The notes beneath the pieces are model-generated. The model did no database searches and was not told where the DNA came from. It was given only the letters and a program-made list of their open reading frames with translations. The translations under genes and the position numbers were made by a program. DNA of 64,000 nucleotides from Lacrimispora indolis DSM 755 (GTDB lineage Bacteria; Bacillota; Clostridia; Lachnospirales; Lachnospiraceae), in the NCBI RefSeq assembly GCF_000526995.1, contig NZ_AZUI01000001.1:4196001-4260000 (forward strand). The letters run 5' to 3'. Below, piece by piece: positions 1 through 64,000 of the stretch (position 1 is the first letter of the stretch; each line of letters begins with the position of its first letter).

Positions 1-117
1 GCTTTGAATGTGAATGATGCCATGCTGGCTGGCCTTGTAACAGCTAGGATGACATCAGAGCTTGATGTGAGTTTGTATAATAGGCCTGTGGACGAAGATA
101 TGTCAGTTTCATTATAA
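1..117 (+). CDS. 3' end of an unidentified protein
   Basis: An open frame enters from the left edge and reads 38 codons to a TAA at 115-117. A stem-loop terminator follows, which supports this being a true gene end. The tail contains the segment NVNDAMLAGLVTAR. I do not recognise the family, and too little is present to assign one. The gene is separate from the transporter operon that follows, because a terminator and a new promoter lie between them. Confidence 0.5.
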   Translation, partial: ALNVNDAMLAGLVTARMTSELDVSLYNRPVDEDMSVSL

Positions 118-154
118 TACAGTTTTCTAAGAGCTGGGTTTGATCCCAGGTATT

Positions 155-186
155 AAGGCTAATCTGAATCAGGTTAGCCTTTTCTT
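155..186 (+). terminator. Intrinsic terminator
   Basis: Perfect 8-bp stem (AAGGCTAA at 155-162 with TTAGCCTT at 174-181), followed by a T-rich run. It closes the partial gene upstream. Confidence 0.75.
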
Positions 187-250
187 GTGATTTTTTTTAG
201 CAGGGACTGGGCATAAATTTTTATCGTAGAAGTTTAAGCCCAAAAAAAGG

Positions 251-279
251 TTGACAAATGGGCAAAATAACAGTATATT
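251..279 (+). promoter_or_regulatory. Sigma-A promoter of the Cys-leader/ABC operon
   Basis: TTGACA at 251-256 and TATATT at 274-279 with a 17-base spacer. The start of transcription would fall about 30 bases before the small Cys-rich ORF at 318. The promoters at 29244 and 40843 have the same geometry and also precede Cys-rich ORFs. Confidence 0.8.
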
Positions 280-317
280 AAACATATAGGTTTAGTATGA
301 ATAAGGAGATCCGGAAA

Positions 318-425
318 ATGACAACGAGCTGCAAGTGGAACGTGAATCATATGATGAAGTGTTATTGCTGTAGATGCTTCATGAGAAGAGATACAGTTTA
401 TTTGCATGCGTGTCTTGGTTTCTGA
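318..425 (+). CDS. Cys-rich leader peptide (35 aa)
   Basis: A short ORF with a good ribosome binding site (AAGGAG at 303-308, 9 bases from ATG). It has six Cys among 35 residues, at 5, 15, 17, 18, 20 and 32, with the core CYCCRC. It sits between a strong promoter and a strong terminator ahead of an amino-acid ABC operon, the layout of attenuation leaders such as trpL. The peptide itself is probably not functional; the run of Cys codons would sense charged tRNA-Cys. It is not closely similar in sequence to the leaders at 29330 and 40929, but it is equivalent in position and composition. Confidence 0.7.
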   Translation: MTTSCKWNVNHMMKCYCCRCFMRRDTVYLHACLGF

Positions 426-470
426 TTTCCAATTTTTTTTATCTTGTGACAAAGAGAAAAGAAATGGAAG

Positions 471-502
471 GAAGCAGGTATATGCGTATACCTGCTTCTT
501 TT
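471..502 (+). terminator. Attenuator terminator after the Cys-rich leader
   Basis: Perfect 12-bp stem (GAAGCAGGTATA at 471-482, TATACCTGCTTC at 487-498) with a TGCG loop and TTTT. It lies 45 bases after the leader stop and about 75 bases before the first permease gene, so it would gate the operon. A clear antiterminator is harder to draw here than in the other two modules. One candidate is TGCTTC inside the leader ORF, which complements GAAGCA. Confidence 0.75.
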
Positions 503-535
503 GTATTGATTAACAAAAAGGGAGGAAAATAATTG

Positions 536-586
536 ATGGATCATATAAGAAAAAAGGAGGGGGAAAAGAAGAATCATGGATTTTGA
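536..586 (+). CDS. Possible 16-codon mini-ORF overlapping the permease start
   Basis: ATG at 536 with GGGAGG upstream reads 16 codons to a TGA inside the start of the permease gene. It is very Lys-rich. It could provide translational coupling to the permease gene at 576, or be chance. No family is recognised. Confidence 0.25.
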   Translation: MDHIRKKEGEKKNHGF

Positions 587-1235
587 GTTTATCCGTGCTT
601 ATACGCCGCTGTATATAGAGGCGGCAGGTATGACACTTCGAATATCTTTTCTGGGAATCCTGCTGTCTGCAGCCATTGGTCTTTTGTGCAGCCTGGTGAA
701 GATTTTTAACATACCGGTGTTAAAGAGTATTGTGAATGGCTATATTGAGGTGTCCAGAAATACGCCTCTTTTGATCCAGCTGTTCTTTTTATACTTCGGA
801 CTTCCTAAAATCGGTGTTGTTTTAAGCTCTGAAAGCTGTGCCGTGACAGGGCTGGCATTTTTAGGAGGAAGCTACATGGCGGAAGCCTTTCGCACGGGAA
901 TTGAACAGGTACCGGTCATCCAGTCAGAATCGGGTCTCAGCCTGGGACTTACAAAGGGGCAGGTATTCCTGCATATTATCCTTCCTCAGGCGGTCACCAC
1001 CTCAGTCCCCGTATTTTGTGCCAACATCATATTTCTCATAAAAGAAACATCGGTCTTCAGTGCAGTGGCACTGGCTGACTTAATGTTTGTGGCAAAGGAT
1101 CTGATAGGAATTTATTATAAAACAGATGAGGCCCTCCTAATGCTGGTGGCAGCATACTTAATTATTTTGCTGCCCATATCCTTACTCTGTTCCTGGATAG
1201 AAAGGAGAGTCCGCTATGCAGAATTTGGGAATTAG
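576..1235 (+). CDS. Polar amino acid ABC transporter permease
   Basis: 219 aa inner-membrane permease of the HisM/GlnP/TcyL class with several hydrophobic helices. The EAA-type cytoplasmic loop is visible (SYMAEAFRTG, then GLSLGLTKGQ and LPQAV), which contacts the ATPase. It is the first gene of a permease-permease-ATPase-binding protein operon, and the next gene starts inside it (20-base overlap). The Cys-rich leader upstream suggests a sulfur amino acid such as cystine as substrate; that is inference, since permeases of this class do not reveal their ligand. Confidence 0.9.
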   Translation: MDFEFIRAYTPLYIEAAGMTLRISFLGILLSAAIGLLCSLVKIFNIPVLKSIVNGYIEVSRNTPLLIQLFFLYFGLPKIGVVLSSESCAVTGLAFLGGSYMAEAFRTGIEQVPVIQSESGLSLGLTKGQVFLHIILPQAVTTSVPVFCANIIFLIKETSVFSAVALADLMFVAKDLIGIYYKTDEALLMLVAAYLIILLPISLLCSWIERRVRYAEFGN

Positions 1236-1893
1236 GATACTGTTTGAGGGAAATAATTTTTTACGGCTGCTTGGCGGACTTTGGGTATCTCTCAGGATTG
1301 CAGCAATGTCTATGGTTTTGTCCGTGGGATTTGGAATAGTCCTTGGAATGGTGATGACCAGCAAAAAAAAGCCGGTTAAGCTTTTCACAAGGCTTTATCT
1401 GGAAACGGTCCGGATCATGCCTCAGCTGGTTCTTTTGTTTCTCGTTTATTTTGGGGCTGCAAAGCATTTGAACGTGAATTTCTCCGGGCAAATGGCTGCG
1501 GTCATTGTATTCACCTTTTGGGGGACGGCTGAAATGGGGGATCTGGTGCGAAGTGCTCTGGAATCCATACCGGTTCATCAGTATCAAAGCGGCTTAGGTT
1601 TAGGCCTGACAGAGCTTGCAGTATACCGGTATATTGTGATTCCCCAAACCATAAGAAGGCTGCTGCCGTCGGTCATGAATCTTCTGACCAGAATGATCAA
1701 AACCACATCCCTTGTTGTATTGATCGGCGTGATCGAGGTGGTGAAGGTGGGAAAACAGGTCATTGACGCTTCCAGGTACACGGTTCCTGATGCAGCGCTC
1801 TGGGTATACGGGGTGATCTTTATCCTGTACTTTGCCATCTGTTACCCGTTTTCCAGGGCCGCTGCCCTGCTAGATAAAAAAATAAAGGATTGA
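1216..1893 (+). CDS. Polar amino acid ABC transporter permease
   Basis: 225 aa, the second permease of the same importer. It has the HisM-type coupling loop (SALESIPVHQYQSGLGLGLTE, then IPQTIRR) in the middle of the protein. The ATG at 1216 is preceded by AAAGGAG and overlaps the end of the upstream permease gene, so the two are probably translationally coupled and form a heterodimeric pore. Confidence 0.9.
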   Translation: MQNLGIRILFEGNNFLRLLGGLWVSLRIAAMSMVLSVGFGIVLGMVMTSKKKPVKLFTRLYLETVRIMPQLVLLFLVYFGAAKHLNVNFSGQMAAVIVFTFWGTAEMGDLVRSALESIPVHQYQSGLGLGLTELAVYRYIVIPQTIRRLLPSVMNLLTRMIKTTSLVVLIGVIEVVKVGKQVIDASRYTVPDAALWVYGVIFILYFAICYPFSRAAALLDKKIKD

Positions 1894-1898
1894 GAAAA

Positions 1899-2651
1899 AT
1901 GAATCAGGAAAAGATTTTAAAGACAGAGAACCTCAGGAAGTCCTATGAAAGCGGGCAGCCGGTTTTAAAGGATATTTCCTTTACCTTGCAAAAAGGAGAG
2001 GTCGTGGTGGTGGTTGGGCCTTCGGGCTGCGGAAAAAGCACTTTTTTACGATGTCTCAACATGCTGGAACCCATTGACTCCGGCACGATCCGGTTTAAGG
2101 ACCAGGTCATTGACAGAACCAAGCGGGATGTTTATGAAATAAGGCAGAAGATCGGCATGGTATTCCAAAGCTATGATCTGTTCCCTCATAAGACTATTTT
2201 AGGGAATATCCTTCTGGCTCCGTTAAAAGTGCAGAAGAGGGATAAAAAAGAAGTGACGGAGGAAGCGCAACAGCTTCTGGCCAGGGTAGGACTTTTAGAT
2301 AAAAAGGATTCATACCCCAGGCAGCTGTCCGGAGGACAGAAGCAGAGGGTTGCCATTGTACGGGCGCTTATCATGCATCCGGAGATTCTGCTTTTAGATG
2401 AGATTACAGCGGCCCTGGATCCGGAGATGGTACGGGAGGTTTTACAGGTGGTGCTGGAACTGGCAAAGGACGGAATGACCATGGTCATCGTCACCCATGA
2501 AATGGAGTTTGCCAGGGCGGTGGCTGACCGTGTCCTGTTCATGGACCATGGTGTGGTGGTGGAAGAGAGCCGGCCGGAAGAGTTTTTTACCTCTCCAAGT
2601 ACGGACCGGGCAAAGCAGTTTTTAAATACGTTTCATTATGAAGCGTTATAA
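1899..2651 (+). CDS. Amino acid ABC transporter ATP-binding protein
   Basis: 250 aa GlnQ/HisP-type ATPase. Walker A GPSGCGKST near residue 37, signature LSGGQKQR, Walker B ILLLDEITAALD and the switch His in VTHEM are present. The third base of the D/E-P-T motif region reads DEITAALD instead of the usual DEPTSALD; this is a mild variant, not a loss. I chose ATG 1899, spaced from AAAGGA, over the upstream TTG at 1890. It powers the importer with the two permeases upstream and the lipoprotein downstream. Confidence 0.93.
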   Translation: MNQEKILKTENLRKSYESGQPVLKDISFTLQKGEVVVVVGPSGCGKSTFLRCLNMLEPIDSGTIRFKDQVIDRTKRDVYEIRQKIGMVFQSYDLFPHKTILGNILLAPLKVQKRDKKEVTEEAQQLLARVGLLDKKDSYPRQLSGGQKQRVAIVRALIMHPEILLLDEITAALDPEMVREVLQVVLELAKDGMTMVIVTHEMEFARAVADRVLFMDHGVVVEESRPEEFFTSPSTDRAKQFLNTFHYEAL

Positions 2652-2679
2652 AATAAAAAATTATATGGAGGATACAATT

Positions 2680-3549
2680 ATGAACAAGAAATTACTGGGA
2701 GCGTTATTGGGCATTACCATGGCAGCAGGTCTTCTGGCTGGCTGCGGTCAGGCAAAGGATAACGGAGGAGCAGCTGGCGGGGCCTCTGCAAAGGCGAGAA
2801 CCCTGTCTGAGATCAAGGAAGCCGGAACCATTAAAATCGGCGTATTCAGCGATAAGAATCCATTTGGATATGTGGATTCCAACGGAAAAATCCAGGGCTA
2901 TGATGTGTATTTTGCAAAGCGCATGGCAAAGGACTTATTGGGAAGTGAAGATAAGGTAGAATTCGTATACGTAGAGGCTGCCAGCCGGGTGGAATATTTA
3001 AAGTCCGCCAAGGTGGATGTGATCCTGGCTAATTTTACCGTGACAGATGAGAGAAAAGAGCAGGTAGATTTTGCCCTTCCTTACATGAAGGTGGCTCTTG
3101 GCGTGGTATCTCCTGATGCCGCTTTGATCAGTGATGTGGCACAATTAAAGGATAAGACCCTGATTGTGGTAAAGGGAACTACGGCGGAAACCTATTTCTC
3201 TGAAAACCATCCGGAAGTCAAGCTGTTAAAGTTTGATGAGTATCAGGAAGCCTATGACGCACTTCTGGACGGAAGAGGAGAAGCTTTCTCCACCGATAAC
3301 ACAGAGGTTCTTGCCTGGGCCATTCAGAACAAGGGATTTACCGTAGGAATCGAATCCATCGGAAATCTGGATACCATTGCACCGGCTGTTCAGAAAGGAA
3401 ACAAAGAGCTTTTAGACTGGATCAACAGTGAGATCGAAACTCTTGGCAAGGAAGAGTTCTTCCACAAGGATTTTGAGGAAACTTTAAAGCCTGTGTACGG
3501 AGATGAAATTGATCCGGAAAATCTGGTTGTGGAAGGCGGCCAGGTTTAG
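2680..3549 (+). CDS. Amino-acid ABC transporter substrate-binding lipoprotein
   Basis: 289 aa with an N-terminal signal and lipobox LLAGCG, so it is anchored outside the membrane. The SBP_bac_3 pattern is clear: IKIGVFSDKNPFGY..., the GKIQGYDVYFAKRMAKDL segment, and FTVTDERKEQVDFALPYM. The start follows GGAGG; an earlier in-frame ATG at 2638 has no such site. It delivers the substrate to the permeases upstream. The Cys leader at 318 suggests cystine or a related sulfur amino acid, by context only. Confidence 0.9.
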   Translation: MNKKLLGALLGITMAAGLLAGCGQAKDNGGAAGGASAKARTLSEIKEAGTIKIGVFSDKNPFGYVDSNGKIQGYDVYFAKRMAKDLLGSEDKVEFVYVEAASRVEYLKSAKVDVILANFTVTDERKEQVDFALPYMKVALGVVSPDAALISDVAQLKDKTLIVVKGTTAETYFSENHPEVKLLKFDEYQEAYDALLDGRGEAFSTDNTEVLAWAIQNKGFTVGIESIGNLDTIAPAVQKGNKELLDWINSEIETLGKEEFFHKDFEETLKPVYGDEIDPENLVVEGGQV

Positions 3550-3612
3550 GAAACAGACTATGAGAAAAATTATCAACAGTCATTTTCAAACGGCTTAATG
3601 AGAAAAATAACC

Positions 3613-3641
3613 GGCAGGGCGTCTTGACGTCCTGCCTTTTT
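3613..3641 (+). terminator. Intrinsic terminator of the first ABC operon
   Basis: GGCAGGGCGT at 3613-3622 pairs with ACGTCCTGCC at 3627-3636 (one G-U), followed by TTTTT. Confidence 0.85.
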
Positions 3642-3650
3642 CATTCCATA

Positions 3651-3676
3651 ATAGCATTGTTATATAACAGTGTTAT
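3651..3676 (+). promoter_or_regulatory. Palindromic operator, probably for the adjacent TetR protein
   Basis: Inverted repeat with two 13-base halves, ATAGCATTGTTAT and ATAACAGTGTTAT, complementary at 11 of 13 positions. It ends 14 bases before the TetR start codon. Its size and place fit an autoregulatory TetR operator; the contact is inferred. Confidence 0.6.
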
Positions 3677-3690
3677 AAAAAGGAGATAGA

Positions 3691-4308
3691 ATGAGCGCTC
3701 AGATAAACGATACGCGTCTGGCTATTTTGGAGGCGGGAAAGAAAGAGTTTATGGAATATGGCTATGAAGGGGCGTCTCTAAGAAGGATTGCAAGGGAGGC
3801 TTCTGTGACAACAGGAGCCATTTACGGGTATTTTCCCAGTAAGGAAGCGCTGTTTGACGCCTTGACAGGTGATGCGGCCGATGGACTTTTGGAAAGGTAC
3901 AGACAGGTTCATGAAGAATTTGCAAGCCTTCCTCCCATTGATCAGGCAGCTTCCCTGGAGAATATTACCGATGATACGATTCCATGGATGATCAGTTACA
4001 TTTATGACAGGCTTGACGTCTTTAAGCTGTTATTTTGTAAAGGGACTGCGGGAAGCTGTGACAGTTATTTTGCCCAGCTCGCTCAGATCGAAGAGAAGTC
4101 CAGCTGGGATTTTATCGAGGCCATGAAGGAATTAGGTCATGAGGTCATGGATATTGACAGCACTCTGATCCATATTTTGTCCCGTTCATTTTTCCAGCAG
4201 ATCCTGGAATTTGTGGCCCATGATGTTCCCAGGGAAAAGGCTCTTTCCTATTCCCTTGTGCTTGGGAGGTTCCAGCATGCTGGCTGGAAGAAGATCATGG
4301 GGCTTTGA
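3691..4308 (+). CDS. TetR/AcrR family transcriptional regulator
   Basis: 205 aa. The N-terminal helix-turn-helix is typical: ILEAGKKEFMEYGYEGASL, then IAREASVTTGAIYGYFPSKEALFDAL. The C-terminal ligand-binding half is not assignable to a subfamily. It has its own operator-like palindrome upstream and stands just before an ABC transporter pair on the same strand, so it probably controls that pair. Confidence 0.92.
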   Translation: MSAQINDTRLAILEAGKKEFMEYGYEGASLRRIAREASVTTGAIYGYFPSKEALFDALTGDAADGLLERYRQVHEEFASLPPIDQAASLENITDDTIPWMISYIYDRLDVFKLLFCKGTAGSCDSYFAQLAQIEEKSSWDFIEAMKELGHEVMDIDSTLIHILSRSFFQQILEFVAHDVPREKALSYSLVLGRFQHAGWKKIMGL

Positions 4309-4325
4309 GCAAAGAAGTTTTATAT

Positions 4326-4344
4326 GAGGGTTAGCCTAAACTAA
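4326..4344. promoter_or_regulatory. DtxR/IdeR-like iron box
   Basis: This 19-base site matches the known IdeR/DtxR consensus (TTAGGTTAGSCTAACCTAA) at 15 of 19 positions. It lies in the 200-base gap between the TetR gene and the ABC pair. It implies iron-dependent repression of the ABC pair and so a role linked to iron or siderophores. The rest of the gap (4345-4508) holds no gene I can support. Confidence 0.55.
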
Positions 4345-4508
4345 CTACATAAGCATGAATCGTTTCTGCGGCAGGGAGAAATCCCTGAAAATCCAGGCCG
4401 CCGTGGAATGGCCGGGGCGGTTATCTGGAATGGCATTTCTTTTGCCTGTTACAGACCATTGGGAGCCGGTATGAAAAACAGTACATTTTAAAAGAAAGGT
4501 GGTTCGTT

Positions 4509-6332
4509 ATGAAACAAACTAATTCTGCAGCAGCTAAGCCTAAAACAGGTATGGCCAGGCTGATGGAGCTTGCGGCAACTAAAAAGCCTCTCATGGTCTC
4601 TTCGGTGATCCTGTCGGCTTTGGCATCTGTCGCCTCGTTTATCCCTTATATCGCCATATACTTTGTGGTTCGGGAAGTCATGGGGGTATTCCCTGATTTT
4701 GGGAATCTTGATCTGCAAAAGACCATTGGATTTGGCTGGCTGGCTTTTGGGGGAATCATCCTCAATATATTGCTGTACTTTGCGGCTTTGATGTGTTCTC
4801 ATCTGGCGGCTTTCGGCACCTTGTATGAGCTGAAGGTGAATTTTGCCTCCCATCTGGCCGGACTGCCTCTGGGGTTTCATATGCTGGTGGGCAGCGGGAA
4901 GCTGCGAAAGATCATGGATGAAAACATTGAGAAGATCGAAGGCTTTATCGCCCACCAGCTGCCTGACCTGGTGGCCTCCTTTGTGGCTCCTGTGGTCATG
5001 TTTATTATTCTCCTGGCCGTTGACTGGCGTTTTGGCCTTGCCGCTGCGGCGGGAATAGTCATTGCCCTTGTGATCCAGATGAAAGCCTATGGCAATGACG
5101 GGGCGAAAACCATGATGGAAAAGTACCAGACCGCCCTGGAGGATATGAACAATGCTTCCGTGGAATATATCAGGGGAATCACCGTTGTCAAGGCCTTTAA
5201 GCAAACGGTCTATTCCTTCCGCCGGATGCACAGCGCCATCAAGGAATACACCCGCATGGTCATTCCCTATACCCTTAGCTGGGAAAACTACATGTCGTCC
5301 TTTCACACGATTATCAATAACATTTACTTATTCCTGATTCCCGTGGGCATCCTGATCGGATTAAATACCTCTGATTATTCTGACTTTGCTGCCACATTTA
5401 TTTTTTATCTTATTTTTGTTCCATCCATTGCAGCGGTTCTGATGAAAATCATGTACGTTTCCACCAGCGGAATGCAGATCATAGGAGGAGTGGAACGAAT
5501 GGATGAGATCCTGCAGACCCCGCAGCTGTCTCAGCCACAGAATCCCAGGAAAATCTCCAGCCATGAAATCGTATTTGAAAACGTATCCTTCTCTTACGCC
5601 GGTCAGGAGGCACAGGCGCTTTCCGGCATTTCCTTCCGGGCTGAGGAAAACCAGATTACTGCCATTGTGGGCCCGTCGGGAGGGGGCAAAAGCACCATTG
5701 CCCATCTCATTCCCCGGTTTTTCGATGTGACGGAGGGCAGGATCCTCATCGGAGGCGTTGATGTGCGCCAGATGCGAAGCGAATACTTAATGGAAAAGGT
5801 CAGCTTTGTATTCCAGGATGTGTTCCTCTTTAAGCAAAGCATTATGGATAATATCAGGCTGGGAAACCAGAACGCAACCGACGAGCAGGTGATCGCTGCA
5901 GCCAGGGCTGCGCAGTGCCATGAATTCATTGAAAAACTGCCGGAAAAATACCATACAGTCATAGGCACAAAAGGTATCCATCTTTCAGGAGGTGAGCAGC
6001 AGCGGATTGCAATAGCCAGAGCTATTGTAAAAGACGCACCCATTGTACTTCTGGATGAGGCAACTGCATTTTCAGATCCGGAGAATGAACATTTAATTCA
6101 GCAGGCATTTCAAAAGCTCATGCATGGGAAGACGGTAATCATGATCGCCCACCGCTTATCAACCATCCGCAGTGCCAATAAAATTATAGTGATAGACAAG
6201 GGGCGGCTTATTGAGCAGGGCCGTCATGAAGAATTGCTGGAGAAACAGGGGAAATATTTTGATATGTGGAACGTGTATACGAAGGCTCTTGACTGGAAGA
6301 TGGACAGAAAGGGGATAAGAGAACATGTTTAA
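4509..6332 (+). CDS. ABC transporter, fused membrane and ATPase domains (subunit 1)
   Basis: 607 aa type-IV half-transporter. A six-helix membrane domain fills about residues 1-330, then a nucleotide-binding domain with Walker A GPSGGGKST, signature LSGGEQQR, Walker B IVLLDEATAF and H-loop IAHRLST. After Walker B the sequence reads FSDPE where the D-loop SxLD is usual, so this ATP site may be weaker. The next gene starts 8 bases inside it, so both are made together as a heterodimer. The iron box upstream makes a YbtPQ/IrtAB-like siderophore role plausible; drug or peptide export is the alternative. Confidence 0.88.
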   Translation: MKQTNSAAAKPKTGMARLMELAATKKPLMVSSVILSALASVASFIPYIAIYFVVREVMGVFPDFGNLDLQKTIGFGWLAFGGIILNILLYFAALMCSHLAAFGTLYELKVNFASHLAGLPLGFHMLVGSGKLRKIMDENIEKIEGFIAHQLPDLVASFVAPVVMFIILLAVDWRFGLAAAAGIVIALVIQMKAYGNDGAKTMMEKYQTALEDMNNASVEYIRGITVVKAFKQTVYSFRRMHSAIKEYTRMVIPYTLSWENYMSSFHTIINNIYLFLIPVGILIGLNTSDYSDFAATFIFYLIFVPSIAAVLMKIMYVSTSGMQIIGGVERMDEILQTPQLSQPQNPRKISSHEIVFENVSFSYAGQEAQALSGISFRAEENQITAIVGPSGGGKSTIAHLIPRFFDVTEGRILIGGVDVRQMRSEYLMEKVSFVFQDVFLFKQSIMDNIRLGNQNATDEQVIAAARAAQCHEFIEKLPEKYHTVIGTKGIHLSGGEQQRIAIARAIVKDAPIVLLDEATAFSDPENEHLIQQAFQKLMHGKTVIMIAHRLSTIRSANKIIVIDKGRLIEQGRHEELLEKQGKYFDMWNVYTKALDWKMDRKGIREHV

Positions 6333-8076
6333 TTGGAAGGAAGTATTGATGCTTACCGATAAAGGCTATACGGATTTAAAGAAAGCCGTTGCCGCCTGCA
6401 CGATCACCAATCTGGCGCTCATGCTGCCCTTTGCAGTTACTATTCAGGTTTTTGCAGAGCTTTTAAAGCCGTTGATGGCACAGGAGATTTCCTGGACCAG
6501 GATGTGGTTTTTGTTTGGCTGCGGTATTGTTTCGGCAATCCTGGTGTTTCTTGCCAGCAAAAACGATTATAAAAAGACTTACGTCACTTCTTATCTGGAA
6601 GCGGAGAATTCAAGGATCAGCATTGCCGAGCGGATCAGGAAGCTGCCCATGAGCTTTTTCAACTCAAAGGATCTTTCTGAACTGACCACAAACATTATGG
6701 CTGACTGTTCCACAACAGAGCATGTGCTAAGCCACATCCTTCCCCAGATAAGCGCCAATGCCATTTCCATTACCATTATCTGCATTATGATGGCTGCTTT
6801 TGACTGGAGGATGGCTCTCTCCGTATTTATTACTGTGCCTGCTGCGCTTCTGGTCATCCTTGGCAGCAAAAAGATCCAGGCCCGTTTAAGTGAGAAGCAG
6901 GTGGAGGCAAAGCTGAAAGCCTCCGATCATGTGCAGGAATATCTGGAAGGAATCAAGGTCATCAAGGCCTGCGGGTTGGATGGCTCAAAGTTTGCGGCGC
7001 TGGATAATGCCCTGCATCTAATGATGAAAATGGCGATCAAAATGGAATTCGGCACCGGGATTTTTGTCACCGGCGCCCAGATGATCTTACAGGCAGGTGT
7101 GGGTCTTACTGTTTTCACCGGGACTTATTTACTGACGGGCGGCAGCATCCAGCTGATCCCCATGCTGATGTTTTTTGTCATTGTTGTCAGGATTTACGGA
7201 CCGGTCCTTGTGGAGTTCACTCTTTTGCCGGAGCTGTTTTACCACCGTATCGCTACGAAACGGATGCGCACGCTCATGACTGTTCCTGTCATGGAGGGAG
7301 GATCGGAGAAACCCCTGACGCACTGGAATATTGACTTTGAAAACGTTTCTTTCGGCTACCATGGGGAAAATCCCAAAAAAGACATGGTGATCAAAAATCT
7401 TACGGTATCCATTCCATCCGATGGCATTACGGCGCTGGTAGGACCTTCGGGCTGCGGGAAGAGCACCATCTCAAGACTGATTGCCCGGTTCTGGGATGTA
7501 AATCAGGGCAGCGTAAAGATCGGCGGAATTGATGTAAGAACCCTTGACCCGGAACACTTAATGAGCTATATGTCCTTTGTATTTCAGGATGTGGTGCTGT
7601 TTAATGACACAGTCTACAACAATATCCGCATTGGAAACATGGAAGCAACGGAGGAAGAAGTCATGGAAGCAGCAAGGGCCGCCTGCTGTGATGGGTTTAT
7701 AAATGTTTTGCCCGACGGATATCAGACCATGCTTGGGGAAAACGGAAGCACTCTTTCCGGAGGCGAACGGCAGCGGATCTCCATTGCCCGGGCGCTATTG
7801 AAAAATGCACCCATCGTTCTTTTAGATGAGGCCACCGCATCCCTTGACCCCGAGAATGAAGCTCTGATTCAGCAGGCAATTTCCAGGCTGATTGAAGGCA
7901 AGACAGTCATTGTCATTGCTCACCGCTTAAGAACCGTGTCCGGAGCGGATAAAATCATTGTGCTTGAGGAGGGCAGACTGTCCGAAGAGGGAACTCATGA
8001 GGAATTGATGAACAACAAGGGGCTTTATGAAAGACTGTACCGGATCCAGCAGGAAAGCATGGGCTGGAGCGTTTAA
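6325..8076 (+). CDS. ABC transporter, fused membrane and ATPase domains (subunit 2)
   Basis: 583 aa partner of the preceding protein with the same domain order. Motifs are Walker A GPSGCGKST, Q-loop FVFQDVVLF, signature LSGGERQR, a normal Walker B plus D-loop IVLLDEATASLD, and H-loop IAHRLRT. The intact D-loop here and the altered one in subunit 1 suggest one degenerate and one consensus ATP site, common in heterodimeric ABC proteins. A methyltransferase gene follows after 24 bases, likely in the same transcript. Confidence 0.88.
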   Translation: MFNWKEVLMLTDKGYTDLKKAVAACTITNLALMLPFAVTIQVFAELLKPLMAQEISWTRMWFLFGCGIVSAILVFLASKNDYKKTYVTSYLEAENSRISIAERIRKLPMSFFNSKDLSELTTNIMADCSTTEHVLSHILPQISANAISITIICIMMAAFDWRMALSVFITVPAALLVILGSKKIQARLSEKQVEAKLKASDHVQEYLEGIKVIKACGLDGSKFAALDNALHLMMKMAIKMEFGTGIFVTGAQMILQAGVGLTVFTGTYLLTGGSIQLIPMLMFFVIVVRIYGPVLVEFTLLPELFYHRIATKRMRTLMTVPVMEGGSEKPLTHWNIDFENVSFGYHGENPKKDMVIKNLTVSIPSDGITALVGPSGCGKSTISRLIARFWDVNQGSVKIGGIDVRTLDPEHLMSYMSFVFQDVVLFNDTVYNNIRIGNMEATEEEVMEAARAACCDGFINVLPDGYQTMLGENGSTLSGGERQRISIARALLKNAPIVLLDEATASLDPENEALIQQAISRLIEGKTVIVIAHRLRTVSGADKIIVLEEGRLSEEGTHEELMNNKGLYERLYRIQQESMGWSV

Positions 8077-8100
8077 GGGAAAAAGGAGGAAGCATACAAA

Positions 8101-8922
8101 ATGAAATCGGAATTAAATTCCCAAACAGTGCAAAACACCATGCTTTTACCGCTGTGGGGCCGCGCCACGGCCAGTGCGAAAAATCTGGAAATACTAAATG
8201 ATAAGGAAGCCATTGAAATCATCAAAAGCTGCGATTATGACTTCAGCTCCATTGCCAAAACCTTCGGTGAGTTCGGCGGAATCTGTTATATTGTCCGTGC
8301 CCGGAAAATTGATGATGCCATCCGCAAATTCATCCGAAAACATCCCCGTGCTTCCATCGTAAATATCGGGGCAGGGCTGGATACCACCTTTTCCAGGGTG
8401 GATAATGGAACGATCAACTGGTATAATCTTGATCTGCCTGATGCGATTGCCTTCCGTCAGAAGTTCCTTCCCGATTCCCCCCGTAACACAAGCATTGCAA
8501 AATCCCTGTTTGACACTTCCTGGTTTGATGATGTTATTTTTAATCATGGGGATGGCATATTATTTGTTTCGGCCGGAGTTTTTTATTATTTCAAGGAAGA
8601 GCAGCTGAAAGCGGTCTTTGAAGCTATGGCTCACCGTTTTCCCGGAGGGGAAATTTATTTTGATGCGGGATCAAGGCAGGCGGTTAAGAAGTCAAACCGT
8701 ATGGTGGAAAAGACCGGGAATAAAGGCGCCATGATGCATTTTTACATCAATGGTTTAAAAGATCTGGAAAACTGGTCCCCGGATATCCAGGCCATTGCCT
8801 GTGAAAAATACTTTAAGGGCATACCGGTTAACAGGCAGTGGAGCTTTGGTATCCGCTTTATGATGAAAATATCGGACCAGATCAATATGATGAAATTCAT
8901 CCATCTGCGTTTTTCGGAATAA
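8101..8922 (+). CDS. Class I SAM methyltransferase, leucine carboxyl methyltransferase-like
   Basis: 273 aa. The SAM-binding loop VNIGAGLDTTFSRVD near residue 88 and the segment NLDLPDAIAFRQ are typical of the LCM/PPM1-like group, often annotated as polyketide O-methyltransferases. A good AAGGAGG site precedes the ATG. It follows the iron-boxed ABC pair; the same neighbourhood suggests it modifies the transported compound, but the substrate is unknown. Confidence 0.8.
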   Translation: MKSELNSQTVQNTMLLPLWGRATASAKNLEILNDKEAIEIIKSCDYDFSSIAKTFGEFGGICYIVRARKIDDAIRKFIRKHPRASIVNIGAGLDTTFSRVDNGTINWYNLDLPDAIAFRQKFLPDSPRNTSIAKSLFDTSWFDDVIFNHGDGILFVSAGVFYYFKEEQLKAVFEAMAHRFPGGEIYFDAGSRQAVKKSNRMVEKTGNKGAMMHFYINGLKDLENWSPDIQAIACEKYFKGIPVNRQWSFGIRFMMKISDQINMMKFIHLRFSE

Positions 8923-8971
8923 ACAATCAGGTTAACAATTGCTCCAAAACAGATAGGAGGAGTGAATCCAG

Positions 8972-9598
8972 GTGAAAACCAGCCATATTATTTATAAAGT
9001 AGATGACTTGTACCAGGCAGTAGAAGAATTTAAAGAAAAGGGATTTGAAGTGGAATATGGGACAGAGAAAAACCCATACAATGCAATTATTTATTTTTCC
9101 CAAGGGCCTTATCTGGAACTGCTTGCTTCAACTGGAATGCCGAAATTCATGAAGAGAATTTTGCGCATGTTTGGAAAAAGCAGATTGGCCGACCGCCTGG
9201 ATTATTGGGATAACCATAAAGGAGGCCCCTGCGGAGTCGCACTTGAGAACTATAAGACCGATTTAAGGGAAGAGAAGGGTATTCTGGAAAAATACAATCA
9301 GGGATATTTTGAAATGCCCTCACGGAGGAATGATACCAAGGGAAGAAAATTACGGTTTACGTGCCTGTTTCCTCATGAGATGCAGCTTCCTTTTCTTATG
9401 ACCTATTTTAACATTGATCCGAAACCTGAGAACTTTATACACCCCAACGGTATAAACGGGATCAAGAACATATCCTTTGGAACGAGGGAAGAGTTGATAC
9501 CGATTATTAAGGAACTATGTGACGATCCGGTATTGACTCTGTTTACAGGGAACGGGATCAAAGATCTGGAATTTGAATATTCAGTTAAAGAAATATAA
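8972..9598 (+). CDS. VOC family protein (glyoxalase-like domain)
   Basis: 208 aa. The N-terminal half has the VOC pattern HIIYKVDDLYQAVEEFKEKGF, a metal-binding His at the start of the first beta-alpha unit, and YFSQGPYLELLA, matching Glyoxalase-like domain 3 proteins. Translation starts at GTG behind AGGAGG. It ends the TetR-ABC-methyltransferase group, followed by a terminator. The reaction is unknown. Confidence 0.75.
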   Translation: MKTSHIIYKVDDLYQAVEEFKEKGFEVEYGTEKNPYNAIIYFSQGPYLELLASTGMPKFMKRILRMFGKSRLADRLDYWDNHKGGPCGVALENYKTDLREEKGILEKYNQGYFEMPSRRNDTKGRKLRFTCLFPHEMQLPFLMTYFNIDPKPENFIHPNGINGIKNISFGTREELIPIIKELCDDPVLTLFTGNGIKDLEFEYSVKEI

Positions 9599-9604
9599 AG
9601 ACAG

Positions 9605-9628
9605 GCCGCCATTTTTGGCGGCTTTTTT
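9605..9628 (+). terminator. Intrinsic terminator after the VOC gene
   Basis: GCCGCC/GGCGGC stem (9605-9610, 9617-9622) with a 6-base loop and TTTTTT. Confidence 0.85.
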
Positions 9629-9760
9629 ATCGTATAGGGAAGTTCCTCCTATACGATAAAAACCCTCCGGGAGGATCGCACTGCGGCGGCAGGGTTGGAT
9701 GTCGCCTGGGCGACCCGCCGCAGGCGGAGAATCCCGCTTGCGGGATTCTTTCTTATATAA
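9626..9760. repeat. GC-rich intergenic palindromic repeat element
   Basis: The stretch starts with a perfect 13-bp inverted repeat (TTTATCGTATAGG at 9626-9638, CCTATACGATAAA at 9648-9660). GC-rich hairpins follow, including GAATCCCGC/GCGGGATTC near 9729-9747. Part of it (AAAACCCTCCGGGA and a GCGCACT-like motif) recurs in shortened form at about 29506-29575. It is not coding. It looks like one member of a dispersed repeat family. Confidence 0.5.
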
Positions 9761-9840
9761 TAGGAAATTCCTCTCAAATTCTTATTTATGTAAACAAATA
9801 GCCCTGCGAGAGCAGGGCATAGGTAACAGACGATGCTGAG

Positions 9841-10020
9841 TTAGAAGATATAAAAACCTTCTTCAAATTCGTCATCATCAAGGTCATCATCCTCAATAAG
9901 GAAATAATGCATGTCAAGCAGGTCAGAATCGGTCATACCTTTTACTAGCTTTGCAGTCATGCCTTCCGGAGGATTTTTGATATATTTTTGCCTGAGTTCC
10001 TCTAATTGATTTGGATCCAT
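9841..10020 (-). CDS. Small acidic protein associated with the IS91-type transposase
   Basis: 59 aa from the ATG preceded by GGGAGG; an ATG 15 bases upstream overlaps that site and is less likely. The C-terminus is strongly acidic (EDDDLDDDEFEEGFY). It starts 55 bases downstream of the transposase stop on the same strand, so it probably shares the transcript. Function unknown; an accessory role in transposition or regulation is a guess from position. Confidence 0.55.
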   Translation of the reverse strand: MDPNQLEELRQKYIKNPPEGMTAKLVKGMTDSDLLDMHYFLIEDDDLDDDEFEEGFYIF

Positions 10021-10074
10021 TGAAGCACCTCCCATCTTTGGATACTTCTAGTATGAAACAGATGGGATAGAAAA

Positions 10075-11232
10075 TCAAGCAGAATTACCACTGGAGCGGC
10101 AACGATGTTTTGCCATTGTCCTTTCATAAAGTTCAATTAGAGGGACCCGTTTGTGGTTATGGTAGAGTTCTAAAAAAGCCATGTCATGCTTACATTTTGG
10201 GCATTGCAAGGGGTCATATCCGAAAGATAAGAGAAAAAGAGTGCGCCACCGATTGAAGTCTAAGAGGGTCTTGTGCTTTGATTTTGGCACAGCTCTAAAA
10301 AGTAACTTATCTACCTCACGGTGCCTTGCATAAAGGCCATAGTATCGGATCATTTTAAAATGCTTTTCTGGTATGTGCTGGATAAGAAGCTTCATGAAAT
10401 CCAGCACGGGCATTGTTTTCATAACAAAAGAGTTATCCTCGTGCTTATTGTAATGAAAGGCCACATTTGTGCCATCGTAGGAATCAATCCTGGAAGTGGC
10501 AATGACAGGGCGTCCGAGATAACGGCTGATATATTTCACTACGGTATCAGAATCGCATAGATTAGGCTTTGCATAAACGTAGAATCCATTTTTGTCTTTA
10601 TAATAAATGGCAGCTTTTGTTTTTTTGAAAGAGGGACCGATGCGTTTTTCCATTTCATTTAGAAGAGCGGTTTGGAAAGCCATTCTTAAATAGGTGTAGT
10701 TGAAATGCTTCACAATGCGCCAAAAGCCATCGTCAGAGAACCCGCCCTCTGAAAGAAGGCAGTGGATATGGGGGTTCCACTCAAGAGGTCGGCCGAAGGT
10801 GTGGAGAACACAGATGAAACCAGGAACAAAGTTTCTACTTTTATTTATTGAGAGAAACATTCTGAGAATGACACTGCGAACTGCGTGGAAAAGACAATCC
10901 AGTAGAGTACGGTCTTCGAGGAAGAAGGGGCGTAGATCTTCATCAATGGTAAAAACACAGTGTCGGTGGGTGCAGCGGATGAGCTTAAAGGCCATTTTTG
11001 TTGAGCGTTCAATACAATATCTGTTGCTGCAGGTAGGGCAAAACTTGGAATGGCAACGGAAAGGAAGAAACTTAAGCTCACCACAAAAAGGGCATCCATA
11101 CAAGGCGCCGCCGAAAGAAGGATCCCCACAGTGAATCATTTTTTCAACATTCTCTGTGACAATGTCACGAGGATGAAGAATATATAGCATTTCTTCATAA
11201 TGGTCAGTAAAAATCTTTTGTAGGACATTCAT
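10075..11232 (-). CDS. IS91-family transposase (HUH endonuclease)
   Basis: 385 aa. The N-terminal zinc-binding domain has CPFC and CPTCSNRYC pairs (residues about 45-75). The HUH motif is seen as WNPHIHCL near residue 155, and the Y2-type catalytic region follows. A second Cys pair (CPKCKHD) lies near the C-terminus. Its length is typical and the frame is intact, so it may be active. It cuts and transfers single strands in rolling-circle transposition. It separates the VOC gene from an importer operon on the other strand. Confidence 0.9.
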   Translation of the reverse strand: MNVLQKIFTDHYEEMLYILHPRDIVTENVEKMIHCGDPSFGGALYGCPFCGELKFLPFRCHSKFCPTCSNRYCIERSTKMAFKLIRCTHRHCVFTIDEDLRPFFLEDRTLLDCLFHAVRSVILRMFLSINKSRNFVPGFICVLHTFGRPLEWNPHIHCLLSEGGFSDDGFWRIVKHFNYTYLRMAFQTALLNEMEKRIGPSFKKTKAAIYYKDKNGFYVYAKPNLCDSDTVVKYISRYLGRPVIATSRIDSYDGTNVAFHYNKHEDNSFVMKTMPVLDFMKLLIQHIPEKHFKMIRYYGLYARHREVDKLLFRAVPKSKHKTLLDFNRWRTLFLLSFGYDPLQCPKCKHDMAFLELYHNHKRVPLIELYERTMAKHRCRSSGNSA

Positions 11233-11266
11233 AATACTATTATAAAGGAAAAGTTGTAAAAAGGAA

Positions 11267-11302
11267 TCCCCTAATTCCCCTCATGAATGAGGGGCTAGGG
11301 GA
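11267..11302. repeat. Nested hairpin upstream of the IS91-type transposase gene
   Basis: An outer stem TCCCCTA/TAGGGGA (11267-11273, 11296-11302) encloses an inner stem CCCCTCAT/ATGAGGGG (11277-11284, 11287-11294). It may mark the origin or terminus end of the element. The remaining bases to 11521 are AT-rich with no ORF I can support. Confidence 0.5.
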
Positions 11303-11521
11303 GTTGAGGTGCCGAAGGCACTTATTTATTGGAAATTATGAATTATGTACATGTATGACGGGGAAATAAATGAAAAATAGTGCAAAAGTTCAGAATGACA
11401 AAAGAAATGTAAGAATATTAAATGGAAAAATGCACATCAGAATCATATAATTAGACCATCGGAATTAAAACATTCCTATATATTGGTGAACACAAATAAT
11501 TTTATAAAGGAGAGGTTATAT

Positions 11522-12643
11522 ATGAAAAAAAGATTATTAACAGCTTCACTGGCAGCACTGGCAGCATTAAGCTTATCCGCCTGCAGCGGCGGCGGAAAGC
11601 CTGCGGAAACCACGGCAGCTCCCCAGACTTCTGCGGAGACCGCAGCTCCTGCTGAAACAAAGGCAGAGGAATCAAAGGCCGGAGGGGAAGCGGCAGCAAA
11701 GGCTCCGGAGGATTACAAAGGAACAGTTGTGGTCTATTCTCCCCATGATGCGGACCCCCTAAATGCAGGCGTGAACTTATTCATGGAGAAGTACCCAAAT
11801 GTTAAGGTGGAAGTAGTGGCAGCCGGTACAGGAGAGCTGTGCAACCGTATTGCAGCCGAGTCCGCAAATCCCATTGCAGACGTATTATGGGGCGGCGGTG
11901 CTGATTCACTGGCAGCGTTTAAGGATTATTTCGCTCCCTATGTATGTGCCAACGACGAATTTATAGGTGAAGCTTATAAGGATGCTGATGACATGTGGAT
12001 CGGGGAAAGCCCTCTGCCCATGGTCATCTTTTACAACAAAGATTTGATTGAGAAGGCTGGCCTTACCATTCCTGAGACATGGGAGGATTTAACAAAGCCT
12101 GAATGGAAAGGCAAGATCGCATACTGCCTGCCTTCCAAGTCCGGCTCTGCCTACACCCAGCTGTGCACCATGATCCTGGGCCATGGCGGCAAAGAAGCAG
12201 GATGGGATTTTATTAAGAAATTATATGACAACCTGGACGGCAAGATCGTAGACTCTTCCGGAAAATGCCACAAGATGGTTGCAGACGGGGAATTCTACGT
12301 AGGTCTGACTTTGGAGAAATCCGCAGTTCAGTATAAGGAGGATCCTTCGGTTGGATTCGTATATCCCAAAGACGGAACCAGTGCAGTGCCGGATGGTGTG
12401 GCTCTTGTAAAGGGCGGCCCCAACGAGGAGAACGCAAAGCTGTTTATCGATTTCGTTACGTCAAAGGAATGCCAGACGGAGCAGAGCAAGAACTGGGGCC
12501 GCCGTCCGGTAAGAAGCGACATGGAAGTAGGCGAAGGATTGGCGAAGCTGCAGGATATCGTACTGGTGGATTATGATTTTGACTGGGCGGCAAATGAGAA
12601 AGAAACCATTATTGAGAGATTCAATGACATTATGGTCAATTAA
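11522..12643 (+). CDS. AfuA/FbpA-type ABC substrate-binding lipoprotein
   Basis: 373 aa with signal peptide and lipobox LSACSG, then an Ala/Glu-rich linker. The body is the Fe(III)/sugar-phosphate SBP fold: VVVYSPHDADPLNAG, YNKDLIEKAGL, PEWKGKIAY, and SGSAYTQL. I see no tandem Tyr pair of the kind that ligates iron in FbpA. ATG 11522 follows AAAGGAGAG. It heads a binding protein-ATPase-permease set, with phosphoglucomutase next. AfuA of this family is known to bind hexose phosphates; that fits the neighbourhood better than iron, but it is inference. Confidence 0.82.
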   Translation: MKKRLLTASLAALAALSLSACSGGGKPAETTAAPQTSAETAAPAETKAEESKAGGEAAAKAPEDYKGTVVVYSPHDADPLNAGVNLFMEKYPNVKVEVVAAGTGELCNRIAAESANPIADVLWGGGADSLAAFKDYFAPYVCANDEFIGEAYKDADDMWIGESPLPMVIFYNKDLIEKAGLTIPETWEDLTKPEWKGKIAYCLPSKSGSAYTQLCTMILGHGGKEAGWDFIKKLYDNLDGKIVDSSGKCHKMVADGEFYVGLTLEKSAVQYKEDPSVGFVYPKDGTSAVPDGVALVKGGPNEENAKLFIDFVTSKECQTEQSKNWGRRPVRSDMEVGEGLAKLQDIVLVDYDFDWAANEKETIIERFNDIMVN

Positions 12644-12669
12644 AAAAGGATAGGAATACATTTTGACAA

Positions 12670-12709
12670 AAAAGACTGTCCCAGCCCTTCGGGGACAGGA
12701 CAGTCTTTT
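12670..12709 (+). terminator. Internal stem-loop between binding-protein and ATPase genes
   Basis: Perfect 12-bp stem (AAAAGACTGTCC at 12670-12681, GGACAGTCTTTT at 12698-12709). It lies within the operon and its T run is only part of the stem. It probably acts as a partial terminator or RNA-stabilising hairpin that gives more binding protein than ATPase. Confidence 0.65.
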
Positions 12710-12758
12710 GCTGTAAGAGGCAGGAAGACAGCCAAAGGGTTAAGGAGGAGCGAAAAGT

Positions 12759-13838
12759 ATGAGCCATGCAGTTATTATTAAACAGGCCGTGAAGAAGTAC
12801 GGTGATTTTACAGCGCTAAATGGGGTGGATTTAGAGATGAAGCCGGGGGAATTTTTCACACTGCTTGGCCCCTCCGGATGCGGCAAGACGACCCTGCTTC
12901 GCATGATCGCAGGATTCAATTCTGTGGATGGCGGGGAGATCTGTTTTGATGATAAGGTAATCAACAATATGGAGGCCCACAAGAGGGATATTGGCATGGT
13001 GTTCCAGAACTACGCCATCTTTCCTCATTTAACCGTGGCTGAGAATGTGGCCTACGGCCTGAAAGCTAAAAAATATCCAAAGGACCAGATCGGCCGCAAG
13101 GTGGAGGAGGCCTTAGACCTGGTGCAGATTAAAAACTTAAAGGACAGAAAACCCAATGAGCTGTCCGGCGGCCAGCAGCAGCGGGTGGCTCTGGCAAGGG
13201 CATTTGTCATTGAGCCGGGGGTGCTTCTCATGGATGAGCCCTTATCCAACTTAGACGCAAAGCTGAGAGTGCAGATGAGAACGGTTATCAAGAAACTGCA
13301 AAGACGCCTTGGGATCACCACTATTTACGTCACCCACGACCAGGAGGAGGCTCTGGCTATATCCGACCGGATCGCAGTTATGAAGGAAGGCAATATCATG
13401 CAGGTGGGATCGCCGGAAGAGATTTACAAAAAGCCGGAAAATACCTTTGTGGCAGGATTCATCGGAGTATCAAACTTCATTGACTGTGAGGTGGAGGGAA
13501 GCGATCCGGACAGCGCCGTTTTAAACATCAAGGACGAATGCAGTTTAACCTGCAGGCTGAAATCCGCCTACAAAGGAAAGGGGATCATTTCCGCAAGGCC
13601 GGAGCAGATGTTCTTCGATGAAAAGGAAGGGCTTCCCGGCCGGATCGTCATTTCCACCTTCCTTGGGGATTTCATTGAGTATGAGATCCAGTTAAACAAT
13701 GGCAAGACCATTCAATTAAACGAATACACAAAGGATGCCGGCGACTTACGGCCTGACGGTCAGGAGGTGCGGGTGAACTTTGATATCAGTGCGGTAGGTG
13801 TATACGATGCCCAGACCCAGGAGGTGATATCATGGTAA
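12759..13838 (+). CDS. AfuC/FbpC/PotA-type ABC transporter ATPase
   Basis: 359 aa. The ATPase core has Walker A GPSGCGKTT near residue 37, signature LSGGQQQR, Walker B VLLMDEPLSNLD and H-loop VTHDQEEA. A C-terminal regulatory TOBE-like domain follows from about residue 240. The start follows AAGGAGGAG. The permease gene overlaps its last 7 bases. It energises uptake with the fused permease downstream. Confidence 0.92.
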   Translation: MSHAVIIKQAVKKYGDFTALNGVDLEMKPGEFFTLLGPSGCGKTTLLRMIAGFNSVDGGEICFDDKVINNMEAHKRDIGMVFQNYAIFPHLTVAENVAYGLKAKKYPKDQIGRKVEEALDLVQIKNLKDRKPNELSGGQQQRVALARAFVIEPGVLLMDEPLSNLDAKLRVQMRTVIKKLQRRLGITTIYVTHDQEEALAISDRIAVMKEGNIMQVGSPEEIYKKPENTFVAGFIGVSNFIDCEVEGSDPDSAVLNIKDECSLTCRLKSAYKGKGIISARPEQMFFDEKEGLPGRIVISTFLGDFIEYEIQLNNGKTIQLNEYTKDAGDLRPDGQEVRVNFDISAVGVYDAQTQEVISW

Positions 13839-15484
13839 AGAAAGGAAAGAAGCTGGACTTCTGGTTTTGGGTGAAAGTGGCGGTAGTGGGGTTTATGCTG
13901 CTGTTTCTGATCTATCCGTTCTGCACCCTGATTACACGTAGCTTCTTCTCCGGCAAGGTGGAAGGCTTCACCCTTGAGAACTACATCCGGTTTTTCACGA
14001 AAAAGTATTATTATTCCTCCCTTGGGAGAAGCCTGTTTGTCTCCATTGTCACCACGGCTACGACGCTGGCCGTAGGGGTTCCCATGGCCTATCTCATGTC
14101 CAGATACAATGTTTTTGGAAAACGTTTTATCCATATATTCATCATTATGAGCCTTATGAGCCCGCCCTTTATCGGCGCTTACAGCTGGATCATGCTGTTC
14201 GGGCGTGCGGGCTTTGTCACACAGTTTTTTGAAGGCATTGGGATCCACCTTCCCAGTATTTATGGAAAACTGGGCATTATTCTTGTCTTCACGTTCAAGC
14301 TGTTTCCCTATGTGTATTTATATACGTCAGGGGCAATGGGAAGCATTGACTCAAGCCTTGAGGAAGCGGCGGAGAATCTGGGAAGCAACAAGCTGCGCAG
14401 GCTTTTGACCATTACCATACCGGTCATTCTTCCCTCCATCGCTGCCGGAGCCATCATGGTATTTATGACCAGCCTTGCGGACTTTGGTACACCCATGCTC
14501 ATCGGTGAAGGCTATATGGTTCTTCCTGTGCTGGTATATAACGAATATATGAGTGAAATCGGCGGAAATGCCCATTTAGCCAGCGCCCTGTCCGTAATTG
14601 TGGTCCTCTGTTCCACAACGGTGCTTTTGCTGCAGAAATATTTCGTAACCAGAAAAAACTATGTCATGACAGCCATGAGACCGCCTAAGGAAGAACAGCT
14701 TCACGGCTTAAAACGCTTTCTGGTAACCTTGCCGGTTATGCTGGTGACCTTTATCGGCATTCTTCCCCAGATCGTGGTGGTTGTCAGCAGTTTTGTAAAA
14801 AGCGATTTTACAGGCTTTAAAAAAGGCTTCAGCATAGAAAGCTATGTGACGATTTTTAACAGGCTGTGGACTAATATCCGTAATACGTTCGTATTCTCTG
14901 CCACAGCCATTGTATTCATTATCGTGCTTGGCATGCTGATATCCTACATTGTGATACGTCAGAAAGGGATAGCAGGGCAGCTGATGGATCTTCTTATTAT
15001 GTTCCCCTTTGTCATTCCTGGCGCCGTACTTGGCATCAGCCTGATCGTAGCCTTTAATAAGCAGCCCATGATCCTTACAGGTACTGCTGTTATTATGATT
15101 ATAGCCTTTGTAGTCAGGAAGCTGCCCTATACGGTGCGGTCAGGAAGTGCTTTCCTGCAGCAGATGGACCCAAGTGTGGAGGAGGCCTCCATCAGCCTGG
15201 GCGTGTCACCCATGAGGACCTTTGTCAAGGTGACAGCAAGGCTCATGGCCCCCGGCATCCTGTCAGGAGCTATCTTAAGCTGGATCACCTGCATCAATGA
15301 GCTGTCCTCCAGCGTTATGCTTTACGGCGGCAAAACAAGTACCATATCCGTAGCCATCTATACGGAGGTTGTCCGAAACAGCTATGGCACAGCGGCGGCA
15401 CTGGCCTCCATACTGACCGTCAGCACCGTCATATCCCTTCTCATTTTCCTGAAGGTGAGCAAGGGGAGGGTTTCGGTTGTATAA
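13832..15484 (+). CDS. AfuB/FbpB-type ABC transporter permease (fused two-domain)
   Basis: 550 aa with two membrane domains in one chain. Each has a coupling loop: SLEEAAENLGSNKLRRLLTITIP near residue 175 and SVEEASISLGVSPMRTFVKV near residue 450. This is the normal arrangement for FbpB/AfuB, where one protein forms the whole pore. It follows the ATPase with overlapping ends. A long hairpin closes the operon after it. Confidence 0.92.
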   Translation: MVKKGKKLDFWFWVKVAVVGFMLLFLIYPFCTLITRSFFSGKVEGFTLENYIRFFTKKYYYSSLGRSLFVSIVTTATTLAVGVPMAYLMSRYNVFGKRFIHIFIIMSLMSPPFIGAYSWIMLFGRAGFVTQFFEGIGIHLPSIYGKLGIILVFTFKLFPYVYLYTSGAMGSIDSSLEEAAENLGSNKLRRLLTITIPVILPSIAAGAIMVFMTSLADFGTPMLIGEGYMVLPVLVYNEYMSEIGGNAHLASALSVIVVLCSTTVLLLQKYFVTRKNYVMTAMRPPKEEQLHGLKRFLVTLPVMLVTFIGILPQIVVVVSSFVKSDFTGFKKGFSIESYVTIFNRLWTNIRNTFVFSATAIVFIIVLGMLISYIVIRQKGIAGQLMDLLIMFPFVIPGAVLGISLIVAFNKQPMILTGTAVIMIIAFVVRKLPYTVRSGSAFLQQMDPSVEEASISLGVSPMRTFVKVTARLMAPGILSGAILSWITCINELSSSVMLYGGKTSTISVAIYTEVVRNSYGTAAALASILTVSTVISLLIFLKVSKGRVSVV

Positions 15485-15509
15485 CATTCACGAAAGCAAT
15501 GAGCAGTGC

Positions 15510-15574
15510 GAAAAAAGGCAGAAACAGATTTTCGTTGTGCTCGCACATAAAAAAATCTGTTTCTGCCTTTTTTC
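15510..15574. terminator. Long inverted-repeat terminator
   Basis: About 23-bp near-perfect stem (GAAAAAAGGCAGAAACAG... at 15510-15532, its complement at 15552-15574) with an 18-base loop. Runs of A on one side and T on the other allow termination in both directions. Confidence 0.8.
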
Positions 15575-15592
15575 ATAGGGCGAATGCCCGTG

Positions 15593-15621
15593 AGCTGGTA
15601 AAACCTACGGTTTTACCAGCT
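15593..15621. repeat. Perfect 13-bp palindrome before phosphoglucomutase
   Basis: AGCTGGTAAAACC and GGTTTTACCAGCT are separated by TAC. No T run follows, so it is not a plain terminator. It could be an operator or an RNA hairpin in the leader of the next gene. Confidence 0.5.
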
Positions 15622-15706
15622 GCGCTGCGGATCCATGCCACAACAATCTGCCCAAAGTTTTCTTTTGAAGGCTTTGGGCATTTTCAGAAAAGGAGGAATA
15701 CAAAGG

Positions 15707-17155
15707 ATGGTAACATTTGGCACAGGTGGCTGGAGAGCCATTATCGGAGAAGATTTTACAAAAGAAAACATCCAAAAGCTGGCTCTTGCCGTCAGCCTTA
15801 AAATGAAAACAGAAAAAAAAGAGGAAGAAGGTATCGTCATAGGATATGACAGACGTTTTCTGTCCAAGGAGGCGGTCATATGGGCCTGTGAAATATTCGG
15901 AAGTCAGGGAATCAGGGTATTTTTCATTAACCGCAGTTCCCCCACACCTCTCATCATGTTTTATGTGATGAAGCACCGGTTAAGCTACGGCATGATGGTA
16001 ACGGCCAGCCATAACCCAGCCATTTATAACGGGATCAAGGTGTTTACCTATGGAGGGCGTGATGCAGATGAGACGCAGACCCGGGATATTGAAACGTATC
16101 TCTCAGAAGCGGAGAAAATATACCGGCCAAACCGCCAGGAGGCAGGACAAATGCCCCCGGCCTCTTATCTGCAGCTTGTGAAAAAAGGAGTAGTAGAGGA
16201 AATCAATCCACTAAACGAATATCTTGACAATATCATATCCGTTATTGACATGGAGGCCATACGCTCCCGGGATTTCCGGGTTGCTATTGACCCCATGTAC
16301 GGAGTGAGCTTAACGGCCTTAAGCACCATCCTTTCCGTTGCCAGGTGTACCATTGAAACCATCAACGACCAGCATGACACGTTGTTTGGCGGAAAAATGC
16401 CTGCGCCTACGGAGCAGACCCTGCGGAGCCTTCAGAATTATGTGCTGGACCGTTACTGCGATATTGGAATCGCCACGGATGGAGATGCGGACAGACTGGG
16501 TGTCATTGATGACCAGGGCCGCTACCTTCATGCCAACAACATTCTGGTGATGCTTTATTACTATCTTCTGAAATATAAGGGCTGGCGCGGGCCTGTGGTC
16601 CGAAGCCTTTCCACCACCCATGTGCTGGACCGTGTGGCGGAAAGCTTCGGACAAACATGCTATGAGGTTCCCGTTGGATTTAAGTTTGTATCCGCAAAGA
16701 TGCAGGAGACAGATGCCATCATCGGCGGGGAGTCCTCCGGCGGCCTTACGGTTAAGGGTCATATTCATGGCAAGGATGGAATCTATGCCGCCTCCCTTCT
16801 CATAGAAATGATGGCAGTATCCGGGAAAAAGCTGTCTGAGATTGCAGCAGACATCCGCCGGGAGTATGGAGCAATTCATATGACGGAACGGGATTACCGT
16901 TTTACAGCCGAAGAAAAGGAGAGAATCAGCCGGATCCTTATGATTGACCGGGAGCTTCCCCTGCTGCCTTTTGAAATTGACAAAATCTCTTATATGGATG
17001 GCTGTAAAATTTACTTTAAAAACGGCGGCTGGGTGATCGCAAGATTCTCCGGTACAGAACCGCTGCTGCGGATCTTCTGCGAGATGGAGGCAGAGGCGGA
17101 TTCTGTAAGCGTGTGCAGCTTGTTTGAGGAGTATTTGGGTCTGCAGGCGGGATAG
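15707..17155 (+). CDS. Phosphoglucomutase/phosphomannomutase family protein
   Basis: 482 aa alpha-D-phosphohexomutase. The phosphoserine loop is TASHNPAIYNGIK near residue 103, the metal loop is DGDADRLG, the sugar loop is GGESSGG and the phosphate-binding loop is RFSGTEPLLR near the end. It interconverts hexose 1- and 6-phosphates. I chose ATG 15707 because AAAGGAGG precedes it; an upstream ATG at 15635 lies inside the intergenic palindrome region. The location beside an AfuABC-like importer supports uptake of phosphorylated sugars. Confidence 0.9.
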   Translation: MVTFGTGGWRAIIGEDFTKENIQKLALAVSLKMKTEKKEEEGIVIGYDRRFLSKEAVIWACEIFGSQGIRVFFINRSSPTPLIMFYVMKHRLSYGMMVTASHNPAIYNGIKVFTYGGRDADETQTRDIETYLSEAEKIYRPNRQEAGQMPPASYLQLVKKGVVEEINPLNEYLDNIISVIDMEAIRSRDFRVAIDPMYGVSLTALSTILSVARCTIETINDQHDTLFGGKMPAPTEQTLRSLQNYVLDRYCDIGIATDGDADRLGVIDDQGRYLHANNILVMLYYYLLKYKGWRGPVVRSLSTTHVLDRVAESFGQTCYEVPVGFKFVSAKMQETDAIIGGESSGGLTVKGHIHGKDGIYAASLLIEMMAVSGKKLSEIAADIRREYGAIHMTERDYRFTAEEKERISRILMIDRELPLLPFEIDKISYMDGCKIYFKNGGWVIARFSGTEPLLRIFCEMEAEADSVSVCSLFEEYLGLQAG

Positions 17156-17166
17156 AAAAATAAAAA

Positions 17167-17202
17167 GGCTGCTGCAAAAGGAATCATTATTTTGCAGCAG
17201 CC
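17167..17202. terminator. Bidirectional terminator between convergent genes
   Basis: GGCTGCTGCAAAA at 17167-17179 pairs with TTTTGCAGCAGCC at 17190-17202 (13 bp). It lies between the converging phosphoglucomutase and PP2C-like genes. Confidence 0.85.
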
Positions 17203-17216
17203 CGTCTGTGCTTTTT

Positions 17217-18062
17217 TCATAAAGTATCAAAGCGGATATAGGTGCGGTCATCAAAGCTGTCATTTCCCTTAACCAGCCCTTTTGTGCCTTTGTTTTCCCG
17301 AAAGCAGAGAGGATCCTTTTCCATAAGCTCCCTGAGTACAGCCTCACTTTCTGCCAGAGTTTCTTTAAGGACGGGATAGCCGTCGCTTGCCAGGACCAGC
17401 CGGGAGCAGGGAGGTACGGGATAGATGATGACATGATCCGGTTGTATGGAGAAACCGTTCAATACATCATATCCGTAGGCAGAGTCTTCATTGGCGAAAA
17501 GAAGCTGGCGGCGCAGGAGGGGAAGGATGTATTCCCGTCCGGTGTCGTGGCAGGAAAGAGACGTTTCGGACCGTCCTGAAAGCAGCTCCGTCTGAATATA
17601 AAGACTCCTTACCTCAGAAAGCAGGCTGTCAATGGCCTTGCCATGGTGGTGAGGGATGCCGTTAATGATACACTGGCAGTCACCAAAGGCCCACACCTCT
17701 CTGCGGCGGTGGCTGTACAGGATGATCACTGCCTGCAGGCGTTCTTCGGGTGTTTCCTTAAGGATGTCACGGCGTGTACGGCAGGCCCGGGCCAGAGCTT
17801 CATTTAAATAGTCCATGGCACCGGCTCCGTCTATATCAGGAGTCATGGACGATAAAGCCTTCACAAGCACCTCTTTTGCATAGCGGCCGCTGGTCATGCT
17901 TTCCGAACCAGGCTTCAGACCGCCAGGCCAGGTGAGCACGCCCTTGCCTGTAACTCCGTCGATGACGGCAATAAAATTTTCATTTACAAACAGTCCATCT
18001 TCACACAGGCTGCTTCCGGTGTGTTTTGAGATAATGGATTGTTCAATAATATGTATTGCCAT
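17217..18062 (-). CDS. PP2C-like protein phosphatase domain protein
   Basis: 281 aa, starting at the ATG 6 bases after GGAGGTG; an in-frame ATG 15 bases upstream overlaps that site. PP2C metal-site motifs appear in order: CEDGLF (residue about 21), AVIDGVTGKG, LASDGYP and the terminal DDRTYIRFD. It is shorter than classical PP2C and lacks a clear DGMGG, so it belongs to a divergent branch. It lies opposite the phosphoglucomutase and two-component genes. The target is unknown. Confidence 0.7.
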   Translation of the reverse strand: MAIHIIEQSIISKHTGSSLCEDGLFVNENFIAVIDGVTGKGVLTWPGGLKPGSESMTSGRYAKEVLVKALSSMTPDIDGAGAMDYLNEALARACRTRRDILKETPEERLQAVIILYSHRRREVWAFGDCQCIINGIPHHHGKAIDSLLSEVRSLYIQTELLSGRSETSLSCHDTGREYILPLLRRQLLFANEDSAYGYDVLNGFSIQPDHVIIYPVPPCSRLVLASDGYPVLKETLAESEAVLRELMEKDPLCFRENKGTKGLVKGNDSFDDRTYIRFDTL

Positions 18063-18195
18063 GGCAGGCACCTCCATTTGTCTATTAGGTAAAGTTTACC
18101 ATAAATGCGGTCCTATGCCCATGGCAAAATGAGCATTTTTTTGATATAATGGATAAAAGAAATCTGTATCAGGGACGGGAGAGGAGATGGTATCC

Positions 18196-19260
18196 ATGAA
18201 ACTTTTTAAGGGTATCAAAGGAAAATGGCCGGCGGTCTGGGCATTGTCTCTTATTTGCTGTTTCCTGCTGTCTTCCTGCCAGCCGGAAACGGGAGAGCCG
18301 CCCATGCTTTCCCATTCTGATCTGGTGGTTTATACGGTTCAGGAGAAAGGGATCTGTGAGCCTGTTGTCAAGGAGTTTGAGGAGCGCACCGGCTTGAACG
18401 TCAAGGTGGTAACCGGGTCCTCAGAGGAGCTTTTAAAAACTCTGGAGGACAGCAGCGGCCCATACGGCGATGGCGGAGAAATTTGGGATGTGGTATTTGG
18501 TGTGGGAATTGAGACCCTGGAAGAGAAAAAGGAATACTGGCAGGCTTATGAAAGTCCTGAAATTTCAACCATAGCCGGGGCGTTCCGTTGTCAGGACCAT
18601 AAGTGGACCAGCTTTTCCGCCTGTCCTTTGGTCATCATGTACAACACCAATGTGGTGACATACCGGGAGGTGCCGGAAGGCTGGATCAGCCTGTTGGAGC
18701 CAAGATGGAAAGGCCGGGTGGCTTTTATGGATCCCGGACGGTCTGATATCTATTCCTCGGCTCTGGCGGCAGCTGTTTATACATACCGGGGAGAGGGAGA
18801 CTATATGGAGCATCTGGCGGATAACCTGGAATACGGAAGCCTTTTCAGCTTATCTGAGGTGAATTCCGGCATTCTGGACGGCAGGTATTCCCTTGGGGTA
18901 ACCATAGAGGGAGCAGCCCATGCCCTGCGCTCCTCAGGAGCGGATGTGGACTACATTTACCCAAAAGAGGGGACAACGGTGCTTCCGGAGGGAACGGCCA
19001 TTGTAAACGGCTGCCCCCGCCCGGAGGCAGCCAGGCGTTTTGTGGATTTCACCGTCAGTAAGGATGTCCAGAGGATCCTTGTTTCGGATTTAAACAGGCG
19101 CTCTGTGCGCATGGATGTGCCTCCTCTTCCCGGACTTTCCCCAGTGAACAGGCTTCCTGTTATTAATATGGATTTAAAGGAGCTGTCCCGGGGGAAAAAG
19201 GAGATTTTAAAACAATGGAATGGGGTCCTGTCTTTGCATAAAAGGAGGGCCGGAGGATGA
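18196..19260 (+). CDS. AfuA/FbpA-like binding lipoprotein linked to a two-component system
   Basis: 354 aa with signal and lipobox LLSSCQ. The fold motifs match those of the protein at 11522 (YNTNVVTYREVPEGW, EPRWKGRVAFMDPGRSDIYSSAL, YPKEGTTVLPEGTAIVNG). The start at 18196 is spaced correctly from GGGAGAGGAG; ATG 18187 touches that site. The histidine kinase gene overlaps its last 4 bases, so this copy more likely presents ligand to the kinase than to a permease. Confidence 0.82.
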   Translation: MKLFKGIKGKWPAVWALSLICCFLLSSCQPETGEPPMLSHSDLVVYTVQEKGICEPVVKEFEERTGLNVKVVTGSSEELLKTLEDSSGPYGDGGEIWDVVFGVGIETLEEKKEYWQAYESPEISTIAGAFRCQDHKWTSFSACPLVIMYNTNVVTYREVPEGWISLLEPRWKGRVAFMDPGRSDIYSSALAAAVYTYRGEGDYMEHLADNLEYGSLFSLSEVNSGILDGRYSLGVTIEGAAHALRSSGADVDYIYPKEGTTVLPEGTAIVNGCPRPEAARRFVDFTVSKDVQRILVSDLNRRSVRMDVPPLPGLSPVNRLPVINMDLKELSRGKKEILKQWNGVLSLHKRRAGG

Positions 19261-20975
19261 AGTGGTACCGAGGGTTTTCTTTTAAAACACGGGTGTTTTT
19301 TGGCTGTCTGCTGGTAGCTCTGGTGCCTCTTACCTTTTCGAGCGTGGTAGTGACCAGGCTTTTTACTGCATCCATTAACAGACAGATGGCGGCGGAAGGA
19401 AACCGGCAGCTGGAGGAGGTCAGCACAAAGCTCACCCAGTTATTTGAAAACTGCGAAAAAGCCTGTGAAGCGTTTACAGCAGACGGAACAGCAGCCAGGG
19501 TGATGATCGATAAGGATGCCATTGAGATGCAGAAGGATTTGTACTTATCTTTATATCAGGCGGTTCAGGAAATATACAGCAGCGCCCAGTTCAGCATTTA
19601 TGATTCAGGGGGAAAGCTTCGTTTTACAACGGATACTGCTTCTAAAAACAGCTCCCTCCCTGTTCGTTGGGGGCTTTTAAGGAAGGCTCAGGGGGAGAAG
19701 GGAATTACCTATTACAGGACTGATCCCTATCTTCCGGAAACGGATAAAAACACCCTGATGCAGGGAGCCTATTCTCTGGAAAATTCCCATGGAGCCAGAA
19801 CCGGATATGTGGTTCTGGATTTTTCCCGGGAGAATTTTGACAATTTGCTAAATGGCTTTTATTCCTCAGGGGATACGTTCCTGCTGCTGGATTCCCACCA
19901 GAGGCCCATTTACTGCTCAAGACCGGAGTATGGGGATGAGGAGATCAACGACATCATCCTTCATGGAGTGGCCGGACAGGAGGGAGAAAAGGGAAGGGGA
20001 GTGTATACCAGATATTTTTGGACCATGGAACCCTCCCATGGAATCTATGTCATCTTAAGGCGTTCCGCACCAGTCAGTGCCGGGGCCATCCGCACCATGG
20101 GCACAGTAAGCATTCTGTTATCTGCTTTGGGGCTGATCCTCTGCCTGATGATTTCCGGTGCTCTCTCCAGAGGCATTGCCCAGCCGGTGAGCCAGCTGGA
20201 TAAGGCTATGGCAAAGGTAAAAAAAGGTGATTTATCCATCCGCATTCATACAAACAGACAGGATGAGCTGGGAAGGCTGACGGAAAGCTTTAACCAGATG
20301 ACAGGGGATCTGCAGAAATATTTAGAAGACACAGTTCAAAAGCAAAAGGATTTAAATAAGACCACCATCAAACTGTATCAGACCCAGTTAAACCCCCATT
20401 TTCTCTATAATACCCTGGACACCATTAAATGGAATGCCAGGATCAATCAGATCCCGGAAATCGCCATTTTGGCGGAGAATTTAGCGGTAATCCTGCGGAA
20501 GAGCATTTCCAGCCGCCCCTTCATCACCTTGAAGGAGGAGCTGGAAACCATTGAAAGCTATATACAGATCCAAAAAATCCGTTTTACGGGGCGGTTCCTC
20601 TATGAAACCGAGATACCGGACCAGCTGGAGGATTGTATGGTGCCCAGAATGCTTTTGCAGCCATTGGTGGAGAATGCCATCATCCATGGGCTGGATGGGT
20701 GCGAAAACGGATACATCTGCATTTTTGCAGACCAGAAAGACGGAGTGTTAAGCATTTCCATCACAGATGACGGGTGTGGGATGGATCAGGAAATGGTGGA
20801 CTGGATCAACAGTGACAATCCCCTTAAAAGGGATGGGCACCTGGGTCTTTACAATGTGATCCGCATACTGAAAATCTATTACGGCCAGGAATACGGGATC
20901 AGGGCGGAGGTAACAAAGGAGGGAACCACCATTGCCTTAAGGCTGCCGGTCCAGAGGGAGGTTACGGATGTATAA
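19257..20975 (+). CDS. Sensor histidine kinase (LytS/YesM type)
   Basis: 572 aa membrane sensor. A transmembrane helix near residue 15-35, an extracellular domain, a second helix near 280-300 and a HAMP linker precede the His_kinase domain. The phospho-acceptor His is in QLNPHFLYNTLD and the ATP-binding site includes VENAIIHG and DDGCGMD. It is coupled to the binding protein upstream and the regulator downstream by overlapping start and stop codons. It probably senses the ligand carried by the importer at 11522-15484. Confidence 0.9.
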   Translation: MKWYRGFSFKTRVFFGCLLVALVPLTFSSVVVTRLFTASINRQMAAEGNRQLEEVSTKLTQLFENCEKACEAFTADGTAARVMIDKDAIEMQKDLYLSLYQAVQEIYSSAQFSIYDSGGKLRFTTDTASKNSSLPVRWGLLRKAQGEKGITYYRTDPYLPETDKNTLMQGAYSLENSHGARTGYVVLDFSRENFDNLLNGFYSSGDTFLLLDSHQRPIYCSRPEYGDEEINDIILHGVAGQEGEKGRGVYTRYFWTMEPSHGIYVILRRSAPVSAGAIRTMGTVSILLSALGLILCLMISGALSRGIAQPVSQLDKAMAKVKKGDLSIRIHTNRQDELGRLTESFNQMTGDLQKYLEDTVQKQKDLNKTTIKLYQTQLNPHFLYNTLDTIKWNARINQIPEIAILAENLAVILRKSISSRPFITLKEELETIESYIQIQKIRFTGRFLYETEIPDQLEDCMVPRMLLQPLVENAIIHGLDGCENGYICIFADQKDGVLSISITDDGCGMDQEMVDWINSDNPLKRDGHLGLYNVIRILKIYYGQEYGIRAEVTKEGTTIALRLPVQREVTDV

Positions 20976-21732
20976 GGTCATAGTTGTGGAAGATGAAACA
21001 ATGGTCCGCCGGGGAATCATTTTGACCATTAACTGGGCGGCTCTGGACTGTGTCATAGCCGGCGAGGCTGCCAACGGGGAGGAAGGCGCTCATTTGGCAG
21101 AACGGCTTTCCCCGGACATTATCGTAACGGATGTGAAGATGCCCCGCATGGACGGGGTAGAGATGATCACCAAGCTGCGGGCAGAAGGGTGTAAAGCCAG
21201 GTTCATTATCCTGACTGCTTACGGGGATTTTAAATACGCTCAAAGCGCACTGCGTCTGGGGGTCAGTGATTACCTCTTAAAACCCTTAAAGGATGGAGAT
21301 TTAGAGCAGGCCATCCTTCATATCAGGAGCCAGATGGAGCAGGGTATGGAAAAGGCGGCAGGTGAGGAGGCGGCACCGGTGCTCCGTTTTAATGCGGACA
21401 AGAAATCAAAAAACAAATATGTGGATGAAGCCACAAAGTACATCCGGATGCATTATCAGGAGAACATCACCATCAGTACGGTGGCGGAATACTTAGAAAT
21501 CAGCGAAGGGTATTTAAGCCGTGTGCTGAAAAAAGAAACGGATTATACCTTTACCAGCTATCTCACCCTTTACCGGATGCAGGTAGCCATGTCCCTGCTA
21601 AAGGACTGCCGGGTCAAGGTTTATGAGGTGGCGGACCAGGTGGGGTATTCGGACACAGCCTATTTCAGCGTGCAGTTTAAAAAGCTTTTGGGGGTATCGC
21701 CCTCAGAATACCAAGAACGATGCGGTAAGTGA
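20968..21732 (+). CDS. Response regulator with AraC-type DNA-binding domain
   Basis: 254 aa. The receiver domain has EDE near residue 8, the phospho-Asp in VTDVKMPRMDG near residue 55 and the conserved Lys in LLKPLKDGD. The C-terminal AraC helix-turn-helix pair includes ISTVAEYLEISEGYLSRVLK and VADQVGYSDTAYFSVQFKK. It is the partner of the kinase upstream and likely activates the AfuABC-like operon. Confidence 0.92.
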   Translation: MYKVIVVEDETMVRRGIILTINWAALDCVIAGEAANGEEGAHLAERLSPDIIVTDVKMPRMDGVEMITKLRAEGCKARFIILTAYGDFKYAQSALRLGVSDYLLKPLKDGDLEQAILHIRSQMEQGMEKAAGEEAAPVLRFNADKKSKNKYVDEATKYIRMHYQENITISTVAEYLEISEGYLSRVLKKETDYTFTSYLTLYRMQVAMSLLKDCRVKVYEVADQVGYSDTAYFSVQFKKLLGVSPSEYQERCGK

Positions 21733-21740
21733 GAAGGTCT

Positions 21741-21803
21741 TTGAATCTATTGAAAATTATTGAATTTTATAGTATAATGAGAATATAATTCAATAAAGAT
21801 TCA
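21741..21803. promoter_or_regulatory. Long interrupted inverted repeat around the dfx promoter
   Basis: TTGAATC (21741-21747) and ATTGAA (21749-21754) are mirrored by TTCAAT (21789-21794) and GATTCA (21798-21803), bracketing the promoter. This suggests a regulator, possibly peroxide- or oxygen-responsive, bridging both sides. No standard PerR box is certain. Confidence 0.4.
21750..21778 (+). promoter_or_regulatory. Promoter of the desulfoferrodoxin gene
   Basis: TTGAAA at 21750-21755, 17-base spacer, TATAAT at 21773-21778, 47 bases before the start codon. Confidence 0.75.
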
Positions 21804-21825
21804 AAAGACGAAGGAGGTAATTGCT

Positions 21826-22200
21826 ATGAAGTTTTTAAAGTGTAACCGTTGTGGCAATATTGTGGCGGTTGTAGAGGAAAAAGGCGGTACGATTACATGT
21901 TGCGGAGAAAATATGCACGAGTTGGTAGCTAATACAACAGATGCTGCAACAGAGAAACACGTTCCTGTAATTGAGATTGACGGACAGCATGTAACGGTTA
22001 CGGTTGGTTCCGTTGAGCATCCAATGCTTCCTGAGCATTACATAGGCTGGATCGCATTAGAGACCAAGCAGGGCAATCAGAGAAAGGTATTAAGCCCGGG
22101 AGAGAAACCGGTTGCTGAATTCATGCTTTGCGACGGAGATGAAGTGGTTTCTGCATACGAGTACTGTAACCTTCACGGATTATGGAAAGCAGATAAATAA
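21826..22200 (+). CDS. dfx: Desulfoferrodoxin (superoxide reductase)
   Basis: 124 aa, normal length. The N-terminal desulforedoxin domain binds iron through CNRC and TCCGEN (residues about 6-29). The C-terminal catalytic iron site has EKHVP, VEHPM, HYIGWI and the terminal CNLHGLW with its Cys and His ligands. It reduces superoxide to peroxide in the cytoplasm without making oxygen, typical of anaerobes. It has its own promoter and terminator, so it is monocistronic. Confidence 0.97.
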   Translation: MKFLKCNRCGNIVAVVEEKGGTITCCGENMHELVANTTDAATEKHVPVIEIDGQHVTVTVGSVEHPMLPEHYIGWIALETKQGNQRKVLSPGEKPVAEFMLCDGDEVVSAYEYCNLHGLWKADK

Positions 22201-22215
22201 GAAGAAGTGAAAAAG

Positions 22216-22246
22216 CTCACGGGCCTGACGGTCTGTGAGTTTTTTT
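22216..22246 (+). terminator. Intrinsic terminator after dfx
   Basis: CTCAC at 22216-22220 pairs with GTGAG at 22235-22239, with partial pairing inside, followed by seven T. Confidence 0.75.
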
Positions 22247-22329
22247 AATGATACCAATTCTTGACTTCTGCCCTGATTTGCTCTAGTATTATTTTGCAGC
22301 TTTACTTTAGAATAGGAGAAGACCGTAGA

Positions 22330-23487
22330 ATGAATAAGAAAGAAGCCAATGAAATAAAGAAACTTTTTACTCCGGCCAACTGCGCCATCAGCCGTATCTG
22401 CGGCTGCTATGTGGACGCGGAAAAGAACAAACGGACGGAGATTAAGGAGGCATTTTTATCCCTCCCGGAGGAAGAGGCGTTTAAGTACTTCACCATTTTC
22501 AGAAGCGCCCTGTCAGGAACCATGGGCAAAAATATGGTCAATATGGAATTTCCCTTACATACGGAGGAAGAGGGCGGAACCCAGAATTTCCTTTTAAAGC
22601 TCCGGGACAGCCAGTTAAAGGATGATGTGCTGATTGAGGAATTCTATGATAAGGTCATTGCAAGCTACGATTTTGGCGAAAATTTTTACATCATCCTCAT
22701 CCATTGTGCCTACGACATTCCCGCAAGGTCCTCAGATGGCCTGGAAATGTATGATGCCTCGGATTTTGTTTATGAATTCCTCCAGTGCACCATTTGTCCG
22801 GTAAAGCTGTCAAAGGCAGGCCTTTGCTACAATACTGAGGCAAATGTGATCGAAAACCGCAGCAGGGACTGGATCGTAGAGGCTCCTGATACCGGATTTT
22901 TATTTCCGGCCTTTACGGACAGAAATACAGATATCCACAGCCTTTTATACTATGCCAAAAACCCGGAGCAAATGCCGGAGCGCCTGATCGACGAGCTGCT
23001 TGGCTGTATCATACCCATGTCAGCCAAAAGCCAGAAGGAGACGTTCCAGGCCATTGTGGAAGAAACCCTGGGAGATAACTGCGATTTTGAGACAGTCAAA
23101 AGCCTTCATGAAAACTTAAATGAGATCTTAGAGGAAACAAAGGATGAACCGGCCCCCTTTACCCTGGACAAGTACCAGATGAAACGGCTTTTGGAGAACA
23201 ACGGAGCCAGCCAGGAAAAGCTGGAAGAATTTGAACAGCGCTATGGGGAGAACGAAGAACAGTCAGTACCCCCCTTCCTTGCCACCAATGTGGTCAATAC
23301 CAGAAGCTTTGAGATCAAAACTGCGGATGTAAGCATCAAGGTAGCGCCTGATAAGACTCATTTGGTGGAAAACCGGATGATCGACGGCCGTCCTTGCATC
23401 GTGATCGGCATCAGCGAGCATGTGGAAATCAACGGAATCACCGTAAGACCCATTGGAGCAGAGCGGACACCAGAACTGGAAGAATAA
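22330..23487 (+). CDS. DUF4317 domain protein
   Basis: 385 aa from ATG 22330, preceded by GGAG. The N-terminus (MNKKEANEIKKLF, CAISRICGCYVD) matches the DUF4317 family, common in clostridia. It has no signal peptide or membrane segment, so it is cytoplasmic. It is acidic and Lys/Glu-rich. The function is not known. It converges with the acyltransferase gene with only 3 bases between. Confidence 0.75.
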   Translation: MNKKEANEIKKLFTPANCAISRICGCYVDAEKNKRTEIKEAFLSLPEEEAFKYFTIFRSALSGTMGKNMVNMEFPLHTEEEGGTQNFLLKLRDSQLKDDVLIEEFYDKVIASYDFGENFYIILIHCAYDIPARSSDGLEMYDASDFVYEFLQCTICPVKLSKAGLCYNTEANVIENRSRDWIVEAPDTGFLFPAFTDRNTDIHSLLYYAKNPEQMPERLIDELLGCIIPMSAKSQKETFQAIVEETLGDNCDFETVKSLHENLNEILEETKDEPAPFTLDKYQMKRLLENNGASQEKLEEFEQRYGENEEQSVPPFLATNVVNTRSFEIKTADVSIKVAPDKTHLVENRMIDGRPCIVIGISEHVEINGITVRPIGAERTPELEE

Positions 23488-23490
23488 AAC

Positions 23491-24651
23491 TCATTGGTTC
23501 TTAAATGGCCGGGCCAGACCTTTAAAAAGGCTTTGAACGCAAAGGACCACGGTCTGGTCAAAGAGAAAAGCAGCTCCGGCTGATAAAACCAGCACCAGGA
23601 CAAAGGACAGGATGGTGCTGCCGGCCATTCCAAAGGCAGGCCAGGGTATGGGAAGCCGTTCCCTGACAAAATAGAGAATCGCCCAGTGGACCAGCAGGAT
23701 GGAATAACTGTACCGGATCAGAAAGCCCATGAGAAGCCCTGGTTTTGGAAGCCGGTTTTCCAGGGAACGGAGCAGAAGAAAAACTGCTCCTCCTGTAATC
23801 GTCATGGCCGGAGCGCCCTTTGCCAATAGAATGGCCTTGTAATCAGGCCGGAGGGAAACGCACAGGATGGTAAAGAGGCAGGAGGCAATGCCAAGCCCCC
23901 ACCAGGCTTTCCTGTATTTTAAAGAAATAGGCTGGGAGAAGTAGTATCCAAGCAAAAATACTCCTTCCCATGGACTGATCATCAGCTCAAGATTTAGGGG
24001 CAGGCCCATGGCAGGCAGATAAACTGCCAGGCAGCCAAAGAGCAGAATCAGGACCGACAGCCCATGCAGCATGGAATCGGTCAGCTGCTTTAAAAGTATG
24101 GCAAAAAACGGGGCCAGGATATAGAGGGATAAAATGACATAGATCACCCATAAATGGGGCGCCCAGTCGATGGGGCCTGCCGCCATATCCTTTAAGGCTT
24201 TTGCGGCCCCGCTTATAAATCCGGAATTGAAATACTGGCAGGAAAGCAGGATATAGATACAGTAGTAGCAGAAAAAGGGAAGAGCCACCTGAAGAAATCT
24301 TTTATAATAAAAGGTCATGAACCCCTCCTTTTGCCCTCTTAGGATCAAAGCGCCGCTGTTCATGATAAACAGGGTGTTGCAGACCAAAAGGACGGAGGAA
24401 AGAGACTGTGCTGCCACCCAGGCCGCTGTTCCTTCCGGGAGTTCAGCCGTGGAAAAATCCAGGCAGTGGACCAAAATGACAAAAACGGCAGCAGTCAGGC
24501 GCACATAATCCAGATAGAGGATCCTGCTTTTTCCGGCGGCATTTCCTAAAAACAGCTGCCTTATGTAATCTCTGTCCCGGAGCTGCCGCCTGATATGGCT
24601 GCAGCCGGAAATTGCCATAAAAGCCAGTATTGTCATCTGTAATTTTCCCAT
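23491..24651 (-). CDS. Acyltransferase 3 family membrane protein
   Basis: 386 aa with about ten hydrophobic helices. The N-terminal region has the family hallmark YLDYVRLTAAVFVILVHCLDF, where the Arg and His belong to the catalytic motif. These enzymes O-acylate cell-surface sugars. The start follows AAAGGA on the minus strand. No glycan genes are adjacent, so the acceptor is unknown. Confidence 0.85.
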   Translation of the reverse strand: MGKLQMTILAFMAISGCSHIRRQLRDRDYIRQLFLGNAAGKSRILYLDYVRLTAAVFVILVHCLDFSTAELPEGTAAWVAAQSLSSVLLVCNTLFIMNSGALILRGQKEGFMTFYYKRFLQVALPFFCYYCIYILLSCQYFNSGFISGAAKALKDMAAGPIDWAPHLWVIYVILSLYILAPFFAILLKQLTDSMLHGLSVLILLFGCLAVYLPAMGLPLNLELMISPWEGVFLLGYYFSQPISLKYRKAWWGLGIASCLFTILCVSLRPDYKAILLAKGAPAMTITGGAVFLLLRSLENRLPKPGLLMGFLIRYSYSILLVHWAILYFVRERLPIPWPAFGMAGSTILSFVLVLVLSAGAAFLFDQTVVLCVQSLFKGLARPFKNQ

Positions 24652-24887
24652 AATCTCTGTTCCTTTCCCATCCTGTCTTTTAAGATTTCCACCATTATAT
24701 CACAAGAAAAGGGTCATAACAAATCAAACCCATTGCTCCTTACATGGAAAATGACATGGTCAATCCCGGGAGGCTATGGTATACTAAAGAAAACACCCTA
24801 TGGGTATCCCTTTACACCCGGTGAAGCAGGGTGAGCTTTGCACGGATAACAGCGGCAGAAAAAAGGAAAAGCAGAGAGGAATTAACA

Positions 24888-26621
24888 GTGGCAGATCGTA
24901 CATTTGGCTGGGTACAGGAGGCCTATACCCTGGATAATTTAAAAAATGTGGTATCCGCGTTTGTGCCTGATTCAGAGATCAACCGGATCCTGCGCATGGA
25001 TAAGATCCCCAGGCTCATATCGGAAAAAGACGGGAGAGATGAGTTTATACGGGAATTAGGCGGAGAGGAAATTTCCATCCCCTATACCCATTTAAAGGGA
25101 AAGGGGACACCTGTGGGCTATACAAGAAGCAATGCCCCCTGTTCCGGGATCATCCAGGCAGTGCTGCCGGGACAGCGGAAAGAATACCAAAGCGACTGGC
25201 CTGCGGATTCCTTTCTAAGATGGGCAGTCAGCATTGGTTTTCTTCATTACATCCGGAAAGAGGATGTCTGTTCCCTTTCTCCCTTGGGACGGCTGTATGC
25301 GGATGCACCTGCCGGCAGCGAAGAGGAGGCTTCCGCGTTAAAAACCGCATTTCTTTCTTACCCTCCCGTATGCAGGGTTCTGTCTTTGCTGGGAGAAGAA
25401 GGGCATCTGACAAAATTTGAGATCGGAGCAAGGCTTGGTTTCATCGGAGAGGCAGGCTTTACTTCCATTCCCCAGTATATGATCCTCCAGGGGCTGACGG
25501 AAGCGGAGACAAAAGAAGAGAAGACAAAGCTTCTTCAGGATACGGAAGGCACCAGTGACAAATACGTCAGGACCATTTGCAGCTGGCTTTTACAGATGGG
25601 CTGGATCAGCAAGGTGGCAAAGGAGGTATCCCTTTCCATAGGAGGGCGGACTTATACAGGAACCATCCCCCAGTCTTACCAGCTGACGTTAAAGGGCAGG
25701 ACCATTTTAAAGCATGTTACCGGAGTTTCAAAATTTCCCAGAATTCCCAAGCGGGTGATGTGGGACATGCTGGCTACCAAGGTGGCTGACCGGGAATATC
25801 TGCGCAGCAGGAGGACCCATATTATAAAGTATCTGGAAGGGGCTTACCGCTCTCCTTTGCAGGTAAAGGAGTATTTAAAGGGCGTTGGCATGGAAGAAGA
25901 GGAAGAGACGATCCTTGATGACATCCGAAGCCTTGAAAATATCGGCCTTCAAGTAAAAAGGACCGGAAATACCTACCGGATCATGGAGGAAATAACCGGC
26001 CTGGACCTGCCTGCCGCAAGCCTTGGACCGGTGCCGGTGAAATCAGAGGTATCCCTTTGCAAGGATTATTTAAGGTCTTATTTGACCCATGTGGATCATA
26101 AGTATTTAATCCTCCTGGATCTGGGATTTGACGGCACTTCGGACAGGGATTATGAGATACAGACGGCCCAGCTGCTGACGGCTGAGCTGGATTTTAAGGG
26201 GGCCAGGCTGGGTGATACCAGAAAACCGGATGTGTGCGTGTATTACGGAGAAGACGGGCTGATTATTGATAATAAGGCTTATGGAAAGGGGTATTCCCTT
26301 CCCATTAAACAGGCTGACGAGATATACCGCTACATAGAGGAAAATAAGAAACGGGACGAGAAGCTTAATCCGAATAAATGGTGGGAAATTTTTGACAAAG
26401 GTGTGGTGCGGTATCACTTTGCTTTTGTTTCCGGGGCCTTTACCGGAGGTTTTAAGGAAAGGCTTGATAACATCCGGATGCGTTCGGGAATCTGCGGGGC
26501 AGCGATCAATTCCATGAATCTGCTTCTGATGGCGGAAGAACTGAAATCCGGAAGACTGGGCTATGAGGAGTGTTTTGCACTCTTTGACTGCAATGATGAA
26601 ATTACGTTTCAAAGTTCTTAG
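24888..26621 (+). CDS. FokI-like type IIS restriction endonuclease
   Basis: 577 aa, close to FokI in length and similar along the whole protein. The DNA-recognition part shares RTFGWVQ at the N-terminus, SDWPADSFLRWAVSIGF, HLTKFEIGARLGF, SGFTSxP-like AGFTSIPQ, SSDKY-like TSDKYVR and PKRVMWDMLAT. The C-terminal cleavage domain has the catalytic set RKPD ... IIDNKAYGKGY ... QADEIYRYIEEN, equivalent to D450, D467 and K469 of FokI. I chose GTG 24888 after GAGAGGA because it starts at the region matching FokI. No methyltransferase gene lies within 20 kb on either side here. Confidence 0.93.
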   Translation: MADRTFGWVQEAYTLDNLKNVVSAFVPDSEINRILRMDKIPRLISEKDGRDEFIRELGGEEISIPYTHLKGKGTPVGYTRSNAPCSGIIQAVLPGQRKEYQSDWPADSFLRWAVSIGFLHYIRKEDVCSLSPLGRLYADAPAGSEEEASALKTAFLSYPPVCRVLSLLGEEGHLTKFEIGARLGFIGEAGFTSIPQYMILQGLTEAETKEEKTKLLQDTEGTSDKYVRTICSWLLQMGWISKVAKEVSLSIGGRTYTGTIPQSYQLTLKGRTILKHVTGVSKFPRIPKRVMWDMLATKVADREYLRSRRTHIIKYLEGAYRSPLQVKEYLKGVGMEEEEETILDDIRSLENIGLQVKRTGNTYRIMEEITGLDLPAASLGPVPVKSEVSLCKDYLRSYLTHVDHKYLILLDLGFDGTSDRDYEIQTAQLLTAELDFKGARLGDTRKPDVCVYYGEDGLIIDNKAYGKGYSLPIKQADEIYRYIEENKKRDEKLNPNKWWEIFDKGVVRYHFAFVSGAFTGGFKERLDNIRMRSGICGAAINSMNLLLMAEELKSGRLGYEECFALFDCNDEITFQSS

Positions 26622-26641
26622 GCGCATGGAGGTTTGATGAT

Positions 26642-27310
26642 ATGGTGTTGGGAGAATACCTTCCTTTCTGGAATAAGCTGACGGAGAGTCAGAGAATGCT
26701 CTTAAAAGAAAATGCCAGGGAAGTCCGGTTTGAAAAGGGCATGCTGGTCCATGGCGGGGCTGACGGCTGCAGCGGGCTTTTGCTTGTAACGGCAGGGCAG
26801 CTGAGAGTTTTTATGATATCCGATGAGGGGCGGGAGCTGACCCTTTACCGTTTGCTTGAGAGGGATATCTGCCTTTTTTCCGGCCCCTGTATGGTAAAAA
26901 ACATTCAGTTTGATGTGACGGTGGAAGCGGAGCAGGACTCTGTGGTAACCGTGGTATTGCCGGAGGTTTACAAGAAGCTGATGGAGCAGTCGGCAGTTGT
27001 CTCTAATTTTACCAATGAGCTGATGGCTTCCCGTTTCTCCGATGTCATGTGGCTGATGGATCAGGTCTTAAACAAAAAAATGGATGGCCGCCTGGCTGCC
27101 TTTCTTTTAGAAGAGGGAAGGCTTACCGGCTCCAGAGAACTTTCCATCACTCACGAGCAGATCGCCCATCACTTAGGAACAGCAAGAGAAGTGGTGACCA
27201 GACTCTTGCGGCTGTTTCAGACGGATCACCTGGTAAAAATCACCAGAGGAAGCGTAGAATTGCTTGATGAAAAGGGGCTGGAGCTGCTGGCTGCCGACAG
27301 TCTGAGGTAA
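26642..27310 (+). CDS. Crp/Fnr family transcriptional regulator
   Basis: 222 aa. A cyclic-nucleotide-binding-type beta roll covers about residues 10-120, and a Crp-type winged helix follows (LSITHEQIAHHLGTAREVVTRLLR near residue 170). The Cys residues seen do not form the Fnr iron-sulfur pattern, so it is not Fnr proper. It follows the restriction gene by 20 bases and precedes the SulP gene, which it may regulate. Confidence 0.88.
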   Translation: MVLGEYLPFWNKLTESQRMLLKENAREVRFEKGMLVHGGADGCSGLLLVTAGQLRVFMISDEGRELTLYRLLERDICLFSGPCMVKNIQFDVTVEAEQDSVVTVVLPEVYKKLMEQSAVVSNFTNELMASRFSDVMWLMDQVLNKKMDGRLAAFLLEEGRLTGSRELSITHEQIAHHLGTAREVVTRLLRLFQTDHLVKITRGSVELLDEKGLELLAADSLR

Positions 27311-27422
27311 GAATTGTTGTATTATTTAAAGAACATGGGAAATTCCCTTGCATTCTTTTCTTTTCACAGTTATATTATAAAAAGTTTATAAAAAATTTAT
27401 ACTATACAGAGGAACAGAAAAG

Positions 27423-29063
27423 ATGAAGGATATTATCCCCCAGTTTTTTTTATCAATGAAGCATTACACAAGGGAGCAGTTTGTAAAGGATGCCGTTTCA
27501 GGGATCATCGTGGCGATCATTGCTCTGCCCCTATCCATCGCTCTTGCCCTTGCTTCCGGCGTGACACCGGAGCAGGGGCTTTATACAGCCATTGTTGCAG
27601 GCTTTGTGATCTCCCTTTTAGGCGGAAGCAAGGTGCAGATCGCAGGGCCTACGGCTGCATTTGCCTCTATTGTGGCCGGTATTGTCTTAAAGAACGGGCT
27701 TGACGGTCTGGCTGCCGCAACCATTATGGCCGGGATCATCATGGTGATTATGGGTTTTTTCCGCCTTGGAAGCCTGATCCGTTTTATCCCATATACCATT
27801 ACTACAGGTTTTACTACCGGAATTGCAGTGACGATTTTTATCGGCCAGATAAAGGATTTCCTTGGACTCACCTTTGAAAAAGCGCCGGTGGAGACCATGG
27901 AAAAGCTGGAGCAGGTGATCAGCTGCCTGGGAACCTTTAATCCCATGGCACTGGCAGTGGGAATGACTGCCCTTGCCGTACTCATCATCTGGCCAAGGTA
28001 TTTTAAGAAGGTGCCGCCTTCTTTGGTCGCTGTCATTCTCACTGCCGTTCTGGTAAAGGCGCTGGATATTCCGGTTCACACCATCGGTGATTTGTATACC
28101 ATTTCGCCCAGTCTGCCGGCTTTCCACATTCCCAAACTGTCCCTTTCCATGATGCAGAGGGTCATGCCGGATGCAGTGACCATCGCCTTACTGGCTGCCA
28201 TTGAATCCCTGCTTTCCTGCGTGGTGGCTGACGGCATGATAGGCAGCAGGCATAATTCCAATATGGAACTGATTGCCCAGGGAGTGGGAAATACCTGTTC
28301 CGCCCTGTTTGGAGGAATTCCGGCTACAGGCGCTATTGCGAGAACCGCCGCCAACGTGAAAAACGGGGGACGGACCCCAGTGGCAGGAATGATTCATGCA
28401 GTTCTTCTTTTGCTGATCCTCATATTCCTCATGCCTTATGCGGCGCTCATCCCCATGCCGGCCATTGCGGCGATCCTGTTTATGGTTGCCTATAATATGA
28501 GCGAGTGGAGAGAGTTTCTTTCCATTGTAAAGACTTCACCTAAAAGCGATTGGTCGGTGCTTTTGGTTACCTTTGTTCTGACTGTGGTATTTGACCTTGT
28601 CATGGCCATTGGCGTTGGCCTGGTATTCGCCTCCCTGCTGTTCATGAAGCGGATGGCAGATGTGGCAGAGGTAAACGGCTGGAGATATCTGGAGGATGGA
28701 GAAGAGGATTGTGACGGAGATTCTGTTGATTTAAAGCCTGTCCCAAGGCATGTGGCCGTATTTGAGATCAATGGTCCCATGTTCTTTGGAGCTGCCGACA
28801 AGATATCCAAGGTAGTTTTGGAGGATGGAAAGCGGGTGCTCATCCTGCGGATGAGAAGCGTTCCGGCTATGGATGCCACCGCTTTAAAGAGCCTAAAGAA
28901 GCTTTACCACAATTTAAAAAGAAAAAATGTCATACTGGTATTGTCCCATGTAAATGAACAGCCGATGTGGGTAATGGAAAAAGCGGGTTTCTTAGAGGAT
29001 ATGGGAAGAGAAAATATTGCGGGATGCATTGATGAGGCATTGATACGTGCCTCCGCTTTATAA
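27423..29063 (+). CDS. SulP family anion permease with STAS domain
   Basis: 546 aa. About 11-12 membrane helices include AIIALPLSIALALASGVTPEQGLYTAI and GSKVQIAGPTAAF, both SulP hallmarks. The C-terminal STAS domain starts near residue 440 (VAVFEINGPMFFGAAD, LRMRSVPAMDATAL). The family carries sulfate, bicarbonate or dicarboxylates. The sulfur-linked region to the right makes sulfate attractive but unproven. An AT-rich stretch with possible promoter lies just upstream. Confidence 0.9.
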   Translation: MKDIIPQFFLSMKHYTREQFVKDAVSGIIVAIIALPLSIALALASGVTPEQGLYTAIVAGFVISLLGGSKVQIAGPTAAFASIVAGIVLKNGLDGLAAATIMAGIIMVIMGFFRLGSLIRFIPYTITTGFTTGIAVTIFIGQIKDFLGLTFEKAPVETMEKLEQVISCLGTFNPMALAVGMTALAVLIIWPRYFKKVPPSLVAVILTAVLVKALDIPVHTIGDLYTISPSLPAFHIPKLSLSMMQRVMPDAVTIALLAAIESLLSCVVADGMIGSRHNSNMELIAQGVGNTCSALFGGIPATGAIARTAANVKNGGRTPVAGMIHAVLLLLILIFLMPYAALIPMPAIAAILFMVAYNMSEWREFLSIVKTSPKSDWSVLLVTFVLTVVFDLVMAIGVGLVFASLLFMKRMADVAEVNGWRYLEDGEEDCDGDSVDLKPVPRHVAVFEINGPMFFGAADKISKVVLEDGKRVLILRMRSVPAMDATALKSLKKLYHNLKRKNVILVLSHVNEQPMWVMEKAGFLEDMGRENIAGCIDEALIRASAL

Positions 29064-29243
29064 AAATACCGGCAAGGACAACGGTTTTATTCACTTTTTA
29101 ATGATCCTGTCGCATTTTTCCATGCAGAGTGCTAATCTTTCATCACGTCTTATTTTATATGGGACGGAAGTCTGAAACAGTGAGTAAATAGAGATAAAAC
29201 GGACAAGTTGTTAAAAAAATATCGTAAAATTATGAAAAAAATG

Positions 29244-29272
29244 TTGACATCTTAAAAAGATGATATTATAAT
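29244..29272 (+). promoter_or_regulatory. Consensus sigma-A promoter of Cys-attenuator module A
   Basis: TTGACA at 29244-29249, 17-base spacer, TATAAT at 29267-29272: a perfect consensus. The 29064-29243 stretch upstream holds no gene I can see. Confidence 0.9.
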
Positions 29273-29286
29273 CAATACATATAAAA

Positions 29287-29303
29287 CCTATAAAAATAAT
29301 AGG
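29287..29303. promoter_or_regulatory. Small inverted repeat near the transcription start
   Basis: CCTAT and ATAGG are separated by 7 bases, about 15 bases after the -10 box. The same repeat with a different spacer sequence occurs in module B (from about 40888). Conservation of the arms while the spacer drifts suggests an operator or RNA stem. Confidence 0.45.
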
Positions 29304-29329
29304 GTATTCTAAGAAAGGATGTCATTCAT

Positions 29330-29449
29330 ATGAAAAACACAATGGTTTCTACCAGGAATAATCATTCCGCAAGCTTTGAAAAGATGGATTGCTGTTGCTG
29401 TAAAACTGTGTGCATATGTATGAATACAGCTTGTTTTTGTATGTATTAG
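29330..29449 (+). CDS. Poly-Cys leader peptide A (39 aa)
   Basis: 39 codons with eight Cys at positions 21-24, 28, 30, 35 and 37; the core is MDCCCCKTVC. A GAAAGGA site precedes the ATG. The stop codon lies 3 bases before an antiterminator segment and 31 bases before a terminator stem. It should work as a cysteine-sensing attenuation leader: stalling at the CCCC codons leaves the antiterminator free, and full translation covers it. It is similar to the leader at 40929 (MxxTMV...EKMDCCCCKTVC...CMY). Confidence 0.85.
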   Translation: MKNTMVSTRNNHSASFEKMDCCCCKTVCICMNTACFCMY

Positions 29450-29451
29450 AA

Positions 29452-29508
29452 TACCTGGTCCGTGGCAGCAGGAGTTTGGCAGGTACTATAATAGTACCTG
29501 TTTTTTTT
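29452..29508 (+). terminator. Attenuator A: antiterminator segment and terminator
   Basis: The terminator has a perfect 9-bp stem (CAGGTACTA at 29480-29488, TAGTACCTG at 29492-29500) and eight T. TACCTG at 29452-29457, right after the leader stop, is a second copy of the right arm and can pair with CAGGTA at 29480-29485, excluding the terminator. This is the mutually exclusive pairing expected for ribosome-mediated attenuation. Confidence 0.85.
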
Positions 29509-29575
29509 ATATCATGGGAAAGTACATCCTCTGATATAAAAACCTTCCGGGACTGCGCACTCCGCGTTCAGGAAA
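29506..29575. repeat. Short copy of the intergenic repeat found at 9626
   Basis: The stretch shares ATAAAAACCTTCCGGGA and a GCGCACT motif, and the flanking palindromic ATATCA/TGATAT arms, with the longer element after the VOC gene. It is absent from module B, so it was inserted into or lost from one copy after duplication. Confidence 0.4.
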
Positions 29576-29586
29576 TATAGTTGCAA

Positions 29587-29733
29587 ATGCAATTACACCA
29601 TTGGATCAATCTGCGCGGCCGGGAAGATGAAGGAAATACAAAGAGAGCGTCAGATACATATAAAAATGAACCACCTGAGAAAAAGAACCAGGGCCTTGGA
29701 AAAGATACAGGCCCGGCAGCGATCCATAAGTGA
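29587..29733 (+). CDS. Possible 48-aa ORF ahead of yezD
   Basis: ATG 29587 reads 48 codons to a TGA that is directly followed by yezD. The segment GNTKxxSxTYKxEPxEK is shared with the matching frame in module B, so the frame is under some conservation. There is no clear ribosome binding site. No family recognised; it may be a decaying N-terminal extension of yezD. Confidence 0.3.
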   Translation: MQLHHWINLRGREDEGNTKRASDTYKNEPPEKKNQGLGKDTGPAAIHK

Positions 29734-29739
29734 GAGAAG

Positions 29740-29904
29740 GTGATTCCCATATCCTATTCAAATGCTCCTGATCCTGAGAAAGAATACATCAGGCTGATCA
29801 ATGAAATGGCCAGCCATGTAAAGTATGGTTCTATTACCATTACAATTCAGGATGGAAAAATAGTGCAGATCGAAAAAATTGAAAAAATCAGATTAAAGGA
29901 CTGA
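29740..29904 (+). CDS. yezD: YezD family small protein (DUF2292)
   Basis: 54 aa if translation starts at GTG 29740; the start is uncertain because the ribosome binding site overlaps it. The family signature is clear: HVKYGSITITIQDGKIVQIEK then EKIRLKD at the end. DUF2292 proteins are short, cytoplasmic and found beside sulfur-assimilation genes in several Firmicutes. Their biochemical role is unknown. It sits between the Cys attenuator and a second terminator, so it is the first gene that read-through reaches. Confidence 0.75.
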   Translation: MIPISYSNAPDPEKEYIRLINEMASHVKYGSITITIQDGKIVQIEKIEKIRLKD

Positions 29905-29907
29905 CTG

Positions 29908-29963
29908 GACAACCGGAGGTTCTGATAAGCAGAATGCTTATCAGGAGAAGGTTGTCTTTTTTT
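29908..29963 (+). terminator. Second terminator of module A, after yezD
   Basis: A two-tier hairpin: GACAACC/GGTTGTC outside (29908-29914, 29950-29956) and CTGATAAGC/GCTTATCAG inside (29922-29930, 29936-29944), then seven T. Module B has the same structure with one mismatch. It separates yezD from the metabolic operon, so the operon may be controlled by a second read-through step. From here to 30064 I see no gene. Confidence 0.8.
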
Positions 29964-30064
29964 GTATCCTGATTTGAGAAAGAAAGCTGAGAAAACGCGA
30001 TTAAAGTGGCAGCTGGGCGGATTCTTTAGCCTGAACCTGATTATTCCATGACAGAGGTGTTATT

Positions 30065-30781
30065 TTGAAAAAAGAAGATAAGGACTGGAAACCGGTTATA
30101 TTAATTACCGGGGAAGAAGGATTTGATCCTTCTTTTGGCACGGCAAATTTTATCATGAACAGAAAATATACCGGCTATGCTGCAAAAAACGGAGGCCTGC
30201 CGTTTATGCCGGAAGATATACGGATGGCAAAAGAATATGTAGAATTATCTGATGGGCTCATCCTTTCCCATGGTCCCGACATACACAGAGGCCGTTACGG
30301 CCAGTATTATACGGATTTTAAGGAAATGCGGGACATTTGTTCTACCAGAGATGATTTTGAATTTACTCTATTTACCCTGTTTGCTGAAGCAGGAAAGCCT
30401 GTTTTGGGGATCGGGAGAGGCATGCAGGTCATCAATACGGCATTGGGAGGCACTCTTTATTTACCCGACAGTAAAAAGAAAAAAGAATTGGACCAGGATC
30501 TGTCAGGGGAACTGAAATTTGTGTATCCGGAGCCAAAGAGCAGACTCTTTGCTTTGTCAGGAAGCAGCTTTCCGGCGGAGCTGTTTAAAATTCCTGGAAT
30601 CAGTAAATTGGGGATCAATATGCGGCCCACAGCATTTTCGGAAAAGGAATGCATAGAAGCTTTGGAACACGATGATCTCCCGATACTGGGAATCGGATGG
30701 AACCCTCTTAATGAAAATACCGGGGCACAAAACCACTCACTGTTTCATTATTTTATTCAAATATGTAAAGGAGCGGAGTAA
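30065..30781 (+). CDS. Class I amidotransferase-like protein, catalytic residues lost
   Basis: 238 aa of the peptidase C26/PuuD family (gamma-glutamyl hydrolases). The nucleophile elbow, normally GICRGMQ, reads GIGRGMQ here, and the WHPE motif with catalytic His and Glu reads WNPL. All three catalytic positions are therefore replaced while the fold motifs remain. It starts at TTG behind GAGGTG and ends 2 bases before the intact paralog. It is probably a pseudoenzyme partner or regulator of that paralog. Confidence 0.8.
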   Translation: MKKEDKDWKPVILITGEEGFDPSFGTANFIMNRKYTGYAAKNGGLPFMPEDIRMAKEYVELSDGLILSHGPDIHRGRYGQYYTDFKEMRDICSTRDDFEFTLFTLFAEAGKPVLGIGRGMQVINTALGGTLYLPDSKKKKELDQDLSGELKFVYPEPKSRLFALSGSSFPAELFKIPGISKLGINMRPTAFSEKECIEALEHDDLPILGIGWNPLNENTGAQNHSLFHYFIQICKGAE

Positions 30782-30783
30782 GC

Positions 30784-31518
30784 ATGAAACCAGTCATTCT
30801 GATCTGCGGAGGTCCTGCTTATGACAGGCAGTTTTTAGAACCTGCCGTAATGGTCAATAAAACCTATACCACAGCGGTGGCGGCGGCCGGGGGAGTTCCG
30901 CTGCTTCCCATAGAGCTTGAACTGACGGAGGATTATTGTGATAAGGCTGACGGCCTGATCTTAACGGGCTCTGTTTCCTTTTCACCAAAACCGGAGCTTT
31001 CAGAGGCGGTCCAGAAGGAGGAACCTAAAAGGAGTATTTTTGATGCTTCCATCTATCAGGCATTTGTAAAAGCAAAAAAACCGGTTTTGGGAATTTGCCT
31101 GGGTCACCAGGTAATCAATGAGCAGCAGGGGGGCACAATAATACGGAATTTTAAATATACGGAAGGAATCGAGCACATGCTCATCCAGCATTCTGTAAAA
31201 ACGGAAAAAGGTTCTCTTTTGCATGAGCTGTTTGGAGAAGAATTCTATGTAAACAGCCGTCACAATAATAAAATCGGAATCCTTGGCAAGTCCTTAAAGG
31301 CAGCCGCTTATTCCAATGACCGTGTAATCGAAGCCATCGAACATGATACACTGCCTGTTTACGGTGTGGAATGGCATCCGGAAAGAATGCGGGGAGATAT
31401 TATAGATCCTCCGGAAGGAATTGACATGAGCCCTATGTTCGAAGCATTTGTAAAGATATGCGGCAGCAGAAAGCTTCAAATGAAGGCGGGCGGGGAGGAA
31501 AGGGGATCTTATGGATAA
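30784..31518 (+). CDS. Gamma-glutamyl hydrolase-like class I amidotransferase (PuuD/peptidase C26)
   Basis: 244 aa with an intact triad: nucleophile Cys in GICLGHQVINEQQGGT near residue 105, and His plus Glu in VEWHPERM near residue 197. Family members cleave gamma-glutamyl amide bonds, as in gamma-Glu-GABA. Lying between a Cys attenuator and a peptide importer, it could release Cys-containing products from glutathione or gamma-glutamyl-Cys; that substrate is inferred. It overlaps the next gene by 8 bases. Confidence 0.85.
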   Translation: MKPVILICGGPAYDRQFLEPAVMVNKTYTTAVAAAGGVPLLPIELELTEDYCDKADGLILTGSVSFSPKPELSEAVQKEEPKRSIFDASIYQAFVKAKKPVLGICLGHQVINEQQGGTIIRNFKYTEGIEHMLIQHSVKTEKGSLLHELFGEEFYVNSRHNNKIGILGKSLKAAAYSNDRVIEAIEHDTLPVYGVEWHPERMRGDIIDPPEGIDMSPMFEAFVKICGSRKLQMKAGGEERGSYG

Positions 31519-32488
31519 ACGCCAGATAATCATCGAGGCAGATGAGCTGTCCCGGCATTTTATTGTAAATAAAGGCTTATCCAGGGGGAAGAAAAAGGTT
31601 TTAAAGGCTGTTGACGGAATCGATTTAACTGTACATAAAGGAGAGACCTTGGGATTGGTAGGCGAGAGCGGCTGCGGCAAATCAACCCTTGGAAGGACTA
31701 TGATTAAGCTGCAGGAACCTACAAGCGGAAAGCTTTTGTTTCAGGGACAACGAATAGAATCCTATGATTTTCAAAAGATGAGGCCTTTAAGAAAAAATAT
31801 GCAGATTATTTTCCAGGATCCTTATGCATCTTTAAATCCCCGGAAAACGATTTTTGAATCCGTGATTACACCCTTGGATGTTTATAAAATAGAGCAGGAG
31901 AAAGCACGAAGGGATATGGTACGGGAAATCCTGATGCATGTTGGGTTGCAGGAAAACCAGGTTCATAAATATCCCCACGAGATGTCAGGAGGCCAGCGGC
32001 AAAGGGCGGTGATTGCCAGAGCCATTGTGATGAAGCCGGAGTTTGTTGTTTGCGATGAGCCGGTATCCGCCCTGGATGTCTCTGTGAGAGCCCAGGTGAT
32101 GAAACTGATGAAGCAGCTGCAGGAAGAATTGGATCTGTCTTATCTTTTTATCTCCCATGATTTAAGTGTGGTAAGGTATCTGTGTGATACAGTTGCAGTA
32201 ATGTATCTTGGGACAATTGTGGAGATTGGATCAAAAAAGGAAGTTTTTGAACATCCGGCTCACCCTTATACAATGGCTCTGATGTCGGCCATACCCGTTC
32301 CTGATGTCAATGTAAAAATGAGCCGGATCATATTAAAGGGAGAGGCTCCAAATCCCTTGGAGCTTTTAGCCGGCTGCCGTTTCAGAAACCGGTGCCCTTA
32401 CGCGGATTCCCGATGCCAGAAATCAGAACCCGGGCTTTTACCGGCCGGGGCAAACCATAAAGCTGCTTGTTTTAACATACACAGTTGA
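31511..32488 (+). CDS. Oligopeptide ABC transporter ATPase (OppF type)
   Basis: 325 aa. Walker A GESGCGKST near residue 52, signature MSGGQRQR, Walker B FVVCDEPVSALD and the C-terminal oligopeptide extension with the Cys cluster CRFRNRCPYADSRC, which binds an iron-sulfur cluster in this subfamily. It is one of two ATPases of the importer; the OppD-type partner is at 36064. Unusually it comes before the binding protein. Confidence 0.92.
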   Translation: MDKRQIIIEADELSRHFIVNKGLSRGKKKVLKAVDGIDLTVHKGETLGLVGESGCGKSTLGRTMIKLQEPTSGKLLFQGQRIESYDFQKMRPLRKNMQIIFQDPYASLNPRKTIFESVITPLDVYKIEQEKARRDMVREILMHVGLQENQVHKYPHEMSGGQRQRAVIARAIVMKPEFVVCDEPVSALDVSVRAQVMKLMKQLQEELDLSYLFISHDLSVVRYLCDTVAVMYLGTIVEIGSKKEVFEHPAHPYTMALMSAIPVPDVNVKMSRIILKGEAPNPLELLAGCRFRNRCPYADSRCQKSEPGLLPAGANHKAACFNIHS

Positions 32489-32536
32489 AATAAAATCGTT
32501 TATAAATGCCGCTTGAACGGCAGAATGGAGGAGATT

Positions 32537-34195
32537 ATGAAAAATAACAGACATTTTAAATCATTCCTGCTGGGGGTATACGTTGCAGGCGTTCTTCTGA
32601 CCGGATGCAGCTCTCCGGCCTCTAAAAGCACCAATACGGATGAGCCTCAGATAAAGGAGAGCAGTACACAGACAACGTCTGAAGATCCCAAGGACGTTGA
32701 GGGCTCTACTGTCAACTATGCTATGTCTACTGCCTGGGATACGTTAAATCCTTATGACTCCCCATCAGGTTCCATGTATTCCCAGCTGATCTGGGATAAG
32801 ATATATGACAGACTGGCATTTGTCAGCCAGGCAGGCCAGGTGATCAAACCCAGGAATGCCGGCTCATGGGAAAGCGGGGGTGATGGAAAAACCATTATTT
32901 TTCATTTAAACCAGAACGCAAAATGGCAGGATGGAGAAAAATTGACAGCTTCTGACTGGGTTTATACCATAAATCTGATTACCAGCCCGGATCTGGTTTT
33001 AAGCAACAGCGGCTATTTCAGTTTTCTGGAAGGCACGGACAGTTCGGGAAAAGCTACTGGGGAAGGATCTGTAAAAGCAGAGGCGCCTGATGATTATACC
33101 TTGAAGCTGACATTAAAGAACCCGCTTTCTCCGGAAGACTTTCTGGTATTGTATAACCGGAACTTCTATGTTCTTCCTAAGCATCTTCTGGAAAATTACA
33201 GCATTGACGAAATTAAGGCTGCCGATTACTGGAAAGCTCCGGTGGGCTCAGGTCCCTGCATTTATGAGTCGGAAATCGTGGGGAGTCAGCTTGTGTTCCG
33301 GTCTAATGGGGATTATTATCTGGGCGCACCCGGATTTGGAAGGCTTGTCGTTAATGTCATAGCTTCTTCTAACACATTATCTTCCCTGATATCCGGGGAG
33401 CTGGATTATTTTGCCTTTGGAAACGGGATCAATAACCAGGACGACAGAAAAGTAGCAGAGACCTCTGGTTTTCAAATTACAGAATCCAAGGCCAAATCTA
33501 ATTTTGTGGAAGTGATCTTAAACAATGACAGTATCTCCGATTTTAGGATAAGGCTTGCCATGAATGAGGCTCTGGACAAAGAAGTGCTGGCTAAGGCGAG
33601 TACTCAGGGGCTGGGATCAGCTTCTGCTACTTATGTCCTTCCAGGCAGCGATTATTATAATAAAGACTTGAGTACAGGCAGAGACTTGGATAAGGCAAAG
33701 GGGCTGCTTGCGGAAGCAGGTTATGATCCGGGGAAGGTATACAAAATGGCAATCGGGGAATCACGTTCCAGTCTTGCTGCCTTAATGCAGCAGCAGTGGG
33801 CAGAAGCGGGGATACAGGTGGAAATTATTACGGTCGATGTGGCAACCATGTTTACCGGCTTAAAAGAAGGAAAATATGATATCGGTATTTCCGGTCATCA
33901 GGGAACTTCCTATCCGCTGTGGTTTGCCAATAATTTCAGCAGCAGTGTGAAAAACGATTTTTCCATTACAGATCCTGCTTATGATGAGTGGCGGCAGAAG
34001 ATATACGATGAGACCGACAACGCAAAAAGAAAGCAGCTGTTAAACGATTATCAGGTTTTTGTATTTGAAAATGCACCATTTATCCCTCTCTGGCACTCCG
34101 GAACCATTTTTGTCCAGTCCCAGACCATTGAGAATGTGGATTACGAAGCTGCCGGCATGTGCAATGATAATGTATGGGAATGGGTGAAAAAATAG
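32537..34195 (+). CDS. Peptide ABC transporter substrate-binding lipoprotein
   Basis: 552 aa with signal and lipobox LLTGCS. SBP_bac_5 motifs include YDRLAF, LNQNAKWQDGEKLTASDWVYTI and the C-terminal LWHSGTIFVQS. Its length is typical for DppA/OppA/NikA. ATG 32537 follows GGAGGAG; the earlier in-frame ATG at 32513 has no site. The context suggests short or modified peptides containing cysteine, not proven. Confidence 0.92.
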   Translation: MKNNRHFKSFLLGVYVAGVLLTGCSSPASKSTNTDEPQIKESSTQTTSEDPKDVEGSTVNYAMSTAWDTLNPYDSPSGSMYSQLIWDKIYDRLAFVSQAGQVIKPRNAGSWESGGDGKTIIFHLNQNAKWQDGEKLTASDWVYTINLITSPDLVLSNSGYFSFLEGTDSSGKATGEGSVKAEAPDDYTLKLTLKNPLSPEDFLVLYNRNFYVLPKHLLENYSIDEIKAADYWKAPVGSGPCIYESEIVGSQLVFRSNGDYYLGAPGFGRLVVNVIASSNTLSSLISGELDYFAFGNGINNQDDRKVAETSGFQITESKAKSNFVEVILNNDSISDFRIRLAMNEALDKEVLAKASTQGLGSASATYVLPGSDYYNKDLSTGRDLDKAKGLLAEAGYDPGKVYKMAIGESRSSLAALMQQQWAEAGIQVEIITVDVATMFTGLKEGKYDIGISGHQGTSYPLWFANNFSSSVKNDFSITDPAYDEWRQKIYDETDNAKRKQLLNDYQVFVFENAPFIPLWHSGTIFVQSQTIENVDYEAAGMCNDNVWEWVKK

Positions 34196-34208
34196 TAAGG
34201 AGCAGACC

Positions 34209-35162
34209 ATGTGGAGGTACATTGTCAAAAGGATATTAACTGGCATTCCCATATTTATTGGAATTACAGCAGTTGTTTACATACTGATGAGCCTGGCTCC
34301 GGGAAGTGCGCTGGACATTCTGACAGACAGTGATACCAAGCTGAGTGCAGAACAGTATAATGATTTAAAGGCTTCCTTAGGGCTTGATAAGCCGGTGGCT
34401 GTACGATACCTTATCTGGCTGGGAGATTTTCTGAAAGGAGATCTGGGTGTGTCTTACCGGAGCAATCAGGAAGTATCCCTGATCATATCCCAAAGAATAT
34501 TTCCCTCCCTGCTGCTTACGGGGACAGGAGTTTTTTTCGCGGTCCTGCTGGGGATTCCCATTGGGATCATGGCCGCATATAAACCTTATACCAAGTGGGA
34601 TTCTGTTTCTTCTTTTCTGGCGCTGGCAGGAGCTACGCTGCCTGGTTTTTTTATCAGTATTTTAGGAATTTATATTTTCAGCATGAAGCTTGGAATGCTT
34701 CCTTCAAAAGGCATGTATCAGGTTTCCGATAGAAGTATTCCTGATTATGCGATTCATTTGATAATGCCTGCTTCCGTGATCTGCCTTGGTTCAATAGGAG
34801 GCCTGATCAAGCAGACAAGAGGGGCCTGCCTGGAAGTATTCAATGAGGAATATATGAAAACAGCCAGGTCAAAAGGAATCAGTGAATGGAACGTAATTAT
34901 AAGGCATGGGCTGCGCAACGCACTGATTCCTGTGGTGACTGCCGTGCTTCTTGAGATCCCACATATCATAGGAGGCTCAACCATAACGGAACAGATCTTT
35001 GGCTGGCCGGGGATCGGGAGCCTGATGATTGCCTCCATCAGCAACAGAGATTATCCGGTCGTTATGGGGATCGCCGTTCTGATTGCAACGGCTGTTTTAA
35101 TAACCAACATAATTCTGGATATTTTGTACGGTTTACTGGACCCCAGGATTACTTATGGTTAA
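34209..35162 (+). CDS. Peptide ABC transporter permease (DppB/OppB)
   Basis: 317 aa with six helices. The family N-terminus MWRYIVKRILTGIPIFIGITAVVY and the coupling loop EYMKTARSKGISEWNVIIRHGLRNAL are plain. It pairs with the next gene to form the pore. Confidence 0.93.
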   Translation: MWRYIVKRILTGIPIFIGITAVVYILMSLAPGSALDILTDSDTKLSAEQYNDLKASLGLDKPVAVRYLIWLGDFLKGDLGVSYRSNQEVSLIISQRIFPSLLLTGTGVFFAVLLGIPIGIMAAYKPYTKWDSVSSFLALAGATLPGFFISILGIYIFSMKLGMLPSKGMYQVSDRSIPDYAIHLIMPASVICLGSIGGLIKQTRGACLEVFNEEYMKTARSKGISEWNVIIRHGLRNALIPVVTAVLLEIPHIIGGSTITEQIFGWPGIGSLMIASISNRDYPVVMGIAVLIATAVLITNIILDILYGLLDPRITYG

Positions 35163-35181
35163 ACAGGAAAGGGTGTTAATT

Positions 35182-36048
35182 ATGGCATTTAGAAAAAATG
35201 GCAGGCAGACGGCTCTTTTTCAAAGCTTTAAAAAAAATAAAAGGGCGATGCTCGGGCTGTGCTATATTCTGGCAGAGATTGGGGTGGTTGTACTTTTTCC
35301 TCTGATCTTTCGCATGGATCCGTACATCAGCGACGGGGAGGCTGGCTTTTTGTCAGGCCCTACTCTAAAGCATTGGCTGGGCACGGATGCTGCTGGCAGA
35401 GATTTGTTTGCCCGCACCATATATGGGGGCAGGGTATCGCTGCTGGTTGGCATTATATCCACTCTCATCAGTGTGTCCATCGGTCTGCCGCTGGGGCTTC
35501 TCGCCGGATATTATAGAGGAATATGGGAAACAGGAGTCATGCGGACTGCGGATGTGTTTATGTCCTTTCCCAGTATGATCCTCATACTGGTTCTTGTTTC
35601 CGTAGCAGGACCCTCTCTTCTTACCGTGATTCTAATAATAGGTGTGATGGGCTGGACCGCAATTGCAAAGCTGATTTACGGAAATGTGTTATCCATCAGT
35701 AAGAAAGAGTACATAGAGGCAGGCAGAGCGGCAGGGAAAAATAATTGGTCCCTTATTTTTACTGAAATACTTCCTAATGCTGCAGGACCTGTATGGGTGA
35801 TCCTTTCCTTTCGGGTGGGAGGCGCGATCTTAACGGAATCAGGACTCAGCTTCCTTGGAGTAGGAGTTCAGGCGCCCAAAGCTTCTTGGGGGAACTTAAT
35901 TAATGCCGCTCAGAATTTAAGCAATCTTATGCTCAGGCCATGGATGTGGATACCGCCCGGCTTCCTGATCATATTTACTGTAATAAGCTTTAATTTTATA
36001 GGTGAAGGGGTACGGGATGCCCTGGATCCTAAGATGAAATTGTCCTGA
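35182..36048 (+). CDS. Peptide ABC transporter permease (DppC/OppC)
   Basis: 288 aa. Motifs include HWLGTDAAGRDLFARTIYGGRVSL and EYIEAGRAAGKNNWSLIFTEILPN. I place the start at ATG 35182 behind AGGAAAGGG; an ATG at 35155 overlapping the upstream gene is possible. Six helices, normal length. Confidence 0.92.
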   Translation: MAFRKNGRQTALFQSFKKNKRAMLGLCYILAEIGVVVLFPLIFRMDPYISDGEAGFLSGPTLKHWLGTDAAGRDLFARTIYGGRVSLLVGIISTLISVSIGLPLGLLAGYYRGIWETGVMRTADVFMSFPSMILILVLVSVAGPSLLTVILIIGVMGWTAIAKLIYGNVLSISKKEYIEAGRAAGKNNWSLIFTEILPNAAGPVWVILSFRVGGAILTESGLSFLGVGVQAPKASWGNLINAAQNLSNLMLRPWMWIPPGFLIIFTVISFNFIGEGVRDALDPKMKLS

Positions 36049-36063
36049 TAAGGAGGTCTTCCT

Positions 36064-37038
36064 ATGAGCAGGCCATTACTGGAAGTAAAAAATTTGGAGA
36101 TCCAACTTAAAATATCAAACAAAGGAACGGTGAAAGCTGTGGATCGGGTGAGCTTTACCCTGAACGCAGGTCAGACACTTGGAATAGTTGGAGAATCCGG
36201 CTGCGGAAAAAGTTTGACGGTTTCTTCTATACTGGGCCTTCTGCCCCAGGGAACAGGAAGAATAAGCGGGGGACAGATCCTATATGACGGGGTGGATCTG
36301 GCAGGACTTGGCAGCAGGCAGATGAGAGAAATCAGGGGAAAGCACATTTCAATGATCTTTCAGGAACCCATGACCTCTTTAAATCCCGTATATACCATAG
36401 AAAAACAGCTGACCGAGATGCTGAGGGCCCATAGCAGGATCACCAGAAAACAAGCTTATGAGAAAGGGCTGGAGCTCCTTGGCATGGTAGGGATCCCGGC
36501 AGCAGCAGAGCGGATGAAGGCATTTCCTCATCAGCTGAGCGGTGGGATGAGACAGAGGGTGATGATAGCCATGGCTGTTTCTTCCGGCCCCAGGATTTTG
36601 ATCGCCGATGAACCGACGACGGCTCTTGATGTGACCATACAGGCACAAATACTGGAGCTGATGAAAGAATTAAATCAGAATTTGAAAACGTCCATTCTCC
36701 TGATCACCCATGATATGGGAGTCATATGGGAGATTGCCGATCATGTGGCTGTCATGTACGCTGGAAGGATCATTGAATATGCCCCAGTAAAGGAACTGTT
36801 TACCAATCCTCTTCATCCATATACGAGAGGACTGCTAAGATCCATACCAAGGCTGGACGGAGAAATAAAGGACCTTTATTCCATTGAAGGAACGGTTCCG
36901 CCTCTTGGTGATATGCCAAAGGGATGCAGATTTTCCGGCAGGTGCCCCGATTGCATGGAACGGTGCAAGACGCAGGAACCTCCGCCGGTGGAAGAAGGGA
37001 CTCATGAAGTATCATGCTGGAAGTATGTGAATGTATGA
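36064..37038 (+). CDS. Oligopeptide ABC transporter ATPase (OppD type)
   Basis: 324 aa. Walker A GESGCGKSL near residue 44, signature LSGGMRQR, Walker B ILIADEPTTALD and the C-terminal extension with CRFSGRCPDCMERC. It completes the five-gene importer. A shortened relative of this gene survives as a remnant at 53407. Confidence 0.93.
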   Translation: MSRPLLEVKNLEIQLKISNKGTVKAVDRVSFTLNAGQTLGIVGESGCGKSLTVSSILGLLPQGTGRISGGQILYDGVDLAGLGSRQMREIRGKHISMIFQEPMTSLNPVYTIEKQLTEMLRAHSRITRKQAYEKGLELLGMVGIPAAAERMKAFPHQLSGGMRQRVMIAMAVSSGPRILIADEPTTALDVTIQAQILELMKELNQNLKTSILLITHDMGVIWEIADHVAVMYAGRIIEYAPVKELFTNPLHPYTRGLLRSIPRLDGEIKDLYSIEGTVPPLGDMPKGCRFSGRCPDCMERCKTQEPPPVEEGTHEVSCWKYVNV

Positions 37039-37084
37039 CCATAGGGAAGTCTGTCCGTTCCATGACTTAGATAACAGAGGATAA

Positions 37085-37156
37085 GGTGCCGTAGTCAGGG
37101 GGAAAAGACAAGAGTCTGCAAAACTTAGATTGTTGGTTCAAATCCAACCGGCATCG
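37085..37156 (+). tRNA. Divergent tRNA-Cys (anticodon GCA)-like gene inside the operon
   Basis: A full cloverleaf can be drawn: acceptor GGTGCCG/CGGCATC (37085-37091, 37149-37155, one G-U), U8-A9, D-stem GTC/GAC with A14, GG and A21, anticodon loop CTGCAAA with GCA at 37118-37120, 4-base variable loop and a perfect T-arm GTTGG-TTCAAAT-CCAAC. Oddities are a weak anticodon stem (A-A at 27-43, G-U at 28-42), a G discriminator where tRNA-Cys normally has U, and no encoded CCA. It lies between peptide and amino-acid importer genes of a Cys-attenuated operon. It could be a poorly charged sensor tRNA or a decaying copy. Confidence 0.7.
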
Positions 37157-37215
37157 CTGATGAACAGAAATATGACTGTTTATTTAATAAGAAATACAAG
37201 AAAGGGGAATGGAAA

Positions 37216-38106
37216 ATGAAAAAATGTGTAAAAAGATGCAGGAAGGCTTTGGCAGTTTTATTAATGGCCGTTATGGCAGCTGCAGCAGGAGGATGCAGTT
37301 TAAAAGGTGATGTGCCTGCTGGCGGCGGATCGGCAGAAAGCACAGCAAAGGGAGAATCATCAGCGTCTGTAAAAACCATTAAAATCGGGATTGGCAACAG
37401 CTTTAATCCCATGTGCTATGTGGATGAGAATGGAGATTTGCAGGGCTATGATTATGAGACATTAAAAAAGATAGATGAACAGCTTCCCCAATATGAATTT
37501 AAGTATGAGCCTACGGAATTTAAAAATATTTTAGTAGGTCTTGATACAGATAATTATGATATTGCTGTGCATCATTACGGCTGGAATGAAGAACGGGCAA
37601 AAAAATACTTATATGGAACCGTAGGGAATTTTTTTGATACCGGATATAATTTCAGGGTTGCAAAAGGCTCAGGAATATCAGTGAAAAGTGAAGAAGATTT
37701 AGGCGGACTTAAAATTGCGGTACAGACATCTTCCAATGTGGCTTACTTGGCAGAAAAATATAACACGGAGCATCCGGATAACCCGATTACCGTTATTTAT
37801 GATGACGGAACAACGGAACAGCATCTGGCAGGCTTAAACAGCGGTATTTACGACGGGCTCCTCAGTATACCATTTGTAGATGCCCTGGATAAAGCGGCAT
37901 ATGGAGATATTTTTGATGTTGCCGGTTCCAAGCTGTTTTATAGCCCTGATAAGCTGAACGGCTGCTATTTTATCTATAATTACGGCGATGAACAGCTTAA
38001 GCAGGATATTGATGCAATACAGCAGGAATTGCTGGATTCCGGCTGGCAAAAGGAACTTTCCGAAAAAGTTCTGGGCGCCGATTATACCGTAGATCTAAGT
38101 AAATAA
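37216..38106 (+). CDS. Amino-acid-type ABC substrate-binding lipoprotein
   Basis: 296 aa with signal and lipobox AAGGCS. SBP_bac_3 motifs: IGNSFNPMCYVDENGDLQGYDYE and the unusual DIAVHHYGWNEERAKKYLYG. The protein at 50388 is a close paralog with the same WNEER segment, so both probably bind related ligands. Two permeases follow but no ATPase gene, so it must borrow one, perhaps that of the paralogous set at 52621 or 60600. Confidence 0.88.
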   Translation: MKKCVKRCRKALAVLLMAVMAAAAGGCSLKGDVPAGGGSAESTAKGESSASVKTIKIGIGNSFNPMCYVDENGDLQGYDYETLKKIDEQLPQYEFKYEPTEFKNILVGLDTDNYDIAVHHYGWNEERAKKYLYGTVGNFFDTGYNFRVAKGSGISVKSEEDLGGLKIAVQTSSNVAYLAEKYNTEHPDNPITVIYDDGTTEQHLAGLNSGIYDGLLSIPFVDALDKAAYGDIFDVAGSKLFYSPDKLNGCYFIYNYGDEQLKQDIDAIQQELLDSGWQKELSEKVLGADYTVDLSK

Positions 38107-38126
38107 ATAGAAAGGAGCAGATAATC

Positions 38127-38834
38127 ATGGCAGGTGATTTTTTTTCCTTTCAGCGGGTAATGGAATATTTTCCAAAGGTACTCTCAAAATTACCGGTTAC
38201 CTTAAACATTGTATTGGTTTCCATTGCAATTGCCATTGTACTGGCAACTGCTATCGCAATGATCCGTATCAAAAGACTGCCTGTATTAAACCAATTGTCA
38301 GCCGTATATGTATCCTTTGTAAGAGGGACCCCCATTCTGGTACAAATGTTTCTGGTGTATTATGGAATGCCCCTTTTCATTACGGCCCTTGTGGGAAACA
38401 ATATCACATCAGAATGGAATAAACTGATTTTTGTATACATAGCCTACGGATTAAATGAAGCCGGTTTTTTGTCAGAGCATATACGGGCAGCGATATTATC
38501 AGTGCCTGCTGGCCAGGCAGAAGCAGGATACTCCGTCGGATTAAGCGGAACCCAGACTTTTTATCGGATCGTCATGCCTCAGGCCTTCCGCGTTTTGCTT
38601 CCCGGTTTCAGCACCATGCTGGTGGGACTTCTTCCTGCCACTTCCTTAGCCTATATGCTGGGTGTCACGGATATGATGGGAAAGGTCAAGGCAATTGGAA
38701 CCGTTACATTTCATACGTTAGAGGGATACTTTTGTGCGGCAGTTATCTTTGTAGTGGCGAGCTTTATACTTGAACGCTTTTGTGTCTGTCTTTCAGAACA
38801 GTTAAATTATGAAAAGAAAATAAAAGAGGCGTAA
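38127..38834 (+). CDS. Amino-acid-type ABC transporter permease
   Basis: 235 aa HisM-type permease. Motifs are FVRGTPILVQMFLVYYGMP and the loop [21 protein letters not shown] with MPQAFR. It is a paralog of the permease at 51220. Preceded by AAAGGAG. Confidence 0.9.
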   Translation: MAGDFFSFQRVMEYFPKVLSKLPVTLNIVLVSIAIAIVLATAIAMIRIKRLPVLNQLSAVYVSFVRGTPILVQMFLVYYGMPLFITALVGNNITSEWNKLIFVYIAYGLNEAGFLSEHIRAAILSVPAGQAEAGYSVGLSGTQTFYRIVMPQAFRVLLPGFSTMLVGLLPATSLAYMLGVTDMMGKVKAIGTVTFHTLEGYFCAAVIFVVASFILERFCVCLSEQLNYEKKIKEA

Positions 38835-38839
38835 GGAAT

Positions 38840-39544
38840 ATGAATATAAAATTAAATTATATTGTGGAATGTTTCTGGAACGCGGTCAGATATATCCCAG
38901 GCACCCTGTATATTGCAGCACTGGTCCTGATTATCGGGATTATATTCGGGACGCTGATCGCCCTTGGAAGAACATATCGGATCAAAGGACTATCTTTTTT
39001 CCTTGATCTTTATGTTGTTATATTTAAGGCGGTTCCCGTTAATCTTTTAATCGTTGCATCAGGACTTGTATTTGCCATGAAGTTTAATGATTTTGCAAAG
39101 GCGCTTGGTCTGGCAGTCCGGGTAAATGATATCCATATGCTGTATGTAGGAGTTTTTGCACTGTCTTTCACCTGTACCACCCAGCTTTCTGAAAATATAA
39201 GGGGAGCCCTTGCTTCTATTCCAAAGGGACAATATGAGGCGGGATATTCCGTTGGCCTGACCCCTAATCAGACATTTTGCCGAATTGTTTTTCCCCAGCT
39301 TTTACTGGTTCTGGTTCCTGTCCTGGCAGGAAGCATTATTTCTATTATCAAAGCCACTTCCCTGGTAATTTTGATCGGAGTGATGGACATATTAAACGGT
39401 GCTTTAAAATATGCCAACGCGGCTTACTGCTTCTTTGAAGCTTATCTGGCGGCAGCTTTGATCTACTGGCTGTTCAGCCTGATCATTCAATGGGGCGGCA
39501 ATGCCCTGGAACAGCGTCTTGGAAGATACAGAAAGGAACTGTAA
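38840..39544 (+). CDS. Amino-acid-type ABC transporter permease
   Basis: 234 aa, second permease of the set, with the coupling loop [21 protein letters not shown] and FPQLL. Paralog of the gene at 51918. It starts 5 bases after the previous stop. No ATPase gene follows; an amidohydrolase gene comes next. Confidence 0.9.
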   Translation: MNIKLNYIVECFWNAVRYIPGTLYIAALVLIIGIIFGTLIALGRTYRIKGLSFFLDLYVVIFKAVPVNLLIVASGLVFAMKFNDFAKALGLAVRVNDIHMLYVGVFALSFTCTTQLSENIRGALASIPKGQYEAGYSVGLTPNQTFCRIVFPQLLLVLVPVLAGSIISIIKATSLVILIGVMDILNGALKYANAAYCFFEAYLAAALIYWLFSLIIQWGGNALEQRLGRYRKEL

Positions 39545-39548
39545 GCAT

Positions 39549-40805
39549 ATGAAAATATTAATAAAAAATGCCGGTGTATTTGATGGAAGGCATATAGAAT
39601 TAAAGGAAAATGCGTCGGTTGTAATTGAAAACAACCTGGTAAAAGAGATCTTGAAAGGAGAGTTTTCAGAGGAATGCTTTGACAGGATTATTGACGCAAA
39701 AAATAAAACCGTGATACCAGGGCTTACAGATGCCCATGTTCACTTGTTTTTCAACGGAGCAGGTATATCTGATGCTATGAGGCAGGATGAAAATGCAGTC
39801 CGTTCCGTCCGGTTTGCCCGGGATATGCTTCTTCGCGGGTTTACAACGGTTCGTGATGCAGGAGGCGTGACTTTTGGGTTAAAGAAAAATATTGATAACG
39901 GATATCTGGAAGGGCCAAGGATATTCCCATCAAATGCTTTTATTTCCCAAACAAGCGGTCATGGTGATACAAGAGCAAGCCGGGCAGAATACCGGCTGAC
40001 CGACGGAATCTATACCTCTGCTGCCTTGCAGAGTAAGGGCACCGTATTGGCAGACGGAGTGGCAGAAGTGCTGAGAGCCGTGCGGGAACAGCTTTTTCTT
40101 GGAGCTTCCCAAATAAAGATCATGGCAGGAGGCGGGATTTCTTCTGCTTATGACCCGGTTCAGACCGTACAGTTTACCCTGGAGGAAATGAAGGCGGCAG
40201 TTTCAGCGGCATCGGACTACGGAACTTATGTCATGGCACATCTTTATACGCCACAGTCCATGCAAAGGGCCGCAAGAGCCGGGGTTAAAAGCTTTGAGCA
40301 TGCGACGATGATGGATGAAGAAACGGCTAAGATCATAGCTGCCAATGGAATATGGGTAACAGCCGGCCCCCAGTGCGGCAGAAACTGGCATAATGAGTCT
40401 ACACCGGAATATATAAAGAGAAAATCAGCCATGGTAAGGCAGGGAGAAGAGCTTACTACAGAACTGATCCATAAATATGATCTTCCTATACTATTTGGAA
40501 CAGATTCTTTTGGAGACCCGGAGCGGGTAGATAAATATCAATTAGAGGATTTTACCTTTTTTAAAAAGAGATTTGGCAGTTTCAAAGGCCTTGCGGCAGC
40601 AACAGGGAATATTTACCAGCTGACAAAGCTTATGACCTATCAAAATCCCTATCCGGAAGGAAAAATAGGAGTATTGGAAAAAGGAGCCTTTGCAGACTTG
40701 TGCATTGTGGAAGGGAATCCTGTTGAGAATCTGGATATACTGGCGGACAGGAACAATATGAAATTGATCATGAAGGATGGGAAAATCTATAAAGACATTT
40801 TATAA
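39549..40805 (+). CDS. Amidohydrolase family protein (prolidase/imidazolonepropionase-like)
   Basis: 418 aa. The metal-binding HxH motif is in IPGLTDAHVHLF near residue 58, the likely carbamylated or metal-bridging Lys is in QIKIMAGGG, a His is in MAHLY and another in FEHATMMD, and the catalytic Asp is in FGTDSFGDP. This set matches metal-dependent cyclic-imidase and Xaa-Pro dipeptidase-like enzymes. As last gene of the operon it likely opens or cleaves a compound brought in by the importers; the substrate is unknown. Confidence 0.82.
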   Translation: MKILIKNAGVFDGRHIELKENASVVIENNLVKEILKGEFSEECFDRIIDAKNKTVIPGLTDAHVHLFFNGAGISDAMRQDENAVRSVRFARDMLLRGFTTVRDAGGVTFGLKKNIDNGYLEGPRIFPSNAFISQTSGHGDTRASRAEYRLTDGIYTSAALQSKGTVLADGVAEVLRAVREQLFLGASQIKIMAGGGISSAYDPVQTVQFTLEEMKAAVSAASDYGTYVMAHLYTPQSMQRAARAGVKSFEHATMMDEETAKIIAANGIWVTAGPQCGRNWHNESTPEYIKRKSAMVRQGEELTTELIHKYDLPILFGTDSFGDPERVDKYQLEDFTFFKKRFGSFKGLAAATGNIYQLTKLMTYQNPYPEGKIGVLEKGAFADLCIVEGNPVENLDILADRNNMKLIMKDGKIYKDIL

Positions 40806-40842
40806 AGTGATTTACTAATTAAATAAAAATGTGAAAAAGATG

Positions 40843-40871
40843 TTGACATCCCAAAAAGATAAGATTATAAT
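40843..40871 (+). promoter_or_regulatory. Consensus sigma-A promoter of Cys-attenuator module B
   Basis: TTGACA at 40843-40848, 17-base spacer, TATAAT at 40866-40871. The sequence around it is clearly homologous to module A at 29244. It begins only 38 bases after the amidohydrolase stop. Confidence 0.9.
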
Positions 40872-40928
40872 CAATGCATATAAAACCTATGAGAATAATA
40901 GGATATATCGGGAAAGGATGCTATTCAT

Positions 40929-41048
40929 ATGAAAAAAACAATGGTTACTGCCAGGACGAATCATTTTTCAAATATTGAAAAGATGGATTGCTGTTGTTGT
41001 AAAACTGTGTGCATGTATATGAATACAGCTTATTTTTGTATGTATTAG
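40929..41048 (+). CDS. Poly-Cys leader peptide B (39 aa)
   Basis: 39 codons with six Cys at 21-24, 28 and 37. The four-Cys run and MDCCCCKTVC core are identical to leader A; three later Cys of leader A are Tyr here or missing. An AAAGGA site precedes the ATG. The kept run, against change elsewhere, indicates the Cys codons are what selection maintains. It would control the nitrogenase-like cluster. Confidence 0.85.
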   Translation: MKKTMVTARTNHFSNIEKMDCCCCKTVCMYMNTAYFCMY

Positions 41049-41050
41049 AA

Positions 41051-41104
41051 TACCTGGATCCGCAGCAGAGGCTTGACAGGTACTATAATAGTACCTGTTT
41101 TTTT
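41051..41104 (+). terminator. Attenuator B: antiterminator segment and terminator
   Basis: The terminator stem is CAGGTACTA at 41077-41085 with TAGTACCTG at 41089-41097 and a T run. TACCTG at 41051-41056, just after the leader stop, can pair with CAGGTA at 41077-41082 as antiterminator. The spacer between differs from module A in sequence and is 3-4 bases shorter, while both pairing arms are unchanged. Confidence 0.85.
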
Positions 41105-41149
41105 ATAAGCAGAAATTGATGATAAAATTCATCAACTATACCGTTGGTC

Positions 41150-41344
41150 CATTTCACAGGAACAAAACGATGCAGGAAATACCAAGGGAACGTCAGGTAC
41201 ATATAAAGAGGAACCGTCTGAAAAAGAATCCATAGGCTGATCCATGAAATGGCCGGACGTGTAAAGTATGGTTCCATTGCCATCATAATTCAGGATGGAA
41301 AAATAGTGCAGATAAAAAAAGAAAATATCGGATTAAAGGACTGA
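41150..41344 (+). pseudogene. Frameshifted yezD copy (DUF2292)
   Basis: The C-terminal part (VKYGSIAIIIQDGKIVQIKK ... GLKD) is readable from an internal ATG at 41249. Upstream, a one-base loss near 41233 shifts the frame relative to the N-terminal part (DAGNTKGTSGTYKEEPSEK). A segment of about 70 bases present in module A is also missing. A 31-aa product could still be made from 41249 but lacks a clear ribosome binding site. It is likely a decayed duplicate of 29740-29904. Confidence 0.65.
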
Positions 41345-41347
41345 CTG

Positions 41348-41402
41348 GACAACCGGAGGTTCTGATAAGCAAAATGCGTATCAGGAGAAGGTTGTCTTTT
41401 TT
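41348..41402 (+). terminator. Second terminator of module B
   Basis: Outer stem GACAACC/GGTTGTC (41348-41354, 41390-41396), inner stem CTGATAAGC with one mismatch, and a T run. Same place as the terminator at 29908, now only about 40 bases before the NifB-like gene. Confidence 0.8.
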
Positions 41403-41440
41403 GTATCCAAATATAAGAAAGCTGAGAAAGAGAGATTAAT

Positions 41441-42313
41441 ATGGCAAATACATATCAAAACCTGCAAAAGTCACATCCATGCTTTGGAGGAAATAAAAAC
41501 AATGTGGGCCGGATCCATCTTCCGGTGAGCCCCGGCTGCAATATTTCCTGTAAGTTCTGCGACAGAAGGATCAATGACCAGGAGGAAAGGCCGGGAGTGA
41601 CCTCTAAGGTGCTCACTCCTTCACAGGCCTTGGAGGTCCTTGACAAAGCTCTTGCCCTTTGCCCGGAGATTACGGTGGCAGGTATTGCAGGGCCGGGTGA
41701 TACCCTGGCTACGGATTATGCCCTGGAAACCTTCCGTCTGGTAAAGGAACACCATCCGGAGCTGATCAAATGCATGAGCACCAACGGCCTTCTTCTCTAT
41801 GAACGGGCGGAGGAGATCATTGAAATCGGAGTGGAATCCGTGACCGTTACGGTAAATGCGGTGGATCCTGAGATCGAAGCAAGGCTGAACCGGTGGATCC
41901 TGTACCATGGACATATTTATGAGGGAGTCCAGGCAGCCGAGATCCTCATAGAAAACCAGTTAAAGGGCATCAGAAAAATAGCGGATGCAGGAATCACGGT
42001 AAAGGTGAACACCGTGCTGGTGCCCAGCATAAACGGAGAACACATTGAGGTTATTGCAAAGGCCGTAAAAGAGGCAGGCGCATGCATCTACAACATTATC
42101 CCCCTGATCCCTCAATCAGAACTTTCCCATGAAACCGCACCTGTATGCCAGGAGATCGATGAGGCCAGAACCTTGGCTGGAAAGCACATTGATGTCTTCC
42201 GCCATTGCCAGCACTGCCGTGCCGATGCAGTGGGCATGCTTGGGGGAAAGGATTTCGGAGACATGATATACCAGAGAAGGATCGCAGGAAGCGATACCTT
42301 TTCCCACGGTTGA
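41441..42313 (+). CDS. NifB-like radical SAM cofactor synthase
   Basis: 290 aa. Signatures are SHPCFGG at residues 11-17, the radical SAM cluster ligands CNISCKFC (Cys 33, 37, 40) and the NifB-specific C-terminal FRHCQHCRADAVGMLGG. NifB joins two 4Fe-4S units with a carbide to make the core of nitrogenase cofactors. It lacks the fused NifX domain; that role may be filled by the next gene. Its presence says that at least one component-1 pair here carries a NifB-derived cofactor, unlike protochlorophyllide or F430 reductases. Confidence 0.92.
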   Translation: MANTYQNLQKSHPCFGGNKNNVGRIHLPVSPGCNISCKFCDRRINDQEERPGVTSKVLTPSQALEVLDKALALCPEITVAGIAGPGDTLATDYALETFRLVKEHHPELIKCMSTNGLLLYERAEEIIEIGVESVTVTVNAVDPEIEARLNRWILYHGHIYEGVQAAEILIENQLKGIRKIADAGITVKVNTVLVPSINGEHIEVIAKAVKEAGACIYNIIPLIPQSELSHETAPVCQEIDEARTLAGKHIDVFRHCQHCRADAVGMLGGKDFGDMIYQRRIAGSDTFSHG

Positions 42314-42334
42314 AGAAAGGGGAGGTGAAACACC

Positions 42335-42694
42335 GTGAAGTATAAGATTGCAGTGGCATCAACAGACGGAAAGGTAGTCAACCAGCATTTTGGAAGAGCC
42401 GAAGTCTTTTATATCGTGGAGGCTGACAGCGGGGATATGACATTCACATACGTGGAAAGCCGTAAAGCAGCTCCCATATGCAGGGGACAGGAGCATGATG
42501 ACAGTCAGCTGGAGCTTTTGGCAGCAATGGTGGAAGATTGTGATTATGTCCTGGTCAGCCGGATCGGAGCCGGTGCAAGGGCCGCCCTGGAACAGAATCA
42601 GACAGAGGTCTTTGAACTGCCGGGATATATTGAGGATTCTGTCCGAAGGCTTCTTTCTTACACAGAGGTCCGGAAATTATTGATTGATATTTAG
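42335..42694 (+). CDS. NifX/NafY-type cofactor-binding protein
   Basis: 119 aa. The family start is KIAVASTDGKVVNQHFGRAEVFYI, followed by the fold end ARAALEQNQTEVFELPGYIE. Translation starts at GTG after GGAGGTG. Such domains hold NifB-co or FeMo-co during delivery. It lies between the NifB-like gene and the first component-1 pair. Confidence 0.85.
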   Translation: MKYKIAVASTDGKVVNQHFGRAEVFYIVEADSGDMTFTYVESRKAAPICRGQEHDDSQLELLAAMVEDCDYVLVSRIGAGARAALEQNQTEVFELPGYIEDSVRRLLSYTEVRKLLIDI

Positions 42695-42709
42695 AAAGGA
42701 GGCATGACC

Positions 42710-44155
42710 ATGAGTGAAATATATTCAGGAATCAGAGAAAGCCATCCAAACAGGTACAATGATCTGGGTTCTACCGGCAGCCGGGCGGAGGAGGATTTTA
42801 AGAACGGCTGTTTAAAGAAAGCGGACCGGAGCTTTGCCCAGGGCCTGCAGTGCCAGCAGATCAACAGCATGGCGGCCTTAATGTCCCTGGAAGATTCCGT
42901 TTTTATCGCCCATTCTCCCCAGGGCTGCGTGGGCTGTACCTCCCTGGCAGTGGATCAATACCGGGTGGGGCAGGCACACCGGGGAGTGAAGCATATTAAA
43001 AATCCAAGGATCATTGTGACAAACTTAGATCAGAATAATGTGATCTTCGGAGGGGAAAGCAAGCTTAGAAAAGCCATTGAAGATGCAGTATCAAGGTATC
43101 ATCCGAAACTTATCTTTGTATTTGCCTCCTGCGCCTCAGGCATTATTGGGGACGATATTGATGCCATAGTAAAAGAACTGCAGAAGGATAGGCAGGAACT
43201 CATCATTCCGATTCACTGCGAGGGCTTTCAATCGAAAATCTGTGCTTCCGGCTTTGACGCGGCCTTTATTTCCATAAACAAATACATATTAAAAAAGCAG
43301 AAACTAGAAAAGATAAAAGGCCTGATAAACTTATTTGCTCCTGTTTCCATAAGCTACGCAGATCAGAAGGAAATGGAGCGGATGCTGTCATTGCTTGGGC
43401 TTTCTGTAAACTATATTCCTTTTTACAGCTCCTTAGATAAGATTAAGCAGATCCCCGCAGCCCAGGCTTCCACTTCCATCTGTAAAGTATTTGCAGATGA
43501 ATTCATGAAAACCCTGAAAGAGGATTATGACATCCCATATTCCCATACGGTTATGCCCATCGGGGTCCGTAATACGGATATCTGGTTCCGTGGGATCGCA
43601 GGGATTGTGGGTAAGGAAAAGGAAGGAGAAGAGATCATAAAAAGTGAGCATGAACGGATCCTTCCTCTGGTGGAATCCATTAAGGACCGGCTGAAGGGAA
43701 AACGGGTATTTATCTGCGGCGGAACCGGCCGTTCCTTTGCAGCGGCCGCACTGATCGATGATTTCGGAATGGAGCTGGTGGGGCTTGAGACGCCGACTTA
43801 TGATGAAGACGCCCAGGCGGACATTGAATATCTCAATGCCATTCACCCCAACTATGTCCTTGACATTGCCAACATGCAGCCCTTTGAGCAGGTGAATCTG
43901 GTGAAAAGGCTGAAACCGGATGTGTTCATCGGAGTTCCCGAGTGGGCGGCAAAGCTTGGAATCCCAACCACACATGTTCTGGATATGAAACGGCCTACCA
44001 TGGGATATGACGGACTTTTATTTTTGGGAAATAAAATTGCCGAACAGCTGGAAAATCCCGGTTTTAATGTGAAGCTGTCAAAGCATATCAGGCTTCCTTA
44101 CAGGGACAGCTGGTACGAAGAGGATGCATTTAAATACATAATCGGAGGTGATTGA
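42710..44155 (+). CDS. Nitrogenase-like component 1 alpha subunit (pair 1)
   Basis: 481 aa of the NifD superfamily. P-cluster ligand positions are kept: Cys 48 (GLQCQQ), Cys 73 (SPQGCVGC) and the Cys in FASCASGIIGDD. The cofactor ligands are also matched, a Cys in STSICKVF (equivalent to NifD Cys275) and a His in PTTHVLDMKRPT (equivalent to His442). Start ATG 42710 is 7 bases from AAAGGAGG. It is distinct from true NifD in length and loops. A reductase acting on organosulfur substrates, like methylthio-alkane reductase, is the best guess. Confidence 0.85.
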   Translation: MSEIYSGIRESHPNRYNDLGSTGSRAEEDFKNGCLKKADRSFAQGLQCQQINSMAALMSLEDSVFIAHSPQGCVGCTSLAVDQYRVGQAHRGVKHIKNPRIIVTNLDQNNVIFGGESKLRKAIEDAVSRYHPKLIFVFASCASGIIGDDIDAIVKELQKDRQELIIPIHCEGFQSKICASGFDAAFISINKYILKKQKLEKIKGLINLFAPVSISYADQKEMERMLSLLGLSVNYIPFYSSLDKIKQIPAAQASTSICKVFADEFMKTLKEDYDIPYSHTVMPIGVRNTDIWFRGIAGIVGKEKEGEEIIKSEHERILPLVESIKDRLKGKRVFICGGTGRSFAAAALIDDFGMELVGLETPTYDEDAQADIEYLNAIHPNYVLDIANMQPFEQVNLVKRLKPDVFIGVPEWAAKLGIPTTHVLDMKRPTMGYDGLLFLGNKIAEQLENPGFNVKLSKHIRLPYRDSWYEEDAFKYIIGGD

Positions 44156-44156
44156 A

Positions 44157-46320
<2,164 letters not shown>

Positions 46321-46351
46321 GCACAAAGGTGCTGGATCAAGGAGGGAATCA

Positions 46352-47145
46352 ATGAGTAATATTCATAAATCAATCACCGAACTCATAGGAAGAACGCCTC
46401 TTTTGGAGCTGGAGAATTATGAAAGAAAACACGGTCTGGAAGCGAAGATCATAGCAAAGCCTGAGTATTTCAATCCCAACCAGAGCGTAAAAGACAGGAT
46501 TGCACTTGCAATGATCGACGATGCAGAAAAAAAGGGACTCTTAAAGCTGGGGTATACCATTGTGGAGACCACCAGTGGAAATACGGGGATCGGCATGGCG
46601 GCAATTGCGGCAGCCAGGGGATATTCCTTCAGGGTATATGTCCAGGATAATGTCAGTGAGGAGCGGTTTAAAAACATCAAAGCTTTTGGCGGAGAAACAA
46701 CCAGATTTTCCCAGGTGCCCGAGGTCCAGGCAGTGTTAGATGAAACAGGCGGGGATTTTGTAGCGGCTGTCAGAACATTAAAGAAGAAAGTGCTGTCAAA
46801 AGAAAAAAACATCTTCTTTGTCAATCAGATCGAAAATCTGGCAAATCCTTCCGTTCATGAAGCGGCCACAGGGCCCGAGATATGGGCGGATACAGAGGGA
46901 AAGGTGGATATTCTGGTGGAAGCATTTACGATGAAAAATATGAGGTGGAAACCTATCAGGCATATGAAGCTGCAAAGGAAGTTGCAAGGACGGACGGGAT
47001 TTTAGTGGGAACCTCATCCGGGGCCGCCATTTTCGCAGCAACCAAGGTGGCAAAAAGAACGGAAAACAAAGGAAAGAATCTTGTGGTTATTTTGGCGGAT
47101 ACCGGTCTTAGGTACCTGTCCACGAAACTTTTTGAAGAAGCATAG
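46352..47145 (+). pseudogene. cysK: Cysteine synthase (cysK-like) broken by internal deletion and frameshift
   Basis: The N-terminal part is a normal O-acetylserine sulfhydrylase: ELIGRTPLLEL, the PLP Lys in NQSVKDRIAL, TSGNTGIGMA. At about 46917, after GKVDILV, roughly 60 codons are missing, including the GTGGT phosphate-binding loop, and the frame changes. The C-terminal part resumes in another frame (IYDEKYEVETYQAYEAAKEVA ... LRYLSTKLFEEA). The product cannot be active. The position between nifH-like and pair-2 genes shows that the cluster was linked to cysteine synthesis. Confidence 0.85.
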
Positions 47146-47165
47146 TGAAAGTTTGGAGGTTAAAT

Positions 47166-48629
47166 ATGGCAATTAATTTATCAAATTCAAATCTGGCCAC
47201 CAGGGAGACCCGGCTAGGCTCCATAACCGGATATGTCGGAGACTTGCATGATCTTGCCAGCCAGAGCAAATGCGGCAGCTTAAAGGGCTGCGGACGCTGT
47301 TTTTCCCAGTCAAGTACCTGCTTATCCGGCTGTGCCCTCAGCCAGCTTGGAGGGATCCGGGATGTGGCGGTCATTCACCACGGCCCTTCCGGGTGCTCGG
47401 CCACGGCAAGTTCTCAGTACATCATTACCAATCAGGTGGCTGCTAAAAGAGGTGTCGTAAACAAATCCGTCTATATTGGTACAGATATGAATGAGAATGA
47501 TACCATTTTCGGCTCCACAGAAGCGCTGGCGGATATCATTGTGGAGGTCAACCGGCGTTACCAGCCAAAGGCAATTTTTGTCAGCAGCTCCTGTGCCACG
47601 GGGATCATCGGAGAGGATATTGACAGCGTGGTGGATGATGTGAAGGACCAGATTCCGGTGCCTGTCATAGCTGTTCACTGTGAGGGCTTTAAATCACGGA
47701 TTTGGGCGACTGGGTTTGATATATCCGATCATGCGGTGTTAAGCGGAATCGTAAAGCCGCCAGAGCAGAAAAGAAACACCGTTAATTTTAAAAACTTTTT
47801 CGAAAGCGCAAGAAATGAAGTCATTGAAATGTTTAAGAATTTTGATTTAGAGCCCATTTTTTTATATGCCAATGCAACGGTGGAAGAACTGGAACATTTA
47901 TCTGAGTCCGTTGCTACGACATGCATCTGCGGAGTTCTTGGAAATTATCTGGGCAACGGCTTAGAAGAGCTGTACGGCGTTCCCTATATCCGGACCGTCA
48001 ATCCCTTAGGGATCGTCGGATTTGAGACATGGCTTAGGGAAATCGGAAGAGTTGCCGGCAAGCAGCTTCAAGTGGAACATTACATAGAAGAACAGAGAAA
48101 AATTTATATTCCCCAGATAGAAGCGGTGAAGAAAGAATTAAAGGGATTAAAAGCGGTTCTTGGAATGGGACCGGGCTACACCTTTGAGGTAACGAGAGTG
48201 TTAAACGAGCTGGGAATTGAAGTGGTTTGGGCGCTGGCATGGCATTATGACAAGAAATATGAAAACGGGGATGTTCCCCCTGCCATGAGTTATCTTCTTG
48301 ACAATAATATCAATTTTGAAGCCAGTGTGGCGGACCAGCAGAACTTTGAGGTAATGAACATCTTAAATAAGTACCGCCCTGATTTATACCTTTCCCGCCA
48401 TCCCGGCTCCACGGTATGGGCCATTAAACAGGGAACCCCGGCAGTCTATGTGGCGGACGAATACATGATATTCGGATATAAGCATACCCTGGAGTTCGCT
48501 CATACGGTTTTAGATACCATACGGAACCGGAGCTTTGAACAGAATCTGGCAAAAAGAGTGAAGCTGCCTTACACGGACTGGTGGTATAAGCAGGATGTGG
48601 GAAGCTTCTTAGAGGAGGCGATTGGCTGA
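47166..48629 (+). CDS. Nitrogenase-like component 1 alpha subunit (pair 2), cofactor His absent
   Basis: 487 aa of the NifD superfamily, divergent from pairs 1 and 3. An extra Cys cluster near the N-terminus (Cys 36, 42, 45, 52, 56) includes the first P-cluster ligand; others are in GPSGCSA and SSSCATGIIGED. The cofactor Cys is kept (TTCICGVL), but the position of NifD His442 is Tyr in AVYVADEYM. NifE, the scaffold protein, also keeps the Cys and lacks the His, so this pair may act as a NifEN-like assembly scaffold. A separate reductase is the alternative. Confidence 0.82.
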   Translation: MAINLSNSNLATRETRLGSITGYVGDLHDLASQSKCGSLKGCGRCFSQSSTCLSGCALSQLGGIRDVAVIHHGPSGCSATASSQYIITNQVAAKRGVVNKSVYIGTDMNENDTIFGSTEALADIIVEVNRRYQPKAIFVSSSCATGIIGEDIDSVVDDVKDQIPVPVIAVHCEGFKSRIWATGFDISDHAVLSGIVKPPEQKRNTVNFKNFFESARNEVIEMFKNFDLEPIFLYANATVEELEHLSESVATTCICGVLGNYLGNGLEELYGVPYIRTVNPLGIVGFETWLREIGRVAGKQLQVEHYIEEQRKIYIPQIEAVKKELKGLKAVLGMGPGYTFEVTRVLNELGIEVVWALAWHYDKKYENGDVPPAMSYLLDNNINFEASVADQQNFEVMNILNKYRPDLYLSRHPGSTVWAIKQGTPAVYVADEYMIFGYKHTLEFAHTVLDTIRNRSFEQNLAKRVKLPYTDWWYKQDVGSFLEEAIG

Positions 48630-49927
48630 TGGCGAAGATCTTAGATAAACAGAGGTATAAATGCGCGATGAGCGCCATGCAGACCGTTCAGGCAATCGAA
48701 CGGGCGATTCCTGTCCTTCATTCCGGTCCGGGTTGTGCCCAGAAGCTTTCCAATTCCTCGGGAAGCTCCGGCTATTTTTCACCCAACATCTATCCCTGTA
48801 CCAGCATCAACGAAAGGGATGTTGTATTCGGAGGTGTTAAAAAGCTTGAGTCAACCATCAAGCATTCCCTGGATGTCATTGATGCAGATTTATATGTGGT
48901 ATTAACCGGCTGTATCCCGGAGATCGTGGGTGACAACACCGAAGAAGTGGTGGAAGGGTTTCAGGATGCCAAAAAACCGGTGATCTATGCCTCCACCGCA
49001 GGATTTAAGGGCAACAACTACAAGGGCCACGAGCAGGTGGTGGATGCAATCATTGACCAGCTTTTGGAGCGGTCAGATATCCGGGTAAAAAATCTGGTGA
49101 ATATATGGGCAGATGTGCCTTATCAGGATGAGTTCTGGCTGGGAAATTTAAGAGAGCTTGAAAAACTGGTTGAGGAGCTTGGTCTTACGCCGAATACGAT
49201 ATTTGGCTATCAAAGGGGATTAAGTAACATAAAGAGGATACCGCAAGCCGAATTTAACCTGCTGGTGTCTCCTTGGGTCGGGCTTAATAATATGAAGAAC
49301 ATGGAGAAGAAGCTTGGAATTCCTTACCTCCACTATCCGACGCTCCCCATAGGGGCCTTTGAAACCAGTAAATTCCTTCGGGAAGTGGGCGGGTTTGCAA
49401 GAGTGCCAGAGGAGAAGATTGAAAGCCTGATTGCAGAGAAAGAAGCTTATTATTACTACTACATCGAACGCTATGCGGATTTATTCCTGGAGACCAGAGT
49501 CATGTCAAAACAGTTTACGGTTGTATCCGACGCCCAATATGCCCTTGGCATTACGAAGTTCCTGGTCAATGATCTGGGTTTATTTCCCGCAAAGCAGTTC
49601 GTGACGGATGACACCCCAAGAGAATTCAGGGAAAAGGTCTTTTCCTATTTTAAGGAACTGAATTTTGGCATAGAAGCAGAGGTGAGTTTTGAGACAGATG
49701 GCTACAAGATCCACAACGAGATCAAAGCCCATGACTATCATGGATATCCCCTGATTCTTGGAGGCCATTGGGAGAAAGAGATCGCAAAGCAGACCGATGC
49801 CCATTTCCTTAATGTATCCTGGCCGGTGAACGAAAGATTGGTGATGAACAGCTATTATGCAGGATATGACGGGGGCTTAAAGCTGATCGAGGACATTTAT
49901 TCTGTTGCCAGAACAAGATTCAATTAA
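48629..49927 (+). CDS. Nitrogenase-like component 1 beta subunit (pair 2)
   Basis: 432 aa of the NifK superfamily. Cys ligand positions: YKCAMSA, SGPGCAQK and LTGCIPEIVGDN. The ATG overlaps the alpha stop codon (TGATG), indicating coupled translation. It is followed by the second NifX-like gene. Confidence 0.85.
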   Translation: MAKILDKQRYKCAMSAMQTVQAIERAIPVLHSGPGCAQKLSNSSGSSGYFSPNIYPCTSINERDVVFGGVKKLESTIKHSLDVIDADLYVVLTGCIPEIVGDNTEEVVEGFQDAKKPVIYASTAGFKGNNYKGHEQVVDAIIDQLLERSDIRVKNLVNIWADVPYQDEFWLGNLRELEKLVEELGLTPNTIFGYQRGLSNIKRIPQAEFNLLVSPWVGLNNMKNMEKKLGIPYLHYPTLPIGAFETSKFLREVGGFARVPEEKIESLIAEKEAYYYYYIERYADLFLETRVMSKQFTVVSDAQYALGITKFLVNDLGLFPAKQFVTDDTPREFREKVFSYFKELNFGIEAEVSFETDGYKIHNEIKAHDYHGYPLILGGHWEKEIAKQTDAHFLNVSWPVNERLVMNSYYAGYDGGLKLIEDIYSVARTRFN

Positions 49928-49953
49928 CAGATCCGTTTCATGGAGGAAATATT

Positions 49954-50388
49954 ATGCCATATAAAATTGCGGTTGCATCTTCTGACGGAGTGAACATTGA
50001 TGTGAATTTTGGGGCAGCCCATAAATTTCTCATCTATGAGGTGGGGGAAAGCGGTGAGTACGCTCTTTTGGAAATCAGGGAAGCCGTAAAAGAAGCCGGG
50101 GAGCCTTCTTTCTGTAATGACGGGTGTAAAGGCGGGGGCTGCCAGAGTTCTAAAGAGAGCCATCCCTGGGTGGATTCCATAGCAGACTGCCGTTGTGTCA
50201 TCTGTAAAAAGATCGGCTTCCACATTCAAAAGCAGCTTGAAAAAAAGGCGGTCAGCGCCTTTGATGTGGAAGGGAAAATCGAGGACACATTGGAGAAAAT
50301 CACCTGGTATTTTCACCGGGTGGACCACCATCAGACACTTCGCGGGATGGCAAATGAAACGTCAAATAGAAAGGATGGAAAAAAGTGA
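49954..50388 (+). CDS. NifX-like protein with Cys-rich insert
   Basis: 144 aa. The N-terminus KIAVASSDGVNIDVNFGAAHKFLIYEV is the NifX/NafY fold. Compared with the protein at 42335 it carries an insert with FCNDGCKGGGCQ and DCRCVICKK, giving several clustered Cys that could bind a metal centre. It follows pair 2, as the other NifX-like gene precedes pair 1. The stop overlaps the next start. Confidence 0.78.
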   Translation: MPYKIAVASSDGVNIDVNFGAAHKFLIYEVGESGEYALLEIREAVKEAGEPSFCNDGCKGGGCQSSKESHPWVDSIADCRCVICKKIGFHIQKQLEKKAVSAFDVEGKIEDTLEKITWYFHRVDHHQTLRGMANETSNRKDGKK

Positions 50389-51215
50389 TGAGAAGAGGGA
50401 TAAAGAAGTTTGCTCTGGCAGCAGTATTGACAGCATTGGGGGCGGCAGTGCTGTCCGGCTGCGGGAAAAAGGCGGCAGCAGCGGACAGCGGCATCACAAA
50501 AGTGGTGGTTGGGACCGGCAACGCCTATGAACCATATTGCTACTTAGATGAAAAGGGAGAGCTTGCCGGGTATGAATACCAGGTTTTAAAAGCAGTGGAT
50601 GAGCTGCTCCCTCAGTATGAATTTGATTATCAGACCTCTGATTTTGCCAATGTGCTGATTTCTCTTGATGCAGGTAAGATTGATATTGCAGCTCATCAGT
50701 ATGAATGGAATGAGGAAAGAGATGAAAAGTATCTGTTTGGAAAAGAACCTTATACCACCTATGTAACCTATCTGGCCGTAGCAAATGACAGGACAGATAT
50801 CCAGTCTCTTGATGATCTTAAGGGACGGAAGGTAAAAAGCTCTACCGGGTCAAATTCCGTGTACATCCTGGAAAATTATAATAAGGATCATGAAGATAAT
50901 CCCATAAAAATTGACTACGTGAACAATTCAACCGATGAAGAGACTGTTACCGGTCTTTTAAACGGAGTATGGGATGCCACCATCTTAACAAAGCGGGATA
51001 CGGAAAAGCTGAATAAAAACTACGGAAACGGCAAGGAAGTCATAAAGGTGACGGGGGAGCCCATCCAGTCCTCATCCACGTATTTCATTTTTGCAAAGGA
51101 CAATACCCAGCTGCAGGAGGCAGTGGATGAAGCGGTGAAGCAGTTAAAAGAAAGCAGAAAGCTTGCACAGATATCAAAGGATGTAATCGGCGGGGATTAT
51201 ACGGAAAGCGAGTAA
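50388..51215 (+). CDS. Amino-acid-type ABC substrate-binding lipoprotein
   Basis: 275 aa with signal and lipobox VLSGCG. Close paralog of the protein at 37216 (GTGNAYEPYCYLDEKGELAGYEYQ, HQYEWNEERDEKYLFG). The ATG overlaps the NifX-like stop codon. Being translationally linked to cofactor and component-1 genes, it probably imports the reductase substrate, which by inference is a sulfur compound. Confidence 0.88.
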   Translation: MRRGIKKFALAAVLTALGAAVLSGCGKKAAAADSGITKVVVGTGNAYEPYCYLDEKGELAGYEYQVLKAVDELLPQYEFDYQTSDFANVLISLDAGKIDIAAHQYEWNEERDEKYLFGKEPYTTYVTYLAVANDRTDIQSLDDLKGRKVKSSTGSNSVYILENYNKDHEDNPIKIDYVNNSTDEETVTGLLNGVWDATILTKRDTEKLNKNYGNGKEVIKVTGEPIQSSSTYFIFAKDNTQLQEAVDEAVKQLKESRKLAQISKDVIGGDYTESE

Positions 51216-51219
51216 TGGT

Positions 51220-51921
51220 ATGGATAAACTGTTTGGCTGGGAGCGGTTCTTTGAAAATATCCCTAAAATTCTTCCATATTTATCAGTGACCTTTCTGATC
51301 GTGATCTATGCCACTGTATTCGGAGTGCTTCTTGCGGTTTTCATTGTTCTGACAGAGCTTAAAAGGATTCCGGTCCTGTATCCGTTTTTTAAGGTGTATG
51401 TCTCGTTTATGAGAGGGACGCCCATGCTGGTGCAGCTGATGCTCATTTATTACGGGATACCGGCTCTGATTGATCCAGTTTTAGGTACCAATATCAACCG
51501 GGGCTGGAGTGCGGTGACCTTTGCTTATATCACATTTATCTTAAATCAGGGAGCATTTCTTTCAGCCATATTTTACGGCGCGATCACCTCTGTCCCTTAT
51601 GGGCAGACAGAGGCGGGGTTAAGCGTGGGGCTTACAGAGCTTCAGACCTTTCGAAGGATCCTTTTGCCCCAGATGGTAAGGATCGCCCTTCCGCCCTTTG
51701 GTTCTGATCTGGTGGGGCTGTTCCAAAACTCCTCCCTTGTATTTCTCATTGGCGTTACCGATATCATGGGGAGGGCCAAATCCATTGGCGCGGCCACAAA
51801 ACATGTATTGGAAGCCTATGTGTTTGTGGTGATAATTTATATTGTTATCAGTTTAACGATCCGGCTTCTTTTTTATTACCTGAATACAAAACTGGAGTAT
51901 GGGAGAGAAGGATTAGAATGA
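51220..51921 (+). CDS. Amino-acid-type ABC transporter permease
   Basis: 233 aa HisM-type permease: FMRGTPMLVQLMLIYYGIP and the loop GAITSVPYGQTEAGLSVGLTE with LPQMVR. It has only a weak ribosome binding site and starts 4 bases after the binding protein, suggesting coupling. Confidence 0.9.
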   Translation: MDKLFGWERFFENIPKILPYLSVTFLIVIYATVFGVLLAVFIVLTELKRIPVLYPFFKVYVSFMRGTPMLVQLMLIYYGIPALIDPVLGTNINRGWSAVTFAYITFILNQGAFLSAIFYGAITSVPYGQTEAGLSVGLTELQTFRRILLPQMVRIALPPFGSDLVGLFQNSSLVFLIGVTDIMGRAKSIGAATKHVLEAYVFVVIIYIVISLTIRLLFYYLNTKLEYGREGLE

Positions 51922-52628
51922 ATTTTAATACCGCTCATTTTTATGAAAGCTTTATTTATGGTATCAGGTATTTTCCCAACACCCTGAGGCTTGTGTTCAT
52001 TCCACTGGCAATAGGCCTGACCCTGGGAACGGTGACCGCGCTGGTCAGGGTCTACAAAGTACCTGTCCTACATAAGCTTCTTGGGATTTTTGTTACCGTA
52101 TATCAGGGCGTTCCCATTGTGGTGGCACTGATGATATACAACCTGGTTTTCATGCTCAAATTCAATGACCTGGCCAGATTTTTACATATTAAAACAAAAG
52201 CCGCTGACGTGGATAATATCTGGGTAGGAATTTTTGCTCTGAGCCTTACTGCGGTCTGTTCCATTTCAGAGGGCATCCGGGGAGCTCTGTTATCCATTGA
52301 CAAGGGCCAGGATGAAGCCGGGTATTCCGTAGGACTTACAAAGGTCCAGACCATCAGGCGGATCATCATCCCCCAGATGATCCCGGCAGCCATCCCCACC
52401 CTGATCAATCACGTGGTTGGTTTGATCAAGGCCTCCTCTGTTGTCATGGCCATCGGCATTATTGAAATTGTGGCAGGAGCCACCATTCCTAGCTCCCGGA
52501 CCTATTCTTTTTTTGAAGGATATGTTGCTGCCGCAGTCATATACTGGGCATTTACCATTGTGATCGAATACCTGGCAAGGGCTTTAAGACGCCATATGAG
52601 TAAATTTAGGAGGAATCCATATGATTGA
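51918..52628 (+). CDS. Amino-acid-type ABC transporter permease
   Basis: 236 aa, second permease: [21 protein letters not shown] and IPQMIPA in the coupling loop. Four-base overlap with the upstream gene and eight with the ATPase gene. Confidence 0.9.
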
Positions 52629-53376
52629 AGTGAAAAATGTAAAAAAAGCCTTTGGAAAGCAGCAGGTCCTAAAGGATGTTTCTGTGGAGGTGGAGGATGG
52701 CCAGGTAGTGGTTGTCCTTGGCCCCAGCGGATCAGGAAAAACCACATTGCTGCGGTGCATTAATTTCCTGGAAAATGCGGACAGCGGACAGCTTGCCATT
52801 GGGGATACTTGTGTGGACTTAAAAAAAGCCACTAAAAAGCAGATCCTGGAGATCAGAAGGAAAACGGCCTTTGTGTTTCAGAATTACAATCTTTTTGCCA
52901 ATAAAACGGCATTGGAAAATGTCATAGAGGGCCTTGTTACGGCAAGGCGTATTCCCAGGGAGGAAGCCATGAAGCAGGGGAAGGAAGCCCTGGACTGGGT
53001 GGGATTAGGGGAGAAATATCATTTCTACCCTTCCCAGCTTTCCGGCGGGCAGCAGCAGCGGGTGGGCATTGCCAGAGCCTTTGTCTTAAATCCGGAAGTG
53101 ATTCTGTTTGACGAACCCACCTCAGCCCTGGATCCGGAGCTGGTGGGAGAAACACTGGATATCATAAAAAAAGTGGCAGGCAGAGGAATTACCATGATCG
53201 TGGTGACCCATGAAATGTCCTTTGCCCAGGATGTGGCGGATAAGGTGATTTTTATGGACGACGGAGTTGTGGTGGAAGAAGGGAAGCCGGAAAAGATTTT
53301 TTCAAATCCCAGGGAAGAGAGAACCAGACAGTTTCTGTCCAGGATCATTTCTCTGGAACCCAATTATTTCATATAA
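52621..53376 (+). CDS. Amino-acid-type ABC transporter ATPase
   Basis: 251 aa GlnQ-type ATPase: Walker [10 protein letters not shown] near residue 36, signature LSGGQQQR, Walker [14 protein letters not shown]-loop VTHEMSF. It is strongly similar to the ATPase at 60600 and could also serve the ATPase-less set at 37216-39544. Confidence 0.93.
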
Positions 53377-53406
53377 GGGTGGGGCCTGGGAAAATAAAGA
53401 TAAAGG

Positions 53407-53710
53407 AAGCTTAAGCGGAGCTTTTAGACCTGGTTGGGATTCCGGCGGCAAAGGAAAGAATGAAGGATTATCCCCACCAGCTGAGCGGGGGAATGAGGCA
53501 AAGAGTGATGATAGCCATGTCTGTCTCCTCAGGCCCTCAATTGTTTCTGAATCCGCTGCACCCCTATACCGTGGGACTGCTGAAGTCCATTCCCGGAATG
53601 TACGGAGCTGTGCAAAACCCGGGAACCACCCGTCTTGCGGATCGGTTCCTATGAAATCGCATGCTGGAAGTATGAAAAGAAAAGCATTGTTTAGCAGGAG
53701 AGGAGAATGA
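53407..53710 (+). pseudogene. Remnant of an OppD-type peptide transporter ATPase
   Basis: Readable pieces are [24 protein letters not shown] and [14 protein letters not shown], joined directly to [18 protein letters not shown]. The Walker B and H-loop region of about 70 residues is deleted, and Walker A is missing at the front. The tail keeps [11 protein letters not shown] in a shifted frame. It resembles the intact gene at 36064. It shows that a peptide importer once stood here too. Nothing else lies in this 335-base gap. Confidence 0.75.
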
Positions 53711-53711
53711 A

Positions 53712-54824
53712 ATGTTACAGGTAAAGACCCCGGAAATTTATATAAGTGAACCAGGCGCCATAAAATCACTTGGGACCGTTGCTGAAAAGTACGGAAAGCG
53801 CGGGCTGATCGTCTGGTCGGCAACGGCAAGAAAGGTCACGGAAGAAGCCGTGGCCGAGGCTCTGGGAGTACAGAGGATCATCTATATGGAATATCTGCTG
53901 GAGGGATATCCTACGGAGGATAAGGCAAATGAAATAGCGGAGCTGTCAGAAGAAAAGGGAATCGAAATCCTGATCGGGATCGGCGGCGGAAGGGTCATTG
54001 ACACAACAAAGGCAGCCGGAGACATTTTAAAAATACCGGTTATATCCGTTCCAACCATAGCCGCCACCTGCGCGGCCTGGGCTGCATTGTCCGTGATGTA
54101 TACGAAAGAAGGAAACTTTGATCATTTCCGGCGCAACGGGCATTCCCCAAAAGCGGTGGTAGCGGATACGGAAATCCTGGCAAATGCGCCGGTTCGGTAC
54201 TTAAGGGCCGGAATCGTGGATACCCTGGCAAAATGGTATGAAACTTCCGTGGGTTTTGACCTCTCGGACAGCGACTTTTCCCATATAAGTTCTGTCAATA
54301 CCGCACGTCTGGCATATGATTTTCTGGATAAACAGGCGGCAAAGGTGATACAAAATGCAAGGGAAAAGAAGATTGATGAAAATACCGTTAAAACGGTGGA
54401 TGCCATTCTTTACCTGGCAGGAAATGTGGGAAGCTATGTGGGAGACAAGGCATTTTCCGGATTTGCCCATCCCTTTTACCATTCTTCCAGGATCGTGAAG
54501 GAAACCAGAAAGACGCTTCACGGCGAACTGGTGGCATTCGGGCTTCTCATGCAGGCGGTTCTGGAAAAGAAGAGCGGGGAGGAAATCCTTGCCGTGGTAA
54601 AGAAGTTCGGTGAGCTTGAAGTGGCCTTCACCCTGGAGGAGATCGGGATAGACGGACAGACCGAGGAGAAGCTTCAAGTCATTTCAGACCGGATCCGGGA
54701 GGTATTCGGAGGGATTTCCATATTGGAGGGAAACTCCGAGGAAAGGGCGATTATAAACGCGGCATATCAGGCGGATCACTACGTCAGAAGATATAGAAAG
54801 GAATTGGAATATGTCAATGGTTAA
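53712..54824 (+). CDS. Iron-containing alcohol dehydrogenase / glycerol dehydrogenase-like
   Basis: 370 aa. The NAD-binding motif GIGGGRVIDTTK near residue 90 and metal-binding positions in VDTLAKWYE (Asp), FAHPFYHS (His) and TLHGELVAFG (His) are as in GldA. It oxidises or reduces an alcohol with NAD(P). The next gene, an aminotransferase, overlaps it, so the two may act in sequence on a product of the pathway. The actual substrate is unknown. Confidence 0.82.
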   Translation: MLQVKTPEIYISEPGAIKSLGTVAEKYGKRGLIVWSATARKVTEEAVAEALGVQRIIYMEYLLEGYPTEDKANEIAELSEEKGIEILIGIGGGRVIDTTKAAGDILKIPVISVPTIAATCAAWAALSVMYTKEGNFDHFRRNGHSPKAVVADTEILANAPVRYLRAGIVDTLAKWYETSVGFDLSDSDFSHISSVNTARLAYDFLDKQAAKVIQNAREKKIDENTVKTVDAILYLAGNVGSYVGDKAFSGFAHPFYHSSRIVKETRKTLHGELVAFGLLMQAVLEKKSGEEILAVVKKFGELEVAFTLEEIGIDGQTEEKLQVISDRIREVFGGISILEGNSEERAIINAAYQADHYVRRYRKELEYVNG

Positions 54825-55923
54825 AGAAAGAAGCGGGGTGCAGAAAATCGCGCCTTATCAGGCGGCCAGATCCTTAGAGTCAGTGAAACGGGAATTTGGC
54901 CTGGACCAGATCATCAAGCTCGCGGGAAATGAAAACCGTCTGGGCTGCTCTTCCCGGGTAGCCGGTATTCTGGAAGAACAGAAAAGCCAGTTCTCCTTTT
55001 ATCCGGATTCTAACTGCACGGTCTTAAGAGAACGGCTGAGTTCTATCCATAACGTGGAACCGGATCATCTGGTGTTCGGCAACGGGTCCTTTGAACTGAT
55101 CGCATTGATTGCCCATGCGTATCTGGAAACAGGGGAAGAAGCAGTCATTCCGGATCCTTCCTTTGGCTGGTACCGGAATGTGACGCTGCAGATGAACGGG
55201 AAGCCTGTTATGATTCCCTTAAAGGAGTTTGCCATTGATACGGATGAAATCCTGCGCCTGATCAGCGGGCAGACAAAAATCATATGGATCTGCAATCCCA
55301 ATAACCCCACCGGAACGGTCTTAAAGGAAGAACAGTTGAGGGATTTTATAAAAAAGGTGCCGGATCACATTCTGGTGGTTCTGGATGAAGCATACATCGA
55401 TTTTGTGGAAGAACCTTATTTTGACACCACAGAACTCATAAAACAGCATAAGAATGTGATCCTTCTGCGGACGTTTTCCAAGCTCTACGGCCTGGCCTCC
55501 TTCCGGATCGGATACGGAATCGGAGACCCGGAGCTGATAGAAAAAATAAATAAGGTAAGAAGCCCTCTCAGCGTAAGCTTTCCGGCGCAAAAGGCGGCTG
55601 AAGTGAGTCTGGAGGATGAGGATTTTAAAAGACTTGTGCTTGACAATAACAGAAAGAGCCTGGATCTGTATTATTCGGAATTAAAACGGCTGGGACTTGA
55701 TTATGTGAGGTCAAACGGAAATTTTATTCTGATCAGGACCGGAGCAGACGGAGAAGCCGTGGAGAAGGCTTTTCTGCAAAATGAAATTATTATAAGAAAT
55801 GCATCGGAATTCGGCCTTGACGGCTGGATCCGGGTATCCGTCGGAACCTTTGAAGAAAACAAAAAAGTGATCCGGGTGCTGGAATCATTCACACAGGAAA
55901 GAAAAAGACAGGAGGAGAGTTAA
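54811..55923 (+). CDS. HisC-like class I/II aminotransferase
   Basis: 370 aa PLP enzyme of the histidinol-phosphate aminotransferase group. Motifs include LAGNENRLG, NPNNPTGTVL, DEAYIDF, the PLP Lys in RTFSKLYGLASFRIGYG and the terminal Arg in WIRVSVGT. No other his genes are near, so a role in histidine synthesis is unlikely. Its place between the dehydrogenase and a sulfonate-type importer suggests amination of an organosulfur or related carbon skeleton. This is inference. Confidence 0.82.
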   Translation: MSMVKERSGVQKIAPYQAARSLESVKREFGLDQIIKLAGNENRLGCSSRVAGILEEQKSQFSFYPDSNCTVLRERLSSIHNVEPDHLVFGNGSFELIALIAHAYLETGEEAVIPDPSFGWYRNVTLQMNGKPVMIPLKEFAIDTDEILRLISGQTKIIWICNPNNPTGTVLKEEQLRDFIKKVPDHILVVLDEAYIDFVEEPYFDTTELIKQHKNVILLRTFSKLYGLASFRIGYGIGDPELIEKINKVRSPLSVSFPAQKAAEVSLEDEDFKRLVLDNNRKSLDLYYSELKRLGLDYVRSNGNFILIRTGADGEAVEKAFLQNEIIIRNASEFGLDGWIRVSVGTFEENKKVIRVLESFTQERKRQEES

Positions 55924-57057
55924 ATGAAATCAGGAAATCATAAGCTGTTTTGGGCATTGACGGCCGCAATACTGGTAACGGGAAGCGTTTCCGGATGCAC
56001 AAAATCAAAGGAGGCCGGAGGGGATCCGGCAAAGACAGGTGAAAAAAGTTATACGCTCAACGTGGCAAAGACCAGTTCTTCCGCGCTGACGAATCCGCTG
56101 ATCCAGCTGGCAGAGGAGAAGGGCTATTTTGACGGCTACCGTTTGGAACTCAAAAACACCACCCTTGAAACCTCGGGCACCTTTGAAGCCCTCAGCATCG
56201 GAAAGGTTGATACGACCTACGGACAGTTGATCCCGCCCTTGAGCTACGGGTCCCAGGGCTCGGATGTCACGTTGTTTGCAGGCACTATTTCAGGCGGAAT
56301 GTGCGTCGTTGTAAGGCCTGAGAACGAAGAAGAATTAAAGGATTTAAAAAACTGGAAAGGCAAAAACATAGGCGTTATCCAGCTGTCCACATCCGAAATG
56401 GTTACCAAGTATGTACTGGGCAAGGACTATGGCTATAAAGCCGGAGAAGATTTAACGTATACGCTGATTGACGGATATCCCAACATTTCCCTTGCAGTCA
56501 ACAAAGGCACGGTGGACATCGGTTTTATTTCCGCGGAGTATGTGGAAGGCGCGGTTTCGGAAGGCCTGGTTTACCTCTTTCCGCTGACCAATCTGCTGGA
56601 GGATTACGTATGCTGCCGCCAGACCGCATACAGCAAATCCTTCAAAGACAACAGGGAGGCATATGTGGCTTATTTAAAAGGACAGATCCGTGCATATAAA
56701 GACTACGTAAAGGATGAAGCCGGGACGGTGGCATCCCTTGCACAGGCGACCGGTGAAACGGAAGACTATATTAAAAATTATATTTACAACAAGGAAACCA
56801 ACGGAAACCGTACCTATAACCCGGACCCCAATTATAATGGAACGCTGGCGGTTTATGACACCCTTCTGGAATGGGATTATGTGGAAAAGGGAACCGTACT
56901 TTCCCAGTTTTATGATCTGTCCGTATATGCAGATGCCTTAAAGGCTGTGATAGAAGAATACCCGGATGATACGTTCTTTACGGATATGTGGAAATATTTT
57001 GAAAAAAATAACAGTGAATATCCTGATTTTGATAAGGTTTACGGTAATTACCTGTGA
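55924..57057 (+). CDS. NitT/TauT (SsuA)-type ABC substrate-binding lipoprotein
   Basis: 377 aa with signal and lipobox VSGCTK. The order of motifs is that of SsuA/TauA/ThiY: NPLIQLAEEKGYFDGYRLEL, TFEALSIGKVDTTYGQ and NWKGKNIGVIQ. It starts directly after the aminotransferase stop with GGAGGAG. Ligands in this family include alkanesulfonates and taurine, which agrees with a sulfur theme, but also pyrimidines and nitrate. Confidence 0.85.
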   Translation: MKSGNHKLFWALTAAILVTGSVSGCTKSKEAGGDPAKTGEKSYTLNVAKTSSSALTNPLIQLAEEKGYFDGYRLELKNTTLETSGTFEALSIGKVDTTYGQLIPPLSYGSQGSDVTLFAGTISGGMCVVVRPENEEELKDLKNWKGKNIGVIQLSTSEMVTKYVLGKDYGYKAGEDLTYTLIDGYPNISLAVNKGTVDIGFISAEYVEGAVSEGLVYLFPLTNLLEDYVCCRQTAYSKSFKDNREAYVAYLKGQIRAYKDYVKDEAGTVASLAQATGETEDYIKNYIYNKETNGNRTYNPDPNYNGTLAVYDTLLEWDYVEKGTVLSQFYDLSVYADALKAVIEEYPDDTFFTDMWKYFEKNNSEYPDFDKVYGNYL

Positions 57058-57147
57058 TGACCTGTGACACAAAGGGGAGATGATCCCCGGAAAAGACCGG
57101 CTTTCAAGCGGTTTAAGCTGAGCAGAAGGGAGTATGGGAAAAAGGAT

Positions 57148-57966
57148 ATGGCAGATGCGGTAATTGAAGTTCGCGATTTGAGTCTAACGTATGAAACGGA
57201 GAAAACAACATTTCAGGCTCTGGAACATATAAACTTATCGATCCAAAAAGGGGAATTTGTATGTCTGATCGGTCCCAGCGGATGTGGTAAAAGCACACTG
57301 TTAAGTGTTATGGAGGGTTTGAATCAGGCAACGTCAGGTGAAGTTCTGATCAATGGAAAAGCAGTTCATGGAACCGGGCCGGAGCGGGCGGTGGTATTTC
57401 AGAATTATTCCCTGTTTCCCTGGATGACGGCACGGCAGAATGTGGCATTTGCCGTAAGGGAATCCAGAAAGAAAACAAATGAAATAAGCAAAAAAGATTC
57501 TTTGGCAATCGCAGAGGAATTCCTGCACAAGGTAGATTTACATGGATTCGAAGACAAACTGCCGGGGGCTCTTTCCGGAGGGATGCAGCAGAGAGTCGCC
57601 ATAGCAAGGGCACTGGCATGTAAGCCGGAAATACTGCTCATGGATGAACCCTTCGGCGCAATCGATGCCAAGACCCGGGAAAACCTTCAGCTGCTGCTGC
57701 TGAAGCTGTGGGTGGAGGATGAAAGTAAAAAAACCATTGTTTTTGTGACCCATGATCTGGATGAGGCACTGCTTCTGGCGGACCGGATTGTTTTCATGGT
57801 GCCCAAAGGGATACATAGCGTTCTGGAGGTTTCCATTCCCCGCCCCCGCAGCAAAGAGGTGCTGTTCGACAATGATGAATACCGGAGACTCCATGGGGAA
57901 CTGGTGCGTTTGTTCTATATGGAGCATGTATCAAAAGAAATCGGGGGAAGCGAGGTAATCCTATGA
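57148..57966 (+). CDS. NitT/TauT (SsuB)-type ABC transporter ATPase
   Basis: 272 aa from ATG 57148; the frame is open back to a GTG at 57064, and neither start has a well-spaced ribosome binding site. Walker A GPSGCGKST, Q-loop VFQNYSLFPWMTARQNV, signature LSGGMQQR, Walker B ILLMDEPFGAIDAKT and H-loop VTHDLDEA are all of the SsuB/TauB type. Confidence 0.88.
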   Translation: MADAVIEVRDLSLTYETEKTTFQALEHINLSIQKGEFVCLIGPSGCGKSTLLSVMEGLNQATSGEVLINGKAVHGTGPERAVVFQNYSLFPWMTARQNVAFAVRESRKKTNEISKKDSLAIAEEFLHKVDLHGFEDKLPGALSGGMQQRVAIARALACKPEILLMDEPFGAIDAKTRENLQLLLLKLWVEDESKKTIVFVTHDLDEALLLADRIVFMVPKGIHSVLEVSIPRPRSKEVLFDNDEYRRLHGELVRLFYMEHVSKEIGGSEVIL

Positions 57967-58886
57967 CCGCAAAAAAAATCCTGAACCTTCCCAACCTTCT
58001 GTATGTTTTCATATGGCTGTGTTTCCTTCTGCCAAGCCGTTACGCTGCCGAAATGAAGATCGGATTAAGGGACTGGTACGCATTCGGTGCGGTGCTTGTG
58101 CTTTTAGAGATCATTTATCTTATAAAAATAAATAATAAGGCGAAAATGCAGGCGACAAAGGATATTACCGGCTTCGTATACGCTGTTTTTCTGGTGTGGG
58201 AGCTGCTGGTTTCCAGGCTGAACCTTCTGCCCTATGTGTTCATACCGGCGCCGGAAAATGTTTTTTATGTGTTTTTGGATGATGCAAAGGTAATGCTGGA
58301 AGGCTTCGCCAGCTCCATGTATCTGCTGGTCATCGGCCTGCTCTCTGCCATTGTTTCGGCAGTGATCCTGGGAACCCTGGTGGGCTGGGTCCCCAGGCTG
58401 CGGAATGCCATCTATCCGATTACTAAAGCGATTTCAACCGTGCCGGCCCTGATCTATACGCCCTATGTGGTGCTTTTGATGCCCACCTTTAAGGCGGCCT
58501 CATTGTTTGTGATCTTCTTGAGCATCTTCTGGGGAACCTTTATGGGCATGATCAATAATACCGCTTTTGTGGAAAACCGGATCATAAATTCCGCCAAGGT
58601 ACTGAACGTATCTACATTTACCATACTCTTTAAGATCATTATTCCGTTCAATATGCCGCGGATCATCAACGGTCTGCCCATCCATCTGTCAACCGCCCTG
58701 ATGACTCTGACGGCGGCGGAGATGATCGGCGCTGACAGCGGAATGGGATTTTATGTCCGGGTGTCGTTAAATTACGCAAATTATACCAAGGCGATTGCAG
58801 GGATCATATTTATCGGGATCGTGGTCACAGGATTAAACGAGGTGGTGAATCTGTTAAAAAACAGATTCGTCAACTGGGAATATTGA
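57963..58886 (+). CDS. NitT/TauT (SsuC)-type ABC transporter permease
   Basis: 307 aa, slightly longer than SsuC, with two or three extra N-terminal helices. The coupling region ENRIINSAKVLNVSTFTILFKIIIP near residue 200 and LTAAEMIGADSGMGFY match the family. The start overlaps the ATPase stop by 4 bases. Confidence 0.88.
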   Translation: MTAKKILNLPNLLYVFIWLCFLLPSRYAAEMKIGLRDWYAFGAVLVLLEIIYLIKINNKAKMQATKDITGFVYAVFLVWELLVSRLNLLPYVFIPAPENVFYVFLDDAKVMLEGFASSMYLLVIGLLSAIVSAVILGTLVGWVPRLRNAIYPITKAISTVPALIYTPYVVLLMPTFKAASLFVIFLSIFWGTFMGMINNTAFVENRIINSAKVLNVSTFTILFKIIIPFNMPRIINGLPIHLSTALMTLTAAEMIGADSGMGFYVRVSLNYANYTKAIAGIIFIGIVVTGLNEVVNLLKNRFVNWEY

Positions 58887-58902
58887 GCCAAAGGAGGGAT
58901 TC

Positions 58903-59103
58903 ATGTCTGACAGAGCTTCAAAATATGATCTTACCGCCGGCAAAATAATGCCCGGGCTTCTGCGCCTTTCCCTTCCTACCATGGGCGTGCAGCTCATCCA
59001 GATGACCTATAACTTTGCCGGCATGTTCTGGCTGGGAAGGCTCTCAAGCGGTGCGGTAGCAGCCAGCGGAACCGTGGGGGTCCTCATATGGCTGTCTTTA
59101 TAA
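58903..59103 (+). pseudogene. Truncated MATE efflux protein (N-terminal 66 aa)
   Basis: The opening of a MATE/NorM transporter is plain: LTAGKIMPGLLRLSLPTMGVQLIQM then MFWLGRLSSGAVAASGT. The frame stops after 66 residues, in the second helix, where a complete protein would have about 450. The next operon begins 52 bases later. It is a deletion remnant marking a junction between two parts of the island. Confidence 0.8.
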
Positions 59104-59155
59104 AATAAAAAAACGGCACAGATAGAAAACCAAGGCGAAAGGAATGTGAGTTAAT

Positions 59156-59860
59156 ATGAATCAATATTTTAACTTTATGAAAATACCGGGGCTCATGGCA
59201 AAGGTGATGACCGCTTTTCCGGTCACGATAAAGCTGGTTTTGTTTTCCTTGCTCTTTGGACTGCTCATCGGCTTTGTATTTGCCTGCATGGCTTTAGCAA
59301 AAAGTAAATTATTAAACGCCATGGCAAAGGGTTATATTGCTTTTATGAGGGGGATGCCAATCCTGGTGCTTATTTTTATTTTGTATTTTGTCATGCCCCT
59401 GTATTTAAAAAAGATCGGAATCAATACGGCATCCTGGAACAAGGATTCTTTTATTATTGCAACACTGTCTCTTACTTCGGCGGCCAATATGGCAGAGATG
59501 ATGCGATCTGCTTATCTGTCGGTTGATAAGTATCAATGGGAGGCAGCCTATAGCGTGGGAATGGGGAATTTGACTGCCTTTCGCCGGGTTATTTTCCCCC
59601 AGGCCTTTGGGGTCGCCATACCGGTTTTAGGGAATAACATTATTTATATTTTCAAGTCTACGTCGCTGGCCTTTTCCATCGGAGCCGTGGATATGTTCGG
59701 CAGAGCAAAGCTGATCAGTTCTAATTTATATGGATTGAACCGTGCCGAGCTTTATTTGGGGGTATCCATTATATTCTGGGTGGTGAGTGTCTTTTTAGAA
59801 CAGATCACAAAATGGGCGGAACGAGTGTATACCAAAGGCAAAAAAATACAGATGAATTAA
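59156..59860 (+). CDS. Amino-acid-type ABC transporter permease
   Basis: 234 aa HisM-type permease: FMRGMPILVLIFILYFVMP and the loop MMRSAYLSVDKYQWEAAYSVGMG with FPQAFG. It starts a permease-permease-ATPase set with no binding protein gene nearby. Confidence 0.9.
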   Translation: MNQYFNFMKIPGLMAKVMTAFPVTIKLVLFSLLFGLLIGFVFACMALAKSKLLNAMAKGYIAFMRGMPILVLIFILYFVMPLYLKKIGINTASWNKDSFIIATLSLTSAANMAEMMRSAYLSVDKYQWEAAYSVGMGNLTAFRRVIFPQAFGVAIPVLGNNIIYIFKSTSLAFSIGAVDMFGRAKLISSNLYGLNRAELYLGVSIIFWVVSVFLEQITKWAERVYTKGKKIQMN

Positions 59861-59874
59861 AGAGGAGGAGATTC

Positions 59875-60582
59875 ATGGATTTTGAATTTATCGCATCAAT
59901 GCTGCCTGCAATGATACCTGCAGTAAAAAATACGCTTATTATCACCTTTTTCTCCGCCTTCTTTGGCTGGATTTTTGGTATTGTAATCGCGTTAATTCGG
60001 ATAAATAAAATAAAAGGCCTGTCCCGGCTGTTTGCTGTTTATGTATCTTTTATGAGAAGTGTGCCCCTGGTAATTATCATGTTTTTTATTTATTATGCCA
60101 TACCCACGTTTATCGCTTATTATCGTTTTGAGCACGGGCTTTCCGTAGCCTCTGTGGCGGGAAATAAAAGCATCATTTACCCTATCATAGCTATGAGCAT
60201 TTCAGAGGCTGCTTTTGCCTCAGAAACCTTTCGTTCCAGTCTGCTTGCGATTCCCCACGATCAGTTAGAGTCAGCGAAAAGCATAGGAATGACCACCTTA
60301 CAGGCCTGTTTCCGCATTATCTTTCCGCAGGCGTTTGTTATCGCCCTGCCTAATATGGGAGGATTATTTATCGGCCTTATAAAAAACTCCACACTGGCTT
60401 ATTATTCGGGCGTGGTGGAAATTACGGGCATGGCTTATACCCTGGCCAGTCCCAGTTATCAATTTCTGGAAGCATTTTTTCTGATTGCGGTGATTTATGA
60501 AACATTAAGCTTTGTCTTTTCAAAACTGTTTCGTAGGTTTGAGCAGAAGATGAGCAAATATAAAAAGGGAATTGTCCTATAG
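59875..60582 (+). CDS. Amino-acid-type ABC transporter permease
   Basis: 235 aa, second permease: FMRSVPLVIIMFFIYYAIP and SETFRSSLLAIPHDQLESAKSIGM with FPQAFV. ATG 59875 follows GAGGAGG; the frame is open further upstream but overlaps the previous gene. Its opening residues MDFEFI match those of the permease at 576. Confidence 0.9.
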   Translation: MDFEFIASMLPAMIPAVKNTLIITFFSAFFGWIFGIVIALIRINKIKGLSRLFAVYVSFMRSVPLVIIMFFIYYAIPTFIAYYRFEHGLSVASVAGNKSIIYPIIAMSISEAAFASETFRSSLLAIPHDQLESAKSIGMTTLQACFRIIFPQAFVIALPNMGGLFIGLIKNSTLAYYSGVVEITGMAYTLASPSYQFLEAFFLIAVIYETLSFVFSKLFRRFEQKMSKYKKGIVL

Positions 60583-60599
60583 GAGAAGGGAGTGACATT

Positions 60600-61355
60600 A
60601 TGATTGAAATGGAAAATGTAAAGAAAAGCTTTGGAAACTCCCAAATTTTAAAAGGAATTTCCATTCGGGTGAAGAAAGGTGATGTAACGGTTATCATTGG
60701 ACCCAGCGGCTCGGGAAAAACCACACTTTTACGCTGTATCAATTTTTTGGAAAAAGCGGATGAAGGAAAACTGACGATCGATGATCTGACCGTGAATATG
60801 AAAAAAAGCAGCAAAAAAGAAACGTTAAATATTCGAAGAAAATGTGCCTTTGTATTTCAAAATTACGGTTTATTTCTAAATAAAACCGCTTTGGAAAACG
60901 TTATGGAGGGGCTGGTGGCGGTTCAGAAAAAGTCAAAAGAAGAGGCGAAAAAAATCGCTGTGGAGACTTTGGAATGGGTTGGCCTGTCTGACCGCATGGA
61001 TTATTATCCTGTCAACTTATCCGGCGGACAGCAGCAGCGGGTGGGGATTGCCAGAGCAGTGGCTCTCTCTCCGAAGGTGATCTTATTTGATGAACCTACC
61101 TCGGCTTTAGATCCGGAATTAGTGGGAGAGACTTTAGAACTCATAAAAAAGGTGGCCCAGACAGGTATTACCATGATCGTGGTAACTCATGAAATGTCAT
61201 TTGCCCAGGAAGTTGCCAGTCAGGTAATCTTTATGGATGAGGGATTGGTAGTAGAAACGGGGACGCCAAAGGAAATTTTCGGCAAGCCTAAAAATGAAAG
61301 AACCAAACAGTTTTTAACCCGCATTAATTCGCAGGACAGTATTTATTATATCTAA
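60600..61355 (+). CDS. Amino-acid-type ABC transporter ATPase
   Basis: 251 aa, strongly similar to the ATPase at 52621. Walker [10 protein letters not shown], signature LSGGQQQR, Walker [14 protein letters not shown]-loop VTHEMSF. The set lacks its own binding protein, so it may share those at 37216 or 50388, or one beyond the window. The pair-3 genes start 25 bases later. Confidence 0.93.
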   Translation: MIEMENVKKSFGNSQILKGISIRVKKGDVTVIIGPSGSGKTTLLRCINFLEKADEGKLTIDDLTVNMKKSSKKETLNIRRKCAFVFQNYGLFLNKTALENVMEGLVAVQKKSKEEAKKIAVETLEWVGLSDRMDYYPVNLSGGQQQRVGIARAVALSPKVILFDEPTSALDPELVGETLELIKKVAQTGITMIVVTHEMSFAQEVASQVIFMDEGLVVETGTPKEIFGKPKNERTKQFLTRINSQDSIYYI

Positions 61356-61380
61356 AAGTCAGGAAAGGGGATCTGGTAAA

Positions 61381-62841
61381 ATGGAAAGAATCATCAGGGA
61401 TAAGATCCGTGATACGCGGGAGGGATTTACCGACGCACAGGCAGGAAGTGCAGGACATATGCGTGACAGAGTTAAGAAAAATTGTTTGAAAAATGCCCAC
61501 AGGAAATTTGAACAGGGAATCCAATGTGTTCAGGTAAACAGCGTGAATGCGCTGGCCAGTATTCAGGATTCTGTTATGATTATACATTCCCCCTATGGGT
61601 GTTCCGCCTGCGGCAGTCTGGCAGCCATCGAAAGAATCAATATATACAAGCATCATATGGGCGATACCAATGGAGAAAACAGCAGGATCATATCCACTGC
61701 TTTAGGGGAAAAGGAAGTGATATTAGGCGGTGAGGGCCGTCTGGAGGAAACGGCAAGAGAAGCAATTTTAAGGCACCATCCCAAAATGATTTTTATTTTG
61801 TCTTCTTGTGCATCTGCGATTATCGGAGACGATATCGATGCTGTTTCAGAACGATTGCAGGAAGAATATCCGGATGTGATTTTTGCCCCCATTCACTGTG
61901 AAGGCTTTAAATCCAGAAACCATGCGACCGGATATGATCTGGCTTTAAGCGCCCTGCAAAATTTTGTCATCAGGAATGCCAGACCCCAAAAGGAGAAAGG
62001 CCTCATTAATTTATTTGCCACCCATTCTTTAAGCCTGGCGGATCAGCTGGAGATGAAGCGCATGCTTAGGGCCATTGGTCTGGAAGCCAATATTATGCCT
62101 TACAATGCTGCCTATGAGGACATCATGCGAATTCCGGCGGCAGAGTATAACATTTCTGTGTGTCAGATCTTTGGGGATGAGTATATGGACTTTTTACATA
62201 AGGAATATGGAACTCCCTATACCGTCACTTGTATGCCTATCGGTTCAGACAGCACAGACCGGTGGTTAAGAGCCATTGCCAAACTGGTGGGAAAAGAAAA
62301 AGAGGCGGAGGAATTTATAGAGAGAGAACGGGGCGAGGTAGAAGAGGAAATCGGCCATATCAGGAAAAAGACGAAGGGGCTTAAGGTCTGTATTACGGCA
62401 GGTACCGGGCGCGGTTTAGCTGCCGCCACCTTAATGGGAGAATATGGGATGCAGCTTTTGTGTATCCATGCACCTTATTATGAAAAAGCGTATGTGGAAG
62501 ATTTTGAGCGTCTGGAGGAATACCACGGAAGTGAATTCCTCATTAATGTAGCAGATATGCAGCCATATGAGCAGATCAATTTAATTAAAAAATTGAAACC
62601 GGATGTATTTATCGGCATGGCAAACTGGGTATCCAGACTGGGGATTCCCACTACCCATATTTTAGATGGAAAACGGCCGACCTTTGGATACAGGGGCGTT
62701 TTGTATCTGGGGCGGAAAATCGAGGATGCTTTGGACAATAATAATTTCAATAAAAAGTTAAAGGATTTTTCAAATCCTCCTTTTAGGGACAGTTGGTATA
62801 AAGAGGATGCCTTTAAATACTTTGATTTTCCGGCACAATAA
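61381..62841 (+). CDS. Nitrogenase-like component 1 alpha subunit (pair 3)
   Basis: 486 aa, the closest relative of the pair-1 alpha. P-cluster positions: GIQCVQVN, SPYGCSACGS and LSSCASAIIGDD. Cofactor positions are kept: Cys in ISVCQIFGDEYM and His in PTTHILDGKRPT. The C-terminus PPFRDSWYKEDAFKYF parallels PYRDSWYEEDAFKYI of pair 1. It is placed directly after an importer, so pairs 1 and 3 may use different substrates delivered by different importers. Confidence 0.86.
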   Translation: MERIIRDKIRDTREGFTDAQAGSAGHMRDRVKKNCLKNAHRKFEQGIQCVQVNSVNALASIQDSVMIIHSPYGCSACGSLAAIERINIYKHHMGDTNGENSRIISTALGEKEVILGGEGRLEETAREAILRHHPKMIFILSSCASAIIGDDIDAVSERLQEEYPDVIFAPIHCEGFKSRNHATGYDLALSALQNFVIRNARPQKEKGLINLFATHSLSLADQLEMKRMLRAIGLEANIMPYNAAYEDIMRIPAAEYNISVCQIFGDEYMDFLHKEYGTPYTVTCMPIGSDSTDRWLRAIAKLVGKEKEAEEFIERERGEVEEEIGHIRKKTKGLKVCITAGTGRGLAAATLMGEYGMQLLCIHAPYYEKAYVEDFERLEEYHGSEFLINVADMQPYEQINLIKKLKPDVFIGMANWVSRLGIPTTHILDGKRPTFGYRGVLYLGRKIEDALDNNNFNKKLKDFSNPPFRDSWYKEDAFKYFDFPAQ

Positions 62842-62900
62842 AAGCTATGAGCTGAAAAAATGCTTCAAGGCAGTAAATGAAAAAATGGAGGATAGGTCAG

Positions 62901-64000
62901 ATGAAAAAGTGCACGGAGCGTCCAAGGATTCTTTGTTCTTTAAACGGTGCCATAGACGTAGTGGGAAATTTATATAAAGGAATCCCTATTTTACACGCCA
63001 GTCCTGGATGCAGTATGCAGGCGGCAGTTCAAACAAACCTATATTATTTAGGAGGCTATCACGGGATGCCCAGTTCTAACGCCTACGAAAAGGAAGTGGT
63101 ATTCGGTGGTGCGGGTAGGCTTAGAGAGACCATAGCCGGAAGCTTAGAGGTAATGGACGGTGAGCTTTATGCTGTCCTTACTGGCTGCAGCATGGGAATC
63201 AACGGAGATGATGTGGAGGCGGTGGTGCGAGAGTTCGAGGACAGCCCTTATCCCATCATTTCAGTTGATGTGGCTGGGTTTAAAGGAGATACTTACTATG
63301 GATATCAAAGTACACTTCTTGCAGTAGTGAAAAAGCTGGCCCGAAAAACAGAGACTGATCCGAAGCTGGTCAATCTCTATGGTCAGGTTCCAAGTGAAGA
63401 TATGACCTTCCGTGGTGATTTAGAGGAGCTTTCCCGTATCTTTCAAAAACTGGGATTAAAGGTGAATACTTTTTTTATTGCCAGAGACGGGATACAGCAG
63501 ATAACCGATTCAGGAAATGCGGCTTTAAATATTAATATTTCCACCTGGCTTAATAAAAACCTGGATGCCTATTATGAAAAAACTTTTGGCATCCCCACTC
63601 TGAATTATCCTGGGATGCCCATCGGCCCCACTGCTGTGGCAGACTTGATCCGTCAGATCGCGGAGCAATTGAATATTGAGAAAGCTTTGGCTGATCAAGT
63701 GATTTTTGTAGAACAACAGTATGTGTATGAATACTTTGATTCTCTTATGGGCAATTTTGAACGCCACAGATATATTTTGGTGGGTGAGAGCAATTTTGTG
63801 CTTGGAATCTCCAGATTTTTGACGAACGATCATGGGCACATTCCGTTGGCGGTGATCTGTACGGATAGTGTACCCGATAAAGTTCAACCGGAAATTGAAG
63901 CCCATATCAAAGCTTTGGCTTGCGACAGAAAGGCAGATGTATACTTTGAAAATGACGTGTACTTAGTGGAGCAGATAACGGAAAAGTATCAGGGACGGGC
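62901..64000 (+). CDS. Nitrogenase-like component 1 beta subunit (pair 3), cut by window end
   Basis: The first 366 codons of a NifK-superfamily protein, open to the edge. Cys positions are RILCSLNG, ASPGCSMQ and LTGCSMGINGDD. Later segments FGGAGRLRETI, LGLKVNTFF and YPGMPIGPT parallel pair 1 beta (FGGTKKLQST, LGLKVNTFF, YPGLPIGAS). ATG 62901 follows TGGAGGA. About 60 residues are likely missing. Confidence 0.85.
   Translation, partial: MKKCTERPRILCSLNGAIDVVGNLYKGIPILHASPGCSMQAAVQTNLYYLGGYHGMPSSNAYEKEVVFGGAGRLRETIAGSLEVMDGELYAVLTGCSMGINGDDVEAVVREFEDSPYPIISVDVAGFKGDTYYGYQSTLLAVVKKLARKTETDPKLVNLYGQVPSEDMTFRGDLEELSRIFQKLGLKVNTFFIARDGIQQITDSGNAALNINISTWLNKNLDAYYEKTFGIPTLNYPGMPIGPTAVADLIRQIAEQLNIEKALADQVIFVEQQYVYEYFDSLMGNFERHRYILVGESNFVLGISRFLTNDHGHIPLAVICTDSVPDKVQPEIEAHIKALACDRKADVYFENDVYLVEQITEKYQGR

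What the first reader, a model, noticed from the sequence alone, without database searches (positions are those of the whole stretch)
41441..64000. Three nitrogenase-like component-1 pairs sharing one Fe protein and one NifB
The region encodes alpha/beta pairs at 42710/44157, 47166/48629 and 61381/62901, with one nifH-like, one nifB-like and two nifX-like genes. There is no nifENV, no ammonium transporter and no PII-type regulator here. Importers of amino-acid and sulfonate type are interleaved. The whole resembles an expanded sulfur-salvage system related to methylthio-alkane reductase (a known nitrogenase-like C-S cleaving enzyme), with possibly different substrates for each pair.
Basis: partly seen in the sequence, partly recalled or inferred. 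Interest (0 to 1): 0.95.

Follow-up and report, generated by a model that had tools for sequence, protein, structure and literature searches.

The report
Three nitrogenase-like sulfur-salvage enzymes, one locus
The bacterium Clostridium (Lacrimispora) indolis encodes three different nitrogenase-like enzymes beside a single set of helper genes and several importers, and these likely break carbon-sulfur bonds in different imported compounds to feed the cell sulfur without oxygen, rather than fixing nitrogen as they were first listed.

Summary
Three component-1 pairs (D1K1, D2K2, D3K3) lie with one local Fe protein, one NifB-like gene, two NifX-like genes and importers.

D2 keeps seven of nine methylthio-alkane reductase (Mar) active-site residues checked and lies in a Mar-type clade, beside rather than inside that of R. 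rubrum MarD. D1 and D3 form a separate clade (100/100): they keep the cluster cysteine, lack the Mar Arg-His loop (0 of 214 relatives) and hold an invariant histidine (214 of 214) that profile alignment places at the NifD cofactor ligand.

D1K1 or D3K3 is the only pair found in six of 20 genomes searched, so neither is an obligate NifEN-type helper. No PII gene lies within 15 kb of such loci in 18 genomes, while all six nif clusters there have a PII pair. D3K3 has a cystine-type importer nearby in 12 of 13 loci.

Best reading: modular oxygen-free C-S reductases. Substrates are unproven, and membership in group IV-A (Nfa, reported to fix N2) could not be tested.

The parts
37216..40805 (+). cystine-family binding protein (37216-38106), two permeases (38127-38834, 38840-39544) and an amidohydrolase / Xaa-Pro dipeptidase-like enzyme (39501-40805), upstream of B1; possibly part of the system
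   Evidence: Pfam SBP_bac_3, BPD_transp_1, Amidohydro_1; amidohydrolases 66-67% alike lie by D1K1 in 6 of 80 named loci
41441..42313 (+). B1, NifB-like radical SAM protein without the C-terminal NifX-like domain
   Evidence: TIGR01290 281.7 bits, below the curated cut-off 343.65; six recalled NifB motifs all present
42335..42694 (+). X1, NifX-like cluster carrier
   Evidence: NifB C-terminal part 55.1 bits, NifX 31.7 bits
42704..44155 (+). D1, alpha subunit of pair 1; no Mar Arg-His loop
   Evidence: PF00148 275.3 bits; residues; D1/D3 clade
44148..45443 (+). K1, beta subunit of pair 1
   Evidence: PF00148 244 bits; K1/K3 clade 99/95
45418..46320 (+). H1, Fe protein (start at about 45475 more likely, judged by eye from the NifH alignment)
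   Evidence: TIGR01287 456.5 bits, over cut-off; 73% identical to own NifH
46301..47142 (+). cysteine-synthase-like remnant
   Evidence: matches an intact 333-aa relative in L101 in two pieces in different frames, residues 5-193 and 261-333
47145..48629 (+). D2, alpha subunit of pair 2, Mar-type with Arg428-His429
   Evidence: PF00148 236.8 bits; residues; Mar-type clade 100/100
48629..49927 (+). K2, beta subunit of pair 2
   Evidence: PF00148 219.4 bits; groups with MarK, 100/99
49954..50388 (+). X2, NifX-like cluster carrier
   Evidence: PF02579 45.6 bits
50385..53376 (+). cystine-type amino-acid importer: binding protein, two permeases, ATPase
   Evidence: best NCBIfam models are cystine SBP, ectoine/cystine permeases and TcyN ATPase, all below equivalog cut-offs
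53712..54824 (+). iron-type alcohol dehydrogenase (glycerol dehydrogenase-like)
   Evidence: PRK09423 221.8 bits, below cut-off 336; occurs with the HisC-like gene in 7 of 80 named loci
54811..55923 (+). HisC-like aminotransferase
   Evidence: TIGR01141 316.3 bits, over cut-off
55924..58886 (+). Ssu/Tau/nitrate-type importer: binding protein, ATPase, permease
   Evidence: SsuA family 33.5 bits (weak), nitrate-type ATPase 267.5, TauC-like permease 87.5 bits, all below cut-offs
59156..61355 (+). cystine-type permeases (two) and ATPase ahead of D3; the likely binding protein lies behind K3 at window-equivalent 64190-65116 (L001:4190-5116)
   Evidence: PRK15100 140.5 and 116.6 bits; ABC_tran; order
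61381..62841 (+). D3, alpha subunit of pair 3; no Mar Arg-His loop
   Evidence: PF00148 262.1 bits; residues; D1/D3 clade
62877..64000 (+). K3, beta subunit of pair 3 (gene continues to window-equivalent 64166)
   Evidence: PF00148 218.3 bits in the genome; K1/K3 clade

Best explanation
The locus encodes three nitrogenase-like component-1 pairs beside one Fe protein and one NifB-like enzyme, and these most likely work as three separate ATP-driven reductases that would cleave carbon-sulfur bonds in different imported organosulfur compounds. Inferred steps: B1 builds an [Fe8S9C]-type cluster, X1 and X2 carry it, and it goes straight into each DK tetramer without NifEN; H1 hands electrons to all three. 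D2K2 would hold the cluster by Cys270 and Arg428-His429 as in MAR and act on a methylthio-ether-like compound. D1K1 and D3K3 would hold it by the same cysteine and a different histidine, placed as in nitrogenase, with Cys or His at the MAR Trp195 site, and act on thioether or sulfonate compounds of amino-acid type brought in by the neighbouring importers. The released thiol or sulfide could be caught by the genome's O-acetylhomoserine/O-acetylserine sulfhydrylases. Shown here: gene content, residues, clades, and that each type of pair occurs without the others elsewhere.
For: D1, D2, D3 and K1 match MAR best among solved proteins. D2 keeps 7 of 9 MAR active-site residues checked; Arg-His in 120 of 120 listed D2 relatives. 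B1 carries six NifB motifs; P-cluster cysteines of D1-D3 are kept in all but one gapped row. D and K trees agree. D3K3 or D1K1 is the only pair found in 6 of 20 genomes, 5 of these 6 with a NifB-like match; D2 occurs without D1/D3 matches in 12 of 23 genomes with strong D2. Cystine-type importer within 6.5 kb in 12 of 13 D3 loci, against 0 of 5 MarD loci, and its ATPase directly ahead of D3 in 11 of 14. No PII gene within 15 kb of such pairs in 18 genomes, against a PII pair at each of 6 nif clusters. Cysteine-synthase-like genes near 24 of 36 D2. Two sulfhydrylases over cut-off in the genome. Precedents: MAR (PMC12552129, sections read) and isethionate reductase with its Ssu importer (PMC11423573, parts 1-5 of 9 read).
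Against: No substrate, expression or activity data. Importer linkage is strong for D3 only: D1 18 of 65 (any importer 26), D2 10 of 36. The importer families are broad. D1/D3 lack most MAR active-site residues and their exclusion from the Nif side is marginal (AU p 0.0494). The histidine is a candidate ligand only: other alignments shift it, and own NifE also has a His in that column in one alignment. No sulfur riboswitch at the locus, and one SAM riboswitch only in 14 related loci. The local cysteine-synthase gene is broken. A sulfite reductase C match is below cut-off. H1 is so like NifH (73%) that exclusive service of H1 is not shown.
Confidence: 0.57

Rival explanations
1. D1K1 and/or D3K3 are group IV-A (Nfa) nitrogenases that fix N2 without NifEN, as reported for Endomicrobium proavitum and predicted for NflDK1 of Heliophilum fasciatum.
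For: [quoted passage not shown] Relatives live in Treponema and Clostridia. Joining D1/D3 to Nif is only marginally rejected. The C. indolis paper lists them as nitrogen fixation.
Against: NifD Gln191 and His195 positions hold Cys/His and Phe/Tyr in D1/D3. No PII gene near them while each of 6 nif clusters has a PII pair. A full nif cluster exists in this genome. D3 is importer-linked.
Confidence: 0.17
2. The pairs reduce something other than a C-S bond (for example organoselenium, arsenic or another small imported molecule), with the MAR likeness only in fold and cofactor.
For: Residues around the cluster differ from MAR in D1/D3; importers are broad types; no sulfur riboswitch at the locus.
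Against: Two characterised group IV relatives, MAR and isethionate reductase, serve sulfur supply (PMC12552129; PMC11423573); cysteine-synthase-like genes recur near D2 and D1 (24 of 36, 17 of 65).
Confidence: 0.18
3. One or two of the pairs are NifEN-like scaffolds that finish the cofactor for the remaining catalytic pair.
For: Public names call D1/D3 relatives NifE; D1K1 and D2K2 often lie in one operon; own NifE shares a His in the candidate column in one alignment.
Against: Genomes with D1K1 or D3K3 as the only pair found (6 of 20) and with D2 but no D1/D3 match (12 of 23); NifE is on the Nif branch. MAR works without NifEN (recalled, and PMC12552129 used MarBHDK alone in a host with nifD disrupted).
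Confidence: 0.05

Closest known systems
Methylthio-alkane reductase MarBHDK (Rhodospirillum rubrum)
   Same: B, H, D, K gene set; best solved-structure match; Cys270 and P-cluster cysteines; in D2 also Arg428-His429, Trp195, Phe199, His375, Gln74
   Different: Two extra pairs and NifX-like genes; D1/D3 without Arg-His loop and Trp195; D2 without Cys73 and His194 and outside the MarD clade; importer-linked
Multi-pair NflDK1-5 locus of Heliophilum fasciatum and other heliobacteria
   Same: Several DK pairs with single nflH, nflB and nflX, one pair Mar-like (PMC9147875)
   Different: Here a true nif cluster is also present; importers are interleaved; the pairs could not be matched one to one because those sequences were not at hand
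Group IV-A NfaDK (Endomicrobium proavitum, Paenibacillus riograndensis)
   Same: Likely keeps the same kind of cluster ligands, by the papers' wording; no NifEN
   Different: Reported N2 fixation; sequence comparison not made here
Isethionate reductase IsrBHDK (Rhodobacter capsulatus)
   Same: Nitrogenase-like enzyme with a radical SAM partner and an Ssu importer for sulfur supply
   Different: IsrD lacks the Cys275 and His442 ligands and two P-cluster cysteines, and IsrB is BciD-like (PMC11423573); D1-D3 keep the cysteines and B1 is NifB-like
Mo-nitrogenase NifHDKENB (own genome, 5.95-5.96 Mb)
   Same: Fold; Fe protein 73% identical; three P-cluster cysteines in each D
   Different: D1-D3 are 22-28% identical to own NifD over the aligned parts; no NifEN or PII at the locus; no Gln191/His195

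Membership tests
Methylthio-alkane reductase (Mar) | B, H, D, K genes together | tested here: met
   B1, H1, D1-3, K1-3
Methylthio-alkane reductase (Mar) | Arg428-His429 in Loop I, D2 | tested here: met
   Present in D2 and 120 of 120 listed D2-type relatives
Methylthio-alkane reductase (Mar) | Arg428-His429 in Loop I, D1 and D3 | tested here: not met
   0 of 214 listed relatives
Methylthio-alkane reductase (Mar) | Groups with R. rubrum MarDK to the exclusion of other types | tested here: not met
   D2 is in the wider Mar-type clade (100/100) but apart from MarD (AU p 3.8e-44); D1/D3 in another clade
Methylthio-alkane reductase (Mar) | Hydrocarbon and methanethiol from methylthio-alkanes | not testable with these tools
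   needs enzyme assays
Nitrogenase (groups I-III) | Groups with NifDK | tested here: not met
   Nif rows apart, 100/100; for D1/D3 joined to Nif AU p 0.0494, marginal
Nitrogenase (groups I-III) | NifD Gln191 and His195 | tested here: not met
   Trp/Cys/His and Phe/Tyr at the matching columns
Nitrogenase (groups I-III) | Cofactor ligands Cys275 and His442 | tested here: inconclusive
   Cys met in all three; candidate His in D1/D3 only, by alignment that shifts between runs
Group IV-A Nfa | Groups with E. proavitum NfaDK | not tested
Isethionate reductase (Isr) | No Cys275 equivalent; single P-cluster cysteine in D; BciD-like B | tested here: not met
   Cys270 and three P-cluster cysteines present; B1 is NifB-like
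NifEN scaffold | Occurs only beside a catalytic DK pair | tested here: not met
   D1K1 or D3K3 is the only pair found in 6 of 20 genomes; at least five of the six are MAGs, so a missing second pair cannot be excluded

The most novel reading that the evidence does not exclude
D1K1 and D3K3 are two new C-S reductases of a hybrid build: a nitrogenase-type Cys/His cage around an [Fe8S9C] cluster, with Cys or His in place of the MAR tryptophan, coupled to importers (D3K3 inside the importer operon itself), so that anaerobes can strip sulfur from S-substituted amino acids or sulfonates, as an oxygen-free counterpart of the monooxygenase routes.
Probability: 0.4. Interest if true: 0.82.

Novelty: new variant of a known kind. 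Interest (0 to 1): 0.63.

Why it matters
If true, gene sets now listed as nitrogen fixation in gut, rumen and soil anaerobes are sulfur-scavenging enzymes, and one type strain holds a natural set of proteins that would use the same kind of cluster in different cages. That makes it directly testable what in the protein decides between N2, thioether and sulfonate chemistry. It also warns nifD/nifH surveys: D1/D3 relatives carry the names NifE or nitrogenase in public records.

Tried and rejected
NifEN-like helper role: argued against by sole-pair genomes. Isethionate reductase: argued against by cysteines and type of B. Riboswitch evidence for sulfur control: only a tRNA in the window, nothing in L001 or in seven related loci; in seven others one SAM riboswitch about 6 kb past D1 in L094, besides Clostridiales-1, TD-2 and tRNA matches. 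Structure of D3 to place the histidine: not possible; a profile of D1/D3 was aligned to solved chains instead (the NifD stretch with the histidine has E 0.0004 in 9p1x and 0.42 in 1mio). Plasmid relatives (2 records) are Mar- or D2-type, no help on Nfa. K2 and K3 were not searched against solved structures. An MTA-deaminase role for the amidohydrolase was dropped: the only NCBIfam model at E below 1e-20 is an Xaa-Pro dipeptidase, below its cut-off. Literature: nine searches. Among the listings and passages seen I found no paper on importer-coupled pairs or on D1/D3 as C-S reductases; most subscription papers are not held, and North et al. 2020 and Zheng et al. 2016 were not read (known from citations). 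Sulfhydrylases and ammonium transporters were searched in the own genome only.
Full report
WHAT IS THERE. The six component-1 genes, one Fe protein, one NifB-like and two NifX-like genes are at the stated places. Order on the + strand: B1, X1, D1, K1, H1, a cysteine-synthase remnant, D2, K2, X2, a cystine-family importer (binding protein, two permeases, ATPase), an iron-type alcohol dehydrogenase, a HisC-like aminotransferase, an Ssu/Tau-type importer, two cystine-type permeases and an ATPase, D3, K3, then just outside the window a binding protein and a regulator with HTH_11 and Mga domains. Neighbours overlap or lie within 50 bp except for 139 bp before D2, 335 before the dehydrogenase, 269 before the D3-side permeases and 334 before the regulator.

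WHICH GENOME. The whole genome has 6,383,701 bases in one contig. The published genome of Clostridium indolis DSM 755T has 6,383,701 bp (PMC4149025, passage), and its Table 8 lists nitrogenase-related genes in the same layout: 3874-3876, 3878-3880 and 3895-3896 for this locus, three further three-gene sets, and a nif cluster at 5519-5525 (passage). That paper reads all of them as nitrogen fixation. So the genes are not new to print; their reading is.

REST OF THE GENOME. PF00148 has 16 matches: nifD, nifK, nifE and a NifN-NifB fusion at 5.95-5.96 Mb, the three pairs here, and three more pairs at 0.59, 0.97 and 3.67 Mb, each with its own Fe protein. By eye on the translations (recalled motifs), the 0.59 and 0.97 Mb sets lie by iron-chelate-type ABC genes and the 3.67 Mb set by an AraC-like regulator. 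NifB-like radical SAM genes are two in all, B1 and the NifN-B fusion.

ACTIVE SITES. Numbering follows R. rubrum MarD as solved in 9FMG; the letters of that chain fit the residues named in the paper (PMC12552129, sections 4, 6, 8, 9, 12 and 26 read). D2 keeps Cys270, Arg428, His429, Trp195, Phe199, His375 and Gln74, but has Ser for Cys73 and Ile for His194. D1 keeps Cys270 and Phe199 and lacks the Arg-His loop; Trp195 is Cys. D3 keeps Cys270 and lacks the loop; Trp195 is His and Phe199 is Tyr. I looked at 334 relatives: the listed best 120 hits of each of three searches that had 787, 442 and 1368 hits, duplicates merged; they lean to close relatives. Arg428 and His429 are in 120 of 120 D2-type and 0 of 214 D1/D3-type rows; the Trp195 site is Trp in 120 of 120 D2, Cys in 165 of 182 D1 (Pro 12, His 3, Ala 2) and His in 32 of 32 D3; Cys270 in 182 of 182, 120 of 120 and 31 of 32 (one gap). 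In D1 and D3 a histidine (D3 His426) is invariant, 214 of 214, where D2 has Tyr, Phe or Ser. The D1/D3 profile sets it on the 'H' of the NifD loop in 9p1x and in C. pasteurianum NifD 1mio (weak second stretches, E 0.0004 and 0.42), and so does the small alignment, where own NifE also shows a His. That this loop histidine is the cofactor ligand follows from NifD His442 in the MAR paper with recalled sequence context. Larger alignments shift it, so it is a candidate ligand, not a shown one.

TREES. A careful D tree of 48 rows (rows of the fetched loci thinned at 80% identity, own paralogues and R. rubrum MarD; the long 0.59 Mb alpha left out) gives three groups, each 100/100: Mar-type (24 rows; 22 with Arg-His, one Lys-His, one Arg-Ala), D1/D3 (14 rows, none with the loop) and Nif (4 rows). 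Six rows are in no group, among them a further type in L103, L106 and L133 beside D1/D3 (88/75). Inside the Mar-type group, D2 is apart from the six rows of MarD itself; holding D2's four-row clade with those six is rejected (AU p 3.8e-44). D1/D3 joined to Nif rather than to Mar is only just rejected (AU p 0.0494), and the program warned of long branches. The K tree of 58 rows has the same main arrangement (K1 with K3 99/95, K2 with MarK 100/99), so D and K of a pair have moved together.

EACH TYPE STANDS ALONE SOMEWHERE. In 20 genomes behind fetched loci, the only PF00148 pair found is D3K3 in G397, G398 and G399 and D1K1 in G403, G404 and G405 (types); NifB-like matches are in five of these six, none in G398. 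Most are draft MAGs; L098 (G405) is not titled a MAG. In a 397-genome sample of the window's family, drawn by the tool, 23 other genomes have strong D2 (E below 1e-200) and 13 have D1/D3-type matches (E below 1e-90); 11 have both, 12 D2 without a D1/D3 match, two D1/D3 without strong D2 (G161, G221; G221's contig looks like that of L045, where D2 is present, so it may be a contig-end miss) (counted). The tool scores few candidates per genome, so misses are possible. This argues against a NifEN-like helper role and for independent enzymes. The other extreme also exists: G411 (Clostridium sp. LS) has 28 PF00148 matches.

NEIGHBOURS. Over 136 distinct D sequences in loci L022-L133 (148 before removal of duplicates; classes by my residue rule), within 6.5 kb: a cystine-type importer in 12 of 13 D3 (the other, L026, has an oligopeptide importer), 18 of 65 D1 (any importer 26), 10 of 36 D2, 3 of 10 other Arg-His types (any importer 6), 0 of 5 MarD; the remaining 7 are of other types. 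Many contigs are short, so these are lower bounds. The ATPase lies directly ahead of D3 in 11 of 14 D3 loci; the others are L026, L032 (importer downstream) and L035 (contig starts in D3). In the window, L022, L024 and L025 the order is permease, permease, ATPase, D3, K3, binding protein: the enzyme pair sits inside the importer operon. Amidohydrolases 66-67% alike to the one at 39501-40805 lie by D1K1 in 6 of 80 named loci, and the dehydrogenase plus HisC-like pair is in 7 of 80 and in L131. Cysteine-synthase-like genes are near 24 of 36 D2 and 17 of 65 D1.

NITROGEN SIGNS. Of 18 genomes searched for PII, the six with nif clusters (own, G410-G414) each have a PII pair beside nif; compared by coordinates, no PII match lies within 15 kb of a D1-, D2- or D3-type pair in any of the 18 (contig ends limit this). 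G411 has a second PII pair at another nif-like set (C225). The own ammonium transporter is at 1.08 Mb.

PRIOR ART. Multi-pair sets with single nflH, nflB and nflX are described in Heliophilum fasciatum, where NflDK1 is placed with NfaDK and NflDK5 with Mar (PMC9147875, passages, section part). A preprint notes IV-A MarHDK-like genes near methyl-sulfur gene clusters (PMC10418091, Discussion read). Isethionate reductase shows a nitrogenase-like enzyme with an Ssu importer for sulfur supply (PMC11423573, parts 1-5 of 9 read). Hence 'new variant of a known kind'.

MECHANISM AND LIMITS. Shown: genes, residues, clades, separate occurrence, importer adjacency of D3. Inferred: cluster type, sharing of B1, X1/X2 and H1, C-S cleavage, substrates, capture of the thiol by the two sulfhydrylases over cut-off at 3.89 and 5.57 Mb.

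Noticed in passing
46301-47142: Cysteine-synthase-like gene is a remnant: two stretches in different frames match an intact relative, with about 67 residues between them missing.
   Followed up: partly
24831-26621: Protein with all four FokI domains (recognition D1-D3 and cleavage): a FokI-like type IIS restriction enzyme.
   Followed up: no
27423-29063 and 30065-37038: SulP-type sulfate permease, then two Peptidase_C26 genes and an oligopeptide-type ABC importer ahead of the locus; possibly gamma-glutamyl or peptide-bound sulfur use.
   Followed up: no
L003, L004, L006 (0.97, 3.67, 0.59 Mb of the genome): Three further nflHDK sets, two beside iron-chelate-type ABC genes by eye; their alpha subunits are far from D1-D3 and Nif.
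   Followed up: partly
G411 (Clostridium sp. LS), L102-L108: One genome with 28 PF00148 matches, including MarD-type, D1, D2 and a further type (L103, L106; also L133) with Val or Met at the Trp195 site.
   Followed up: partly
L027:11472-11563 and L029:7170-7261: TD-2 RNA family match on the opposite strand between D3 and K3 in two Treponema loci.
   Followed up: no
L134 (Candidatus Chlorohelix allophototropha plasmid), L135 (Treponema saccharophilum pTS2): Plasmid-borne Mar-type sets: the first by an O-acetylhomoserine sulfhydrylase and an ABC importer, the second with two pairs around an ABC importer.
   Followed up: partly
40843-40871 and 41075-41099: A 12-of-12 sigma-70-like promoter match and a hairpin with a T run ahead of B1 (41441); counts of such sites in the region are no higher than in shuffles.
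   Followed up: no
L005:4857-7577 (minus): NifN and NifB are fused in one 906-aa frame in the true nif cluster.
   Followed up: no
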